A DNA stretch of 57,415 nucleotides from Parvularcula maris (lineage in GTDB: Bacteria > Pseudomonadota > Alphaproteobacteria > Caulobacterales > Parvularculaceae): NCBI RefSeq assembly GCF_024505085.1, contig NZ_JANIBC010000012.1:1-57415 (forward strand), read 5' to 3'. Position numbers and translations under genes: made by a program. Below the pieces are notes generated by a model. It saw nothing but the letters and a program-made list of their open reading frames with translations. It searched no databases and was not told where the DNA came from. Shown in pieces: positions 1 to 57,415 of the stretch. Each line of letters begins with the position of its first letter. Positions within the stretch are counted from its first letter, which is position 1.

Positions 1-16
1 AGTTGCTGGCGCTGCT

Positions 17-132
17 GCCCCCTCCGCCCTTCGGGCACCTCCCCCTGCAAGGGGGAGGGAAGCTGTGACCGGCGGTAGCTATCTCCTTCGCTCCCCCACT
101 CCGTGGGGGAGCTGCCGGCAGGCTGAGGGGGC
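17..132. repeat. Intergenic palindromic repeat, copy 1
   Basis: A GC-rich mosaic made of two hairpins: CCTCCCCC facing GGGGGAGG, then CTCCCCC facing GGGGGAG. It ends with the block GAGCTGCCGGCAGGCTGAGG. Near-identical copies lie at 11048-11193 and 52321-52462. It sits just downstream of cckA and may end its transcript, but no T-run follows. Positions 1-166 hold nothing else that I can recognise. Confidence 0.8.
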
Positions 133-166
133 GGCCAGGGCCGGGGCGTCGGCGGCCCCCCTACCG

Positions 167-3100
167 TCAGCGCGTCAGGGCCTCCTTCACGACCGCCGCG
201 ACGCTCGTCAGGGTGAAGGGCTTCTGCAGGTACTTCGCGCCTTCGATCTCGTTGAGCTTGTCGCGCATGGCGGTCTCGGCGTAGCCGGACATGAACACCA
301 CCTTGGCGCCGCGCAGCTTCTCGCCCGCCTCCTGGATGAGGGTCGGGCCGTCCATCTCCGGCATCATGATGTCGGTGAGGATGAGGTCGAAGCGCTCGGC
401 ATCCTCCTCGATCATCTCGAGCGCCTCCTCGCCGTCGGTGGCCTCGTGGATCTCGTAGCCGCACATCTGCAGCGCGCGGGTGACGATGGAGCGGACGCCG
501 TCCTCGTCCTCGACGACCAGGATGCGGCCCTTGCCGGTGGGGTCCTGGGCCTCCTCGACGCGTTTGGTCTCCCGGCGGCGCTCGGCGGCGAGCCTCGCCT
601 CCTCGGCGGTGACGGCGGGCAGGAAGATGCGGAAGGTCGCGCCCTCACCGAGCCTGTTGAAGAGGAAGATGCGCCCGCCCATCTGGCCGATCGCTCCGGC
701 CACGGTGGAAAGGCCTAGCCCGGTGCCCTGGCCCTCGCCCTTGGTGGTGAAGAAGGGCTCGAAGATATCCTCCGTGTGCTCGGCGGGTACGCCGCCGCCG
801 GTGTCGGCGACCTCGATGAGAACGTGATCAACCTCTTCGAGCACCTCATAGCCGTAATCGGCGATCTTCTCGGCGGGAACGTGCTTGGTCTCGATGACCA
901 GCGAGCCGCCGCCCTTGCCCGCCATGGCGTCGCGGGCGTTGACCGCGAGGTTCATGATGGCGAGGTCGACCTGGCCCTTGTCGCATTTGACCTCGGGCAG
1001 GTTCCTTCCGTGCACGACGGAGAGCTGCACTTTCTCGGTGACGCAGCGTTTGAGCGCCGGGGTGAAGTCGTTGAGAAGCTCGGTGATCGAGCAGATCTCC
1101 GGTGTCAGGGTTTGCTTGCGCGAGAAGGCGAGGAGGTTCCGCGTCAGGTCCTGGGCCCGCTGCGAGGTCTCGTAGATCATGGCGAGGTCGCGGTAGGAGG
1201 GGTCGCCCACCGGGTGGTTCCTCATCAGAAGCTCCGTGGACCCCTTCACGACCAGCAGGAGGTTGTTGAAGTCATGGGCGACGGAGCCTGCGATCTGGCC
1301 GATCTGCTGCAGCTTCTGGCCCTGGACGCTCTCCTCCTCCATGCGGCGCTGATAGGTGATGTCCACGGCGTAGAGCACGGTCTGGCGGGGGCCGTAGGCG
1401 CCCCTCCGCCTGCGGACGGGACGCGCGAAGAGGCGGAAGGTGTGCGCCTGGGCGCCCTCGCCGACGCGCACCTCGATGGGCTTGGTCAGCGGCTTGCCCT
1501 GGGCACGGGTCTTCAGCGCCGCCATCAGCTCGGAGATGGCGTGGGAGGTGAAGATGGAGGAGAGCTTGGCACCGTCGCCGCCTTGCGGGAAATAGGCCGT
1601 GAACAGCGTGTTGGCGTAGGTGATCTTGCCGTCCGCCGACGGATCGCCCTCGAGGACCGCCACGCCGAAGGGCGCATCGGTGAGGTCGGCGCCCGCCTGC
1701 ATGCCCACGGGGTCGCCCTTGACGGCGGACTTGTCGGCGATCTCCACACAGACGAAGCCTTCGCCAGTGCCGCCGCGCGTGAAGGGCGTAAGGACCACGT
1801 CCTTGCCGCCCGAAAGCGAGCCGCCGCGCTGACGGATACGGACCTCGTACTCTTCTCCTTCGGTCTCCCAGAGGTGGCGCATGACCGGCGCGCTCTCGCC
1901 GAGGACGACGTCGCCCAAGGTCAGCGGCTGGCCGGGCTTGGTGCCGAAGAGCTCGGCGGCGGCGAGGTTGAACCAGGCGGCAGCACCCGAGCGCTCGAGC
2001 GCCATGACCGGGCGCGGGAAGCGGTGATAGGCCTCCTTGAGCTGGTCCTGCTTGCGGTCCACCTCCTGCTCCTGCAGGCGCCAGGCCGTGTAGAGCTGTC
2101 CGTCTGCGGAGGGGCGCATGGGCCGTGCATCGACGGAGAAGCGGCGCACGGGCAGATCGCCCTTGCCCCGGTGGCTGAGCCTGCCCATGGTCTGGGTCAG
2201 AACCTCCGAGGCCGGAACACCGGAGCGGCAGGCCTTGGCGAGGCGGAACATCTTGGAGCTCTCGGTGCCGGACTGGCCGAACAGGCGGTCGATCCTGGGC
2301 GGAAGGCCCGTCGCGCCGCGCACGCCCGCCTCCTGGGCGATCTCCATGTAGCTGTCGTTCGCATAGACCACGACGCCGTCGCGCGTGGTCACGAGCCGCG
2401 CATCGTTGTCTGCGTCGATGATGCCTTCCGCCAGCCCCAGCGACTGCAGGATCTCGTTGCCCGCGAGCGCTAGGGCGTCGGAGCGGTTGCGGCTCACCCG
2501 CTTGAAGAGGAAGCTCGTCAGGAGGACAGGCGAGTAGGCCTGCACCACGCTGGCGATCGTCAGGACGGTGACGAAGATGAGGATGCCCGCGCCGAAGAGG
2601 CTGGCAACCAGAAGGTCCACGCCGCCCTGATAGGCGCCGTAGCCGAGGGCGCCGACCATCAGCGCCAGGCTCGTCCAGATGGCGAGCGGCGTCACCACCT
2701 CGGCAAGCCTGCGGAGTTTGGGCTCCTTGGGTGCTTCGGGCAGGGGTGCGTCGGCCTTGAGGCCGGTCGTCAGCGTGCCGCCGTCACCGCCGTCGCCGCC
2801 CTGGGGGGTGTCGGTGGTCTCCTCATCGGCCGCATCCATGGCGCGCAGCATGGCGAGGAAGTCGTCCTTGGCACCCGAGGGCTTCTCTTCGACCTCGTCG
2901 AAGGACCGCAGCTCGTCCTCATCCTCGAACTCGTCCTCGGGAAGCGGCTGCAGCACCGGCTTCTCGGCGGAGGCTTCGGGGAGAGGCTCCAGCACGACCT
3001 CTTCATCCTCGCTCAGGTCGATCTGCTTGAGGGGTGGGCGGTCCTTGCGCGCCAGCGGCACCTGAGCAGCGGCGGCGGGCTGCTTCTTGATCTCTTTCGC

Positions 3101-3646
3101 GGCGGGCTTCGGTGCGAAGATAGGCGCAGGGGGCGCGGAGACCTCGTCACGGGCCTTGGAGAGACGCTTGAGGCCGATGGGCTCGGCGCCGTCGTCCTCC
3201 ACCTCGGCAGCGCCGGCGGCCATCTTCTTGGCCGCTTCGATCTGGGCCTTGAGGCGGGCGTGGAGCTCCTCGGCGGGGGTGGGCTGGTTTGCGGGCTCCG
3301 GCGCGGGGGCGGGAGCAGCGGCTTCGGGGGCTGGTTCGGCTTCCCCTTCCATCTCGGAGCGCTTCTTAGCGACCCGCTCGGCCAGGCGCAGGGCCAGGGC
3401 GGCGGCCCCTTCCGCGTCGTCGTCGGTGAGCTTGGAGGGCTCGCTCTCCTTCTTCATCACGTCGAGAAGGATGCGGTCGAAATCCGCCTCGGTGCTGTCG
3501 GACTCCTCGGCAGGCACGTCGGCAAAGGCGATCGCCTTGGAGAGCGCCGCCTTGCCGGTGGTCTTCTTCTCCTCGGCGGAGGTCTCGGCCGATTTACGGC
3601 CACGCCCACCGAGACCCATGAACTTCTTCTTTGCGGCTTCTGCCAT
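167..3646 (-). CDS. cckA: CckA-type hybrid sensor histidine kinase with C-terminal receiver
   Basis: A 1159-residue hybrid kinase. Residues 1-320 are a long Ala/Glu/Pro-rich charged tail, two membrane segments follow at about 320-380, then PAS-like regions. The HisKA motif SVAHDFNNLL has its phospho-His near 791; the N-box NLAVNARDAM is near 900, with DTGGG and GTGLGL G-boxes. The receiver starts near 1040 with its phospho-Asp near 1092 (LTDIMMP) and Lys in QKPF. In the family, CckA feeds phosphate through ChpT to CtrA and controls the alphaproteobacterial cell cycle. Caulobacter CckA is about 690 residues, so the N-terminal extension is unusual. I chose the ATG at 3646 (MAEAAKKKF) after a GTGAGGG-like site. 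An upstream in-frame start would add 31 residues of no family character. The kinase call is secure; the exact orthology to CckA is likely. Confidence 0.88.
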   Translation of the reverse strand: MAEAAKKKFMGLGGRGRKSAETSAEEKKTTGKAALSKAIAFADVPAEESDSTEADFDRILLDVMKKESEPSKLTDDDAEGAAALALRLAERVAKKRSEMEGEAEPAPEAAAPAPAPEPANQPTPAEELHARLKAQIEAAKKMAAGAAEVEDDGAEPIGLKRLSKARDEVSAPPAPIFAPKPAAKEIKKQPAAAAQVPLARKDRPPLKQIDLSEDEEVVLEPLPEASAEKPVLQPLPEDEFEDEDELRSFDEVEEKPSGAKDDFLAMLRAMDAADEETTDTPQGGDGGDGGTLTTGLKADAPLPEAPKEPKLRRLAEVVTPLAIWTSLALMVGALGYGAYQGGVDLLVASLFGAGILIFVTVLTIASVVQAYSPVLLTSFLFKRVSRNRSDALALAGNEILQSLGLAEGIIDADNDARLVTTRDGVVVYANDSYMEIAQEAGVRGATGLPPRIDRLFGQSGTESSKMFRLAKACRSGVPASEVLTQTMGRLSHRGKGDLPVRRFSVDARPMRPSADGQLYTAWRLQEQEVDRKQDQLKEAYHRFPRPVMALERSGAAAWFNLAAAELFGTKPGQPLTLGDVVLGESAPVMRHLWETEGEEYEVRIRQRGGSLSGGKDVVLTPFTRGGTGEGFVCVEIADKSAVKGDPVGMQAGADLTDAPFGVAVLEGDPSADGKITYANTLFTAYFPQGGDGAKLSSIFTSHAISELMAALKTRAQGKPLTKPIEVRVGEGAQAHTFRLFARPVRRRRGAYGPRQTVLYAVDITYQRRMEEESVQGQKLQQIGQIAGSVAHDFNNLLLVVKGSTELLMRNHPVGDPSYRDLAMIYETSQRAQDLTRNLLAFSRKQTLTPEICSITELLNDFTPALKRCVTEKVQLSVVHGRNLPEVKCDKGQVDLAIMNLAVNARDAMAGKGGGSLVIETKHVPAEKIADYGYEVLEEVDHVLIEVADTGGGVPAEHTEDIFEPFFTTKGEGQGTGLGLSTVAGAIGQMGGRIFLFNRLGEGATFRIFLPAVTAEEARLAAERRRETKRVEEAQDPTGKGRILVVEDEDGVRSIVTRALQMCGYEIHEATDGEEALEMIEEDAERFDLILTDIMMPEMDGPTLIQEAGEKLRGAKVVFMSGYAETAMRDKLNEIEGAKYLQKPFTLTSVAAVVKEALTR

Positions 3647-3746
3647 GCTGCCCTCACCATCCTGTCCCTGCGCACCCACACGGCAGCCTTCTGACCGCCC
3701 AAGCGCAAGCCGGACTTTTCGACCTAAGCTGGTTCGCAAGGTAGCG

Positions 3747-3762
3747 TTACCCTAACGTTAAC
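3747..3762. promoter_or_regulatory. Possible CtrA box between cckA and the patatin gene
   Basis: TTAC-N7-TTAAC matches the known CtrA site TTAA-N7-TTAAC with one mismatch. It lies in the 156-bp divergent gap between the cckA start (3646) and the patatin start (3803). One such match can occur by chance, so this is a candidate only. Confidence 0.3.
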
Positions 3763-3802
3763 GGACCTTGCGAATTTCTTATCGCTAGGGTCTGGAGGGG
3801 CT

Positions 3803-4852
3803 ATGGATGAAAACCTTCCCAAGATCGGCATGGCCTGGGGCTCGGGCGCCGCGAGGGGCTGGGCGCATGTGGGGGTCCTGCGGGCGCTGGACGAGCTAGG
3901 TATTAACGTCGAGATCGAAGCGGGCTGCTCGGTCGGCGCGCTCGTCTCGGCGGCGAGACGCCTCGGTATCTGGGAGGAGTTCCTGCGCTGGGCGCGGGAG
4001 CTGAACCCGGTCGGAGCGCTCGGCCAGTTCGCCATCTCCATCGGTGCGGGCGGCTTCGTCGACCCGGCCCGCGCCTTCGATGTGTTCCGCTACGCCGACA
4101 AGGACATCACCGAGCTCGACGCCCCCTGGGGCGCGGTGGCGACGGACCTCGCCACTGGGTCGGAGGTCTGGCTGACCAAGGGGTCGGTGCTGAACGCGGC
4201 GAGGGCGTCGAGCGCCATCCCCCTCGTCTTCCAGGCGGCGCCGGTCATGTTCGAGGGGGCCGAGCGGTGGATGATCGACGGCGCCGCGTCGAACCCAGTA
4301 CCGGTGAGCCTCGCCAGGGCGCTCGGCGCGGACCGGGTGATCGCGGTGGACCTCAACGCCTCGGCGGTGACCCTGAAGCGCTTCGTGAGGCCTAAGACCA
4401 CCGCCGTCGTCCCGGTGGCCGAGCCGGCCGCCACCGATGAGCACTCCTTCATCCCTGTACCCGTGCAGCGCTTCATCCGCGACACCCAGAGCTATCTGGA
4501 ACGGGAGATCAGCATGGCCCGCGCGCGCGTCCTGGCCAAACCGCAGCTGTTCGAGACGGCCGGGGCCACCATGGATATTGTCCAGGCGCACCTCGCCGCC
4601 GCCCGCGCGCAGATCGACGTGGCCGACCTCCGGCTCACCCCCGAGCTCGACGACATCTCCCCTGCTGCCTTCGACCGTTGGGAGGAGATTGAGGAGCGCG
4701 GCTATCTCGAAGCCATGAAGCGCCGCGAGCAGCTTCTGCTCGTTGCCGGGATCAAGGATGTCACCTGCGAGGCGCCGCAGAACCCGCAACTTCGCGAAGT
4801 ACCCCGGAAAACTCTTGAAGATAAGAGCGGAGGGGACCAAAGGAACGCGTAA
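3803..4852 (+). CDS. Patatin-like phospholipase (RssA/NTE family)
   Basis: A 349-residue protein with the patatin fold's Ser-Asp dyad. The oxyanion-loop motif GSGAARGW lies at residues 13-20. The nucleophile elbow GCSVG places Ser at 43, and DGA places Asp at 159. Family members hydrolyse acyl chains of phospholipids or other lipids. There is no signal peptide, so it is probably cytoplasmic or peripheral on the inner membrane. The start ATG follows a strong GGAGGGG site. It is divergent from cckA, and the substrate cannot be told from sequence. Confidence 0.85.
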   Translation: MDENLPKIGMAWGSGAARGWAHVGVLRALDELGINVEIEAGCSVGALVSAARRLGIWEEFLRWARELNPVGALGQFAISIGAGGFVDPARAFDVFRYADKDITELDAPWGAVATDLATGSEVWLTKGSVLNAARASSAIPLVFQAAPVMFEGAERWMIDGAASNPVPVSLARALGADRVIAVDLNASAVTLKRFVRPKTTAVVPVAEPAATDEHSFIPVPVQRFIRDTQSYLEREISMARARVLAKPQLFETAGATMDIVQAHLAAARAQIDVADLRLTPELDDISPAAFDRWEEIEERGYLEAMKRREQLLLVAGIKDVTCEAPQNPQLREVPRKTLEDKSGGDQRNA

Positions 4853-4916
4853 CAAAGGCGCGCTGCCTGACGAAGATCCGCGGGAGATGGCCCATATGGG
4901 CCATGGGAGGGACAAG

Positions 4917-5441
4917 ATGTTGAGAACGATCGCCGCACTGGTGACTTTGCCGGTTCTGGTCGCAGCCTGCGGCGCGGACGGCACCGAAGGCGAGAACCAG
5001 CCTCCCCGCGCCGAAACGCAGCGCGATGTCCTGTCCGAACCCCGCTTCACCACCAAGAAGAGCACGCTGTCCTTCGAGGAGACCCTCGCCGCCCTCTACC
5101 GCGCCATCGACGAGCGGGATCTGACGGTCTTCGCCAGCATCGACCACCAGGCGGGCGCCGCCGAGGCCGATCTTCAGATGCGCCCGGCCACGGTGGTCGT
5201 CTTCGGCTCCCCCGCCATCGGCACCGCCCTGATGCAGGCCGAGCCGATCCTCGCGGCCGAACTCCCCCTGCGCGCGGCGGTCTATGAGAACGCCGAAGGC
5301 GAGGTGGTGGTCGCCGTCACGAGCCCCAACGTCCTGACACGGACCTATCCGGGCCTCGAGACCGAGAAGAAGCGCCTCGAACGGATCGCCGAGAACCTCA
5401 AGACCCTGGCCGCCGAAGCGACGGGGACGGAGGGCCGATAA
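4917..5441 (+). CDS. DUF302-domain lipoprotein
   Basis: A 174-residue secreted lipoprotein. The N-terminus MLRTIAALVTLPVLVAACG is a signal peptide with a lipobox ending in Cys. A DUF302 domain follows (from about residue 45: LSFEETLAALYRAIDERDL, then a conserved stretch with FGSPAIGTALMQ). The domain's function is unknown. I chose the ATG at 4917 because GGGAGG stands 6-8 bases upstream and the signal peptide begins there; the longer reading to 4743 overlaps the lipase gene and gives no signal peptide. It is 64 bases after the lipase gene, perhaps in the same transcript. Confidence 0.82.
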   Translation: MLRTIAALVTLPVLVAACGADGTEGENQPPRAETQRDVLSEPRFTTKKSTLSFEETLAALYRAIDERDLTVFASIDHQAGAAEADLQMRPATVVVFGSPAIGTALMQAEPILAAELPLRAAVYENAEGEVVVAVTSPNVLTRTYPGLETEKKRLERIAENLKTLAAEATGTEGR

Positions 5442-5477
5442 GTTTTACTGAGAGCGCAGGGCTTGGTTCTAGCGCTT

Positions 5478-5615
5478 CCCTCTCCCGTTCAGGGGAGAGG
5501 GACCGTGGGTAAGGGCTTCGAAGCATAAAGACTGGCGGGAAGCGCCGCGCTACGGCTTTGCCGATCCCCTCACCCGAAATCGAAGATTTCGACCTCTCCC
5601 GCGGGCGGGAGAGGT
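5478..5615. repeat. Inverted-repeat intergenic element between convergent genes
   Basis: Two hairpins bracket about 90 bases: CCCTCTCCC facing GGGGAGAGGG at 5478-5501, and ACCTCTCCCGC facing GCGGGAGAGGT at 5592-5615, preceded by the small palindrome GAAATCGAAGATTTC. The outer arms are related to each other, as in bacterial REP pairs. It lies between the DUF302 and fasciclin genes, which converge, and could stop transcription from both sides. Confidence 0.65.
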
Positions 5616-5627
5616 AGCCGCGACGGC

Positions 5628-6197
5628 TTACGACTCAGACGGAGACGTCGCAGGAAGCAGGACGCCGTCGATCGCGTGGATCACGCCGTTCGTAGCCGGA
5701 ACGTCCGTCTTCACCACCTTGATCTCGTTGCCCGCGACATCGGTCAGGATGACGTCGCCGTTCTCCACGCGAGCCGTGAGCTCGGAGCCCTCGACCGTCG
5801 TGACCTTGGCTTCGCCGCCGCCGTCGCGGATCATCTTGGTGAGATCCTTGGCGGCCACCTTGCCGGAAACCACGTGGTAGGTCAGCACCATGGTGAGGGC
5901 CTGGCGGTTGTCCTCTTCGAGAAGCGCATCGACCGCGCCCTCGGGCAGGGCTGCGAAAGCGTCGTTGACCGGCGCGAAGACCGTGAACGGACCTTCGCTG
6001 TTCAACGTGTCGACGAGCTCAGCGGTCTTGACCGCGGTCACCAGCGTCGAGAACTGATCGTTGCCGGCGGCGACGCCGACGATAGTCTCTTCGGCCTTGG
6101 CCATCTTCTTCTTGCCGTGGTGGTCGGCGGCTACGGACGCAGCCGGAGCGGCGGCGAGAGAGGCGGCAGCGGCAAGCAGAGCGAAACGGAACTTCAT
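5628..6197 (-). CDS. Secreted fasciclin (FAS1) domain protein
   Basis: A 189-residue protein with an N-terminal signal peptide (MKFRFALLAAAASLAAAPAA) and one FAS1 domain. FAS1 hallmarks are visible: GPFTVFAPVNDAFAALP near residues 70-85, LTYHVVSGK, and the closing NGVIHAIDGVLLP. Such proteins are periplasmic or surface adhesion or ligand-binding proteins; no enzyme activity is known for them. The start is the ATG at 6197, preceded by a perfect AGGAGG; an upstream in-frame codon at 6227 would put ten residues before the signal peptide. It stands alone and convergent with the DUF302 gene. Confidence 0.9.
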   Translation of the reverse strand: MKFRFALLAAAASLAAAPAASVAADHHGKKKMAKAEETIVGVAAGNDQFSTLVTAVKTAELVDTLNSEGPFTVFAPVNDAFAALPEGAVDALLEEDNRQALTMVLTYHVVSGKVAAKDLTKMIRDGGGEAKVTTVEGSELTARVENGDVILTDVAGNEIKVVKTDVPATNGVIHAIDGVLLPATSPSES

Positions 6198-6356
6198 AGG
6201 ACTTCCTCCTGGTCGGTTTATCGACATTCGGAATGTAGAAGCTCCCGCCCACCTGACGAGGGCTCAGACTGCGGCATTCGGTGGCAAAAGCGGGGGTATT
6301 TCCTCAAACCGCGGTAAGGTTCAACTTGCAGACGCACTAAAGCGAAGGAACAATCC

Positions 6357-6971
6357 ATGACACTGACCATCTACCACTCTCCCTTCGCCCGTTCGGTCCG
6401 CGTGCGCTGGCAGTGTCTGGAGCAGGGCCTCAGCCATGAGATCGAGCGGGTCGAGAACAACAAGGCCTTCCTGGCGACCCCGGAGTACCGCGCGGTGAAC
6501 CCGGCGGGGAAGATCCCGGCCCTCAAGGACGGCGAGCTGATCCTGTTCGAAAGCACCGCCATCCAGGAGTACCTCCTGACCAAGCCGGGGGCGGAGAAGC
6601 TGGCGCCGAAGCCGGGCGACAAGCTCTACGGCCCGTTCCTGCAATGGCTTCATTTCGGCGAGGCGGGGATGGGCATGTATGTCACCCTCGCCCTCGCCCA
6701 CAACAAGATGCTGCCCGAGGAGCACCGCATCCCGGCCATGGCCGCCTGGGGCAAAAGGGAAGCGGAGAACGCCTACGAAGTTCTTGCCGGACCCCTGCGC
6801 GCCCATGACTACCTTCTGCCGAGCGGCTTCTCCGCGGCGGACATCTCGGTGGTCTACATGCTGCTATTGGCCAAGTTCGCGGGCATCTTCGATGGCGCGC
6901 CGGACGAGGTGAAGGCGTATTTCGGGCGCTGCACCGAGCGAGAGCACTGGAAGACGGCGACGGCTGACTGA
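6357..6971 (+). CDS. Glutathione S-transferase family protein
   Basis: A 204-residue cytosolic protein with an N-terminal thioredoxin-like fold, beginning ITIYHSP-like (LTIYHSPFARSVRVRW). It has the glutathione-binding cis-Pro region NPAGKIPAL and the ESTAIQEYL motif near residues 60-72. An all-helical C-terminal half with SGFSAADISV follows. Bacterial GSTs conjugate glutathione to electrophiles or take part in dehalogenation and isomerisation; the substrate is not evident. An AAGGAAC site precedes the ATG. It is divergent from the fasciclin gene and convergent with the lipoprotein at 7099. Confidence 0.87.
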   Translation: MTLTIYHSPFARSVRVRWQCLEQGLSHEIERVENNKAFLATPEYRAVNPAGKIPALKDGELILFESTAIQEYLLTKPGAEKLAPKPGDKLYGPFLQWLHFGEAGMGMYVTLALAHNKMLPEEHRIPAMAAWGKREAENAYEVLAGPLRAHDYLLPSGFSAADISVVYMLLLAKFAGIFDGAPDEVKAYFGRCTEREHWKTATAD

Positions 6972-6986
6972 GGTCGATCCTGCGCC

Positions 6987-7081
6987 TTCCCACGGCTTGT
7001 CCGTGGGACCCAACTCCTACGCTCCGTCCGGTTGCTGCTCAAGGTGATGGGTCCCACGGATCGCTTACGCGCCCGTGGGAA
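6987..7081. repeat. Long imperfect inverted repeat
   Basis: The left arm TTCCCACGG...TCCGTGGGACCCA (from 6987) reappears in reverse complement at 7049-7081 as TGGGTCCCACGGA...CCGTGGGAA. Each arm can also fold on itself. It fills the gap between the convergent GST and lipoprotein genes. It may be a mobile non-coding repeat that also acts as a terminator. Confidence 0.65.
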
Positions 7082-7098
7082 TGCGCCCTGATTTCAAC

Positions 7099-7779
7099 CT
7101 AAAGGCGGTCCAGCGCCTGCCCTGCCTGGTTGCGCACCCGGCCCGGCAGGCTGCTCTCCGTGTGGATGAACTCCAGCACCTCGGCCTTCTTCACATTGTA
7201 GAGACGCACCGCGCGCTCTTCGGGGCGGTTGTTACGGTCGAGGTCCACGATGGTCTCGTAGCGCACCGGGAAGCGGTAGGGGTTGGGCCGCGCATGCACG
7301 CCGTCATACTGGCTGGGCGAGAGACCGGCGTGGAGCTCGCAGGTGGTCTTCATGGCGATCTCGCCAAGGGGCTGGCGGCGCTTGGCCCGACGGATGAGGC
7401 GCTGCTGCACCTTGGCGTATTCAGGGTTGCGGGTGGTCTCGCAGGGCGGGATCACCTGGGGGGTCGGCGAGACGAGGCCGCGGGGCACGAGGTTCGAGCC
7501 GCGCAGCTCCCGCAGGGCGGCGAAGCTGATCTCGTCGGCGGGGAAGAGGCGGTCGGCATAGCCCTCCCAGTCGCCGCGGCGCCACTCGCGGCGGCCAGGA
7601 TTGGTTGCGTCATAGACCACCACGGCCTGGTTCACGCCCACCTTCTCCACCTTGAGGAAGTAGTCGCCCTCCAGCTCCATGTAGCGGAGCGTGTAGGCGC
7701 CGGTCTCCGGTACGGGAGGCACGCTGGTGGCGCAGGCCGCCAGAAGGGCCGCGCCCAAAATCATCGAAAAAATACGCAT
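7099..7779 (-). CDS. Putative lipoprotein of unknown function
   Basis: A 226-residue protein that I do not recognise. It starts with MRIFSMILGAALLAACA, a signal peptide with a lipobox Cys, so it is probably anchored in the outer membrane. The mature part is rich in Arg, Tyr and Glu, has two Cys (in PPCETT and TTCELH) that could pair, and has no transmembrane segment. A GGGAGGG site precedes the ATG, which supports the start. It stands alone between repeats. Confidence 0.72.
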   Translation of the reverse strand: MRIFSMILGAALLAACATSVPPVPETGAYTLRYMELEGDYFLKVEKVGVNQAVVVYDATNPGRREWRRGDWEGYADRLFPADEISFAALRELRGSNLVPRGLVSPTPQVIPPCETTRNPEYAKVQQRLIRRAKRRQPLGEIAMKTTCELHAGLSPSQYDGVHARPNPYRFPVRYETIVDLDRNNRPEERAVRLYNVKKAEVLEFIHTESSLPGRVRNQAGQALDRL

Positions 7780-7920
7780 CGGTGCCCTCCCAAGGGTTGG
7801 TGACCCCCCTGCTGCAAGGGATGGGCCAGCCCTGCTGATGCTTCAAGAAGGCGCGGGCGTTACGGAAGTTCCATCATGCGTGCTTGAGCGGGAGTGTGGT
7901 GGCAAAAGCACAACACCGGC

Positions 7921-8028
7921 CTAGAGCATCGGACTGCTTCATAGAATCAGTCCGATGCTCTAGGTTCCTGTTTCGAAGCATCTTTCCACCGCGAACCAGT
8001 TTCCACTTCGCGGTCCGATGCTCTAGAG
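7921..8028. repeat. Three-arm GTCCGATGCTCTAG repeat
   Basis: CTAGAGCATCGGACTG at 7921-7936 faces its exact reverse complement at 7948-7963, giving a 16-bp stem with an 11-base loop. A third copy of the arm, GGTCCGATGCTCTAG, lies at 8012-8026. The stop codon of the helicase gene (8023-8025) lies inside this third arm. Similar GAGCATC elements are common in alphaproteobacterial intergenic DNA. The rest of the gap 7780-8022 shows nothing else. Confidence 0.8.
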
Positions 8029-10557
8029 CGACATCTCCTCCAGAAGCTCGCGCTCCAGCTCCTCCAGGATCGCCTCGTTGGCCTGACCGGCGATGGTCTC
8101 GCGGCCTGCCTCCATCATCACCGGCACCGCCATGGGGGAGACGCGGGCGAGGCGGCGGTGGACGAGGTTGCCGCTGACCCGGCTGAGGAGGCTGGAGAGG
8201 CGGCCGATGTCGAGGAACCCCGCCGCCGCGTCGTTCCAGGCTGCCTTCATGAGGATGTGGTCCGGCTGGTGCTCGCGCAGCACGTCGTAGATGAGGCCTG
8301 CGGAGAAGCTGACCTGCCGCCCCGACTTCTCCTGGCCCGGATGGTTGCGCTCGATCATCCCGGCGATCATCGCGCAGTAGCGGAAGGTGCGCTTCATGAG
8401 CTGCGCATCGGCGAGCCAGAGGTCGAGGTCCTCACCGAGGAGGTCCTCCTCGAAGAGCTGGTCCATGTCGAGACCGCGGGGGTCCTTCCGCATCCAGACG
8501 GAGAGCGCGTACTCGGTAGGGCAGAAGCCCAAGGGCTGCATGCCCCAGCGCTCAAGGCGGCGCGTGATCAGCGTGCCGAGGGACTGGTGCGCAATACGCC
8601 CGTCGAACGGGTAGCAGACGAGGTAGAACTTGCCGCCGCGGGCGAAGGTCTCGATCAGGAGTTCGTCGGGTTTGGGCAGGTAGGACTTCTTCTCCTGCCA
8701 TCCTAGCCACTCCTGCACCGGGCCGGGCATGCCGCGCCAGGTTTTGGGATCGGCCACCATCTCGCGCACCGAAGAGGCAAGGAAGCTGGAGAGGGGAAAC
8801 TTCGATCCCTGCCAGGAGGGTATCTTGACATCGTCCGATGACGAACGGCTAACGAAGACGTCCATGTCCTTGGTGCCTTCCAGGCGAAGCACCTCGCCTG
8901 CGAAGAGGAAAGTGTCGCCGGGGGTGAGGTGGCTGAGGAACCACTCCTCGATGGTGCCGAGCTTGCGCCCTCCCCTCGGCACGCCGGGTCTGCCGTCCGA
9001 ACGAGTCATCCTCCCCAGGCGGACATTGTACGATGGCATGTCGACGATGGTGCCTGCGTTGAGGCGGTAGAGCTGCGCGGTGCGGGCGTCCTTGATGCGC
9101 ATCTTCCCGTCAGGCTGGCGCACGATCCGCTTGAAGCGGTCATAGGCGCGCATGGCGTAGCCGCCGGTCGCAACGAAATCCAAAGCCTCATCAAAGGTTT
9201 CGCGGGGAAGCTCGCGGTAGGGGGCGGCGGAGATGATCTCTTCATAGAGACGGTCGGGGAAGAACGGCTCCGCGCACGCCATGCCCCAGATGTGCTGGCA
9301 GAGGACGTCGAGGGCACCCTCCTTATACGGCTCACCGTCCATCAGGCCGGCATCGACGGCGCGCTTGGCGGCGACGCATTCGAGCACCTCGAAGCGGTTG
9401 GCGGGAACGAGGACGGCTTCGGAAGGCTCGTCCATGCGGTGGTTCGAGCGGCCGATCCTCTGCACCAACCGCGCCGCGCCCTTAGGAGCGCCGAGGCAGA
9501 TGCAGAGGTCCACCGCGCCCCAGTCGATGCCCATGTCCAGGGTCGCGGTGCAGACCACCGCCTTGAGGTCGCCGGTGGACATCGCGGCCTCCACACGCTC
9601 TCGCTGCTCCCTTTCCAGGCTGCCGTGGTGGAGGCCGATGGGAAGCGCGTCCTCGTTCATGCGCCACAGCTCCTGGAAGCAGACCTCGGCCTGGGAGCGG
9701 GTGTTGGTGAAGATGAGCGTCGTCGTGTGCTGACGGATCAGCTCGTAGATCGCCTCGAAGCTGTGCCTCGCCGAGTGGCCTGACCAGGGGATGTTGTCGT
9801 CCGGCGTCAGCACACGGACGGCAGGCTTGACGTTCGACTTGCCGATGACGAGCTTCGCCAGCGCCTCGTCAGTGCCGTCCTGCGCTACGAGGTAGCGCTG
9901 CAGGGGCTCGGGGTCGTCTACCGTAGCCGACAGGCCGACGGTGCGGAGCGCCGGGGCCAGGGTCCACAGCCTCGCAAGGTCGAGGGAGAGAAGATCGCCG
10001 CGCTTGGACTTTCTCAGCGCGTGAAGCTCGTCCAGCACCACGCAGCGCAGTCCCGCGAAGAGGTCCGAAGCCGACGGATGCGCCAGCAGCAGGGAAAGCT
10101 GCTCCGGCGTCGTCAGGAGGATATCGGGGGGCGCCGTTCGCTGCCGTTGGCGCACGGAGGATTTGGTGTCCCCCGTCCGGCTCTCGACCACCACGGGCAG
10201 GTCCATCTCGGCAATGGGTGCGGAGAGATTGCGCTCGATGTCCACGGCGAGCGCCTTGAGGGGAGAGATATAGAGGGTGTGCAGCGAGCGCTCGTTCTTC
10301 GGTGCTGCGGAGAGTTCCACCAGGCTCGGCAGGAACCCGGCAAGGGTCTTGCCTCCGCCGGTGGGCGCGATGAGGAGGACGCTCTCACCCGCCAGCGAGC
10401 GATCGAGCACGGCAAGCTGATGCTCGCGCGGCTCCCAGCCCTTGGCCTCGAACCAGCGGGTGAAGCGCTCGGGCAGCGGCGCCGGTAGCTGTGATGGGTC
10501 TTGGTCGAACACCCGCTCTATATGGTGCGCGGAAACCAAACGGGGACTCTGAAGCAT
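8023..10557 (-). CDS. Ligase-associated DEXH-box helicase (Lhr-like)
   Basis: An 844-residue SF2 helicase. Walker A is LLIAPTGGGKT, motif II is LDELH, and motif VI is QRIGRSNHR after ATLDMGIDWG. A winged-helix and Lhr-specific C-terminal region follows (LGTIEEWFLSHLTPGDTFLFAGEV). It matches the helicase that in many proteobacteria is encoded with an ATP-dependent DNA ligase and an exonuclease for DNA repair. Those partners are not next to it here. The ATG at 10557 overlaps the start of the divergent VOC gene by two bases. A GTG at 10512 is an alternative that would free the overlap and keep the conserved start LPERFTRWF. Confidence 0.88.
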   Translation of the reverse strand: MLQSPRLVSAHHIERVFDQDPSQLPAPLPERFTRWFEAKGWEPREHQLAVLDRSLAGESVLLIAPTGGGKTLAGFLPSLVELSAAPKNERSLHTLYISPLKALAVDIERNLSAPIAEMDLPVVVESRTGDTKSSVRQRQRTAPPDILLTTPEQLSLLLAHPSASDLFAGLRCVVLDELHALRKSKRGDLLSLDLARLWTLAPALRTVGLSATVDDPEPLQRYLVAQDGTDEALAKLVIGKSNVKPAVRVLTPDDNIPWSGHSARHSFEAIYELIRQHTTTLIFTNTRSQAEVCFQELWRMNEDALPIGLHHGSLEREQRERVEAAMSTGDLKAVVCTATLDMGIDWGAVDLCICLGAPKGAARLVQRIGRSNHRMDEPSEAVLVPANRFEVLECVAAKRAVDAGLMDGEPYKEGALDVLCQHIWGMACAEPFFPDRLYEEIISAAPYRELPRETFDEALDFVATGGYAMRAYDRFKRIVRQPDGKMRIKDARTAQLYRLNAGTIVDMPSYNVRLGRMTRSDGRPGVPRGGRKLGTIEEWFLSHLTPGDTFLFAGEVLRLEGTKDMDVFVSRSSSDDVKIPSWQGSKFPLSSFLASSVREMVADPKTWRGMPGPVQEWLGWQEKKSYLPKPDELLIETFARGGKFYLVCYPFDGRIAHQSLGTLITRRLERWGMQPLGFCPTEYALSVWMRKDPRGLDMDQLFEEDLLGEDLDLWLADAQLMKRTFRYCAMIAGMIERNHPGQEKSGRQVSFSAGLIYDVLREHQPDHILMKAAWNDAAAGFLDIGRLSSLLSRVSGNLVHRRLARVSPMAVPVMMEAGRETIAGQANEAILEELERELLEEMSL

Positions 10558-10960
10558 GACCGGTAAACCGCAAGGCGCCCAGTGGGCGAGCAACTATATC
10601 GTCTGCGCCGACCTCGAGGCCTGCGCGAAGACCTATGAGGAGGCGTTCGGGTTCGAGCTGCGTTCCTCGGAGAAGGACGGCGAGGGGAAGCTCGCCCACA
10701 CCGAGTGGGGGCACAAGGACGCCGTCATCTTCATGGCCGGGACGGAACAGCGCGGCGAGAAAGCGCCCTCCAGTTTGGGGATCGAGCGGATGCCGGTCAC
10801 ATTCTACATCTATGTCGAGGATTTGGACGCTCAATTCGAGAAGGTGCGCGGCGCGGGTGTCAAGGTAGACGGCGAGCCCCAGGACATGCCCTGGGGCGAC
10901 CGGGCCTTCACCGCCACCTGCCCTAGCGGCTACGCCTGGATGTTCGCGGAGAAGGCGTAG
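10556..10960 (+). CDS. VOC (glyoxalase/bleomycin-resistance) family protein
   Basis: A 134-residue single-domain protein with the vicinal-oxygen-chelate pattern: two beta-alpha-beta-beta-beta halves, NYIVCADLEACAKTYEEAFG at residues 13-32 and VTFYIYVEDLDAQFEKVRGAG in the second half, ending with FTATCPSGYAWMFAEK. It looks PhnB-like. Family roles include metal-dependent isomerases, dioxygenases and drug binding; none can be chosen. It is divergent from the helicase with an almost complete overlap of the two start codons, so its promoter must lie inside the helicase 5' end. Confidence 0.83.
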   Translation: MTGKPQGAQWASNYIVCADLEACAKTYEEAFGFELRSSEKDGEGKLAHTEWGHKDAVIFMAGTEQRGEKAPSSLGIERMPVTFYIYVEDLDAQFEKVRGAGVKVDGEPQDMPWGDRAFTATCPSGYAWMFAEKA

Positions 10961-11047
10961 AAGGTCCGGTTCCGGACCGGAGCGTCGAGGGGATGGGTTG
11001 GAGGGGTTCGGCGAGACGCCGGTTGGGAACGCGCATGGCTTTGCTTT

Positions 11048-11193
11048 GGCATTTGTACCCTTTGCAAATGCAGGTAGCCCCCTCCGCCCTCCGGGCACCT
11101 CCCCCACTCGCGTAGGGGAGGAACACAGAACCAACGCCTGCTCTCTTCTTCGCTCCCCCTCCCCGAGGGGGAGCTGCCGGCAGGCTGAGGGGG
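11048..11193. repeat. Intergenic palindromic repeat, copy 2
   Basis: Same element as at 17-132, with a 5' extension: a hairpin GCATTTG facing CAAATGC at 11049-11071 stands before the CCCCCTCCGCCCT block. It ends GAGCTGCCGGCAGGCTGAGG. Copy 3 at 52321 has the same extension. It fills most of the gap 10961-11249, in which I see no gene. Confidence 0.8.
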
Positions 11194-11249
11194 AGGAAGC
11201 AGCAGCGCTTAGGCCTCCATCATTGCCAACGACACAAATGCCCTTCCGC

Positions 11250-12281
11250 CTAGCGTGGCTTGAGCGCCATGCGGGCCAGGAAGGGGCCTGAGGTGATGTA
11301 GATCATGTCCTCGTCCTCGGTCAGGGCGACATTGGCCGCTGCCGTTCCCGTTCGGACCAGGGCGAGGCGCTTGCCCTCGGGGCTGAGAAGATGGATTCCG
11401 CCCGGCCCCGCCAGAAACAGATGGCCGTCCCTCGTCACGGCGAGCCCGTCGGGCAGGCCGGGCTCGCCCGCCCTCACCATCTCGGTCAGGTCGAGAAGGA
11501 GGCGCCTTCCTGATGGTCTCCCGTCAGTACCAAGATCGTAGGCGTAGAGATGGGCAGCGTCAGGATCGGACTGGGACACGTAGAGGACCCGTTCGTCGGG
11601 GGAGAGCGCCACGCCGTTGGGTCGGGTGAGACCTGCCTCGATACGCTCCACGCTGTCATCGGTGCGCAGAAGATAGACGCCGTTTGCTTCCATCTCTTTC
11701 AACGGCGAAGCGTCGCCGCCCTTGAGGCCGTAAGGCGGGTCGGTGAAGTAGACCCGGCCGTTCTTTGCGCGAACGAGGTCGTTGGGGCTGGAGAACCGCC
11801 TACCCTCGAAAGTCTGCGCTAGGAACGTTTTCTTCATCGTGGTCAGATCGAGCCGCGCTATGGCCCGGTTGCCGTGGTCGCCCATGAGGACCGCATCCTG
11901 CCCATCGGCCACCAGGCCGTTGGCCCCCGGCTCCCGGAACGCCTTGGGGACGGGGCCGGCCAGTCCTGAAGGTTTTAGAACGATCCGCAGGCCTTCTTCT
12001 TCGGACCAGCCGTAGAGCGTGTTGCCCGGTACGTCCGTGAACAGGACTTCGCCTCGCTCGGGCATGTGGACAGGACCCTCCGACCAGCCGAAGAGGTCGT
12101 CCGTGAGCTTCTCGACGACCGCCCCATCGGGAATGATCGCGTCCGCCGCGGGGTCCAGGCGCTCGATGGAGCCTACCGACCGGAACTGCCGCTCCGCGGT
12201 CAGCGGTTCAGCCTTCAAGGCGTCTTGGGCTGCGCACCCCGATATAGCGACCATGAGCAGCAAGATAGCTATCGTTCTCAC
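11250..12281 (-). CDS. SMP-30/gluconolactonase-like lactonase, lipoprotein
   Basis: A 343-residue beta-propeller of the SMP-30/gluconolactonase/LRE family. The signal peptide ends in a lipobox (MVAISGC), so it is probably a periplasm-facing lipoprotein. Family signatures are SEGPVHMPERGEVLFTDVPGN (metal-binding Glu), NDLVRAKNGRVYFTDPPYG and RPNGVALSPDERVLYVS (metal Asn and Asp). Relatives hydrolyse sugar lactones such as glucono- or xylonolactone. A GTG start follows AGAGGA with good spacing. It is the last gene of the leftward manD operon, 55 bases after the esterase, so a lactone made from xylan sugars is a reasonable substrate, but this is inference. Confidence 0.82.
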   Translation of the reverse strand: MRTIAILLLMVAISGCAAQDALKAEPLTAERQFRSVGSIERLDPAADAIIPDGAVVEKLTDDLFGWSEGPVHMPERGEVLFTDVPGNTLYGWSEEEGLRIVLKPSGLAGPVPKAFREPGANGLVADGQDAVLMGDHGNRAIARLDLTTMKKTFLAQTFEGRRFSSPNDLVRAKNGRVYFTDPPYGLKGGDASPLKEMEANGVYLLRTDDSVERIEAGLTRPNGVALSPDERVLYVSQSDPDAAHLYAYDLGTDGRPSGRRLLLDLTEMVRAGEPGLPDGLAVTRDGHLFLAGPGGIHLLSPEGKRLALVRTGTAAANVALTEDEDMIYITSGPFLARMALKPR

Positions 12282-12336
12282 ACCGTTTCCTCTGTGTACG
12301 CTTCAGTTATTTCGCAACTGTCAGGAGGGCTAGCCG

Positions 12337-14262
12337 CTACCGCTGCTTCGCTATATCGACCTGAAACGGCGATACGGGAATGCCGTCGGCCCGGTAGAGG
12401 TTGCATAGGGGGGCGTCGGACCAGCAGTACCGGACCTTAGAGGCGCTTTGCCTGTTCCCGGCCTTCAGGATCAGTGTGCTTCCTTCAAGCTTTCCATCCG
12501 CCCACCGGCAGCGCCCCCCCTCGTTGCAGAGCTCCAGCGCCATGGGCGATGGGCCGCTCTTCACCTCGTAGCTGCCCGCCGGAAGGTGCACGACGACATC
12601 GTCGCGCGTCCGCGTAGCAGGGGTGGTCGGTCCGTGCCCGTCGCCGCCGCTACTGCCTGTACGCATCGCCTCGAAGGCCGCCGACACCCTGTCCGCCACG
12701 ACCACCTTGTTCGGCGGATGGATGTCGGTCGCGTCTCCTGCGTCGATCGTCACGGCCAGCGCGGTGTTCTCGTCTGCCAAAGCCGCCTTGCGCTGCGCCT
12801 CGCGGACCGCTGCCCAGCCGGACTCGGATGGCTCGCTCAGGGTTTGCCCGAAACCGGGAAGCTGCACGATGACCGTCTGCAGGTCGGGGCCGAACCGTGC
12901 CTTCCATGACGACACCAGTGCGCTCATCAGGCCCTGATAGGTCTCCGGATGATCCGTGTTCGACTCGCCCTGATACCAGATCGCCTTCGAAGCCTTCAGC
13001 GTTCCCAGCGGCGCCACCATCGCGTTGTGGATGGTGGAGAAGCCGGTGACAGAGCTCCATGGCGGCTGCGGTACGGCGGAAGGCGCGGCAGGGACGATCT
13101 CGTAGGACCAGCCGTCGGCGATAGGGACAGCCTCACCCCCGGCGAGTTCGATGGTCATGTCCTTACTCGGACCGAGGAGCCCGCCCTGGCCGTAGCCGTT
13201 CAGCACGTTGACCGTGACGACGTTCTCCCCCTCGGTCAGGAGACCGTCCGGCAGCTCGTAGCGGCGCTGGTCGCTCCAACTGAAGGTCGAGCCCAGGAAC
13301 ATGCCGTTCACCCAGGTCGCATCGATGTCGTCGACGAGACCGATGCCGATGGTTTCGGCCTCCTCGGCCTCGGCCTTCGAGAGGACCACGGTCTTGGTGA
13401 ACCAGACGTGGCCGAGGTGACGGTCGGCGTCGGGATCACCGTAAGTCTTCCAGTCCCGCATCTCCCCTTCCGGAACGGCCCTCTCGGCGAAGTCGCCATC
13501 CGCCCAGGGACGGGCGCCGTTCTCTTCCCAGGCGGCCTCCCACTGCGCGCCGAAGGCCCGCTGCGCCGCCGCCTCGTTGTCGCGGTAGGTTTCGATGAGG
13601 CCGATCTCGGTCTCGTAGCCGCCCAGTTCCGCGAGCAAATCGCGCGGCACCCAGGCTTCGATCTGGGACCCGCCCCACGCCGCCTGGACGAGACCCAGGG
13701 GCACGCCGTCCGCCATCACCCTTTCCGCCGTGTACCAGCATACCGCCGAGAACGCTTCGACCGCTTCCGGCGATGCTCGCTGCCATCTGGTTCCGGTGGG
13801 CAGCTCCGCCTGCTCGGCAGCGTGGTGGCGCAGGGGGACGTTCAGAAGACGGATGTCGGCGCTGGTGGAGAGCTCGGCGTCAGGCCTACCGGTGGAGCGT
13901 GAGACCGGCCAGGCCATGTTCGACTGGCCCGAGCAGAACATCACATCGCCCACCGCTACGTCTTCGAGGCGCAGCTCTTCGCCGCCTGCCTCGATCGTCA
14001 GGCCGTCTCCGGCCCGCGCCGTGAGGGGGGGAAGCTCCACCGTCCAGCGGCCAGCGTCGACGGCAGCTTCGTAGACGTTGCCCCCGAAGCGCAGCCGGGC
14101 CGAAGCGCTGTCCGTCCTTCCGCTGAGTACGACGGACTGCCCCCGCTGGATCACCGCACCGTCCATCCACGGGTGGTCGATGGTCAGTTCCGCCGATGCC
14201 CCGCCGCCCGTCAAGGCGACGATCGCAAGGCAGGAAAGCGCCGTTTTGAGGTTGCTCTTCAT
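12337..14262 (-). CDS. Sialate O-acetylesterase-family (SASA) esterase, probable acetyl-xylan deacetylase
   Basis: A 641-residue exported protein: signal peptide (MKSNLKTALSCLAIVALTGG), an Ig-like N-terminal region, and a split SGNH-type catalytic domain. Block I is FCSGQSNMAW with the nucleophile Ser. Another family block is IWYQGESNTDHP. A galactose-binding-like insert of about 120 residues (WVNGMFLGSTFSW) lies inside the catalytic domain, as is usual in this family. Named for sialate esterases, the family also removes acetyl groups from plant polysaccharides. Given its place between kdgK and the lactonase in a xylan locus, acetyl-xylan or acetyl-xylooligomers are the likely target. Only 3 bases separate it from kdgK. 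Confidence 0.84.
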   Translation of the reverse strand: MKSNLKTALSCLAIVALTGGGASAELTIDHPWMDGAVIQRGQSVVLSGRTDSASARLRFGGNVYEAAVDAGRWTVELPPLTARAGDGLTIEAGGEELRLEDVAVGDVMFCSGQSNMAWPVSRSTGRPDAELSTSADIRLLNVPLRHHAAEQAELPTGTRWQRASPEAVEAFSAVCWYTAERVMADGVPLGLVQAAWGGSQIEAWVPRDLLAELGGYETEIGLIETYRDNEAAAQRAFGAQWEAAWEENGARPWADGDFAERAVPEGEMRDWKTYGDPDADRHLGHVWFTKTVVLSKAEAEEAETIGIGLVDDIDATWVNGMFLGSTFSWSDQRRYELPDGLLTEGENVVTVNVLNGYGQGGLLGPSKDMTIELAGGEAVPIADGWSYEIVPAAPSAVPQPPWSSVTGFSTIHNAMVAPLGTLKASKAIWYQGESNTDHPETYQGLMSALVSSWKARFGPDLQTVIVQLPGFGQTLSEPSESGWAAVREAQRKAALADENTALAVTIDAGDATDIHPPNKVVVADRVSAAFEAMRTGSSGGDGHGPTTPATRTRDDVVVHLPAGSYEVKSGPSPMALELCNEGGRCRWADGKLEGSTLILKAGNRQSASKVRYCWSDAPLCNLYRADGIPVSPFQVDIAKQR

Positions 14263-14265
14263 AGG

Positions 14266-15177
14266 TCAGTCTCGCTTTTCGATAGGCGGGATCGCGCCTT
14301 CGCATCTGAGTGCCGCTGCCGCCGCGCGGTGGCCGTCCGAGACGGCTTCCGCCGGCTGCTTTCCTTCGAGGACGCCTGTGATATAGCCTGCGTTGAAGGC
14401 ATCGCCCGCGCCGGAGGTGTCGACGGGGTCGATGGTCTCCTCAGGGGGCACCCTATCGCCATCGCTCAACAGCGCGGGGCTCGCGCCGCATTTGACCACC
14501 ACGAAGCCCGCGCCGAGTTCGGACCAGCGCTTCGCGGTATCCGCAGGGGACTGATCACCGAACAGAAGGGCTTCATCGTCGAAGGTGGGAAGCACGGTAT
14601 GCGCGTGTGGTGCAGCTAGCGTAAAGGCCTTGATCGCTTCGTCAGGGGACGACCAGAGCGACGGCCGGTAGTTCGGATCGAACACCACCATGCCGCCTCG
14701 CGTGCCCACCTCCCGTATGAGCCAGAGGACCTTGCTGCGTTCGGCTTCCGTGAAGAGGGCGAGGGTGATGCCTGTCAGGTAGAGGACCGAAGCCTCGGTT
14801 GCGAGCGCCAGGCAATCTTCGATACCAGGCATACGGAAGAGTTGCCGCGCGGCGCTGTCCGACCGCCAGTAGGTGAACGAACGCTCGCGGTTCTCGTCCA
14901 GACTGATCGCGTAGAGGCCGGGTTTCGAACCCTCCGCACGCAGCACAAGGCCCGAAGAGATCCGCTCCTCCTCCATCCGCCGGGCGATCACTTCCGAGAA
15001 GTGATCCGTACCGAGCGCCGTCAGATAGCTGACCGGAAGGCGCCGCCGCGCGAGACCGACGGCGGTGTTGAAGCTGTCCCCCGCGACACCGAGCCGCGCT
15101 TGGCTCTCGGACAGGGACGACAGCTCGATCATCGCCTCCCCGAAGCAGACGACCGGCCTCGCCGGTGACGGTCTCAC
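14266..15177 (-). CDS. kdgK: 2-keto-3-deoxygluconate kinase (PfkB family)
   Basis: A 303-residue PfkB-fold sugar kinase. It has the N-terminal signature [12 protein letters not shown], the substrate-region [16 protein letters not shown], and the catalytic motif [14 protein letters not shown] near the C-terminus with its base Asp. KDG kinase phosphorylates 2-keto-3-deoxygluconate to KDPG, the step after mannonate dehydratase in glucuronate breakdown. I chose a GTG at 15177 because it overlaps the manD stop in GTGA; a TTG at 15186 is possible. Immediate coupling to manD supports the substrate. The aldolase Eda is not in this window. Confidence 0.9.
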
Positions 15178-16406
15178 CAGTTCCAAAGCGTGCCGTCCGT
15201 GAGCCTCGCAACGGGTAGCTGCTTGGGATCGTAGGGGTACTTCGCCGCCAGCTTCTCGTCTAAGGACACGCCGTGGCCGGGGCTCTCACCGCAGAAGAGC
15301 GCGCCCTCTTCGAAGCGGTAGTCGTGGGGGAAGACGGCGTCCGTCTCCTCCGTGTGGCGCATATACTCCTGAATGCCGAAATTCGGCACCCAGGTGTCGA
15401 AGTGGAGCGCTGTGCCCATGCAGACGGGCGACAGATCGGTGGCGCCGTGGCTGCCCGTCCTCACCTGATAGAGGGAGGCGAGATCGGCGATCCGCCTGAG
15501 ATGGGTGACGCCGCCCGCATGGACCACCGTGGTCCTGATATAGTCGATGAGCTGGTTCTGGATCAGCTCGCGGCAGTCGTGGATGGTGTTGAAGACCTCG
15601 CCCACGGCCAGGGGCGTGGTGGTGTGCTGACGGATGAGGCGGAAGGCCTCCTGATTCTCCGCAGGCGTCGGGTCCTCCATCCAGAAGAGGCTGTAGGGTT
15701 CGAGCGCCTTGCCGAGCCGCGCCGCCTCCTGGGGGGTCAGGCGGTGGTGGACGTCGTGGAGGAGGTGGATGTCCGGCCCCGCCGCCTCGCGGGCACGCTC
15801 GAACAGCTTTGGCGCGAACGCCAGGTAGCGGGCCGTATCCCAGACCTGCTCCTCCGGCAGGGCATCGCTCGCGGGCTCGTAGAACAGGCTGTCCTTTGAG
15901 ACGCCGTAGGCGGTCTGAAGTCCGGGCACCCCCGATTGAAGCCTGATGGCCCGGTAGCCCATCTCGCGGTAGCGCTGCATCTCCTCGATGGTGTGCTCGA
16001 GGTCGCGCCCGTTGGCGTGGCCATAGACCAGCACCCGGTCGCGGCTTCGCCCACCGAGAAGCTGGTAGAGCGGCATGTTCGCCATCTTGGCCTTGATGTC
16101 CCAAAGGGCAGTGTCCACACCGGCGATCGCCGACATGGTGACAGGCCCCCTGCGCCAGTAGGCACCGCGGTAGAGATACTGCCAGATGTCCTCGATCATG
16201 CCTGCGTCGCACCCGATGAGGGCTGGGCAGACATGGTCCTGAAGATAGCTCGCGACCGCCAGCTCGCGCCCGTTCAAGGTGGCGTCACCGATCCCCGTGA
16301 CCCCGCCCGCCGTCTCGATGACGAGGGTGACGAAGTTGCGTCCGGGCGAGCAGGCCACCACCCGTGCACCGGTGATCCTGCGCTCCTTGGCGGTCCCCTC
16401 CTCCAT
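15174..16406 (-). CDS. manD: D-mannonate dehydratase (ManD, enolase superfamily)
   Basis: A 410-residue enolase-superfamily enzyme of the mannonate dehydratase group. Metal ligands are visible in [16 protein letters not shown] and VGEVFN. A catalytic His is in [10 protein letters not shown], and the family ending GTLWNW is exact. It dehydrates D-mannonate to 2-keto-3-deoxygluconate. It is not the UxuA type. The ATG at 16406 ([10 protein letters not shown]) follows a GGAGAG site; an earlier codon at 16427 would run to the edge of the operator. First gene of the leftward operon manD-kdgK-esterase-lactonase. Confidence 0.92.
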
Positions 16407-16420
16407 GCGGCGTGCTCTCC

Positions 16421-16449
16421 TTGACAAAGCATGTTAGCGCTCACTTACT
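16421..16449 (+). promoter_or_regulatory. Candidate promoter of the uxaC operon
   Basis: A perfect -35 TTGACA at 16421-16426 is followed after 17 bases by a weak -10, CTTACT. The operator at 16432 fills the spacer, a position where a repressor would block RNA polymerase. It lies 70 bases upstream of the uxaC start. Confidence 0.5.
16432..16445. promoter_or_regulatory. LacI-type operator 1 (manD / uxaC)
   Basis: TGTTAGCGCTCACT, two mismatches to the consensus TGTTAGCGCTAACA built from the eight copies in this window. It lies between the divergent manD (start 16406) and uxaC (start 16519) and can serve both. The sequence is identical to the site at 45570. Confidence 0.75.
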
Positions 16450-16518
16450 GGCGAGGTTCGCCGCCCGAAGACAGGCCGTCAAGAGAGCACCTGCAGCGCG
16501 GACAGGAGGAGTGACCCT

Positions 16519-17931
16519 TTGAAGCTGACCCTTCACCCCGACCGGCTGTTCCCGGCCGAGGAGCGGACGCGCCGCATCGCGCGCGGGCTCCATGAAGGGG
16601 TGCGGGACCTGCCGATCGTCTCGCCGCACGGGCACACGGACCCGGCCTGGTTCGCGCTGAACGAGCCCTTCCCCGATCCGGCGCGGCTGCTGATCACCCC
16701 CGACCACTATGTGCTGCGGATGCTCTACAGCCAGGGCGTGAGGCTCGAGGATATGGGCATCCCGCCCCTAGACGGTGGTCCGCATGAGGAGGACGGGGGG
16801 GCCATCTTTCGTCTGTTTGCGAAGCACTACCACCTCTTTCGCGGCACGCCGTCGCGCATGTGGCTCGACTGGGTGCTGGGCGAGGTCTTCGGCTGCGAGG
16901 AGGTGCTGGAGGAGGCCAACGCCGACGGGGTCTACGCGCTGGTGGACGACGCGCTGCGCCGGCCCGCCTTCCTGCCGCGGAGCCTCTATGAGCGCTTCGG
17001 CATCGAGGTGCTGGCCACGACGGAAGGGGCGCTCGACGAGCTCGTCCATCACCGCGCGCTTGGGGAGAGCGGCTGGAAGGGGCGGGTCATCACCACTTAC
17101 CGCCCCGACGATGTGATCGACCCGGACAATTCGTGCTTCGCGGCAAACCTCCGCCGCTTCGGCGAGCTGACAGGGCAGGACACGCTGAGCTGGCAGGGAT
17201 ATCTCGAAGCGCACAGGGTCAGGCGTGCTTACTTCCGCGAGGTCGGAAGCGCGACCGCCACCGATCACGGGCACCCCACCACGCGGACGGCGAACCTGCC
17301 CGAGGCGGACGCTGAGGCGCTGTTCGGCCGCGTCTCGAAGGGCGGGTCGTCGAAGGCGGACGCCGAGCTCTTCCGTGCCCAGATGCTGACCGAGATGGCG
17401 CGGATGAGCCTTGCGGACGGCATGACCATGCAGATCCATCCGGGCGTCGCGCGAAGCCACAACCCGGCGGTCGCCTCCCGCTTCGGCCCCGACAAGGGCG
17501 GCGACATCCCTTTGCAGACGGATTATGTCTCGGCACTGGCGCCGCTTCTGGCCGAAGTCGGGAACGAGCCTGATCTCAACATCATCCTCTTCACCCTCGA
17601 CGAGGACACCTATGCCCGCGAGCTGGCGCCCCTGGCCGGGCACTACCCCGCCCTCCTCCTCGGGCCGCCCTGGTGGTTCCACGACAGCCCCGAAGGCATG
17701 CGAAGGTTCCGTGAGCGGACGACAGAGACCGCCGGTTTCTACAACACCGCCGGGTTCAACGACGATACGAGGGCATTCCTCTCCATCCCCGCCCGGCACG
17801 ACGTGGCGAGGCGGATGGACTGCGGCTGGCTGGCGCAGCTCGTCGCCGAGCACCGGCTGGGGGAGGCAGAGGCCCATGACGTGGCGCGAGACCTCGCCTA
17901 CGGTCTCGCCAAAGCCGCCTACAGGCTCTGA
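16519..17931 (+). CDS. uxaC: Glucuronate isomerase
   Basis: A 470-residue amidohydrolase-superfamily enzyme, the usual UxaC length. It begins LTLHPDRLFPAE and has the metal motif SPHGHTDPAWF near residue 36, LYERFGIEVLATTEGALDEL, and the C-terminal SIPARHDVARRMDCGWLA. UxaC converts D-glucuronate to D-fructuronate (and galacturonate to tagaturonate) in the cytoplasm. The start codon is TTG, chosen because AGGAGG stands upstream at normal spacing and no ATG fits. First gene of uxaC-dctPQM-uxuB-Gfo, with overlaps or tiny gaps throughout. Glucuronate is what GH115 releases from xylan side chains. Confidence 0.94.
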   Translation: MKLTLHPDRLFPAEERTRRIARGLHEGVRDLPIVSPHGHTDPAWFALNEPFPDPARLLITPDHYVLRMLYSQGVRLEDMGIPPLDGGPHEEDGGAIFRLFAKHYHLFRGTPSRMWLDWVLGEVFGCEEVLEEANADGVYALVDDALRRPAFLPRSLYERFGIEVLATTEGALDELVHHRALGESGWKGRVITTYRPDDVIDPDNSCFAANLRRFGELTGQDTLSWQGYLEAHRVRRAYFREVGSATATDHGHPTTRTANLPEADAEALFGRVSKGGSSKADAELFRAQMLTEMARMSLADGMTMQIHPGVARSHNPAVASRFGPDKGGDIPLQTDYVSALAPLLAEVGNEPDLNIILFTLDEDTYARELAPLAGHYPALLLGPPWWFHDSPEGMRRFRERTTETAGFYNTAGFNDDTRAFLSIPARHDVARRMDCGWLAQLVAEHRLGEAEAHDVARDLAYGLAKAAYRL

Positions 17932-17934
17932 GCG

Positions 17935-18927
17935 GTGGCTAGCAGCTTCACGCGGCGCTCCGCCGTGGCAGGCCTGAGCCTCGCCGGGCTGGCAGGGTGC
18001 GGCGAGACGGAGCGGCCCCTTTGGGCGGCAGATGCGCAGCCTGCGAACTACCCCACGGTCGAGGCGCTCCGCCACTTCGCCGCGACGTTGGAAAAGCTCA
18101 CGGGCGACGAGCTCCGCATCAAGATCTATCCGGGCGCGCAGCTCGGCCCAGAGCGGGATACGCTGGAGATGACCATCTTCGGTGGTCTCGACATCAACAG
18201 GGTCAACACGGCGCCCTTGAACCCGATCGCCGAGGAGACCATCGTCCCCGCCCTACCCTTCGTCTTCAGCTCCATCCGGCATATGAGGGCGTGCATGGAT
18301 GGGGAGCCGGGGCGGCACATCCTCGAGGCGCTGGAACCCGCGGGCCTCAAGGGCCTCTGCTTCTACGATTCGGGTGCGCGGAGCTTCTACAACTCGCGCC
18401 GCCCCGTCCTTGAGCCTTCGGACCTCCAGGGCCTGAAGATCAGGGTGCAGAACTCCGATCTCTATGTCGCGACCATGAAGGCGCTGGGCGCCAGCGCCAC
18501 GCCGATGAGCTTCTCGGAGGTCTACCAGGCACTCGTCCAGAAGGTGATCGACGGGGCGGAGAACAACTGGCCCTCCTATGAGAGTACGAGGCATTTCGAG
18601 GCGGCGCCCTTCTACTCGCTGACCCAGCACATCATGGCGCCGGAGGTGCTGGTCATGTCGATGAGGCGCTGGCGCCTTCTGACCGACGATCAGCGGGCGG
18701 CGGTCCTGGAAGCCGCCCGCCAGTCCGTGCCGGTGATGCGGCGAATCTGGGACGCGCGGGTCGAGACGAGCCGAAAGATTGTTCTGGGCGCTGGGGTCAC
18801 GGTGAACGACATCTCGGACAAGTCGCTGTTCAGGTCCAAGGTCCAGCCCGTCTATGAGCGCTTCATCAACCGTAAGCTCATACCCCTGGTCGAGCTGATC
18901 GGCGATACGGCGGTGCCTCTTGGCTAG
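17935..18927 (+). CDS. dctP: TRAP transporter substrate-binding protein (DctP family), probable hexuronate binder
   Basis: A 330-residue DctP-type solute-binding protein. The N-terminus has twin arginines (FTRRSAVAG) and a lipobox-like GLAGC, suggesting Tat export and lipidation. The family signatures FYDSGARSFYNSRRPV and ALGASATPMSFSEVYQAL are present; the conserved Arg in DLQGLKIRVQ is the usual carboxylate contact. It starts with GTG, 3 bases after uxaC. Uronate-binding TRAP proteins are well known, and the neighbours (uxaC, uxuB) make glucuronate or aldouronate the likely ligand. Confidence 0.9.
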   Translation: MASSFTRRSAVAGLSLAGLAGCGETERPLWAADAQPANYPTVEALRHFAATLEKLTGDELRIKIYPGAQLGPERDTLEMTIFGGLDINRVNTAPLNPIAEETIVPALPFVFSSIRHMRACMDGEPGRHILEALEPAGLKGLCFYDSGARSFYNSRRPVLEPSDLQGLKIRVQNSDLYVATMKALGASATPMSFSEVYQALVQKVIDGAENNWPSYESTRHFEAAPFYSLTQHIMAPEVLVMSMRRWRLLTDDQRAAVLEAARQSVPVMRRIWDARVETSRKIVLGAGVTVNDISDKSLFRSKVQPVYERFINRKLIPLVELIGDTAVPLG

Positions 18928-19435
18928 GCTGCATGACGCACTTCGGTTCGTGGGCCGGTTCAGCCAGACGCTGTCGCGGCTTTGCCTGTGGGTGAGCGGG
19001 TTCGGGCTGTGCGCGATGACCCTCGTCATCCTGTGGCAGGTCATCGGCCGCTACGTCTTCGGGGACGCGCCGTCCTGGTCCGAACAGCTCTCGCTCTACC
19101 TCCTTCTGTGGTCGGTGCTTCTGGCGTCCGCAGCCGGTGTGCGGGAGGGCTTCCATATCCGCATCACGGCGGGTCAGGACCGATTGCCAAGCGATGCGCG
19201 AAAACCGCTCCTACTGCTGATTGACGCTTTGGTTCTGTGCCTGGGCGTCGCGCTTCTCGTTCTCGGGGCGGACCTCGTCAGACGGCTGTGGCCTAACACG
19301 ATCCCCACCCTCGGCCTGCCGCGCGGCTCCGCCTTCATCCCCATGGCGGTGAGCGGCGCGCTGATCGCGCTCTTCGCCGCCGAGAAGATGGCTGGTCGCT
19401 TCGTCGGCAGAAACGTCGAGGCGTCATGGCCCTGA
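18920..19435 (+). CDS. dctQ: TRAP transporter small permease (DctQ family)
   Basis: A 171-residue membrane protein with four hydrophobic segments (around residues 23-42, 55-72, 95-118 and 135-155). It has the DctQ pattern VILWQVIGRYVFGDAPSWSEQLSLYLLLW. It is the small membrane subunit of the TRAP system. It begins with TTG inside the last eight bases of dctP, so the two are translationally coupled. Confidence 0.88.
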   Translation: MARLHDALRFVGRFSQTLSRLCLWVSGFGLCAMTLVILWQVIGRYVFGDAPSWSEQLSLYLLLWSVLLASAAGVREGFHIRITAGQDRLPSDARKPLLLLIDALVLCLGVALLVLGADLVRRLWPNTIPTLGLPRGSAFIPMAVSGALIALFAAEKMAGRFVGRNVEASWP

Positions 19436-20706
19436 CCGTCCTCTTTCTCGCCCTTGGGCTCCTCCTTATCCTCGGCGTGCCGGTAGCGTTCGCGCTTCTC
19501 GGCGCCTCGCTTCTCACCTTCCTTCTGCTCGACATCCCGCCGATCATCGCGGCGCAGCGTTTCGCCTCCAGCATCAATATCTTCTCCTTGATGGCCATTC
19601 CCTTCTTCGTCTTCGCAGGGGAGCTGATGTACCGTGCAGGGATAGCCGAGCGACTGATCCGCGTCGCCGACGCGCTGATGGGGGGGACGCGAGGGGGGCT
19701 GGGGCAAGTCAATGTCGGCGCCTCGATGATGTTCGGCGCCATATCGGGATCGGCGGTGGCCAGCGTCTCCGCCCTGGGATCGGCCATGATCCCGATGATG
19801 GAGGAGAAGGGCTACGGCCGCGACTACGCCGTGAACGTCACCTCCACCGCCGCCATCCTCGGCGTGGTCATCCCGCCCTCGCACAACATGATCATCTACG
19901 CCGCCGCCTCGGGGGTGAGCGTGTCGATCGGCGAACTCTTCATCGCAGGGCTCCTCCCTGGGCTGACGGCAGGGGGCATGCTGTGCCTTGCCGCGTGGCT
20001 CGTGGCGCGCAGGCGCGGCTATGCGAAGGGCGCCTTCCCCGGCTGGCGCGTGCTGCTAAGGGCCGCCGCCGCTGCGCTGCCTGGGCTACTGACGGCGGTG
20101 ATCATCGTGGTCGGCATTCTCGCAGGCATCTTCACCCCGACCGAGAGCGCGGCGGTCGCGGTGGCCTATACCGTGCTGATCGGCGCCTTCGGCTACCGTA
20201 GCCTGGGGCTTCGTGAGTTCGGGCTGGCGGTGACGGGGGCAGTCCGGACGACGGCGATGATCATGTTCATCATCGGCGCGGCGGGGGCGTTCGGCTGGCT
20301 GCTCGCCATTCTGGAAGCGCCCGCCATGATCGCGGCGGGCATCACTTCCCTGTCGGATGAACCAGCCGTCATCCTACTGATGGTCATCGCGGCGCTTCTG
20401 GTCCTCGGCACCTTCATGGACATGGCGCCGCTGATCGTCATCACCACACCGATCTTCCTGCCCGTGCTGATGGAAGCAGGTTTCGACCCCGTGCAGTTCG
20501 GCATCGTTATGATGCTGGCCCTCGGCATCGGCCTCGTCACCCCGCCCGTGGGCGCGGTGCTCTTCGTCGGCACGGCCATCGGACGCATCCGGATCGAGGA
20601 CACGGTCAGGACCATCTGGCCCTTCTACCTCGCGCTTTTGGCGGCGCTCCTCCTCACGGCCTATGTACCCGCTTTGACCCTCCTTCTTCCAGGTCTCCTG
20701 TCATGA
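19426..20706 (+). CDS. dctM: TRAP transporter large permease (DctM family)
   Basis: A 426-residue integral membrane protein with about twelve segments. Family blocks include SLMAIPFFVFAGELM, MFGAISGSAVASVSALGSAMIPMM and VIPPSHNMIIYA. The C-terminus has MMLALGIGLVTPPVGAVLFV. It forms the sodium-coupled channel of the TRAP transporter. It overlaps dctQ by 10 bases and uxuB by 4. Confidence 0.93.
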   Translation: MALTVLFLALGLLLILGVPVAFALLGASLLTFLLLDIPPIIAAQRFASSINIFSLMAIPFFVFAGELMYRAGIAERLIRVADALMGGTRGGLGQVNVGASMMFGAISGSAVASVSALGSAMIPMMEEKGYGRDYAVNVTSTAAILGVVIPPSHNMIIYAAASGVSVSIGELFIAGLLPGLTAGGMLCLAAWLVARRRGYAKGAFPGWRVLLRAAAAALPGLLTAVIIVVGILAGIFTPTESAAVAVAYTVLIGAFGYRSLGLREFGLAVTGAVRTTAMIMFIIGAAGAFGWLLAILEAPAMIAAGITSLSDEPAVILLMVIAALLVLGTFMDMAPLIVITTPIFLPVLMEAGFDPVQFGIVMMLALGIGLVTPPVGAVLFVGTAIGRIRIEDTVRTIWPFYLALLAALLLTAYVPALTLLLPGLLS

Positions 20707-22187
20707 CCCTGCGCCTCTCATCCGTCAGCATAGGACAGGCACGCGAGGGCGTGCAGCTTCCTTCCTATGACCGCCGATTGCTCAAGCCGCGCATGGTGCA
20801 TCTCGGTATCGGCGCCTTTCACCGAGCCCACCAGGCGGTCTATACGGACGATGTCCTCGAGGAGGGCGGCGACTGGGGGTCGGTGGGGGTGAGCCTGCGC
20901 AGCGACGGCGTCACCCGCCAGCTCTCTCCCCAGGACGGGCTCTTCTCGGTCGCGGTGCGCGACGGGGAGGAACGCCTGCGGGTGATCGGCAGCAACATCG
21001 CCGCGCTCTTCGCCCCCCAGAGCCCCGAACGGGTGCTAGCCCTGATGAGCGCGGAAACCTGCCATGTGGTGACGTTGACCGTCACGGAGAAAGGCTACGG
21101 CCTCGACCCTTCGAGCGGCAAGCTTCTGGTGGACCGAGGTGACATCGCCAGTGACTTGGCGCACCCGCACCGGCCCACAACGCCCATCGGCTACATCGCC
21201 GAGGCCCTGAGGCGGAGACGGCAGGCCGGATACCGTCCGTTCACCGCTCTTTCCTGCGACAACCTCTCTTGCAACGGCGGAAAGCTGCGCGAGGCGGTCA
21301 TTCAGTACACGCAGCTATGTGAACCGGTGCTCGCCAGCTGGATCGAGGCCGAGGGCGCCTTCCCCTCCACCATGGTGGACCGGATCGTACCGGCCACCAC
21401 CCCTGATGATCTGGACACGGCAAAGGCCAAGCTGGGCCTTCGCGACGAGGGGTTCGTCGCCACCGAAGCTTTCACCCAATGGGTGATCGAGGACCGGTTC
21501 TGCGGCCCCAGGCCCGCATGGGAGCGCGCAGGCGCGGTGTTCTCTTCCGAGGTGCAACGGTTTGAGGCGATGAAGCTGCGCCTTCTCAACGGTCCGCACT
21601 CGGCCATTGCCTATCTTGGCTGCCTCAAGGAGCTTCCCTTCGTACACGACGTGATGAACGATGCCTATCTCGGGCGCTATGTCGAGCGTCTGATGGAGGA
21701 CGAGATCGCCCCGGTCGTCCGCGGACCATCCGGTTTCGACCTCTCCTCCTACACTCTTGAGCTACGCCAGCGCTTCCGCAACCCCTCTCTTCAGCACCGC
21801 ACCTCTCAGATTGCGATGGACGGCAGCCAGAAGCTGCCCCCTCGCCTCCTCAGCACGATCGCCGACAACCTCGCCGCGCGGCGGCCGTTCCGCAGGCTAG
21901 CCACCGCGGTGGCTGCATGGATCGCCTATGCTTCGGGCAGCGGCCCGGCCGGTCTGGACGACATCGACGACCCGATCGCGAAGCAGCTTCGCACGGCCGC
22001 TGAGAAGGGAGGGGGGCGGACAGACGACCTCCTCTCGGCCTTTCTCGATCTTCAAAGCGTGTTCGGCAGCGACCTTCCGCGCTCTTCCGTCTTCAGGCAG
22101 TCTATCGAAGAACCCTTGAAGCTGCTTCTGACCGAAAACTGGACTGCCCTTCGGCGGTGGACGGAGAATGAGGAGGACCAGAGATGA
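20703..22187 (+). CDS. uxuB: Mannitol dehydrogenase family protein, probable D-mannonate oxidoreductase (fructuronate reductase)
   Basis: A 494-residue long-chain secondary alcohol dehydrogenase. The NAD-binding start HLGIGAFHRAHQAVYTDDVL is at residues 32-51. The catalytic region is MKLRLLNGPHSAIAYLG near 290, where Lys is the proton donor and the Asn-His pair is conserved. The family covers mannitol, fructuronate and tagaturonate reductases. Here, between uxaC and genes for the later steps, reduction of fructuronate to mannonate is by far the most likely reaction. It is coupled to dctM by ATGA and to the next gene by ATGA. Confidence 0.88.
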   Translation: MTLRLSSVSIGQAREGVQLPSYDRRLLKPRMVHLGIGAFHRAHQAVYTDDVLEEGGDWGSVGVSLRSDGVTRQLSPQDGLFSVAVRDGEERLRVIGSNIAALFAPQSPERVLALMSAETCHVVTLTVTEKGYGLDPSSGKLLVDRGDIASDLAHPHRPTTPIGYIAEALRRRRQAGYRPFTALSCDNLSCNGGKLREAVIQYTQLCEPVLASWIEAEGAFPSTMVDRIVPATTPDDLDTAKAKLGLRDEGFVATEAFTQWVIEDRFCGPRPAWERAGAVFSSEVQRFEAMKLRLLNGPHSAIAYLGCLKELPFVHDVMNDAYLGRYVERLMEDEIAPVVRGPSGFDLSSYTLELRQRFRNPSLQHRTSQIAMDGSQKLPPRLLSTIADNLAARRPFRRLATAVAAWIAYASGSGPAGLDDIDDPIAKQLRTAAEKGGGRTDDLLSAFLDLQSVFGSDLPRSSVFRQSIEEPLKLLLTENWTALRRWTENEEDQR

Positions 22188-23371
22188 GCATCAGATGGAC
22201 GAGGCGCGGTACGCTCCTGGCTGCGGGCGCCGCCCTGACCACGGGCGCAGAATCCGGGGCCAGCATGTTGCAGGACACCGGGCCTCAGGCGGCCGGTCAG
22301 CCCTTCCCCCAGGGCGTCAAGCTGCCGCGGTCCTGGGAACAACCCCCCTCATCGGGCAGGATCGGCATCGCGGTGGTGGGCCTCGGGCGCTACGCTTTGG
22401 CGCGCATGATGCCGGCCTTCGCTGAAAGCCGCCTCTGCCGCATCGCCGGTCTCGTGTCGGGCAACCGGCAGAAGGCAGCGAGGGTGGCTGACGCCTACGG
22501 ACTGAAGAGCGATCAGATCTACAGCTATGACAGCTTCGACCGGCTCGCCGAGGACGACCGGATCGACGCGGTCTACATCGTCCTCCCCAGCGGTCTCCAT
22601 GCGGAGTGGACCGAGAAGGCTTTCGCCGCGGGCAAGCACGTGCTCTGCGAGAAGCCCATGGCCCTCTCGCCTTCCGAGTGCGAGCGGATGATTGCTGCCT
22701 CGAAGGCAGCGGACCGCAAGCTGATGATCGCCTATCGCTGCCATTTCGAGCCCTACAACCTCAAGCTCATGGAGCTGATGCGTGAGGGCGCGATCGGCGA
22801 GCTGCGTACCATCAGGACCAACCATCAGTACAAGGCCGGCATGGCGACGCCCCAGACCAACTGGCGGCTGAACAGGCGTCTTGCGGGGGGCGGGCCGCTC
22901 GAGGACTACGGCCTATACGGCCTTCAGGCCTCGCTCTACATCAGTGGCCAGATGCCCGAGCGGATCAGTGCGAGCGTGATGCGGCCAGAAGGCGATGCGC
23001 GCTTTCAGGAGATCGCTGCGCACACCGCCTCTCAGCTCACCTTTCCGGGCGGAGCGGCGGCGCAGCTTTCGACCTCCTATGACGCGGCCGGTCTGAACCG
23101 GCTCGACATCTTCGGCAGCGAGGGCCGGATCGTGATGGAGCCGGGCACCTCCTATGGCGGTCAGACCATGACGCTGAGCCGCGGACAGGGGTCCGAGACC
23201 CTCACCCCCGGCGACCCGCAGGTGCAGTTCGCCGGGCAGCTTGACCATTTCGCGGAAGCCGTCCGCGAGGGAACGCCCATCAAGACGCCGGGCGAGATAG
23301 GCCTTCGTGACAGCCGTCTGATCGAAGCGATCTACCGAGCCGCAGCCACCGGTCGTTCCGTCGAGATCTAG
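22184..23371 (+). CDS. Gfo/Idh/MocA oxidoreductase with Tat signal
   Basis: A 395-residue oxidoreductase. A twin-arginine leader (WTRRGTLLAAGAAL) is followed by a linker and a Rossmann domain (IAVVGLGRYALARMM near residue 64). The Gfo/Idh hallmark CEKPMALSPSEC is at about 155-166, and GGGPLEDYGLYGLQASLYI supplies the usual catalytic Asp/Tyr region. It resembles periplasmic glucose-fructose or aldose oxidoreductases that carry bound NADP. The substrate is unknown; being last in the uronate operon and exported, it may oxidise or reduce a xylan-derived aldose, perhaps making the lactone for the lactonase at 11250. That link is speculation. Confidence 0.82.
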   Translation: MSIRWTRRGTLLAAGAALTTGAESGASMLQDTGPQAAGQPFPQGVKLPRSWEQPPSSGRIGIAVVGLGRYALARMMPAFAESRLCRIAGLVSGNRQKAARVADAYGLKSDQIYSYDSFDRLAEDDRIDAVYIVLPSGLHAEWTEKAFAAGKHVLCEKPMALSPSECERMIAASKAADRKLMIAYRCHFEPYNLKLMELMREGAIGELRTIRTNHQYKAGMATPQTNWRLNRRLAGGGPLEDYGLYGLQASLYISGQMPERISASVMRPEGDARFQEIAAHTASQLTFPGGAAAQLSTSYDAAGLNRLDIFGSEGRIVMEPGTSYGGQTMTLSRGQGSETLTPGDPQVQFAGQLDHFAEAVREGTPIKTPGEIGLRDSRLIEAIYRAAATGRSVEI

Positions 23372-23516
23372 CTCCGCTCGGTCAGCGATCGCGAGGTGGG
23401 TTCAAACGACGAGGGGGCTCAGCCAAGGGAGCACGCTAGCTCATGTCTCTCTTTGGGGCAGTGCGATCGTTGGCTGTTCTCTGACAAGACGGTGAGACCA
23501 TTCATCAGCCATTTAG

Positions 23517-23544
23517 TTGCCAACCATCTCTTGTCGCGTATAGG
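23517..23544 (+). promoter_or_regulatory. Candidate promoter of the GH115 gene
   Basis: TTGCCA (23517-23522), a 16-base spacer and TATAGG (23539-23544) form a plausible sigma-70 promoter. The operator at 23543 begins on its -10 box. The rest of the gap 23372-23663 holds no gene or clear terminator. Confidence 0.5.
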
Positions 23545-23556
23545 TTAGCGCTAACA
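23543..23556. promoter_or_regulatory. LacI-type operator 2 (GH115)
   Basis: GGTTAGCGCTAACA, one mismatch to the consensus and almost a perfect palindrome. It lies 108 bases upstream of the chosen GH115 start and overlaps the -10 of the candidate promoter. Confidence 0.82.
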
Positions 23557-23663
23557 TGGAACCCCTACGTCACACGCATGTCCATTGCTGCCGACCGCGA
23601 AGACAGGCCGCGACTACCTGGACTGCGAAGGGACGGGCCAATCGGTTGTTGAGGACGGTCTTG

Positions 23664-26240
23664 ATGCTCAGTATTATTTGCCGCTTTATCCTTGTCCTTC
23701 TGCTGCTCGCGGGCGGCTCGGCGCTGGCGCAGCCATCCGAAAGCTGCGGCGAGGCCGTGAGCCTCTGCGTAAGCCCTCCCGAGGCAGGCATGCCCCTCAT
23801 CGAGGGGGGTTGGGTTATTGGCGTACGAACCGATCAGACCGAGCACGAAGGTGTCCGCCTGGCCGCATCGAACCTGGCGGAGGACCTGACGCAAATAAGC
23901 CTGCAGGACGACGCTCCGGACGGACAGGCCAAGCCCTTCGCCATCATCGCAGGCTCGCTGGACCGCTCTCCTACTATCCGTTCCCTGATCGAGAGCGGCA
24001 AGCTCGACTCCTCGGAGGTGGAGGGGGTCTGGGAAGGCTTCATGCAGGCCGTGGTGGAGGATCCCCTGCCCGGTATCGAGCGGGCGCTGGTGATCGCCGG
24101 TGCGGATCAGCGGGGCACGATCTTCGGCCTCTACGACCTTGCCGAGCGGGCGGGCATGTCGCCGTGGCACTACTGGGCCGACGTACCGCCGCATCGTCAG
24201 GGTACCCTCTACGCTGCCGCGGGAAGCCGTACCGATGCGCCGGAAGTGCGCTACCGCGGCATCTTCCTCAACGATGAGGAGCCGGCGCTCGGCAACTGGG
24301 CCAGGGACACTTTCGGCGGGCTGAACGCCTCGTTCTACGAGAAAGTCTTCGACCTCGTCCTGCGCCTCAAGGGCAACTATGTCTGGCCCGCCATGTGGGG
24401 CAAGGCGTTCTACGACGACGACCCGGCGAGCGGCGCGCTGGCAGAGCGGATGGGGGTGGTCATGGGGACGTCTCACCACGAACCCCTGACCAGAGCCCAT
24501 GTGGAGTGGTCGCGCTACGGCGAAGGTCCGTGGAACTACGATCAGAACCCAGAGAAGCTGCAGGAGTTCTGGCGCGGCGGCATGGAGCGGCTCGGTGAAG
24601 GCGAGGCACTCGTGACGATCGGCATGCGCGGTGACGGCGACGAGGCCATGACCGAAGGCACCGCCATCCCACTTCTCGAGCGGATCGTCCGCGACCAGCG
24701 GAAGATCATCGCCGAGACGACCGGCAGGCCCGCCGCCGAGACCCCCCAGGTCTGGGCGCTCTACAAGGAGGTGCAGGACTACTACGACGAGGGGATGGAG
24801 GTACCGGACGATGTGACCCTCCTCTTCGCGGACGACAACTGGGGCGGCATCAGGCGCCTGCCTGAGGAAGGAGCGGAGCGCCCCGGCGGTTACGGGGTGT
24901 ACTATCATTTCGACTATGTCGGCGGGCCGCGGAACTACAAGTGGCTCAACGTCACCCAGATCGAGCGGACCTGGCAGCAGATGTCCCTCGCATGGGACCG
25001 GGGCGTGGACAGGCTGTGGATCGTCAATGTCGGGGACCTCAAGCCGATGGAGCTGCCCATCAGCTTCTTTCTCGAGCAGGCCTGGGCTCCCAGCGAGATG
25101 AGCCGTGAGCGGATGGATGGCTACGCTGAGCGCTGGGCAGGCCGGATGTTCGGCGGTGAGCACGCTGCCGAGATAGGCGCACTGCTGGAGCAGTCCGTGA
25201 AGTTCAACGCGCGGCGGAAGCCCGAGCTTCTGGACGCTGAGACCTTCGACCTCGCATCCGGCGAGTGGGACGAGGTCGCCCTCGCCTACCGCAAGCTTGC
25301 GGAGCGGGCCGATACTCTTCGCACGGATATTTCCGAGGAGCGTCTCGCCGCATACGATCAGACCGTGTGGTTCCCCATCCAGGCCATGAGCAACCTCTAC
25401 GACCTCTATCGCGCGGTCGCGCATAACCGTGCCGACGCCGAAGCCGGTCTAGCCTCGGCCAACAAGTGGGCCGAGGCGGCGGAGAAGGCTTTCGAGCGGG
25501 ACAAGCAGCTTACGGACACCTACCACGAGGAGATCGCGGGCGGCAAATGGGACCACATGATGTCCCAGACCCATATCGGCTACACCTACTGGCAGCAGCC
25601 GGAGCAGCAGGCTATGCCGGAACTGGTGCGTGTCCAGACGGAAGCAGGGCGAACCCAGGCGAAGCCCAATGAGCGCGGCGGTAAACCTTCCAAGGCGTCG
25701 TCGGCCGGGCGCTTGGTCATCGGCGAACGTCCCGTCGCGATCAGCGCGGAGGCGATCACCTGCCGAGTGGGCGGCGGCGGGGCAGCGTGGTCCGTCCTGC
25801 CGAACCTAGGCAGGCGCGGCGATGCCCTAGGGCTTAGCCCCGACCACGGCACCGCCATCCCGATCAAGGACGCGCCCACCCTCACCCTGCCCCTCGAGGC
25901 TGAGCGCTCCGGCGAGCTGACCGTCAGGCTTCTGTTCCTGCCCGCCTTCGACACGGACGGGGCCGAAGGCCTGCGCTACGCGGTAGGTCTCGGCGGGGGC
26001 CAACCCAAGGTGGGTGGCTTCGACCTTAGGCCGGACACGCCGCTTTGGAACGAGGCGGTCGCCTCCTACGCCCTGCCGATGGATACGGTGTTCGAGGTGG
26101 AGCGGGGCAGGCACGATGTGGAGATCAAGCTGCTCAGCCCGTCCCTGGTCCTGCAGGAGGTTCAGTTGTTCACCGGTGAGCCTTCGCCGCGGTATCTTGG
26201 TCCGCCCCTCGTTCAGCTTACGAAGCAAAGAGATTGCTGA
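23664..26240 (+). CDS. GH115 alpha-glucuronidase (xylan-debranching)
   Basis: An 858-residue secreted enzyme: signal peptide MLSIICRFILVLLLLAGGSALA, an N-terminal alpha/beta domain (ALVIAGADQRGTIFGLYDLAER), the TIM-barrel catalytic part with RGIFLNDEEPAL, GNYVWPAMWGKAF and FADDNWGGIRRLP, and a C-terminal beta domain ending SPRYLGPP. GH115 removes (4-O-methyl)glucuronic acid from internal xylose units of polymeric xylan, unlike GH67. I chose the ATG at 23664 (GAGGAC site, signal peptide); an upstream ATG at 23556 lies in the operator. It is slightly shorter than typical members. It feeds glucuronate to the uxaC operon just upstream. Confidence 0.92.
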   Translation: MLSIICRFILVLLLLAGGSALAQPSESCGEAVSLCVSPPEAGMPLIEGGWVIGVRTDQTEHEGVRLAASNLAEDLTQISLQDDAPDGQAKPFAIIAGSLDRSPTIRSLIESGKLDSSEVEGVWEGFMQAVVEDPLPGIERALVIAGADQRGTIFGLYDLAERAGMSPWHYWADVPPHRQGTLYAAAGSRTDAPEVRYRGIFLNDEEPALGNWARDTFGGLNASFYEKVFDLVLRLKGNYVWPAMWGKAFYDDDPASGALAERMGVVMGTSHHEPLTRAHVEWSRYGEGPWNYDQNPEKLQEFWRGGMERLGEGEALVTIGMRGDGDEAMTEGTAIPLLERIVRDQRKIIAETTGRPAAETPQVWALYKEVQDYYDEGMEVPDDVTLLFADDNWGGIRRLPEEGAERPGGYGVYYHFDYVGGPRNYKWLNVTQIERTWQQMSLAWDRGVDRLWIVNVGDLKPMELPISFFLEQAWAPSEMSRERMDGYAERWAGRMFGGEHAAEIGALLEQSVKFNARRKPELLDAETFDLASGEWDEVALAYRKLAERADTLRTDISEERLAAYDQTVWFPIQAMSNLYDLYRAVAHNRADAEAGLASANKWAEAAEKAFERDKQLTDTYHEEIAGGKWDHMMSQTHIGYTYWQQPEQQAMPELVRVQTEAGRTQAKPNERGGKPSKASSAGRLVIGERPVAISAEAITCRVGGGGAAWSVLPNLGRRGDALGLSPDHGTAIPIKDAPTLTLPLEAERSGELTVRLLFLPAFDTDGAEGLRYAVGLGGGQPKVGGFDLRPDTPLWNEAVASYALPMDTVFEVERGRHDVEIKLLSPSLVLQEVQLFTGEPSPRYLGPPLVQLTKQRDC

Positions 26241-26285
26241 TCGGGGATTGGCATCCCTTCAAGGGGGCCTTCCACAGAGGGTGGC

Positions 26286-27347
26286 CTAGGGCTTGTTCCC
26301 TCTACCGAATATTTGTCTCAGCTTGGCCGTCTGCATTCCTGCGGCCTGGGTGAGAGTCGCCCATAGGTGGAGGCGGCTGCGCTCGTCATGGACGCCCAGC
26401 GCCCCTCTGGCGGCAGGCGGCAGATGCGCCACCGGGTCGCCATGGGACCCGAAGGCGTAGTAGCCGAAGACATGCCGCCAGATGTCCCGCTGCCGGTCCG
26501 GCATGTCCCTTATGGCGAGGACGGTATGCAGCAGCGCGTCGTAGGGCGAGCCGAGGTCCGCCCGGCTGTCGTTCCACCAGTAGTTCAGAAGAATGTTGAA
26601 CCCGTCCAAAGAGCGGATGTGGTGCCACCAGAAATACGGGATGTAGATCGCATCCCCCGGCTCCAGCACGGCGCGGCGGGCGCGGCTCATCGCCTCGGCG
26701 AAGCGCGGATATCTGGCGTGGTCCGGATCGTCCAGATCCACCATGCTGACGGGCGGTCCGGCGAGCGTGTGCTCGAAGGGGCCGGGATAGAGGTTCGCAA
26801 GCTGCTCCGGCGGGAAGAGGATGAACTCACGCCTGCCGGCCGCGACCACGGCGAGGTTCTCCTTGAGGTCGAAATGGGTCTGCACCCTCAGTGGGCCGCC
26901 TATCCAGATGCGAGGGGCGACGCCCTCGGGCGCCAGGCCTGCCGGGTTGTCCCGCTCCAGGCCGGGCAGATGTTCCGCAACGGGCACGGACTGAACGTAG
27001 ACGGATCCTCTATCTGCGGAAACCTCCGAGGTGATGGCGTGGAGGGCGGCGGCGATGGTCGAGGGTCTCTTCTCGAAGTTGAGGCCGGTCAGGTCCTCAC
27101 TATAGAAGAAGCGCCCCTTGATCGACGGGTCGCCGAAGACGGTTTCGACCTGGTGTCCCCGATCCCATCCAGCAACGTAGCGCGCCGCAGACTGATGGCC
27201 CTGCCGTGCGGCCTGGCAGATGGGCCAGTTCCCGAACTGTCGGCGAAGCACCACGGGCAACCCCGGCTTCACTATCTCCTGCACGAAGTCCTGCCGGTCG
27301 ACGGGACCCCGTTCCTGGAGGGGAGGCAGCTCTTCGAGGTTCGGCAT
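26286..27347 (-). CDS. Cupin-like (JmjC-fold) protein associated with TonB receptors
   Basis: A 353-residue cytoplasmic protein of the cupin_8/JmjC type. Metal ligands fit an HxD...H set: THFDLKENLAVV near residue 175, and the distal His in IPYFWWHHIRSL near 245. LEPGDAIYIP precedes it. Related proteins are Fe(II)/2-oxoglutarate oxygenases, and such genes are often found beside TonB receptors and tryptophan-halogenase-like genes in sugar loci; their function is not established. The ATG at 27347 follows AGGACGG; an upstream TTG/ATG pair near 27398-27401 is possible. It lies downstream of the TonB gene past a terminator-like hairpin. Confidence 0.83.
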   Translation of the reverse strand: MPNLEELPPLQERGPVDRQDFVQEIVKPGLPVVLRRQFGNWPICQAARQGHQSAARYVAGWDRGHQVETVFGDPSIKGRFFYSEDLTGLNFEKRPSTIAAALHAITSEVSADRGSVYVQSVPVAEHLPGLERDNPAGLAPEGVAPRIWIGGPLRVQTHFDLKENLAVVAAGRREFILFPPEQLANLYPGPFEHTLAGPPVSMVDLDDPDHARYPRFAEAMSRARRAVLEPGDAIYIPYFWWHHIRSLDGFNILLNYWWNDSRADLGSPYDALLHTVLAIRDMPDRQRDIWRHVFGYYAFGSHGDPVAHLPPAARGALGVHDERSRLHLWATLTQAAGMQTAKLRQIFGRGNKP

Positions 27348-27411
27348 CTTCCGTCCTGTGAGTGAGGACGCAAACCCTACGGGATCGCGCTTCGGCATCA
27401 AGCTGCAACAT

Positions 27412-27443
27412 AAAAAAGGGTGCCGCCATTGCTGGCGACACCC
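27412..27443 (-). terminator. Intrinsic terminator after the TonB receptor gene
   Basis: On the minus strand GGGTGTCGCC, a 6-base loop and GGCGGCACCC form a 10-bp stem with one G-T pair, followed by TTTTTTA. It ends the receptor transcript 30 bases after its stop codon, so the downstream cupin gene is expressed by read-through or from its own promoter. Confidence 0.78.
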
Positions 27444-27471
27444 AGTCGACTTCCAAGTCCAGGGAGGGAGC

Positions 27472-30400
27472 TTAGAAGCTGAACCTAGCGGAAAGGGTAA
27501 CCCGCCGATCGTTCATGAAGTAAGAACGCGGACCTTTGAGACCGCCCGAGTTCGGGATGAACGAGGTGGTCTCGGTCACATCGTTGAGAAGGTTCGCACC
27601 CTGCACACCGATCTTAATCGAATCGTTCACGGAGTAGAAGAACGACCCGTCGAGCTGCCCCGTCGCGTTCTGGAAGATCGGGTAGAACGGGGTGATCACG
27701 TCGCGAGGCGTAACCAGGAACTCGTCACGCCAGTTGTAGACGAGACGGGTGGAGATGCGGCCTTTCTCGTAGATGCCCGCGATGTTGTAGTTGTGCTTCG
27801 AAAGCCCCTGGAGCGGGAAGTCCGAAAGGTCGATTAGCGCTTCGTCCGTGACGGGTGTGGCCGAGGTCGGGCTCACCCCTGAAGACTGCACGCCCTCACT
27901 GTCGATGAAGGTGTAGGTCGCCTGGATACCCAGACCGTCGAACGGCGCGGGCAGGAAGTCGTAGAACTGCTGGTAGGCGAGTTCGAACCCTTGGACCTTG
28001 CCGGTCTCCTGGCTGTTAGAGGGCGCGCGGGTGACGAAGACGTCGTATTCCTGCCCGTTGTTCTCGAACAGAACGGAGGACTGCCCGGAGATGATGATGT
28101 CCTCGATCTCCTTGTAGAACGCCGACACCGTCAGTGAACCCACCTCCGCGAAGTACCACTCGAACGAGACATCGAAGTTGTGGGAGCTGACCGGCATCAG
28201 GAACGGGTTGCCGCCGGTGGCCTGGAAGCCGTAGAAGCCCTGCCCACCTCGGGGCGCTTCTGTCTCGACCGTGCGCGGATCGTCGTTGCTGGACGGCGTG
28301 ATCGTGTAGCTCGGGCGAAGCAGCCCCACATCCGGCCTCGAGATGGACCGCGAGTAGGCGAACCTGATCAGCTTGTCGTCGTCCAGTTGCAGCTTCGCGT
28401 TGAAGCTGGGCAGGAACATGTTGTAGTCGTTCTCGAGCTCGCGAACCTGCGCCGTGCCGTCGGCGAACGCTCTTGCCGCCGCCTCTTCTGCATCCGTCAG
28501 ATCACAGAACTCAGGCGCGGTGTAGCTCGCCTGCGGAACACCGGGCTGACCGTCGGAGACGGGGTTGCCGTCTGCATCGGAGGCCGAGCTGCCCACCGGC
28601 GTGACGCAGCGGTTACCGGTTCCGCCGTTGAAGCCTGCATCGTCCGGGTCGCTGTTCGGCGTGTCGCCGGTCGTGATCGGGAAGACCTCCTCACCGTTGG
28701 GGAAACCGAACGCGCCCGTCGAGGAGAGTTTGGTGTTGAACCAGCGGACACCAAAATTGCCGTCCAGCGCCAGCCCGGTGCCGACGAAATCGTCGAAGGA
28801 GTAGTCGAACTTCACGTAGAAGGCGAGGTTCTCCTCGACCACGTCAGCGATCTCAGCGGGCAGGAAGGGCGTTCCCTCCACAACGTTGGGACGCTCGGCG
28901 AGACGGCGCCATCCGCCGCCGCCGCCCGTGGCGTCGCCGCCGGAGAGCCAGGTGGACACCACCTGATCGGCGAAATCGGCCGTCGCATCATAGTTCTGGC
29001 CCGGATTGACGTTGTAGAAGGGGAAGGAAGGCGGCTGGGTGACGTCGCCGCGCATGTAGTTCTCGAACTCGTAATTACTGACGAGGCCTTCGGGCCCGCC
29101 CAGCTCGTCCATCCAGACCGGGCCGCCATTGCCCCAGATCTCGCTCAGCGCACCCCAGTTATAGGTGGAGAAGCGGGTCGTCTGATCGCGCTCGGCCCAG
29201 CGGCCGCCGACGCGGACGGACTTGAGAGGTCCGAACTCGTCGAAGAAGTCGTACTCGACATCGGCGCGGAAGGCGTGCTCGGTCCCCTCGCTGTCTTCGA
29301 GGTGGTCCATCGCCGAACGCCAGAAAGAGTACTGAGGATCGGTGAGATCGGCCGCCGAGCGGGCATAGGCCGGACACGTGTTGGAAGGCGTCAGATCGGC
29401 GTCACACGCCGCCTCGATGCCGGAGTTCGGATTGCCGAAAGCCGCCTGAGTCGGCGCATCGAAGACGACGTTGGGAATGTCCGAGGTCGTATCGATCGTC
29501 ACCTGCTGGAAGGTCGAACCCCAGATGCCGAAATCGGTGTTTTCGACCGTCGAGTTGATGAACTGGTAGTCGAAGTTGAAGGCCAGACGCTCCGTCGGCT
29601 TCCATTTGAAGTTGAGGGACGCGTCTTCGGTCAGGTACTCCTGCTCGACGCCGCGGAAGATGTTGTTCGATTGCAGACCGTAGATCGGCGTGGTCGGGTC
29701 GGAGTTCTGATCGGCACGCCAGCCCGTCGGTGCCGTCAGCGTACCGTTGGTGAGGAGCTGGTCGCTGTTGAAGCCGAACTCCGTACCCGGAACGAAGAAG
29801 AAGGCGTTGTCGCCGACATTGTCCGTGGCGATCTCGCTGGCATGCTCGTTCCACGACGTGGTGGCCTCGGACCGCAGGTACTCGGCCGTGGCGAGCATGG
29901 TCTTGTCCGGGCTCTCCCACTGCACCGAGCCGCCATAGCCCTTCCTCTCGCGGTCGTAGTCCTGGCTACGGATGACCGCGCCTTCGGGCAGAAAACGGGT
30001 TTCGGGGAAGGCGCCGACGCCCTCGCCCACGGTCAGCTCGTCGCGGGGCTGGAAGCTCGAGATCTGCGTGCCGTCCGAGCGGGTCTTCAGCTCGGAGAAC
30101 ACGCCGTTGATCAGAATGCCGAACTTACCGGCATCGGTGTCCCAGTTATTGCTGTAGAGGCCGGAAACGGTGGGCGTCCACTCCTCGCGGAAGTCGCCGT
30201 AATTGTACTCGACCGTACCGGCGATGACCTGCCCGTCGCGGTCGAAGGGCTTGCGGGTGATAAGGTTCACGGTACCTGCGATGCCGCCCTCGATGAGGTC
30301 GGCAGTCTGGTTCTTGTACACGGTGACGCCGCCCAGAAGCTCCGGCGGCACGTCCGCGAAGCTCAGCGCGCGGCCGTTATTGGCCGAGAAGGTGTCGCGT

Positions 30401-30816
30401 CCGTTGAGCTCGGAGCGCACGAAGGTCAGGCCCCGCACGAGAACGCCCTGCCCCTCGATGGAGAAGTGGTCGGGGTCGTCGGCGGCGGCGAAGCGGCTGA
30501 TCTGCACACCCGGCACGCGCTGCAGCGCCTCGGTCACGGAGCGGTCGGGCAAAGCGCCGATGTCCTCGGACGTGATCGCATCGACGAAAGTGTCGGCGTT
30601 CTCCTTGACGTCCTGGGAGCTCGAGAGCGAGCGGCGGATGCCCTGAACGACGATGACGTCGCCCTCGTCTTCGTCGAGAAGCTCCTCTGCGTCCTCTGCC
30701 GTCGTGCTCTGCGCCAGCGCAGGTGCGGCGATGCCCAGCGAAAGCGCTGAGGCCGTCCCCATCAACAAGCTGGCCCATCCGGGCACAACTTTCTTCTGCT
30801 TGTCGTTCTGTTTCAT
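27472..30816 (-). CDS. TonB-dependent receptor, probable xylooligosaccharide importer
   Basis: A 1114-residue outer-membrane receptor of the long Caulobacter/Xanthomonas carbohydrate type. It has a signal peptide (to about residue 36, PALAQ), a TonB box-like DVIVVQGIRRSL near 53-64, and the plug (ALPDRSVTEALQRVPGVQISR, VLVRGL, GGIAGTVNLITRKPF). A 22-strand-type barrel ends in the terminal aromatic ARFSF. It has no extra N-terminal sigma-regulator domain. A GGGAGG site precedes the ATG. It is divergent from the halogenase cluster across an operator-like site. The ligand is inferred from context: acidic or neutral xylooligomers. Confidence 0.9.
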   Translation of the reverse strand: MKQNDKQKKVVPGWASLLMGTASALSLGIAAPALAQSTTAEDAEELLDEDEGDVIVVQGIRRSLSSSQDVKENADTFVDAITSEDIGALPDRSVTEALQRVPGVQISRFAAADDPDHFSIEGQGVLVRGLTFVRSELNGRDTFSANNGRALSFADVPPELLGGVTVYKNQTADLIEGGIAGTVNLITRKPFDRDGQVIAGTVEYNYGDFREEWTPTVSGLYSNNWDTDAGKFGILINGVFSELKTRSDGTQISSFQPRDELTVGEGVGAFPETRFLPEGAVIRSQDYDRERKGYGGSVQWESPDKTMLATAEYLRSEATTSWNEHASEIATDNVGDNAFFFVPGTEFGFNSDQLLTNGTLTAPTGWRADQNSDPTTPIYGLQSNNIFRGVEQEYLTEDASLNFKWKPTERLAFNFDYQFINSTVENTDFGIWGSTFQQVTIDTTSDIPNVVFDAPTQAAFGNPNSGIEAACDADLTPSNTCPAYARSAADLTDPQYSFWRSAMDHLEDSEGTEHAFRADVEYDFFDEFGPLKSVRVGGRWAERDQTTRFSTYNWGALSEIWGNGGPVWMDELGGPEGLVSNYEFENYMRGDVTQPPSFPFYNVNPGQNYDATADFADQVVSTWLSGGDATGGGGGWRRLAERPNVVEGTPFLPAEIADVVEENLAFYVKFDYSFDDFVGTGLALDGNFGVRWFNTKLSSTGAFGFPNGEEVFPITTGDTPNSDPDDAGFNGGTGNRCVTPVGSSASDADGNPVSDGQPGVPQASYTAPEFCDLTDAEEAAARAFADGTAQVRELENDYNMFLPSFNAKLQLDDDKLIRFAYSRSISRPDVGLLRPSYTITPSSNDDPRTVETEAPRGGQGFYGFQATGGNPFLMPVSSHNFDVSFEWYFAEVGSLTVSAFYKEIEDIIISGQSSVLFENNGQEYDVFVTRAPSNSQETGKVQGFELAYQQFYDFLPAPFDGLGIQATYTFIDSEGVQSSGVSPTSATPVTDEALIDLSDFPLQGLSKHNYNIAGIYEKGRISTRLVYNWRDEFLVTPRDVITPFYPIFQNATGQLDGSFFYSVNDSIKIGVQGANLLNDVTETTSFIPNSGGLKGPRSYFMNDRRVTLSARFSF

Positions 30817-30899
30817 GTGAGTCCTCCCGCCCTCAAGGTGACCTTGCTCCCGACGCGAGGCCCTCTCGGATCTGTTTATTGGTTACCGTAAGCACAGAA

Positions 30900-30913
30900 T
30901 GTTTGCGCTATCA
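30900..30913. promoter_or_regulatory. LacI-type operator 3 (TonB receptor / halogenases)
   Basis: TGTTTGCGCTATCA has two mismatches to the consensus. It lies between the divergent TonB receptor (start 30816) and the first halogenase (start 30961). It is one of the weakest matches, but its position fits the other seven. Confidence 0.58.
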
Positions 30914-30960
30914 ACCGGCTTGAAGCTATCCTCTGGCGAGCGTGGCAAAGAAGACGCATA

Positions 30961-32511
30961 GTGGCGTCAAGGCATGGGAAAATCGGCGAATTGGCTAGGT
31001 TCGGGCAGCAGGTCGAGAAGGTGGTGATCGTCGGCGGGGGTACGGCAGGCTGGATGACGGCCTCCGCCCTCGCCAAACTTCTCCGCCCCGCCGGGGTCAG
31101 TATCACGCTCGTCGAATCGGAGGCGATCGGCACGGTGGGTGTGGGTGAGGCGACCCTGCCGCACCTGCGCTTCTTCAACCAGCGTCTCGGCATTGACGAG
31201 AACGAGTTCATCACCAGGACCGAGGCGACCATCAAGCTGGGGATCGAGTTTTGCGACTGGGGCAGGATCGGCGACCGCTACATCCACCCCTTCGGCGACT
31301 ACGGACGCAGCATCGGCGGCGTCGGCTTTCATCATCACTGGCTGAGGGCGTTCGGAGGGCCGGAAGCTCAGCGCATCTGCGACTTCTCACTGCCGGTGGT
31401 GATGGCGGAAGAGGGCAGGTTCTCTCCGCCCTCGGACGACCCCGAGAGCCTGATGTCCACCTTCTCCTACGCCTATCAGATGGATGCGGGGCTCTATGCC
31501 CGTTTTCTGAGGTCCTTCGCGGAGCGCCACGGGGTGACGAGGACCGAGGGCCGAATCACAGGCCACCGCCTCGATCCCGAGACGGGCTTCGTGACGGGCC
31601 TGCGCCTCGATGGCGGCAGGGAGGTTGGCGGAGATCTCTTCGTGGACTGCTCGGGTTTCCGCGGCCTGTTGATCGAAGGCGCGCTCGGTGCGGGGTATGA
31701 GGACTGGTCGGGTGTCCTGCCCTGCGACCGCGCCGTCGCCGTGCCCTGCGAGAGCACCGAAGCGCCCCGGCCCTATACCAGGGCCACCGCCCGGCCCGCC
31801 GGATGGCACTGGCGCATCCCGCTGCAGCACCGGGTCGGCAACGGCTATGTCTACTGCTCGGACCATCTGAGCGACGACGAGGCAGCCTCCGACATCCTCT
31901 CCGGCATCGAAGGGGCAGCCATCGCCGAGCCCCGCTTCCTGCGCTTCACCACCGGTCGCCGCCGCAAGCAGTGGTCCAAGAACGTGGTCGCCGTCGGGCT
32001 CTCCGCCGGGTTCCTCGAGCCGCTCGAATCGACCAGCATCTACCTCATCCAGGCCGCGATCACGCAGCTCGTGGAGCTCTTCCCATCCGACGGTCTTCGC
32101 GAGGAGGACTGCGCGGAGTTCGACCGCGTGCTGAACCTCGAATATGAGCGCGTGCGCGACTTCCTCGTGCTGCACTACCACGCGACCGAGCGGGACAACA
32201 CACCCTTCTGGAACCGCATGCGGACACTCAGCATACCGGACAGCCTCGCGGAGAAGATGGCCCTGTTTCGCGAACGAGGCTATGTCATCCAGTACAAGGA
32301 TGGCCTGTTCCTCGAACCGAGCTGGCTGGCGGTCTATCTGGGCCAAAGGGTTCTGCCAAAGGCGTTCGACCCGCGGGCCGTGCGCACGGACGGCGAGAAG
32401 ACCAAGGCCGCCCTGACAGGGCTCGCTACTGAGATCAGAAGCGTGGTGAACACCCTGCCTAGCCACAGCGCCTATCTGAACCAGGCGGCGAGGGTAGCGG
32501 CGCGAGGATGA
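30961..32511 (+). CDS. Tryptophan halogenase-family flavoprotein (1 of 4)
   Basis: A 516-residue FAD-dependent halogenase-family protein. The FAD motif VVIVGGGTAGWMTASAL is near residue 21. The lysine equivalent to the catalytic Lys of PrnA/RebH lies in EATIKLGIEF, and the family's WxWxIP signature is WHWRIP. The FLEPLESTSIY block has the catalytic Glu equivalent. Known relatives chlorinate or brominate tryptophan using FADH2, but members in TonB sugar loci have no proven substrate. A GTG start at 30961 has only a weak site; TTG at 30991 is an alternative. It overlaps the next gene by 4 bases. Confidence 0.9.
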   Translation: MASRHGKIGELARFGQQVEKVVIVGGGTAGWMTASALAKLLRPAGVSITLVESEAIGTVGVGEATLPHLRFFNQRLGIDENEFITRTEATIKLGIEFCDWGRIGDRYIHPFGDYGRSIGGVGFHHHWLRAFGGPEAQRICDFSLPVVMAEEGRFSPPSDDPESLMSTFSYAYQMDAGLYARFLRSFAERHGVTRTEGRITGHRLDPETGFVTGLRLDGGREVGGDLFVDCSGFRGLLIEGALGAGYEDWSGVLPCDRAVAVPCESTEAPRPYTRATARPAGWHWRIPLQHRVGNGYVYCSDHLSDDEAASDILSGIEGAAIAEPRFLRFTTGRRRKQWSKNVVAVGLSAGFLEPLESTSIYLIQAAITQLVELFPSDGLREEDCAEFDRVLNLEYERVRDFLVLHYHATERDNTPFWNRMRTLSIPDSLAEKMALFRERGYVIQYKDGLFLEPSWLAVYLGQRVLPKAFDPRAVRTDGEKTKAALTGLATEIRSVVNTLPSHSAYLNQAARVAARG

Positions 32512-33827
32512 GCATTGCGCGTATCGCTGTTCTGGGAGGCAATGTAGAGGCGGCACTCACCGCCGCGGTCCTGGCGCGGTCGCTGACGCGGCAGACGGAG
32601 GCGGTGCTGCATCCCGAGGCGGGTACGCCGCAGCCCGAGCCAGCGCTGGTGACGCTCCCTTCCTATAACAGACTGCACGAACTTCTCAGCTTCGACGTCC
32701 GCGACGTGCTCCGCGCATGCGGCGGGACGCTGAGGGGCGGCACAGTCTATCGCAGGCTCTCATCGCGGGAGTTCACCACGGGGTTCGGGGAGGACCTGCC
32801 TGCCGCGGACGGTCACTCCTTCCATCAGCACTGGCTGAGGCTGCACCGCGACGAAGAAGCCAGACTGTGGGCGGACTATCAGTTGGCAGCGAGGTTAGCC
32901 GAAGGCGGCCATATGCCCCTTCTGACCCCTAGTCAGGAGGGGTTCGGCCTGCATCTGGATTACAGGTTGTATACCGATTTTCTACGAAGAGCCGCCGTTC
33001 ATTATGGTGCGCGAACGCTGGACTCGACTTCCCCTACTGATGGTGACGACCTGCAGTCCCTCGACGCCGATCTGGTGATCGACTGTTCCGAGCGGCAGCT
33101 ACCGACGTCGGACCCCGACTGGCACAGTGTTCCCGGTAGTCCGGTCGAATGGAAAGAGGTCGCTACGCCTGAGAACCCTTCGGCCACTGTCTTCGAACGC
33201 CAAGGGAAAGAAGTTGCCGTTCACGTACCGCTGGCGCAGGGGGGCTGGGTAGGCGCTTGGAACCTCGGGGCTGCTGGCGTGAACGGATGGTCCGAGGGGC
33301 CTTGGCGGGGCAAGGTCGTCAGGCTCGGCCCTGCTGCCTGCCGCCTCTCGCCGCTAGCGGGACCTCGGCTGCGCATCGCGCAGATCGGCATCGAGGCGCT
33401 CCTCAAGCTTCTGCCGGTGGGCGGACCGGGCGAGGCGGAGCGCGGCGAGTACGCAAGAGTGACGACGGAAGGCTACAAGCGCCTTCACGAGCATGAAGAA
33501 CTGCATCTGGCGCTAGCAGGAGAACTGCCGCAGCCGAGCACGGATGTTCAGCGCAAGATCGAGCAGTTCCGAAGCCGTGGGCGCGTCGTGCTGTTCGATG
33601 AGGAGAGCTACACCGCTGAAGAGCATCTCGCCGTCTATGACGGCTACGGAGTGGTGCCTGACCGCTACAGCAAGGCCCTTCATGCCGTACCCCCCGGCGT
33701 TTCGAGAGCTCTCCTCGACAAGCAGCTCCGGGACACGGAGCGAAAGCTGGCTGACACCCCGCCGCAGAAGCAGGTTCTCTCCACCTTGCACCGTCGGCGG
33801 TCCCCTCAGGAGAGGCCAGGGTCATGA
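32508..33827 (+). CDS. Degenerate halogenase-like protein (2 of 4), probable pseudoenzyme
   Basis: A 439-residue protein that follows the fold order of its neighbours but has lost their active-site motifs. The FAD loop GGGTAGW is replaced by LGGNVEAA, no WxWxIP is present, the Lys motif is replaced by GTLRGGTVYRRL, and EPLEST reads SPLAGP. Shared traces remain: HSFHQHWLRL, LYTDFLRRAAVHYGARTL, ADLVIDCSE and RIAQIGIEALLKLLP. It is about 70 residues shorter than the flanking copies. Reading frame, ATGA coupling on both sides and an intact stop argue that it is translated. It may be a structural partner of the active halogenases. Confidence 0.8.
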   Translation: MSIARIAVLGGNVEAALTAAVLARSLTRQTEAVLHPEAGTPQPEPALVTLPSYNRLHELLSFDVRDVLRACGGTLRGGTVYRRLSSREFTTGFGEDLPAADGHSFHQHWLRLHRDEEARLWADYQLAARLAEGGHMPLLTPSQEGFGLHLDYRLYTDFLRRAAVHYGARTLDSTSPTDGDDLQSLDADLVIDCSERQLPTSDPDWHSVPGSPVEWKEVATPENPSATVFERQGKEVAVHVPLAQGGWVGAWNLGAAGVNGWSEGPWRGKVVRLGPAACRLSPLAGPRLRIAQIGIEALLKLLPVGGPGEAERGEYARVTTEGYKRLHEHEELHLALAGELPQPSTDVQRKIEQFRSRGRVVLFDEESYTAEEHLAVYDGYGVVPDRYSKALHAVPPGVSRALLDKQLRDTERKLADTPPQKQVLSTLHRRRSPQERPGS

Positions 33828-35350
33828 AAGCCGAACCGATCAAAAATGTGGTGATCGTCGGCGGCGGCACGGCGGGCTGGATGACCGCCGCCGCCCTCGC
33901 CACCGTCTCGCAGCGGACGGGGCTGAGGATCGAGCTGATCGAGTCCGATGCCATCGGTACGGTAGGGGTCGGCGAGGCCACCATCCCCCCCATCGCCCAG
34001 TTCAACACCCTTTTAGGCTTGGACGAGGCTGCGTTCCTCTCGGCGACCGAGGGCACGTTCAAGCTCGGCATCGAGTTTCGCGACTGGGTGCGGCTCGGGC
34101 ATAGCTACATGCACCCCTTCGGCAGCTACGGCCGGGACATGGAGGCCCTGCGCTTCTACCAGCTCTGGCTGCGGGCACAGTCGATCGAGCCGACCCCGCC
34201 GCTGGGCACTTTCTGCCTGTCCGAGGTGGCCGCGAGGCGGAACCGCTTCGCCCTCCCCTCCCGCGACCCTGGCGACGTCCTCTCATCGCTTGCTTACGCC
34301 TACCACTTCGATGCCGGGCTCTACGCCCGCTTCCTTCGCCGGCATGCGGAGGAGCGAGGGGTGGTACGAACCGAGGCGCGGATCACCGGGGTCAGCCAGG
34401 ACGGCGAGACCGGCTTCGTGGAGTCGGTCGTGCTGGACGACGGCCGAGAGATCATAGGCGACCTCTTCATCGACTGCAGCGGCTTTCGCGGGCTCCTGAT
34501 CGAGGAAGCGATGCAGGCTGGCTACGAATCGTGGGCGCACTGGCTGCCCTGCGACCGCGCCGTCGCCGCCCCCTGCGCGAGGACCGAGCCGCTGCTGCCC
34601 TATACCCAGGCCACCGCGAGAGACGCAGGTTGGCAGTGGCGCATCCCGCTGCAGCACCGCACCGGCAACGGCTATGTCTACTCAAGTGCTCATCTGGGTA
34701 GGGAGGATGCCGAGGGCGCGCTTCTCTCCTCCCTGCCGGGCGAGCCGACGGGCGAGCTCCGACATTTGCGCTTCGAAACGGGGCGCAGGCGCCGTATGTG
34801 GGAGGGGAACGTCGTCGCCATCGGGCTGTCGGCCGGGTTCCTCGAGCCCCTCGAATCGACCTCGATCCACCTTATTCAGACCGCGATCCACAAGCTCATC
34901 GCCCTCTTCCCCGACCAGCGCTTCGCCCCCATCGAGCGCGACGAGTTCAACCGCCTGATGGCGCTTCAGTTCGAACAGGTGCGCGACTTCCTGATCCTTC
35001 ACTACATCCAGACCGAGCGGCGCGACACGGCGTTCTGGCGCGACGTCACCGCCGCCGAGCCGCCGGAAAGTCTGAAGCGCAGGATCGAGCTCTTCTCCTC
35101 TAAAGGCCGCATCTTCCGCCACCAGGACGAGCTCTTCGACGAGGACAACTGGCTCGCTGTTCTGTGGGGGCAGGGCGTCAGGCCCTCAGGATACGATCCA
35201 ATGACGGACGGGCTGCCGCCCCAGGATCTCTTCCGCATGCTGGCCGGTATGCACCGCAGCATCGAGCGGACGGCGGACGCCATGCCGCAGCACGCGGCGT
35301 TCGTCTCGCGCTACTGTCCGGGCACACTCGACCGAGAAGGCACACCATGA
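33824..35350 (+). CDS. Tryptophan halogenase-family flavoprotein (3 of 4)
   Basis: A 508-residue homologue with all motifs intact: VVIVGGGTAGWMTAAAL near residue 10, EGTFKLGIEF with the catalytic Lys equivalent, WQWRIPLQHRTGNG, and FLEPLESTSIHLI. It begins with ATG inside the stop of the degenerate gene and ends in an ATGA overlap with gene 4. By eye it is closer to gene 4 than to gene 1, so the array probably grew by duplication. The substrate is unknown, and no flavin reductase is encoded nearby. Confidence 0.92.
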   Translation: MKAEPIKNVVIVGGGTAGWMTAAALATVSQRTGLRIELIESDAIGTVGVGEATIPPIAQFNTLLGLDEAAFLSATEGTFKLGIEFRDWVRLGHSYMHPFGSYGRDMEALRFYQLWLRAQSIEPTPPLGTFCLSEVAARRNRFALPSRDPGDVLSSLAYAYHFDAGLYARFLRRHAEERGVVRTEARITGVSQDGETGFVESVVLDDGREIIGDLFIDCSGFRGLLIEEAMQAGYESWAHWLPCDRAVAAPCARTEPLLPYTQATARDAGWQWRIPLQHRTGNGYVYSSAHLGREDAEGALLSSLPGEPTGELRHLRFETGRRRRMWEGNVVAIGLSAGFLEPLESTSIHLIQTAIHKLIALFPDQRFAPIERDEFNRLMALQFEQVRDFLILHYIQTERRDTAFWRDVTAAEPPESLKRRIELFSSKGRIFRHQDELFDEDNWLAVLWGQGVRPSGYDPMTDGLPPQDLFRMLAGMHRSIERTADAMPQHAAFVSRYCPGTLDREGTP

Positions 35351-36876
35351 CACCGAAGGCCCGTATCGAGAAGATCCTCATCGTCGGCGGCGGCACCGCC
35401 GGGTGGATGACGGCGGCGGCCATGTCGAAGATCCTCAAGAACAGGCTCTGCGACATCACCCTCATCGAGTCGGACGCCATCGGCACGGTCGGCGTGGGCG
35501 AGGCGACGATCCCCCAGATCGGCACCTTCAACCGGACCCTGGGCCTCGATGAGGACGAGTTCGTGCGGCGTACGGAGGGCACGTTCAAGCTCGGCATCGA
35601 GTTCGTGGACTGGGGGCGCAAAGGCCAGCGCTACATCCACCCCTTCGGCCCCTACGGCCTCGATATGGAGGGGGTGAGCTTTCATGCCTTCTTCTTGAAG
35701 CGCCACCCCCATGCGTCTGCGGAGGATCTAGCGCGCTACTCGCTGCAGTCGGTGGCGGCGAAGAAGAACCTCTTCATGCGCCCCGTCAATGCGGGCAACT
35801 CGCCGCTCTCCTCCATCGCCTACGCCTTCCACTTCGATGCTGGTCTCTACGCCGCCTTCCTGCGCGAGCAGGCGGAGGGCCGAGGGGTGACCCGGCGGGA
35901 GGGGCGCATCGAGGAGGTGAAGCTCGACAGCGAGAACGGCTTCGTCCGCGCGGTGCGGCTGGAGAGCGGGGAGGAGCTGGAGGCCGACCTCTTCATCGAC
36001 TGCACCGGTTTCCGGGGGCTGATCATCGAGGAGGCGCTGAAGACCGGCTACAATGACTGGTCGCACTGGCTGCCGGTGAACCGCGCCGTCGCCATCCCTT
36101 GCGAGAGCGACGGGCCGCCTATCCCCTATACGCGCGCCACCGCGAGGGATGCGGGCTGGCAGTGGCGCATCCCGCTACAGCACCGGATCGGCAACGGCCA
36201 TGTCTATGCGGACGGTTTCACGAGCGAGGACGAGGCCACTGAAACCCTGCTCGCCAACCTGCCGGGCCAGCCCCTCGCCGAGCCCCGCCACCTGCGCTTC
36301 CTGACCGGCCACCGCAAGGCGTTCTGGGTCAAGAACTGTGTCGCCATCGGTCTGTCGGCGGGCTTCTTGGAGCCCTTGGAATCAACTTCGATCCACCTCA
36401 TTCAGAGCGGCATCGCCAAGCTGCTGCAGATGTTCCCCACATGCGGCTTCGACCAGGCGGAAATAGACCGCTTCAACCGGCTCTCCACCTTCGAGTTCGA
36501 GCGCATCCGGGACTTCCTCATCCTGCACTACCACGCCACCCAAAGGGACGATACCGAGTTCTGGAACTACGTGCGCACCATGAGCATACCGGACTATCTT
36601 AAGGACAAGCTCGCCCTCTACAGGACCCATGGCCGTGTCTTCCGCGAGAACGACGAGCTCTTTAACGACACGTCCTGGTTCTCGGTCCTGATCGGCCAGA
36701 ACATTGTACCGGAGGACTACGACCCCGTCGCCGATGTGCTGAGCCGCGAGGAGACCGAGGCGAAGCTCGACAACATCCGCCGCACCATCGCGACCTGCAC
36801 GGAGCACATGCCGCCCCATGAGCGCTTCATCGCCGAGCACTGCGCCTCGGGTACCGCGCCGTTGCGGGCAGGGTAG
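35347..36876 (+). CDS. Tryptophan halogenase-family flavoprotein (4 of 4)
   Basis: A 509-residue homologue: ILIVGGGTAGWMTAAAM near residue 10, EGTFKLGIEF, WQWRIPLQHRIGNG and FLEPLESTSIHLI are all present. The ATG at 35347 overlaps the previous stop (ATGA); longer readings from 35164 run through gene 3 and lack family sequence. It is the last gene of the cluster and ends 6 bases from the convergent GH43 gene, with no visible terminator between them. Confidence 0.92.
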   Translation: MTPKARIEKILIVGGGTAGWMTAAAMSKILKNRLCDITLIESDAIGTVGVGEATIPQIGTFNRTLGLDEDEFVRRTEGTFKLGIEFVDWGRKGQRYIHPFGPYGLDMEGVSFHAFFLKRHPHASAEDLARYSLQSVAAKKNLFMRPVNAGNSPLSSIAYAFHFDAGLYAAFLREQAEGRGVTRREGRIEEVKLDSENGFVRAVRLESGEELEADLFIDCTGFRGLIIEEALKTGYNDWSHWLPVNRAVAIPCESDGPPIPYTRATARDAGWQWRIPLQHRIGNGHVYADGFTSEDEATETLLANLPGQPLAEPRHLRFLTGHRKAFWVKNCVAIGLSAGFLEPLESTSIHLIQSGIAKLLQMFPTCGFDQAEIDRFNRLSTFEFERIRDFLILHYHATQRDDTEFWNYVRTMSIPDYLKDKLALYRTHGRVFRENDELFNDTSWFSVLIGQNIVPEDYDPVADVLSREETEAKLDNIRRTIATCTEHMPPHERFIAEHCASGTAPLRAG

Positions 36877-36882
36877 GCGCGG

Positions 36883-38568
36883 CTACTCCCCGCTCTCGGC
36901 GTAGACCCCTACCGTCGCGCCGACGAAGCCGCCCGCCATCTTGGTGGAGAGGATCCTCGCGTCCTGGACGCCGCCTAGAGGCAGCCATTCTTCTTTGTCT
37001 TCACGATAGAAGAAGCGCATCTCTCCCCCGTCCAGCGCGACCCGTAACTCAACCGGTCCTGCGCCCGCCAGCGGGGCGCGGGCCACCAGATCGCCCAGAG
37101 GGGCGGCATCGTCCCCCGCCTTCTTCCGCAGGCGCACCTCCAAACCTTCCTCACCTCTCCCCACCCCGAGCTTGTAGAAGAAACCATCCGACTGCAGGAT
37201 GACGAGGCCCGCCTCTTCGCCCTCCCCGGCCGGGCTGAAGGTCAGCTCGGTCACGGCTTCGGCGCTGGTGTGCTGCACCCGCCTGACCAAGAGGGACGGC
37301 TTTCCCCGCTCACCCAGGCGCTCGCGGCCAAGTTCGAGGAGGAGGTCGCCGTCCTTCACGCGGCTGAAACCGTCAGGGTCGCCTCTCACCGTCATCCAGT
37401 GGTAGCCAAGGGGCTCGTCGAACTCGTTCTCCACCCGGAACGCGCCCCTGGTCGGTAGAGCCGGCGGCTCGGCCTTGGGGAGGGCCGGACGGTCGGCGAC
37501 ATAGGGCACTTCCTCCTCGCCGCTCATCATCACCGGCCAGCCGTCCTTCCACTCGACTCGCATGAGGAAGGTCTCGCGGCCCAGATTGTGGTAGTCCTCC
37601 TCATAGGGACGGATGCCGAGAAAGGTCGCCCACCACTGCCCCTCCGCATCGGTGACGAGATCGGCATGGCCCACGGAGGTGATCGGGTTCTCCCGGTCCG
37701 GCGGCAGATGCCTCTGGGTAAGGATCGGGTTCTCCTCGTAAGGAGTGTAGGGGCCGAGCACATTGTCCGCCCGCAGCACGACCTGGCTGTGATTGATGGC
37801 GGTGCCCCCTTCGGCGGCGGAGAGGTAGTAGCGCTCCCCCACCCGGTAGATATGCGGCCCCTCGATCCAGACCGGGTTCTCCTCCGGGCGAACGCCGCCG
37901 TCGATCAGCACACGGGGCTCGGAGATGGACTGGAAGGTCTCGGGGTCCACCTCCCTGATCCAGACCGCGCGGTGACCCTCATAGCGCGGCTCCCCCTCCG
38001 GCGCGTCGTTGTTGATGACGTAGACCTTGCCGTCCTCGTCGAAGAAAAGCCCTGGGTCGATGCCGCCCACCTCGGAAAGCCAGATGGGGTCCGACCACGG
38101 ACCTTTCGGATCCTCCGCCGTCACGACGAAGTTGCCGCCGCAATCGACGCAGGTGTTGGCGACATGGAAGAGACCGTCATGGAACTCGATGGTCGGCGCG
38201 AAGACGCCTCGCGACAGACCGAGCCCCGTAAAATCCAGCATGCCCGCACGGTCGATGACGTTGCCCACCTGCGTCCACGAGACGAGGTCGCGGCTCTCGA
38301 AGACCGGGATGCCGGGGAAGTAGGCGAAGGTCGAAGTCACGAGGTAGTACTTGTCCCCGGCCCTCGTGATCGAAGGGTCGGGATAGAAGCCCGCAAGGAT
38401 GGGGTTCGCGTACTGGCCAGGCCCCGGCCGCGGCAGATTCTCCGGCTCGCTGCCTTCATAGACGAAGCGGTGGAAGCGTGCGGGATCGGCAGCCCCGGCT
38501 CCATCTGGCCCGGTGCACCCCGCTACCAAAAGGGTAAGGAATGCAGCGCGCCAGTCATGTTTCGGCAT
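36883..38568 (-). CDS. GH43 family beta-xylosidase/alpha-arabinofuranosidase
   Basis: A 561-residue lipoprotein enzyme (signal MPKHDWRAAFLTLLVAGC). The five-bladed propeller of GH43 carries the base Asp in ILAGFYPDPSITR, the pKa-tuning Asp in GGIDPGLFF, and the acid Glu in WIEGPHIY. A C-terminal concanavalin-like domain follows (from about residue 385), as in GH43 beta-xylosidases. It removes xylose or arabinose from xylooligomers. The ATG at 38568 follows a GGAGAAGG site and gives the lipobox; an upstream codon at 38622 does not. It is divergent from the GH10-xylB-xylA-lacI operon across operator 4. Confidence 0.9.
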   Translation of the reverse strand: MPKHDWRAAFLTLLVAGCTGPDGAGAADPARFHRFVYEGSEPENLPRPGPGQYANPILAGFYPDPSITRAGDKYYLVTSTFAYFPGIPVFESRDLVSWTQVGNVIDRAGMLDFTGLGLSRGVFAPTIEFHDGLFHVANTCVDCGGNFVVTAEDPKGPWSDPIWLSEVGGIDPGLFFDEDGKVYVINNDAPEGEPRYEGHRAVWIREVDPETFQSISEPRVLIDGGVRPEENPVWIEGPHIYRVGERYYLSAAEGGTAINHSQVVLRADNVLGPYTPYEENPILTQRHLPPDRENPITSVGHADLVTDAEGQWWATFLGIRPYEEDYHNLGRETFLMRVEWKDGWPVMMSGEEEVPYVADRPALPKAEPPALPTRGAFRVENEFDEPLGYHWMTVRGDPDGFSRVKDGDLLLELGRERLGERGKPSLLVRRVQHTSAEAVTELTFSPAGEGEEAGLVILQSDGFFYKLGVGRGEEGLEVRLRKKAGDDAAPLGDLVARAPLAGAGPVELRVALDGGEMRFFYREDKEEWLPLGGVQDARILSTKMAGGFVGATVGVYAESGE

Positions 38569-38607
38569 GGTTCGGCCTTCTCCGTCTAGACGCCATGGGC
38601 TTGGAAG

Positions 38608-38621
38608 TGGTAGCGCTAACA
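38608..38621. promoter_or_regulatory. LacI-type operator 4 (GH43 / GH10-xylBA-lacI)
   Basis: TGGTAGCGCTAACA, one mismatch to the consensus. From memory it has the form of the XylR/xyl-box sites of Caulobacter and Xanthomonas. It lies between GH43 (start 38568) and GH10 (start 38682) and would make the regulator gene at 42582 autoregulated. Confidence 0.82.
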
Positions 38622-38681
38622 CAAAACGACAGTACGGGCACCACCGGGCTGCACCGTGGGCACCAGGCAGGAGGAACCGGA

Positions 38682-39803
38682 ATGCTTCGAGGTCAAGACC
38701 GCCGTCAGGCGATGATGCTTCTTGGGGGAGGCCTGCTTGCGGCTGGCTGCGGCGGCGTCCCTTCGGCGCGAAGTGAAGAGGCCGCGGCGGCGTCGCTGCA
38801 CGAGCTTGCGGCGGCGAAGGGTCTGCGCTTCGGCACGGCCATGGCGGCGCGGCAGCTCGATGACCCGAACTATGTGGAGATCGTCAAACGCGAGTGCGGG
38901 GCGATCGTCGCCGAGAACGAGCACAAGATCTACACCATCCTCGCCGAGGAGGACGAGTGGAACTTCGGCCCCGCCGACGCCCTTGCGCGTTTCGCCGAGG
39001 AGGAAGTCCTGGCCATGCGCGGGCACACGCTGATCTGGTCGCACCCGCGCTGGCTGCCCGATTGGCTGAACAACACGGCCTTCGACGCCCAAGGTGCGGA
39101 AGCTTGGATCGACAGCTATGTCGCCCGCGTCGCCGGTCGCTACAGCCCGCAGGTCTACTCCTGGGACGTCATCAACGAGGCGGTGGACGACAAGACCGGC
39201 GAGCTGCGCGAGACGACCTTCACGAGGGCGATGGGCTTCGATGCGCTGACCCACAGCTTCCACGCGGCCAAGGAGGCGGCGCCCGGCGCCACCCTCGCCT
39301 ATAACGACTACATGTCCTGGGAAGAGGGCAATGAGGGCCACCGCACTGGGGTGCTGAGGCTTCTCGAGCGCCTCAAGAAGGACGGCGCGCCGATTGACGC
39401 GCTGGGCATCCAGTCCCACTCCAACTACAATATGCCGAACGAGTTCACCGCCGAGCGACAGCGGGCGTGGCGCGGCTTCGTCGATGAGGTGGTGGGCATG
39501 GGCCTCGACATCTACCTGACCGAGTTCGACGTGAACGACACGCGCCTCGGCCCGGACGAGGCCATGCGCGACCGGCTGATCGCCGACTACACGAAGGACT
39601 ATCTCGACATGATGCTGTCCTATCCTCAGACCAAGGACCTTCTGGCTTGGGGCATGGTGGACAAGGACAGCTGGCTTCAGACCTTCCTGCCGCGCGAGGA
39701 CGATGTGGAGAAGCGCCCCACCGTCTATGACAGCGACTACCAGGCCAAGCCGATGCGCGAGGCCATCGTTGCCGCCCTTCGCGCAGCCCCGGTCAGGAGC
39801 TGA
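38682..39803 (+). CDS. GH10 endo-1,4-beta-xylanase, Tat/lipoprotein signal
   Basis: A 373-residue xylanase. The leader DRRQAMMLLGGGLLAAGC has twin arginines and a lipobox Cys, so it is probably held at the cell envelope. The (beta/alpha)8 barrel has the acid/base Glu near 166 (WDVINEAVDD) and the nucleophile Glu near 281 (IYLTEFDVND). IVAENEHKIYTI and GHTLIWSHPRWLPDWL shape the substrate cleft. It cuts the xylan backbone or large oligomers. A perfect AGGAGG stands before the ATG at 38682. It is the first gene of an operon with xylB (8 bases on), xylA and lacI. Confidence 0.94.
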   Translation: MLRGQDRRQAMMLLGGGLLAAGCGGVPSARSEEAAAASLHELAAAKGLRFGTAMAARQLDDPNYVEIVKRECGAIVAENEHKIYTILAEEDEWNFGPADALARFAEEEVLAMRGHTLIWSHPRWLPDWLNNTAFDAQGAEAWIDSYVARVAGRYSPQVYSWDVINEAVDDKTGELRETTFTRAMGFDALTHSFHAAKEAAPGATLAYNDYMSWEEGNEGHRTGVLRLLERLKKDGAPIDALGIQSHSNYNMPNEFTAERQRAWRGFVDEVVGMGLDIYLTEFDVNDTRLGPDEAMRDRLIADYTKDYLDMMLSYPQTKDLLAWGMVDKDSWLQTFLPREDDVEKRPTVYDSDYQAKPMREAIVAALRAAPVRS

Positions 39804-39810
39804 GCGCGGC

Positions 39811-41259
39811 ATGTTCCTGGGCATCGACATCGGGACGTCGGGGGTCAAGGCGGTCATCGTCAATGAGGACGCGGACGTCATCGAGCAGGCGCAGGCCGGG
39901 CTCTCCGTCTCGCGCCCCCGCCCGCAATGGTCCGAGCAGGACCCGGCCGATTGGTGGCGCGCTGCCAATGAGGCCGTCCTCTCCTTATCGGCGGACCGTC
40001 GCGGTAAGGTCGAGGCCATCGGCCTTTCCGGCCAGATGCACGGCGCTACCCTTCTGGGTGCGGATGACGAGGTGCTGCGCCCCGCCATCTTGTGGAACGA
40101 TGGACGCAGCGCCCCCCAGTGCGAGGCGCTGCTTCAGCGACAGCCGCGCGCCCACGAGATCACCGGCAATCTGATCTTTCCGGGCTTCACTGCGCCCAAG
40201 CTCCTCTGGGTCGCCGAGAATGAGCCGGACATCTTCGAGAGGACCGAACGGGTTCTTCTTCCGAAGGACTATATCCGCCTTCTGATGACCGGCTCGGCGG
40301 TGAGCGAGATGTCCGATGCGTCGGGTACGTCCTGGCTCGACGTGGCCGATCGTTCCTGGTCGGACGAGATGCTTGAGGCCACCGGGCTGCGCCGGTCCCA
40401 TATGCCGGAGCTGGTCGAGGGCGACGAGGTCTCCGGCAGGCTTCTGCCGCATGTCGCGCGAGACTGGGGCATGGGCGAGGTCGTCGTCGCAGGCGGCGGC
40501 GGGGACAATGCGGCGGGCGCGGTGGGCGTCGGGGTGACGAACCCCGGCGACGCGTTCCTGTCGCTCGGCACCTCAGGGGTCATCTTCGTCGCCGGGTCGA
40601 GCTTCGCTCCCAACCCGCAAAGCGGGGTACACGCTTTTTGCCACGCTTTGCCCAATGCCTGGCACGAGATGACGGTGATGCTGTCGGCGGCTTCCTGCGT
40701 GGACTGGGCGGCCAAGCTGACCGGCATGGGTGACGCCGGCAGCCTGATCGCCGCCGCCGAGAAGCGCGGCTCGCTGGAGGGCCCCCTTCTCTTTCTTCCC
40801 TACCTCTCGGGCGAGCGCACCCCCCACAACGATCCCTTGGCGCGCGGCGTCCTGTTCGGGCTCGACCACGACACGGACGCGGCAGCCCTGGGGCAGGCTG
40901 TCCTGGAAGGGGTCGCCATGGCCTTCGCCGACGGCCTCGACTGCCTGGCCGAGAGCGAGCGCGTGAAGGCGCTGACCGTGATCGGCGGCGGTGCCCGCTC
41001 CTCCTACTGGGGGCGCATCCTTTCGGCCGCGCTGGGCAGGCCTCTCCTCTACCGCCGCGACGCCGATGTCGGCCCCGCCTACGGTGCGGCGCGCCTCGCG
41101 CAGATCGCGGCGGGCGGAGACAGGCAGGCCGCCCTCGCCCCGCCTCCGGTGCTGCACGAGATCAGCCCCCGGAAGGAGGACGCCGAACGCCTGGCCACCA
41201 AGCGCGAGCTCTTCTCCTCCCTCTACAGACAGAACAAAGACTATTTTGGAAAGGTATAG
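39811..41259 (+). CDS. xylB: Xylulokinase
   Basis: A 482-residue FGGY-family kinase, the usual length. The N-terminal phosphate motif GIDIGTSGVKAVIV is at residues 4-17, followed by GLSGQMHGATLL. The FGGY C-terminal domain has GGGARSSYWGRILSAALG. It phosphorylates D-xylulose to xylulose 5-phosphate. The ATG at 39811 follows AGGAG; longer in-frame readings run back into the xylanase gene. It sits between GH10 and xylA. Confidence 0.94.
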   Translation: MFLGIDIGTSGVKAVIVNEDADVIEQAQAGLSVSRPRPQWSEQDPADWWRAANEAVLSLSADRRGKVEAIGLSGQMHGATLLGADDEVLRPAILWNDGRSAPQCEALLQRQPRAHEITGNLIFPGFTAPKLLWVAENEPDIFERTERVLLPKDYIRLLMTGSAVSEMSDASGTSWLDVADRSWSDEMLEATGLRRSHMPELVEGDEVSGRLLPHVARDWGMGEVVVAGGGGDNAAGAVGVGVTNPGDAFLSLGTSGVIFVAGSSFAPNPQSGVHAFCHALPNAWHEMTVMLSAASCVDWAAKLTGMGDAGSLIAAAEKRGSLEGPLLFLPYLSGERTPHNDPLARGVLFGLDHDTDAAALGQAVLEGVAMAFADGLDCLAESERVKALTVIGGGARSSYWGRILSAALGRPLLYRRDADVGPAYGAARLAQIAAGGDRQAALAPPPVLHEISPRKEDAERLATKRELFSSLYRQNKDYFGKV

Positions 41260-41263
41260 ATCC

Positions 41264-42571
41264 ATGTCCGGCTATTTCGATAAGATCGACCCCATCAAGT
41301 TCGAAGGTCCCGATACGGACAACCCCCTCGCCTTCCGCTTCTACGATGCGGACAAGGTGGTGATGGGCAAGACCATGGCGGAGCATCTGCGCGCCGCCGC
41401 CTGCTACTGGCACACCTTCTGCTGGGACGGCTTCGACGTCTTCGGCGCGGGCACCTTCTCCCGCCCCTGGCACGAGCTCGAAGGCCAGGAGATGGCCGAG
41501 GCCAAGCTCGATGCGGCCTTCGACTTCTTCTCCAAGCTGGGCTTTCCCTATTTCTGCTTCCACGATGTGGACATGATGGCCCCGGCCGTGACGATGAAGG
41601 AGCATGTCGCCAATCTCGGCCGCATCCTCGACCCCCTCGAGGAGAAGATGGGCGAGACCGGGCGCAAACTCCTCTGGGGCACGGCGAACCTCTTCAGCCA
41701 TCCCCGCTATATGGGCGGCGGCGCCACCAATCCGGACCCGGAGGTCTTCGCCTGCGCCGCCGTGCAGGTCCGCGCCATGCTGGACGCGACCAAGCGGCTG
41801 GGCGGTGAGAACTACGTCTTCTGGGGCGGACGCGAGGGCTACGACACCCTTCTGAACACGGACCTCTCCAAGGAGCTCGACCAGTACGCGCGCATGCTCT
41901 CCATGGCGGTGGACTACAAGCACAAGATCGGTCTTGTAGGCCCCCTCCTCATCGAGCCGAAACCCCACGAGCCGACCAAGCACCAGTACGACCGCGATGT
42001 CGGCACGATCTACGGCTTCTTGGAGAAGTACGACCTCCTCGCCGACGTGAAGGTCAATATCGAGACCAACCACGCGACCCTCGCGGGCCTGCCCATGGAC
42101 CACGAGATCGCCGCCGCCTACGCGCTAGGGATCTTCGGCTCGATCGACGCCAACCGCGGCGATCCGCAGAACGGTTGGGATACGGACCAGTTCTGGAACG
42201 ACCCGCTCGATATCGCCAAGAGCATGGTGCACATCCTGAGGAACGGCGGCTTCACCACGGGCGGCTTCAACTTCGACGCCAAGGTGCGCCGCCAGTCCAT
42301 CGGTGCCGAGGACCTGTTCTATGGCCATATCGGCGGCATCGACGCCCTCGCCAAGGGGCTCCTCTCGGCGGCCGCCATCATCGAGGACGGCGCGACCGAC
42401 CGCTTCCTCGACGAGCGCTATGAGGGGTGGAAGGGCGATCTCGGCCAGTTCATCATGAAGGACGCCTCCCTCGACACCCTGGCCGACAGGGCGCTTCAGG
42501 AGAGCTACGACCCCAAGCCGCGTTCGGGCCGCCAGGAGTATCTCGAGAACCTTCTCCAGCGCTACGTCTGA
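41264..42571 (+). CDS. xylA: Xylose isomerase
   Basis: A 435-residue type II xylose isomerase. Family motifs are HTFCWDGFDVFGAGTF, PYFCFHDVDMMAP (catalytic His), WGGREGYDTLLNTD, and NIETNHATLAGLPMDHEI with metal ligands. It interconverts D-xylose and D-xylulose with two divalent metals. The ATG at 41264 (MSGYFDKID) is 4 bases after the xylB stop. It shows that xylose is used by the isomerase route here, not the oxidative Xyl pathway of Caulobacter. Confidence 0.96.
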   Translation: MSGYFDKIDPIKFEGPDTDNPLAFRFYDADKVVMGKTMAEHLRAAACYWHTFCWDGFDVFGAGTFSRPWHELEGQEMAEAKLDAAFDFFSKLGFPYFCFHDVDMMAPAVTMKEHVANLGRILDPLEEKMGETGRKLLWGTANLFSHPRYMGGGATNPDPEVFACAAVQVRAMLDATKRLGGENYVFWGGREGYDTLLNTDLSKELDQYARMLSMAVDYKHKIGLVGPLLIEPKPHEPTKHQYDRDVGTIYGFLEKYDLLADVKVNIETNHATLAGLPMDHEIAAAYALGIFGSIDANRGDPQNGWDTDQFWNDPLDIAKSMVHILRNGGFTTGGFNFDAKVRRQSIGAEDLFYGHIGGIDALAKGLLSAAAIIEDGATDRFLDERYEGWKGDLGQFIMKDASLDTLADRALQESYDPKPRSGRQEYLENLLQRYV

Positions 42572-42581
42572 GGAGGTGCCC

Positions 42582-43724
42582 TTGTCCGAAGCGTTGTCTT
42601 CCGCTCCAACGCCCCGCAAGAGAAACGACCGCTATGAAGAGGCGGCTGTGCAGGCTGGAAGGACGGGCGGCAAGGCATTGGCGGCGAAGGGCTCCAAACT
42701 TAGAACGAAGCGAGCGCAGGCAACGCTGAAGGAGGTCGCCGAGCTCGCCGGCGTCTCCCAGATGACGGTCAGCCGCGCGCTGAACGCCCCCGAGATGGTG
42801 CGCAAGCCCACCCGCGAGCGCATCCAGCGGGCGGTGGAGGAGCTCAACTACCGCCCCAACCTCATGGCCAGGAGCCTGGCCGCAGGGCGGTCACTGTTCA
42901 TCGGGGTGGGCTACAACAACCCCTCCAGCGCCTATCTGAGCGAGCTGCTCCTCGGGGCGCTGCGCACCTGCCGGAGCGCCGGCCACCATTTGGTGGTCGA
43001 GGAGCTGCCTGAGAGCGCGGTCGGCGACCCCGAAGCGCTCGCCGGCAAGCTGCGCGACAGCGGCCTCGACGGTCTGATCCTGGCCCCGCCGCTCAGCGAG
43101 AACGCGGAGGTGGCCGCCGCCGTCTCGGGGATCGGCATTCCGGTGGTGCTACTCTCCCCCGGGGAGGGAACCAGCACGGCGATGCGGATCGGCATCGACG
43201 ACGAGCGGGCGGCCCTTCTGATGACCCGGCACCTCATCGGGCTCGGCCACCGCCGCATCGCCTTCATCGCGGGGCCGGAAGGGGACTTCCAGTCCGCCGA
43301 GCGCCGCCGGGGGTTCGAGAGGGCGCTGGACGAGGCGAACCTTCCGACCGACCAGGCGCTGATCGCCGGAGGGGCCTATACCTACCGCTCCGGCATGGAC
43401 GCGGCCGCCTCCATCCTCAGCGCTGCAGCACCGCCCACGGCGATCTTCGCGGCCAATGACGACATGGCGGCGGGGGCCGTGGCCGAGGCGCACCGGCGGG
43501 GTCTGCGCGTGCCCGAGCAGCTCTCCGTGGCAGGGTTCGACGACACCTCCCTCGCCAGCACCATCTGGCCGAGCCTCACCACCGTGCACCAGCCCATCGC
43601 CGAGATGGCCAGCCGCGCCGTGCTGCTCTTGGGCGATGCCGGCAGCCAGTCCGATGCTGCCTACCAGCTCGACGTCGAGATCATCGAGCGCGAGTCCGTC
43701 GCCCCTCCCCCGCAGGAGGTCTGA
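42582..43724 (+). CDS. LacI-family transcriptional regulator, likely xylan/xylose repressor
   Basis: A 380-residue LacI/GalR regulator. A basic N-terminal tail of about 45 residues precedes the helix-turn-helix (ATLKEVAELAGVSQMTVSRAL) and hinge helix (YRPNLMARSLA). The periplasmic-binding-like ligand domain is near GntR (HLIGLGHRRIAFIAGP, FAANDDMAAGAV, DDTSLASTIWPSLTTVHQP). I chose TTG at 42582 with GAGGAGG 5 bases upstream; GTG at 42576 overlaps that site. It follows xylA directly and is probably autoregulated through operator 4. The ligand may be xylose, xylobiose or a uronate. Confidence 0.9.
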   Translation: MSEALSSAPTPRKRNDRYEEAAVQAGRTGGKALAAKGSKLRTKRAQATLKEVAELAGVSQMTVSRALNAPEMVRKPTRERIQRAVEELNYRPNLMARSLAAGRSLFIGVGYNNPSSAYLSELLLGALRTCRSAGHHLVVEELPESAVGDPEALAGKLRDSGLDGLILAPPLSENAEVAAAVSGIGIPVVLLSPGEGTSTAMRIGIDDERAALLMTRHLIGLGHRRIAFIAGPEGDFQSAERRRGFERALDEANLPTDQALIAGGAYTYRSGMDAAASILSAAAPPTAIFAANDDMAAGAVAEAHRRGLRVPEQLSVAGFDDTSLASTIWPSLTTVHQPIAEMASRAVLLLGDAGSQSDAAYQLDVEIIERESVAPPPQEV

Positions 43725-43731
43725 GCCGCCC

Positions 43732-45546
43732 TCAGCCCGCCTCGGTGGCGGCGAGATAGGCGGCGATCCAGTAGAGCGGCGCGTTCCAGTTGATGGCCAC
43801 CTCGTTGAGGGAGTAGGCGCGGTGGTCGTCCGCGTAGCAGAGCATGGGCGCGCAACCCTCTTCCTTGAGCTGGCTCGCCACCTCCTCCGCACCGGGACTT
43901 TCATTGGCGCCTCCCGAGAGCGCACCGGGCGGCGGCAGGGGCAGGCCCTCGACGCTCGAACCCATCCAGAAGCGGTGGTGCGGGCTCTTCATCGCGTTCT
44001 CCCCAAAGCCCGCCACATAAGAGAAGCCGAGCGGGTTGCGCCCGAGAAGGTAGTCGGCGATGGCGACCACCCCGTCGCGGTACTTGTCGTCCCCGGTCGC
44101 CTCCGCCGCCATGGCCAGGATAATGCCCCGGTTGGCCATATCGCCGTTGGAGCCCCAGACATAGCTGCGGTCGAAGGGAACGCCGTAGCCCTGCCCCTCG
44201 GCCTCCTCGAGCATCTGGCCGGCGACGGCAAGGAGCGCCGCCTCGGCCCGTGCCCGCTCACGGGCGGGGAGGCTGTCCGTGGTCAGGAGGGTCAGCGTGC
44301 CGAGCGCCTCGACCGTGGGCCAGGCGATGTCCCGCTGACCTGGTTTGGGCAGCGCCAGGAAATGGTCCGAGCGCTGCATGTCGCGGCGGTAGCGCCTCTT
44401 TCCAGTGGCGGCAAAGAGTTCGGCGGCTGCCCAGTAGAACTCGTCCTCGAGGTTCCGGTCGCCGTAACCGCCGCTGCCGCCGTCGGTGACATCGGTGGCG
44501 AAAGCGTCCGGCACACGGCGCGCGGCGGCATAGGCGCGCTCCGAAGCCTCGAGGCAAAGTGCGGCGTAGTCCTCGTCATAGGGTGCGAAGACCCGTGCGC
44601 ACTGCGCCGCCGCGGCGGCTAGGTTCAGGGTTGCGGCTGTAGAAGGGTATGCAAGCGCCCGGTCGTCCGGCGCCTCTGCTGGAATAGTGGGAAGCCCCGT
44701 CCAGAACTGATCGCCGACCTTGTGGTGGGCCATGCCTGAGGCATCTACCTCGGACAGCTCCAACTCCGGTCCGTTCTGCATGCCAAGGGGCAGGCGGAGC
44801 GTCGTGCCTTCGGGGACCTGCATGGCCAGGAGGAAGTCCATCTCCCAGCGCGCCTCGTCCAAAACATCCGGGACGCCGTTGCCTGCCTCGGGGATGGCAG
44901 CCGATCCGTCACGCCCGGCGATGCCGCGCTCCGCTGCGTTCATCAGCGCCCAGACGGAGATGCCGCCGTTGACGACGTACTTGCCGTGGTCGCCCGCATC
45001 GTACCAGCCCTTCGAGACGTCGAGCTTGTAGGGGCAGCCGCCCCACTCATTGCCTCTATGGTCGGTTGCCGGGCAGGCGGCGATGTCGGGCGTATGCCCT
45101 GCCTCACGCGCGAAGGCCTCGCCGACATGCTCAGCCTCAATGGGTGTGCTGGCGCGCTGGTGGTAGAAGAAGGCCAAAGCGCCATCCGCCAGCTCGTCAT
45201 AGATGCCCGGCCGGACATCGAAGGGCTCGCTCGCCGCGCCGCCCGCCTTGAGGGACAGACCGCTGCCCGCCGGTGCCTCGAAGGCGATCCGGTGGACGTG
45301 CTGGCCCGATGCCCGGTCCATGCCGAAGGGCTCGGTCATGCCCTGCCCCAGCACCTCCCCATCGCTCGCGACGATGTCGAACGGGACCGGCTCCTTGGCG
45401 TCGGACACCAGGGTCGCCCGCATGGCGCCGCCCGGTTCGAAGCCCGTCTGGTTGAGATGCAGCTCCTGGGCAGCGGCATCACCGATCACGAAGAACGACC
45501 CCGCCAGAAGTGGAAGCCCACTTCTCCATACCCTTGCTCCAACCAT
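43732..45546 (-). CDS. GH9 family glycoside hydrolase
   Basis: A 604-residue exported enzyme: signal peptide ending near DAAAQ, an Ig-like N-terminal domain (ELHLNQTGFEPGGAMRATLV), and an (alpha/alpha)6 GH9 barrel. The catalytic-base region is KGWYDAGDHGKYVVNGG, and the C-terminal acid Glu is in YSLNEVAINWNAPLYW. GH9 enzymes usually cut beta-1,4-glucans or cello-oligomers; here it may act on mixed-linkage or xyloglucan fragments that accompany xylan. The ATG at 45546 has GGGAGG upstream. It is convergent with lacI and divergent from GH3, with an operator 24 bases from its start. Confidence 0.9.
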   Translation of the reverse strand: MVGARVWRSGLPLLAGSFFVIGDAAAQELHLNQTGFEPGGAMRATLVSDAKEPVPFDIVASDGEVLGQGMTEPFGMDRASGQHVHRIAFEAPAGSGLSLKAGGAASEPFDVRPGIYDELADGALAFFYHQRASTPIEAEHVGEAFAREAGHTPDIAACPATDHRGNEWGGCPYKLDVSKGWYDAGDHGKYVVNGGISVWALMNAAERGIAGRDGSAAIPEAGNGVPDVLDEARWEMDFLLAMQVPEGTTLRLPLGMQNGPELELSEVDASGMAHHKVGDQFWTGLPTIPAEAPDDRALAYPSTAATLNLAAAAAQCARVFAPYDEDYAALCLEASERAYAAARRVPDAFATDVTDGGSGGYGDRNLEDEFYWAAAELFAATGKRRYRRDMQRSDHFLALPKPGQRDIAWPTVEALGTLTLLTTDSLPARERARAEAALLAVAGQMLEEAEGQGYGVPFDRSYVWGSNGDMANRGIILAMAAEATGDDKYRDGVVAIADYLLGRNPLGFSYVAGFGENAMKSPHHRFWMGSSVEGLPLPPPGALSGGANESPGAEEVASQLKEEGCAPMLCYADDHRAYSLNEVAINWNAPLYWIAAYLAATEAG

Positions 45547-45569
45547 GCTGCACCTCCCGCGAGTTTTTA

Positions 45570-45583
45570 TGTTAGCGCTCACT
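45570..45583. promoter_or_regulatory. LacI-type operator 5 (GH9)
   Basis: TGTTAGCGCTCACT, identical to operator 1. It lies 24 bases upstream of the GH9 start codon and 150 bases from the divergent GH3. Confidence 0.75.
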
Positions 45584-45654
45584 TTCGCTACCTGCCGAAG
45601 GGATGGCAAGAACCGGGCTCAGTGCAGCTTACCCTTTGCCCCGCCGCCGCTTGA

Positions 45655-45668
45655 TGATAGCCCTAACA
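45655..45668. promoter_or_regulatory. LacI-type operator 6 (GH3)
   Basis: TGATAGCCCTAACA, two mismatches to the consensus. It lies 67 bases before the GH3 start at 45735. With operator 5 it makes a pair 85 bp apart in the same divergent gap, a spacing that could allow looping. Confidence 0.55.
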
Positions 45669-45734
45669 TTCAAGCAATGAGAACGGGTCACTCCTACCCC
45701 CAGGAGACGATCCGGCCACCGGGAGGAACGGGTA

Positions 45735-48140
45735 GTGACGACGAGAAAACGGGCAGTATCGACCACTTGGCTGAGCTCGCTGGCCATGGCGGGGGCGCTG
45801 CTCCTCGCAGTGCCGCAGGCGGACGCCATGCAGGACCGGACGGAGCAGGCCGAGCCCAGCCAGGAAGCTCTCTACAAGGACGCCTCCGCGCCCATCGAGG
45901 AGCGGGTCGAGGACCTTCTCGGCCGCATGACGCTGGAGGAGAAGCTGGCGCAGATCACCACCATCTGGAGCGAGAAGGGAAACCTCTTTGCCCAGGATGG
46001 CAGCTTCGATCCGGCCAAGGCGAGGGAGCTACATCCCGGCGGCATCGGCCATTTCGCAAGACCCAACGACCGGCAGGGCTCGTCGAGCCCGCTTGATGAG
46101 CCTTTCAGGGACGAGCGGGAGACCGTCGAGCTCGTCAACACCATCCAGCGCTACGCCGTGGAGGAGACCCGCCTCGGCATACCCGTCCTGTTCCATGAGG
46201 AGGGCCTGCACGGCTACGCCGCGCGCGGCGCCACCTCCTTCCCCCAGGCCATCGCCCTTGCCTCCACCTGGGACCCGGAGCTGATCGAGGAGGTCTACGG
46301 CGTGGTCGCCCGCGAGATCCGCGCGCGCGGCGCCCATCTCGTCCTCTCCCCCGTCATCGACGTGGCGCGGGACCCGCGCTGGGGCCGGATCGAGGAGACC
46401 TACGGCGAGGACCCCTACCTCGTCTCGGAGATCGGCGTGGCCGCCATTCGCGGCTTTCAGGGGACGGGGCTTCCCCTCGCCGACGGCAAGGTGCTCGCCA
46501 CCCTCAAGCACATGACCGGCCACGGCCAGCCCGAAAGCGGCACCAATGTCGGCCCGGCCAACATCTCCGAGCGCCTGCTGCGCGAGGTCTTCTTCCCCCC
46601 CTTCGAGGAGGCGGTAGAGCGCACCAACGTCATGTCGATCATGGCCTCCTACAACGAAATCGACGGCGTCCCCTCCCACGCCAATGACTGGCTGCTGCAG
46701 GACGTGCTGCGCGGCGAGTGGGAGTATCAGGGCGGCGTCGTCTCGGACTATTGGGGCGTGCGCGACCTCGTCACCCTCCACAATGTCGAGCCTGACCTGA
46801 AAGGCGCCGCCGTCCGTGCGCTGAAATCCGGGGTGGACTACGACCTCCCCGACGGCGACAGCTTCAAGGAGCTGCCCGCCGCCCTGGAGGAGGGCGCGAT
46901 CACCGAGGAGGAGATCGACACCGCCGTGCGCCGAATGCTGCGCATGAAGTTCGAGGCGGGCCTCTTCGAGAACCCCTATGCCGATGCGGACTACGCGGAG
47001 GAGATCACCGACAATGAAGAGGCGCGCGCACTGGCCGAGGAGGCGGCGCGGCGCTCCGTGGTGCTTCTCAAGAACGAGGGCGTGCTGCCCCTCGACAAGG
47101 CGGCCTACCAGAAGATCGCCGTAATCGGACCGAACGCGGCAGTCACGCGCCTCGGCGGCTACTCGGACGTGCCCACACGGACGATCAGCCTTCTCGATGG
47201 TCTTCGCAACGAGTTCGGCGAGGGGGCCGAGATCGTCCACCATGAAGGCGTCAAGCTGTTCGAATCGGGTGACGATTGGTGGACCAACGAACCCGTCCCT
47301 GCGGACAGGGACGCGAACCTCGCCATGATCGAGGAGGCGGCCGAGGCAGCCAGGGACGCCGACCTCGTCATCCTCGCCATCGGCGGCTCCGAGGCCACGA
47401 GCCGCGAGGCCTATGCCGCGAACCATCTCGGCGACCGCACCGATATCGAGCTCTTCGGCGAGCAGCAGGAGCTGGCCGACGCGATCTTCGACCTCGGCAA
47501 GCCGGTCGTCACGGTGCTGATCAACGGGAGGCCCCTGGGCGTCGACGAGGTGGCGGAGCGCACGGACGCTTTGGTCGAGGCCTGGTATCTCGGCCAGGAG
47601 ACCGGCACGGCGCTCGCGGACATCCTCGTCGGCAAGGCCAACCCCGGCGGCAAGCTGCCGGTCACCATCGCCAGCGATGTCGGCCAGCTCCCCCTGGTCT
47701 ACAACCGCAAGCCCAGCGCGCTTCGGGGCTACGCCTTCGGCTCGACCGAGCCTCTCTACCCCTTCGGCTACGGGCTGAGCTATACGAGCTTCGAGATCGG
47801 CGAGCCCAAGCTGCGCCGCAGCTCCATCAAGGCGGACGGCAAAGCGACGGTCTCCGTCCAGGTGCGCAACACAGGCGATCGCGAGGGTGCCGAAGTGGTC
47901 CAGCTCTATATCCGCGACAAGGTCAGCTCGGTGACCCGCCCGGTCAAGGAGCTGCGCGGCTTCCAGCGGGTGAGCCTGAAGCCCGGCCAGCGGCGCACCG
48001 TGCGCTTCGAGATCGGCCCGGAGGATCTTCGCTTCTGGAACGCCGACATGGAGCGTATCGTCGAGCCGGGCGAGTTCGAGATCATGGTCGGCTCGAGCTC
48101 CGAGGACCTGAAGACGGCAACCCTCACGGTGACGGAGTAG
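45735..48140 (+). CDS. GH3 beta-xylosidase/beta-glucosidase
   Basis: An 801-residue exported enzyme with a signal peptide (to about residue 32, PQADA) and the three-domain GH3 plan. The barrel has LFHEEGLHGYAARG and PRWGRIEETYGEDPYLV; the nucleophile Asp is at 338 in GVVSDYWGVRDL. An alpha/beta sandwich follows (VVLLKNEGVLPL, KIAVIGPNA), then a C-terminal fibronectin-III domain (GDREGAEVVQLYIRD). Given its context it most likely trims xylose from xylooligomers. The GTG start follows GGGAGGAAC. It is 5 bases before the second GH3. Confidence 0.92.
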   Translation: MTTRKRAVSTTWLSSLAMAGALLLAVPQADAMQDRTEQAEPSQEALYKDASAPIEERVEDLLGRMTLEEKLAQITTIWSEKGNLFAQDGSFDPAKARELHPGGIGHFARPNDRQGSSSPLDEPFRDERETVELVNTIQRYAVEETRLGIPVLFHEEGLHGYAARGATSFPQAIALASTWDPELIEEVYGVVAREIRARGAHLVLSPVIDVARDPRWGRIEETYGEDPYLVSEIGVAAIRGFQGTGLPLADGKVLATLKHMTGHGQPESGTNVGPANISERLLREVFFPPFEEAVERTNVMSIMASYNEIDGVPSHANDWLLQDVLRGEWEYQGGVVSDYWGVRDLVTLHNVEPDLKGAAVRALKSGVDYDLPDGDSFKELPAALEEGAITEEEIDTAVRRMLRMKFEAGLFENPYADADYAEEITDNEEARALAEEAARRSVVLLKNEGVLPLDKAAYQKIAVIGPNAAVTRLGGYSDVPTRTISLLDGLRNEFGEGAEIVHHEGVKLFESGDDWWTNEPVPADRDANLAMIEEAAEAARDADLVILAIGGSEATSREAYAANHLGDRTDIELFGEQQELADAIFDLGKPVVTVLINGRPLGVDEVAERTDALVEAWYLGQETGTALADILVGKANPGGKLPVTIASDVGQLPLVYNRKPSALRGYAFGSTEPLYPFGYGLSYTSFEIGEPKLRRSSIKADGKATVSVQVRNTGDREGAEVVQLYIRDKVSSVTRPVKELRGFQRVSLKPGQRRTVRFEIGPEDLRFWNADMERIVEPGEFEIMVGSSSEDLKTATLTVTE

Positions 48141-48145
48141 CGGCG

Positions 48146-50677
48146 ATGACGATGACCCTCAAAGGACTGCTTCTCACGACGAGCCTCGCTGCCTGCCTGT
48201 CGGCATGCGGAGAAGAGCCTTCGACCCCGACCCCCTCCGAACCTGAACCGCAAGGGCAGGCGGCATCGGCGGAAACCGCTGAGGCACCGATGGTGAACCC
48301 CGAGAACTGGCCGAAGATCACGAGCCCCGTCGACCGAGACCCGGCCATCGAGGAGGAGGCGGCGCGCCTTCTCGCCTCCATGAGCCTGGAGGAGAAGGTC
48401 GGCCAGATCATTCAGCCCGACATCGCCTCGATCACGCCGGAGGAGGCGGGCGCCTACCATATCGGCTCGGTGCTGAACGGCGGCAACTCCGCCCCCAAAG
48501 GAGAGCTTCGCGGCGACCCTGGCGACTGGGTGGCGCTGGCGGACGCCTTCTGGCGCGCCTCCACCGGCGAGGACGGCAGCGGCATCCCGCTTCTTTGGGG
48601 AACCGACGCCGTACACGGACACTCCAACATCGTCGGCGCCACGATCTTCCCGCACAATATCGGGCTTGGGGCCGCGAACGACCCAGAGCTGATGCGCAGG
48701 ATCGGCGAGATCACCGCGAAGGAGATCGCCGTCACCGGCCTCGACTGGACCTTCGCCCCCACCCTTGCCGTGCCCCAGGACGACCGATGGGGCCGGACCT
48801 ATGAGGGGTATTCGGAGGACCCGGCCATCGTCGCCTCCTTCGCCAGGCCGCTGGTCGAGGGTCTTCAGGGCAGGGCGAACACGGACGAGTTCCTCGCCCC
48901 CGGCCGCGTCCTCTCCACCGCCAAGCACTTCGTCGGCGACGGCGGCACGAGGGGCGGCACCGATCAGGGCGAGACCGTCGCCACCGAGGAGGAGCTGCGC
49001 GACATCCACGTGGCGGGCTACGTGCCGGCGCTGGAGGCAGGCGTGCAGACGGCCATGGCGTCCTTCTCGAGCTGGAACGGCCGCAAGATGCACGGCTACA
49101 AGGAGCTTCTCACCGACGTGCTGGTAGGCCAGATGGGTCTGGACGGCTTCGTCGTCGGCGACTGGAACGGACACGGACAGGTGGCGGGCTGCGAGGCGAC
49201 GGACTGCCCCCAGGCGCTTCTCGCCGGGGTCGACATGTACATGGCGCCGGATAGCTGGAAGGGCCTCTATGAAAGCACGCTCCGCCATGTGGAGGAGGGC
49301 ACCATCCCCATGGAGCGCCTCGACGAAGCGGTGCTGCGCATCCTTCGGGTGAAGCTACGCATGGGCCTGATGGAGCGGGGCCTGCCCTCCGAGCGGCCCT
49401 TTGCCGGAGAGCTCGATCTCTTAGGCTCGGACGAGCACCGCGCCGTCGCCCGCGAGGCGGTGGCCAAATCCCTGGTCCTCCTGAAGAACGAGGGCGGCGT
49501 CCTGCCCATCCGGCCAAGGCAGCGCGTCCTCATCACCGGGGACGGCGCGAACGATATGGGCAAGCAGACCGGCGGCTGGACCCTCTCCTGGCAGGGGGAC
49601 GGCAACAGCCGAGAGGACTTCCCGAACGCCGACACCATCTTCGAAGGGCTGGAGGGGGCCATCGGCGCTTCGGGCGGCGAGGCGTATCTGGACGAGATGC
49701 CGGAGGGCGAGGAGCCGGACCTTGCCGTCGTGGTCTTCGGCGAGGACCCCTATGCGGAGTTCCGGGGCGACCGGCCCAATCTCGATTTCACGCCAGAGGA
49801 GCCCCAGGCCCGGATGCGGGCGCTGAAGGAGGCGGGCATCCCGGTGGTCGCCGTCTTCCTCTCGGGACGCCCGCTCTGGACCAACCCGGAGATCAACGCC
49901 TCCGACGCCTTCGTGGCCGCCTGGTTGCCGGGGAGCGAGGGCGGCGGCGTCGCCGACGTCCTGGTGGCGGGCGAGGACGGTGAGCCGCGGGCCGACTTCA
50001 CCGGCAGGCTCTCCTTCTCCTGGCCGAAGCGCCCTGACCAGTTCCGCCTCAACCCCCAGGACGAGGACTACGACCCGCTCTTCGCCCTTGGCTACGGGCT
50101 GTCCTACGGCGAGGAGGGAACCGTCGGCACACTGCCGGAGGACTACGAGACCTCCGAAAGCGACTCCAACACGCTGATCGCCGACGGCGCGCCGGGGGCC
50201 GGAGGCGAGCTCGTCCTTCTGTCCGGCGGCGGCGAGCGCCGGATCACTGATGCGGTCGCCGAGACCCCCAACGGCGCCCTCCGCCTGTCCCGAACGGACC
50301 GCTACGCCCAGGAGGACTCGCTACGGCTCGTCTGGGACGGCTCGGCCACGGCCCGGCTAGTCCTGCGTGCGGAAGAGCGAGACCTTCGCCGCGAGGCCAA
50401 CGCGGATATCGGCCTGTCGGTCACCTACCGCTACGATGAGGCGTCGGAGGCCGAAGCCAGCGTCGGTGTCGGCGGGGCGTCCTTCCCCCTGCCGATGGGA
50501 GAAGCGGGCGGTTTCGAGACCTTTCAGGCGAGGCTCACCTGCTTCGCGGATGAGGGCGGCGACCTCTCCGCGCTTACCGATCTCATGGCGATCGAGAGCC
50601 AGGGGCCGCTCAGCCTGACGGTCTACGAGGTGGGCCTCGCCCCTTCCGAGGGCGGCGCCCCCTGCCCCGGCCAGTAG
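48146..50677 (+). CDS. GH3 exo-beta-glucosidase/xylosidase lipoprotein with extra C-terminal domain
   Basis: An 843-residue lipoprotein (LLLTTSLAACLSAC lipobox). The barrel begins MSLEEKVGQIIQPDI and carries DAVHGHSNIVGATIFPHNIG and DDRWGRTYEGYSEDP. The nucleophile Asp is at 339 in FVVGDWNGHGQ. The alpha/beta sandwich has SLVLLKNEGG and QTGGWTLSWQGDGN. Instead of fibronectin III, about 170 extra residues form a beta-rich, possibly sugar-binding domain, as in the CelD/ExoP group, which acts on beta-1,3/1,4-glucans or xylan. The ATG at 48146 is favoured over 48152. Longer in-frame readings run back through the first GH3 in a wrong frame. Confidence 0.9.
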   Translation: MTMTLKGLLLTTSLAACLSACGEEPSTPTPSEPEPQGQAASAETAEAPMVNPENWPKITSPVDRDPAIEEEAARLLASMSLEEKVGQIIQPDIASITPEEAGAYHIGSVLNGGNSAPKGELRGDPGDWVALADAFWRASTGEDGSGIPLLWGTDAVHGHSNIVGATIFPHNIGLGAANDPELMRRIGEITAKEIAVTGLDWTFAPTLAVPQDDRWGRTYEGYSEDPAIVASFARPLVEGLQGRANTDEFLAPGRVLSTAKHFVGDGGTRGGTDQGETVATEEELRDIHVAGYVPALEAGVQTAMASFSSWNGRKMHGYKELLTDVLVGQMGLDGFVVGDWNGHGQVAGCEATDCPQALLAGVDMYMAPDSWKGLYESTLRHVEEGTIPMERLDEAVLRILRVKLRMGLMERGLPSERPFAGELDLLGSDEHRAVAREAVAKSLVLLKNEGGVLPIRPRQRVLITGDGANDMGKQTGGWTLSWQGDGNSREDFPNADTIFEGLEGAIGASGGEAYLDEMPEGEEPDLAVVVFGEDPYAEFRGDRPNLDFTPEEPQARMRALKEAGIPVVAVFLSGRPLWTNPEINASDAFVAAWLPGSEGGGVADVLVAGEDGEPRADFTGRLSFSWPKRPDQFRLNPQDEDYDPLFALGYGLSYGEEGTVGTLPEDYETSESDSNTLIADGAPGAGGELVLLSGGGERRITDAVAETPNGALRLSRTDRYAQEDSLRLVWDGSATARLVLRAEERDLRREANADIGLSVTYRYDEASEAEASVGVGGASFPLPMGEAGGFETFQARLTCFADEGGDLSALTDLMAIESQGPLSLTVYEVGLAPSEGGAPCPGQ

Positions 50678-50694
50678 CTTCCCTACTGCCCAGC

Positions 50695-50725
50695 AAAAAG
50701 GGGAGCCGTTCGGCTCCCCTTTTTC
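50695..50725. terminator. Bidirectional intrinsic terminator
   Basis: GGGGAGCC, a 4-base loop and GGCTCCCC, flanked by A-runs on the left and a T-run on the right. It stands between the convergent GH3 and MFS genes and can end both transcripts. Confidence 0.92.
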
Positions 50726-50745
50726 GTTCACCTAGTGGGCTTCGC

Positions 50746-52164
50746 TCAGCCCACCATCTCTTCGAGCTCCAGGCCCTTGGTCTCGCGCACGGACCTGGCG
50801 ATGAAGACCGCCGAGACCACCGCGAAGAAGCAGTAGATACCGTAGGAACCGGCCAGCCCAATGCTTTCCAGCATCCGAGGAAAGGTCCAAGTGACTAGGA
50901 AATTGGCTACCCACTGGGCCAGGCCCGCCATGGCGAGAGCGCTGCCGCGGAACTGGTTGGGGAACATCTCGCCCAGCATGACCCACATGACCGGCCCCCA
51001 GCTCAGGTTGAAGATGAAGGCGTAGGCGAGCCCCGCCCCCAGCGCCGTCAGGCCCATGCCGTCGGAGAGCTGAAGCCCGCTCTCGCCCACCGTGCCCGTG
51101 GAGAAGGCGAAGGCCATGATGCCGAGGCTCACCGCCATGCCGATGGAGCCGAAGAGGAGGAACGGCTTGCGCCCGATCCGGTCGATGAAGAGGAGGCAGA
51201 GGATCACCGCCAGGATGCCCGAGCCCCCGGTCAGCACGTTCTGCAGGAGAGCGTCGGACTCGGTGAAGCCCGCCGACTGCCAGAGGACCGCGCCGTAGTA
51301 GAAGATGACGTTGATGCCGACGAGCTGCTGGAAGACGGCGAGGCCGATGCCCACCCAGACGATGGGGCGCAGCTTGCCGCCCGCAAAGATGTCCGAGAAG
51401 CGCGGCTTGTGCTGGGCGGCGAGGCTCTTCTCGATCTCGACCACCTTCTCCTTCGCGCCGCGCCGGAAAAGCCGGTCCAGGACCGAGCGGGCGTCGTCGC
51501 TGCGTCCCTTAGCCACTAGGAAGCGGGGGCTTTCGGGGATCAGGAACAAAGCACCGAGGAAGATGCCCGCCGGGATCAGCTCGACCCAGAACATCCAGCG
51601 CCAGGTCTCGTAGCCCAGCGCGAACTCCGCCGTGGAGCCCCCCGCCCTGCCCGCCAGCACGTAGTTCGACAGGAAGGCGAAGAAGAGACCTGCGACGATA
51701 GCGATCTGCTGGGTGGTGGCGAGCGCGCCGCGGTAGCGGGCCGGCGCGATCTCGGAGATATAGGCGGGCGACATGACCGAGGCGGCGCCCACGGCGAAGC
51801 CGCCGATCAGCCGGTAGATGATGAACTCGAAACTCGACCCGGCGATCCCCGATCCAAAGGCCGAGACGACGAAGAACACCGCCGCCGCGATCAGCATGGA
51901 GCGGCGGCCGAACGCATCGGCCAGGGTCCCGGCCATCAGCGCGCCGAGGGCGGCGCCTAGCAGCATCGACGCCACCGAGAACCCCGTGCCCACGGAGCTC
52001 GAGTTGAAGGCCTGCTGCAGCCCGTCCACCGTGCCGTTGATGACGCCCGAATCGAAGCCGAAGAGAAAGCCTCCCAGCGTCGCGACGAAGGCGATGGCGA
52101 TGATCGCGCCCGTCTTGGGTTCGCCCAGCGCCGTCTCGCCGGGCGCAGTTACGTGTTGGTCCAT
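50746..52164 (-). CDS. MFS sugar porter, probable xylose:H+ symporter
   Basis: A 472-residue major-facilitator protein with 12 predicted segments. Sugar-porter signatures are GFLFGFDSGVINGT in helix 1, GTLADAFGRRSML, YISEIAPARYRGAL, PESPRFLVAKGR before the central loop, GIGLAVFQQLVGINVIFYYG, and DRIGRKPFLL. The last GLELEEM is typical of the XylE/GlcP group. In this locus xylose or a xylooligomer is the likely cargo. It faces left, with operator 7 66 bases upstream of its ATG. Confidence 0.92.
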   Translation of the reverse strand: MDQHVTAPGETALGEPKTGAIIAIAFVATLGGFLFGFDSGVINGTVDGLQQAFNSSSVGTGFSVASMLLGAALGALMAGTLADAFGRRSMLIAAAVFFVVSAFGSGIAGSSFEFIIYRLIGGFAVGAASVMSPAYISEIAPARYRGALATTQQIAIVAGLFFAFLSNYVLAGRAGGSTAEFALGYETWRWMFWVELIPAGIFLGALFLIPESPRFLVAKGRSDDARSVLDRLFRRGAKEKVVEIEKSLAAQHKPRFSDIFAGGKLRPIVWVGIGLAVFQQLVGINVIFYYGAVLWQSAGFTESDALLQNVLTGGSGILAVILCLLFIDRIGRKPFLLFGSIGMAVSLGIMAFAFSTGTVGESGLQLSDGMGLTALGAGLAYAFIFNLSWGPVMWVMLGEMFPNQFRGSALAMAGLAQWVANFLVTWTFPRMLESIGLAGSYGIYCFFAVVSAVFIARSVRETKGLELEEMVG

Positions 52165-52229
52165 GGTCTCCTGCCCTATCTGACCGCTCGGCTTGGCGGC
52201 GGCGTTGATCTTACTCTTTTTGACGACAA

Positions 52230-52243
52230 TGTTAGCGTTAGCA
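52230..52243. promoter_or_regulatory. LacI-type operator 7 (MFS porter)
   Basis: TGTTAGCGTTAGCA, two mismatches to the consensus. It lies 66 bases upstream of the MFS start, with no divergent partner gene nearby; repeat copy 3 follows at 52321. Confidence 0.65.
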
Positions 52244-52320
52244 TAACGGTCGGCACAAGACCGTGGCAGGATTGCCTCCCCTTGTCAGGAGGCAAGAGCA
52301 TAGAACTTCGCTAAAGGGCT

Positions 52321-52462
52321 GGCGTTTGTATCTGTTGCAAACCTAGGTGGCCCCCTCCGCCCTACGGGCACCTCCCCCACCAATGGGGGAGGGAAGCAGA
52401 ACCGCTGTTGCTCTCTATGTCGCTCTCCCACGCGTGGGGGAGCTGCCGGTAGGCTGAGGGGG
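52321..52462. repeat. Intergenic palindromic repeat, copy 3
   Basis: Same element as copies 1 and 2, including the 5' GTTTG...CAAAC hairpin seen in copy 2. A further small palindrome GTTTGCAAAC lies about 30 bases past the 3' end. It occupies most of the gap between the MFS porter and the second xylanase. Confidence 0.8.
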
Positions 52463-52596
52463 AGCAAGCCACCAGCACCCAAAATTCCGTCTGTTTGCAA
52501 ACAATACGAACTGCGAAGGGAGGCGAAGCTAGGAGCCGACGAAGGAGCCCTCGCCCCCGGACCACCGCGCCGAAAAGACGAGCGCCGTTCCGCCCC

Positions 52597-53787
52597 CTAG
52601 CTGCGCGCCGTCGCGCCCTCGAAGGTCTCGAGGATCGCCTCGGCCATCAGGGTCGGTCTGTAATCGTCCGCAAACGGCAGCCCTCGCTTCTGAAGGCCGT
52701 CCGCCCGCTGCTGAAACGTCTGCAGCCAGGAGTAGCGGTGGACCAGGCCCCAGCACAGAACGTCCCGGAGCTGATCGAACTCGAAACAGGCCTCCAGATA
52801 GGCCTTGGTCGTGTCGGCGATCTCTTGGTCGCGGGTCTCGATGTCGGCGGAGAGTTGCTGGTCCTCGATGTCGAGTTCGGTGATGGTGAGCTCGAGCCCC
52901 ATATCCGTGACCTCCTTCAGGAACGCGCGCCAGGTAGCTTCCTCCCCGCCGCTTCGGGGTCCCCAGACATGGCTCTGCAGGCCCAGCGCGTCGATGGGCA
53001 CGCCCTTCGCCAGCATGTTCTCGAGGAGGCGCAGGACACCGGTGCGGTGGTTCTCGCTCCAAGAGTTCCAGGACATGAAGTCGTTATAGACGAGCTGCGC
53101 CGTGGGAAGCTCGGCCCTGGCGGTTCTGAAGGCGAGCTCGACGACGTTCTCCATACCTCCCAAGCGGCGTGAGAAGGGCGTCTCGCGATAGGCTCCGCTG
53201 GTGTTGTCCACGGCCTCGTTGACGACGTCCCAAGAGTAGAAGTCACTTGGCGAGCGGCGCGCCACCGTCTCGATATGATCCGTCAGCAGACGCTCCGCCT
53301 CGGCCGCCTCGTTGGTGCCCCAGTTATAGGAGGCGAACCAGTCCGGGTAGCGCTCCTCCACCTCCCACAGAAGAACGTGGAAGCGGTAGTCTATCATGTT
53401 CTGCTGTGCCCAGAGGACGAGGGTATCGCCGTTCTGCCAGCGGTATTCGGGGGGCGGATTTCTTCGGATGTCACCCCATTTGTGCTCGTTCTCGGAGACT
53501 GCGACGTTGCAGTGCTCCTGCATCAGACCGAGATAGGCGTTGTCGAGATAGGTGTCGCCCGTGAAGAAGGCAGTCCCGAAGCGCATGTTCTTCGCCGAGG
53601 CAGCAGCCTTGATCGGCGACACGCTCACCGGCGGCGGCGGCGGGGGAGGAGGAGGGGGCGGCGGCTGCGGGGGCGGTGTCTCACGGGATGGAGGGGTCGG
53701 CGACGAACCCCCGCCTCCACCGCCGCAAGCAACCAAGGGCAGTGTGGCCATCCCGGCCATGACTGATCGACGGCTGAACCGCTCCAT
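52597..53787 (-). CDS. GH10 endo-1,4-beta-xylanase with poly-proline linker
   Basis: A 396-residue second xylanase. The leader MERFSRRSVMAGMATLPLVAC has twin arginines and a lipobox. It is followed by a run of Gly, then a linker with 12 consecutive Pro that lifts the catalytic domain off the membrane. The GH10 barrel has NVAVSENEHKWGDI, the acid/base Glu in WDVVNEAVDN, and the nucleophile Glu in ITELDIEDQQL. The ATG has a perfect AGGAGG. It is related to, but distinct from, the xylanase at 38682, and is divergent from the broken GH35 gene across operator 8. Confidence 0.93.
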   Translation of the reverse strand: MERFSRRSVMAGMATLPLVACGGGGGGSSPTPPSRETPPPQPPPPPPPPPPPPVSVSPIKAAASAKNMRFGTAFFTGDTYLDNAYLGLMQEHCNVAVSENEHKWGDIRRNPPPEYRWQNGDTLVLWAQQNMIDYRFHVLLWEVEERYPDWFASYNWGTNEAAEAERLLTDHIETVARRSPSDFYSWDVVNEAVDNTSGAYRETPFSRRLGGMENVVELAFRTARAELPTAQLVYNDFMSWNSWSENHRTGVLRLLENMLAKGVPIDALGLQSHVWGPRSGGEEATWRAFLKEVTDMGLELTITELDIEDQQLSADIETRDQEIADTTKAYLEACFEFDQLRDVLCWGLVHRYSWLQTFQQRADGLQKRGLPFADDYRPTLMAEAILETFEGATARS

Positions 53788-53854
53788 GCGTCACCTCCTG
53801 CTCAGTGCGCAGCCGCTCTTGCCCGGCGGCCTCGATAGAGCTTACGCTAGCGGA

Positions 53855-53868
53855 TGTTAGCGCTAACG
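53855..53868. promoter_or_regulatory. LacI-type operator 8 (GH10 / GH35)
   Basis: TGTTAGCGCTAACG, one mismatch to the consensus at the last base, with the central ten bases a perfect palindrome. It lies between the divergent GH10 (start 53787) and GH35-like gene (start 53915). Confidence 0.82.
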
Positions 53869-53914
53869 CAAGGGCCTTGACGGCTCTCGGGGAACAACGA
53901 ATCGGAACGGAGCT

Positions 53915-55453
53915 ATGCTTCTCATCATGCTGATCGCTGCTATCGCGGTGCAAACCTCGGCCGCTCCGCCTCCGGAGCTGGAGACCAAAGGGGAGGCCGT
54001 TCAGCTTCATATGGACGGGGAGCCGTTTCTGATCAGGGGCGGTGAGCTAGGCAACTCGACGGCCTCCGATCTCGATGCCCTCTCTGGCCACTGGGAGACG
54101 TTCCAGGCGCTCGGCCTCAACACCCTGCTCGCACCGGTCTCGTGGGAGTTGATCGAACCGGTGGAGAGCGAGTTCGACTTCTCCTCCGTAGAGGGACTGG
54201 TCGCCCAGACCCGGCAGGCGGAGATGCGGCTCGTCCTTCTCTGGTTCGGCTCCTACAAGAACTCGATGTCGAGCTACGTGCCCGCCTGGGTGAAACGGGA
54301 TACCCAGCGGTTCCCGCGGGTCCGGGCCGCCGACGGCACGGCGCAGGAGATGCTCTCCCCCTACGCACCGGCCAACTGGGAGGCAGATGCCAAGGCGTTC
54401 CGTATGCTCATGGACCACCTTCGCCGCATCGACGGCCAAGAGAAGACCGTCATCATGGTTCAGGTAGAGAACGAGGTAGGCTTGCTGCCTAACGCCAGAG
54501 ACCACTCGCCCGATGCCGAAGCCGTTTTCGCCGAAGCGCCGCCTTCCGGGTTGCTTGGCATCGAGGGGAGAAACTGGCGGGACGCGGTGGGGACAACGCC
54601 CCAGGGCGAGGAGAAGTTCAGCGCCTGGGGTCTGGCGCGCTATGTGAACCATGTGGCCGAGGCGGGGCTCGAGGCTTACGACCTCCCGCTCTTCGTCAAC
54701 GCCGCGCTCAACCGGCCAGGCGCCCTGCCGGGGCAGTACCCCTCCGACGGGCCACTCGATCATCTGTTCGAGCTTTGAAGGGCCGCCGCACCGGCCATCG
54801 ACTTTCTGTCCCCGGACATCTATGTCGAGAACTTCGTCGAGCTCGTTCGCGCCTATGACAGGGAAGGCAACGCCGTCTTCATTCCCGAGGCCAACAGGGC
54901 AGGCAGGGAGACCGCAGGCGCGGACATGCTCTGGGCGGTGGGCGCCCTGGATGCGATCGGCTTTGCGCCCTTCTCCATCGAGGACATGGCTGCCGACCAC
55001 TCCCTCGGCGAGGCCTACCGGCTCGTCGCCTCCCTTGAGCCCCTTATCTTGGAACATCAGGGCACGGATACCCTGCACGGCTTGAAGCCTTCGGTCTCCT
55101 ATAGCAGCGAGGTCGATACCGATCCGCAGACGATCGAGCTAGGCGGGCACACGCTGACGGTCTCGTTCGTCGATCCCTGGGCCTCCGCCGATGCGCAGGA
55201 CCCTGCCCATCACGGGCTGCTCCTCATCCAGACCGGCGACGAGGAGTTTCTCGCCGTTGGCAGGGGGGCCACGATCACGTTCTCTTCCGAAGAGGGAGGG
55301 TCGGGCATCGAGAGGGCGGATCTCGGACACATCGTAGAGGGCGAGTTCGAGGCGGTGCGGCGGCTGAACGGCGACCAGACCCACCAGGGGCGGCACGTCC
55401 GCCTGCCGCCAAACGGCTTCTCCCTCCAGCGCGTCCGGCTCTATAAGTACTGA
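53915..55453 (+). pseudogene. GH35-like beta-galactosidase (DUF5597 type) with in-frame nonsense codon
   Basis: The frame codes for 512 residues but is cut by TGA at 54776-54778 (codon 288). Before it are a signal peptide, the start of a GH35-type barrel (FLIRGGELGNSTASDL), and the acid/base Glu at 187 in VQVENEVG. After it the same frame continues without loss: RAAAPAIDFLSPDIYVENF, the nucleophile Glu at 325 (VFIPEANRAG), and a DUF5597-like C-terminal domain ending VRLYKY. From memory, relatives have Trp at the TGA position, so one TGG-to-TGA change explains the break. The truncated 287-residue product lacks the nucleophile. A sequencing error is the alternative. Confidence 0.82.
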
Positions 55454-55657
55454 GGAGCACTGAAGAGCCGCTTCGTGCGACCCTCACCGCTTACGGCCTT
55501 GTGGTCCGATGCAGAAACCGAGTGGAGCGGGTAGCGTGCTTCGTACCCTAGAGCATACACAGTAAAAACAGTGAGTTGGCGAACATCTCTCCAATTCGGT
55601 ATAGCGGTTAGTATGGCATTGTGTATAGTAAATAGGGAGGAGGTGAGGTGCTCGAAG
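55454..55657. other. AT-richer gap before RecQ
   Basis: About 200 bases with lower GC than the xylan locus. AGGAGG followed by GTG at 55637-55650 looks like a start site, but the frame closes after 20 codons inside the recQ end. I see no gene, RNA or terminator here. Confidence 0.5.
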
Positions 55658-57262
55658 CTACCGGCCGATTTGCGCCTTACCTTCGCGCTCTGCGACCAAT
55701 CGTAGGATCTCCTCCCCGTACTGCTCAATACGCTTCGCACCCACTCCGCTGATTATCCTAAGGTCGTTGATGGTAGAAGGTTTTCCATGCGCGATCTGTT
55801 CAAGAGCTGCGTTCTGTAGCACCACGTAGGCGGGAACGCCCGCTTCTTTAGCCGTAGTGCGTCGCCACGCACGCAACCGATCGAGCAAGGTGCCACCAAC
55901 CTCCAACTCCTCAGCATGCCCCGAACTTTCCGCATGTTGCGGCGATGCGTTTATTGTCGCGTCCGCTTCCTTCGGTACTCGTGGCTGCGGTGATCGGCTA
56001 CGCAGCTGGACCTGCCTTGCCCCTTTGAAAACGTGGCGAACCTGCTCGGGATCGCCCATCGCCAACGATGGCCGGAGTTGGTTCCCGGTTTGGACGAGAA
56101 GCTGCCTCAGAAGCAGTTCGTTCACGACCCGCGAGAGTTCAGAGGCAGTGCGTTGCTCAGCGATGGCGAAGGTCGATAGGCCTTCGAACTTCCTGTCGTA
56201 GCCATCCTGAACAATGCCGCGAAGGTGCCGGATGAGCCGCCCCGACCCCATGCTGCCTTTCGTCCGGTGAACCGCGGAAAGGATCTTGTTCGCTGTCTCC
56301 GTGACATCGGTCAGATCAGCCGGTGGGTTCGTGCAGTTGTCGCACATCCCGCAGGGTTCGGCCCCCTCTTCCCCAAAGTACTGCTGCACTGCCTGTCTGC
56401 GGCACTGGATACCGTCCAAGAAGGCTGCGAGGTCGCGAATCTTTCCACGCAGCACGTGCTTGAACGCCGGCTCAGCGTCGCTATCGTCTAGGAAGCGCCG
56501 GTGCATGGCCATATCGCCAGCGCTGTAGAAAGCATGGCATTCGGCAGGCCTTCCGTCGCGTCCTGCCCTGCCAACCTCTTGCCAGTAGGCTTCGATCGTC
56601 TTCGGCGGATCGGCATGGAGCACGAAGCGGACGTTCGGCTTGTCGATGCCCATGCCAAAAGCAATCGTGGCCACGATGACGATGCCTTCCTCCTGCACGA
56701 ACAGCTTCTGGCGTTTGGCCTTCTCCTTCGGGTCCAGTCCCGCATGGTAAGCGAGCGCCGGTACCCCAGCGGCCTGAAGCTTCGCTTCGAGGTCTTCCGT
56801 TCTGGACCGGGCCAGGGAGTAGACGATCCCGGACTGTCCCCTGCGGGAGCTGACGTAGTCGATGATACGCTGGTCCATGCCCTTCCCCTTCGGCTCGGCG
56901 GAGAGGGTCAGGTTTGGCCAGTCGAAGGACGCCACAAAGACCGAAGGCTTTCTTAGCTTCAGCAGTTGGACGATATCGGCTTGGGTCCGCCTGTCAGCGA
57001 TAGCGGTGAGCGCCATCCAAGGTGCTTCCTTCAGCACCTCCCTTGCTGTGGCGAGGTTGAGGTAGTCGGGACGGAAGTCGTGTCCCCACTGACTGATGCA
57101 GTGCGCTTCATCCACAGCGACGAGTGATAGGGGCAGCTCTGCCACCCGTTCGAGAAGGCCAGCAGCCAGTCCTTCAGGAGAGACGTATAGTAGTTTGACT
57201 GACCCGGCCTGCGCTCGCTGCAGCACGTCTCGCTTCTCACGCGCAGAGAGGTCTGAGTTCAA
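55658..57262 (-). pseudogene. recQ: RecQ-family helicase missing its N-terminal motif I (probably broken)
   Basis: A 534-residue frame (TTG start at 57262) with a good RecQ body: motif II VDEAHCISQWGHDFRPDY, GIVYSLARSRTEDLEAKL, GMGIDKPNVRFVLHADPPKTIEAYWQEVGRAGRDG, the zinc-binding CGMCDNC, and an HRDC domain at the end (LRIISGVGAKRIEQYG). It begins in the middle of the first RecA domain, at ALNSDLSAREKRD. About 100 residues with the Walker A motif should precede this. The 150 bases left upstream show no such sequence in any frame. In motif III, the usual TATAD reads TAIAD. Without motif I it cannot bind ATP normally. GC is clearly lower than that of the xylan genes, which suggests a different history. 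Confidence 0.65.
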
Positions 57263-57415
57263 AGCAGCTGCACCAACTGGCCTGACCCCGCGAGGTGGTC
57301 CAACGGTAGCGTTAGACCTTGCAGGTTTGAAGCGCTTGGGATTGGTGGTCCAGGATCAGGGTGAGTTTCCGACCGCTGATTGTTCTTCTTTGCCGCAAGA
57401 TGTCCTTGCGCATAA

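Follow-up and report, generated by a model that had tools for sequence, protein, structure and literature searches.

In Xanthomonas, relief by xylose or xylo-oligosaccharides is described for XylR, a repressor of the LacI type (PMC10380989, PMC13282271), and two papers give the xyl-box as TGGTAGCGCTAACA (PMC10380989, PMC7748154); for the regulon, these three papers cite Dejean 2013 and Ikawa 2018. Two separate loci are named for the xylan systems in PMC7748154. The Caulobacter XylR occupies its operator when xylose is absent and dissociates when xylose is present (as cited in PMC10380989), and in Caulobacter crescentus, a 20-bp palindrome 5′ of xylose genes and TonB receptors is common to Xanthomonas (PMC1790865). 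The operators of LacI-family proteins are even palindromes, mostly CG-centered and mostly 140–30 bp 5′ of the start, with autoregulation presumed (PMC4052901). The statements on all these systems come from excerpts of the papers.

We analyzed a window of 57,415 nucleotides (the whole stretch of DNA under study) from Parvularcula maris. Judged by sequence, its xylan locus adds a member to the known XylR/xyl-box class; it takes in genes for xylose and glucuronate use, hydrolases, transporters, TonB receptors, and halogenase-like proteins. As in the excerpts on Xanthomonas, there is a LacI-type regulator, a xyl-box (identical to the site at 38608), and predicted control of xylan TonB-receptor loci and a xylose isomerase gene. 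The boxes here are in one contiguous locus of ~44 kb with GH115, GH9, GH35-like, and four halogenase-family genes, whereas Xanthomonas xylan systems are spread across several loci. Caulobacter oxidizes xylose via the Weimberg route, in contrast to the isomerase and xylulokinase of the Parvularcula maris locus; the XylR xylose regulon of Caulobacter crescentus was reportedly described by Stephens in 2007 and Hottes in 2004.

A first-pass annotation had placed eight 14-mer boxes at 16432, 23543, 30900, 38608, 45570, 45655, 52230, and 53855, and our scan of the window found all of them. It had claimed zero to two mismatches to the consensus, which was drawn from the same eight sites; the upper limit of two stands, but no site is perfect, three having one mismatch and five having two. 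The likeness to the Xanthomonas xyl-box that it had pointed to was borne out, as the site at 38608 is TGGTAGCGCTAACA itself (in the excerpts of PMC10380989 and PMC7748154).

Box 1 (TGTTAGCGCTCACT, 16432..16445) lies between two presumed operons delimited from spacing and named from Pfam families. On the minus strand are manD, a pfkB-type sugar kinase (KdgK-like), an SASA-type esterase, and an SMP-30 lactonase (11250..16406; the names manD and KdgK are by inference), and on the plus strand uxaC, the TRAP transporter dctPQM, a fructuronate-reductase-like gene, and a GFO/IDH oxidoreductase (16519..23371). Box 2 (GGTTAGCGCTAACA, 23543..23556) stands 5′ of a GH115 alpha-glucuronidase (23664..26240, plus strand; Pfam 483 bits). 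Box 3 (TGTTTGCGCTATCA, 30900..30913) separates a TonB-dependent receptor and a Cupin_8 protein (26286..30816, minus) from a predicted operon of four tryptophan-halogenase-family genes (30961..36876, plus; Pfam 636, 110, 636, and 658 bits). Box 4 (the published xyl-box, 38608..38621) lies between a GH43, beta-xylosidase-like gene (36883..38568, minus) and the GH10-xylB-xylA-xylR unit on the plus strand, which consists of a GH10 xylanase, a xylulokinase (FGGY), and a xylose isomerase (38682..42571), followed by the proposed XylR (42576..43724; Pfam LacI 70 bits, Peripla_BP_3 125 bits). A LacI gene in mid-locus had been annotated at 42582; the gene is there, at 42576..43724 with a provisional start codon. 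Box 5 (TGTTAGCGCTCACT, 45570..45583) is 5′ of a GH9 glycosidase (43732..45546, minus), box 6 (TGATAGCCCTAACA, 45655..45668) 5′ of two GH3 glycosidases (45735..50677, plus), and box 7 (TGTTAGCGTTAGCA, 52230..52243) 5′ of an MFS sugar transporter (50746..52164, minus). Box 8 (TGTTAGCGCTAACG, 53855..53868) lies between a second GH10 xylanase (52597..53787, minus) and a GH35/DUF5597 gene with an in-frame stop within (53915..55453, plus).

Consistent with the annotated placement in gaps 5′ of xylan or uronate genes, all eight boxes are entirely noncoding and 30.5–114.5 bp before start codons, according to a gene table in which the starts were chosen by eye from translations and the noncoding share of the window is 6.9%. 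With the longest mechanical ORFs instead, the boxes at 38608 and 45570 fall within N-terminal extensions and that at 23543 touches the ATG. The center of the palindrome is CG in seven boxes and CC in the box at 45655. The set matches the LacI-family operator pattern, being even palindromes with a mostly central CG and mostly 30–140 bp 5′ of starts; compared with local sugar regulons of this family, all eight distances fit the typical range, and the CC center of 45655 differs. Searching the window for Rfam families and tRNAs gave no match.

Beyond the eight boxes, no 14-mer in the window is within three mismatches of the consensus, and therefore no box precedes the housekeeping genes at 167–10960, as the first-pass annotation had held. 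In shuffled windows, 0.55 matches are expected at ≤3 mismatches, and none of 100 shuffles attained eight. As the consensus was taken from these very sites, the palindromes could in principle be a product of chance or of picking the best-looking 14-mer. Against this, when the half-site was permuted to give 420 palindromes, the true one had eight matches, the runner-up two (the other 419 thus two or fewer each), and the mean was 0.10, and the same box is found beside related regulators in other genomes. The permuted half-sites, the reversed controls, a matrix built only from relatives, and the boxes in the relatives rule out chance palindromes, and we regard the probability of an artefact as negligible.

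The boxes are nearly exclusive to the locus. The genome scan that the first-pass annotation had proposed places all eight matches at ≤2 mismatches in the 3.19-Mb genome within the xylan locus (three matches in the reversed control), where they precede xylan, xylose, and TonB-receptor genes, with none elsewhere. At ≤3 mismatches, the genome has 29 matches, 21 of them outside the window, which is the background level (29 in the reversed control). Nineteen of the 21 were placed relative to the output of a crude gene finder: 11 were wholly within a predicted ORF, 3 overlapped an edge, and 5 were in none; by eye, none of these 19 adjoins a xylan gene. A matrix was computed from 137 boxes in other genomes; likeness to the window consensus had been the basis for choosing these boxes, and G033 was left out as a near-duplicate of L122 (Aquisalinus flavus). 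Its top eight hits in the window are the eight boxes (20.08–23.6), the ninth scoring 9.85. All 21 outside sites were scored as well. Among all the outside candidates scored, only C3:205344, within an ftsL-like coding sequence, came near the window boxes (18.4 vs. 17.3–24.7 for the eight with a 14-column matrix). Many equally good hits elsewhere would, according to the first-pass annotation, have spoken against the regulon; the scoring yields this one near-scoring candidate. A degenerate pattern with one mismatch was uninformative (51 matches vs. 98 in the reversed control), and among its scored matches (50 of the 51, plus 52230), only C3:205344 nears the eight from outside the locus.

We propose that a single LacI-family repressor, XylR at 42576–43724, encoded by the last gene of the GH10-xylB-xylA-xylR operon, has all eight boxes as its operators, and assign this reading a probability of about 0.88. 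Without inducer, XylR dimers would bind the palindromes at or near the promoters and hold ~12 transcription units (11.25–55.45 kb) off. Xylan fragments entering the cell would yield D-xylose, and D-xylose or a xylo-oligosaccharide would release XylR from the boxes, with joint induction of xylan import, hydrolysis, and xylose and glucuronate catabolism; the inducer is probably xylose or a xylo-oligosaccharide. The candidate gene begins 4 bases after xylA in the box-4 operon and is therefore presumably autoregulated, and its product is the likely regulator of the boxes. A search of solved-structure sequences with the protein ranked CcpA, RbsR, and PurR first and LacI lower, and the best 60 of 69 matches include no entry named XylR. 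The xylose activator of PMC12125979 was considered as the regulator type and rejected, as the excerpt gives it an AraC-type DNA-binding domain and it is thus a different regulator.

A search of 60 other genomes found close relatives of XylR in 14, and the boxes recur beside them. The 599.5 kb around the closest relatives in these 14 genomes contain 30 boxes (simulated expectation 0.25), 3 of which come from extra stretches of G002 and G006 taken since a box was known there. Boxes are present in 12 of the 14 regions, those of G004 and G037 having none; XylB, XylA, and XylR are labeled side by side in 6, and CC-centered boxes recur. In the protein alignment (A1), the window protein was set against 13 of these 14 relatives, without L063 (G003). 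A box at ≤1 mismatch occurs in 13 of 15 genomes with a close XylR relative vs. 11 of 46 others (p = 2.5e-5), the 15-genome set having been cut by hand at a best-match E of ~5e-86; without the own genome, the counts are 12 of 14 vs. 11 of 46.

The promoters themselves could be compared in 15 pairs picked by hand, in which 10–14 of 14 box letters and 14–33 of 80 flanking letters are identical. At five orthologous promoters of the congener G002, four boxes are identical at 14/14, with flanks at 22–31 of 80, and the fifth at 12/14. The counterparts of box 2 near GH115 in G002, G006, G008, and G029 have 11–12 of 14 letters in common, and box 3 is identical (14/14) 5′ of a TonB receptor in G002, G006, G029, and G021. 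Boxes 4, 5, and 6 are all 14/14 in G002; box 4 is 12/14 in G006 and G021, and boxes 5 and 6 are 10/14 and 13/14, respectively, in G006. Box 7 is paralleled by boxes 5′ of MFS genes in relatives.

More widely, 80 named loci around related LacI genes (the best 80 of 564, found partly by a recognition-helix motif) hold 109 boxes vs. 5 in the reversed control, with 51 loci vs. 5 having at least one. The named genes starting near the 109 boxes are MFS (18), GH3a (17), XylR (14), TonB receptor (8), and XylB (7), and 43 further gene starts are without a window homologue. Regulator relatives 43–48% identical occur in Asticcacaulis, Caulobacter, Pseudoxanthomonas, and Luteimonas, with a box near 4 of 4, 0 of 2, 2 of 3, and 1 of 1, respectively; in Asticcacaulis, which belongs to the same family as Caulobacter, a perfect TGTTAGCGCTAACA adjoins a related LacI gene. 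The remaining 29 of the 80 loci have no box at ≤2 mismatches, among them both Caulobacter records (L166, L196), a further difference from that system. The link to Caulobacter suggested in the first-pass annotation therefore holds in part: the excerpt of PMC1790865 (second-hand) and the Asticcacaulis site agree with it, but these two records do not.

Relatives also carry boxes far from xylR, and with the 11 of 46 genomes that have a box and no close XylR relative, this means that the box may serve further regulators too. The boxes here could then be real operators whose reader is a different LacI-type protein, or for which two regulators compete, one of which might, for instance, sense glucuronate at the uronate operons, and the locus does serve two separate substrates, xylose and glucuronate. 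However, the genome search yielded just three LacI HTH genes, including the proposed XylR, and the other two adjoin other sugar genes (alpha-glucosidase-like or GH68-like, named by sequence reading) on contigs with no box at ≤2 mismatches. The uronate-operon boxes also resemble those of the xylose operon, and we consider another reader of the boxes very unlikely.

XylR as the reader might still be an activator, or have a mixed role, instead of acting purely as a repressor. A promoter scan, run without a control, found promoter-like hexamer pairs at 5 of 12 units, such that the position of the box relative to the promoter can be judged at some units only. At uxaC, box 1 sits in the spacer of the pair TTGACA-17-CTTACT and touches the −10, which argues for repression, as does the description of the Xanthomonas XylR as a LacI-type repressor in the excerpts of PMC10380989 and PMC13282271; we find activation or a mixed role highly improbable. 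The view of the locus as a regulon under one switch, put forward in the first-pass annotation, is supported by the sequence comparisons.

The four halogenase-family flavoprotein genes diverge from the xylan TonB receptor, and box 3 is common to both. In G029, the TonB receptor is only 24% identical and a halogenase gene lies downstream of it. We put at even odds the idea that the four genes are dedicated parts of glucuronoxylan use; within the literature searched on halogenase, TonB receptor, and xylan, we recognized no paper making this link. If true, receptor-linked "tryptophan halogenases" would be tied to one substrate and one inducer. As these genes are under the same predicted switch as xylan uptake, their function is testable by growth on xylan.

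Most likely, the boxes are docking sites for a known sugar-sensing type of repressor, XylR, and the gene switch is solid but expected. A stretch of ~44 kb with many hydrolase and transport genes can now be read as a single predicted regulon that has a defined border and a named candidate for its regulator, and the xyl-box of Xanthomonas is now seen in a bacterium of Parvularculaceae that would use the isomerase route.

At the level of sequence, the interpretation of the eight palindromic 14-mer boxes as a regulon under one switch is well supported. The first-pass annotation had placed them at 16432, 23543, 30900, 38608, 45570, 45655, 52230 and 53855, in gaps upstream of genes, with zero to two mismatches to the consensus. 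All were found exactly at these positions, and all eight are in non-coding DNA (6.9% of the window by our own gene table), 30.5–114.5 bp ahead of a start codon picked by eye from translations; the upper end of the mismatch range held but the lower did not, three boxes having one mismatch, five having two and none being perfect. A scan of the whole window gave no ninth box even at three mismatches, where shuffling predicts 0.55 matches. When the half-site was permuted to give 420 palindromes, the observed one had 8 matches, the second best 2 and the mean was 0.10.

The proposed check, a scan of the whole genome (3,186,764 bases in 48 contigs, 99.45% complete), put all eight matches with at most two mismatches in this locus, compared with three matches for the reversed control. 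The three-mismatch level is background genome-wide (29 matches versus 29 reversed); of the 21 such sites outside, 19 were placed relative to predicted ORFs (11 wholly inside, 3 overlapping an edge and 5 in none), and by eye no xylan gene adjoined any of these 19. A 16-column matrix, built with the window left out from 137 boxes of other genomes picked by likeness to the window consensus, scored the eight boxes at 20.08–23.6; the ninth-ranked place in the window reached 9.85 and the maximum on one simulated genome-size sequence was 16.6. Outside the window, where scoring covered sites with up to three mismatches and one-mismatch matches to a degenerate pattern (50/51), the best of 21 candidates, C3:205344, scored 18.48 and the second 11.75. 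The former sits within an ftsL-like coding sequence (named by eye) and scores 18.4 with a 14-column matrix, level with the weaker window boxes (the eight span 17.27–24.71). We read this match as chance, yet it is the sole result against strict exclusivity.

Three genes of the genome encode a LacI HTH. That of the window (42576–43724, + strand), encoding the proposed XylR, starts 4 bases after xylA; its recognition helix GVSQMTVSR is the same in 9 of 13 aligned relatives, with Q replaced by L in three and by P in one. Of the other two, one belongs to an alpha-glucosidase-like cluster and one neighbors a GH68-like gene (named by reading the sequence); they are on contigs where the genome scan found no box at two mismatches or fewer. 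Close relatives of the protein (47–62% identity) occur in 14 of 60 other genomes searched. A box at ≤1 mismatch was present in 13 of the 15 genomes with a close relative, a group counting the own genome and delimited by a hand-set cut-off, versus 11 of 46 others (Fisher P = 2.5e-5).

The neighborhoods of the 14 relatives (599.5 kb) contain 30 boxes where 0.25 would be expected; 12 of the 14 regions have at least one, and 3 of the 30 come from stretches fetched for an already known box. In the best 80 of 564 loci, retrieved with the alignment and covering 1.54 Mb around the regulator, we found 109 boxes versus 5 reversed, with 51 loci bearing boxes versus 5 reversed; the box was not found in the other 29, both Caulobacter records included. 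Named genes starting near the 109 boxes were MFS (18), GH3a (17), XylR (14), TonB receptor (8) and XylB (7), and another 43 starts had no homologue in the window. Compared with the congener G002, four of five boxes (30900, 38608, 45570 and 45655) are 14/14 identical at orthologous promoters, departures from consensus included, with flanks agreeing at 22–31 of 80 bases; the fifth, at GH115, agrees at 12/14. The receptor/halogenase box (30900) is 14/14 in four relatives, and the remaining pairs have 10–13 of 14 letters in common. Box 45655–45668 is centered on CC, not CG. G002 and G006 also have CC/GG-centered boxes at their matching promoters, and in G003, G021, G033 and G015 such boxes stand before or near MFS genes. 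In box 30900–30913, two departures from consensus are kept in four relatives, as is CACA(A/G)AA immediately 5′ of it, so part of its asymmetry may serve a promoter element.

The boxes head 12 transcription units at 11.25–55.45 kb, with operons read by spacing: manD, sugar kinase, esterase and lactonase; uxaC, TRAP transporter, fructuronate-reductase-like gene and oxidoreductase; GH115; TonB receptor and cupin; four halogenase-family genes; GH43; GH10-xylB-xylA-xylR; GH9; two GH3; MFS; GH10; and GH35. Promoter-like pairs were seen at 5 of the 12 units in a scan without control. The uxaC box lies within the spacer of a TTGACA-17-CTTACT pair, touching the -10, a placement that might fit a repressor site. 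The GH35/DUF5597 gene (53915–55453) has an in-frame stop near 54776–54778, and since both halves share one frame, the split is due either to a sequencing error or to a nonsense mutation acquired recently. The second halogenase-family gene (32508–33827) scores 110 bits against Pfam Trp_halogenase, versus 636–658 for the other three, and by eye is without their W-x-W-x-I-P motif; its product may be a non-halogenating partner. Halogenase-family and Cupin_8-like genes are also found near a XylR relative and box in Pseudoxanthomonas sp. CF125 (L163:16499–19110). On the same contig, just beyond the right end of the window and near the locus border, the sequence reads as a pair of IS3-like transposase genes (L022:1446–2575).

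The likeness to the Xanthomonas xyl-box, proposed at the outset, was borne out: the string quoted in papers citing Dejean et al., TGGTAGCGCTAACA (PMC10380989, PMC7748154), equals site 38608 letter for letter. These and a further paper (PMC13282271) describe the xyl-box as bound by XylR, a LacI-type repressor whose repression is lifted by xylose or xylo-oligosaccharides, and another describes the Caulobacter xylose-regulon palindrome also preceding xylose-induced TonB receptors of Xanthomonas (PMC1790865). In Asticcacaulis, a perfect TGTTAGCGCTAACA stands just downstream of a related LacI gene and before genes resembling the Weimberg route (named by reading the sequence). Judged by the xyl-box identity, the shared Caulobacter/Xanthomonas palindrome and the Asticcacaulis box, the window's system most likely belongs to the XylR/xyl-box class and has isomerase and xylulokinase. 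The regulon is solid but of an expected kind; its contribution lies in the single-locus layout and the placement of four halogenase-family genes and a receptor under one box.
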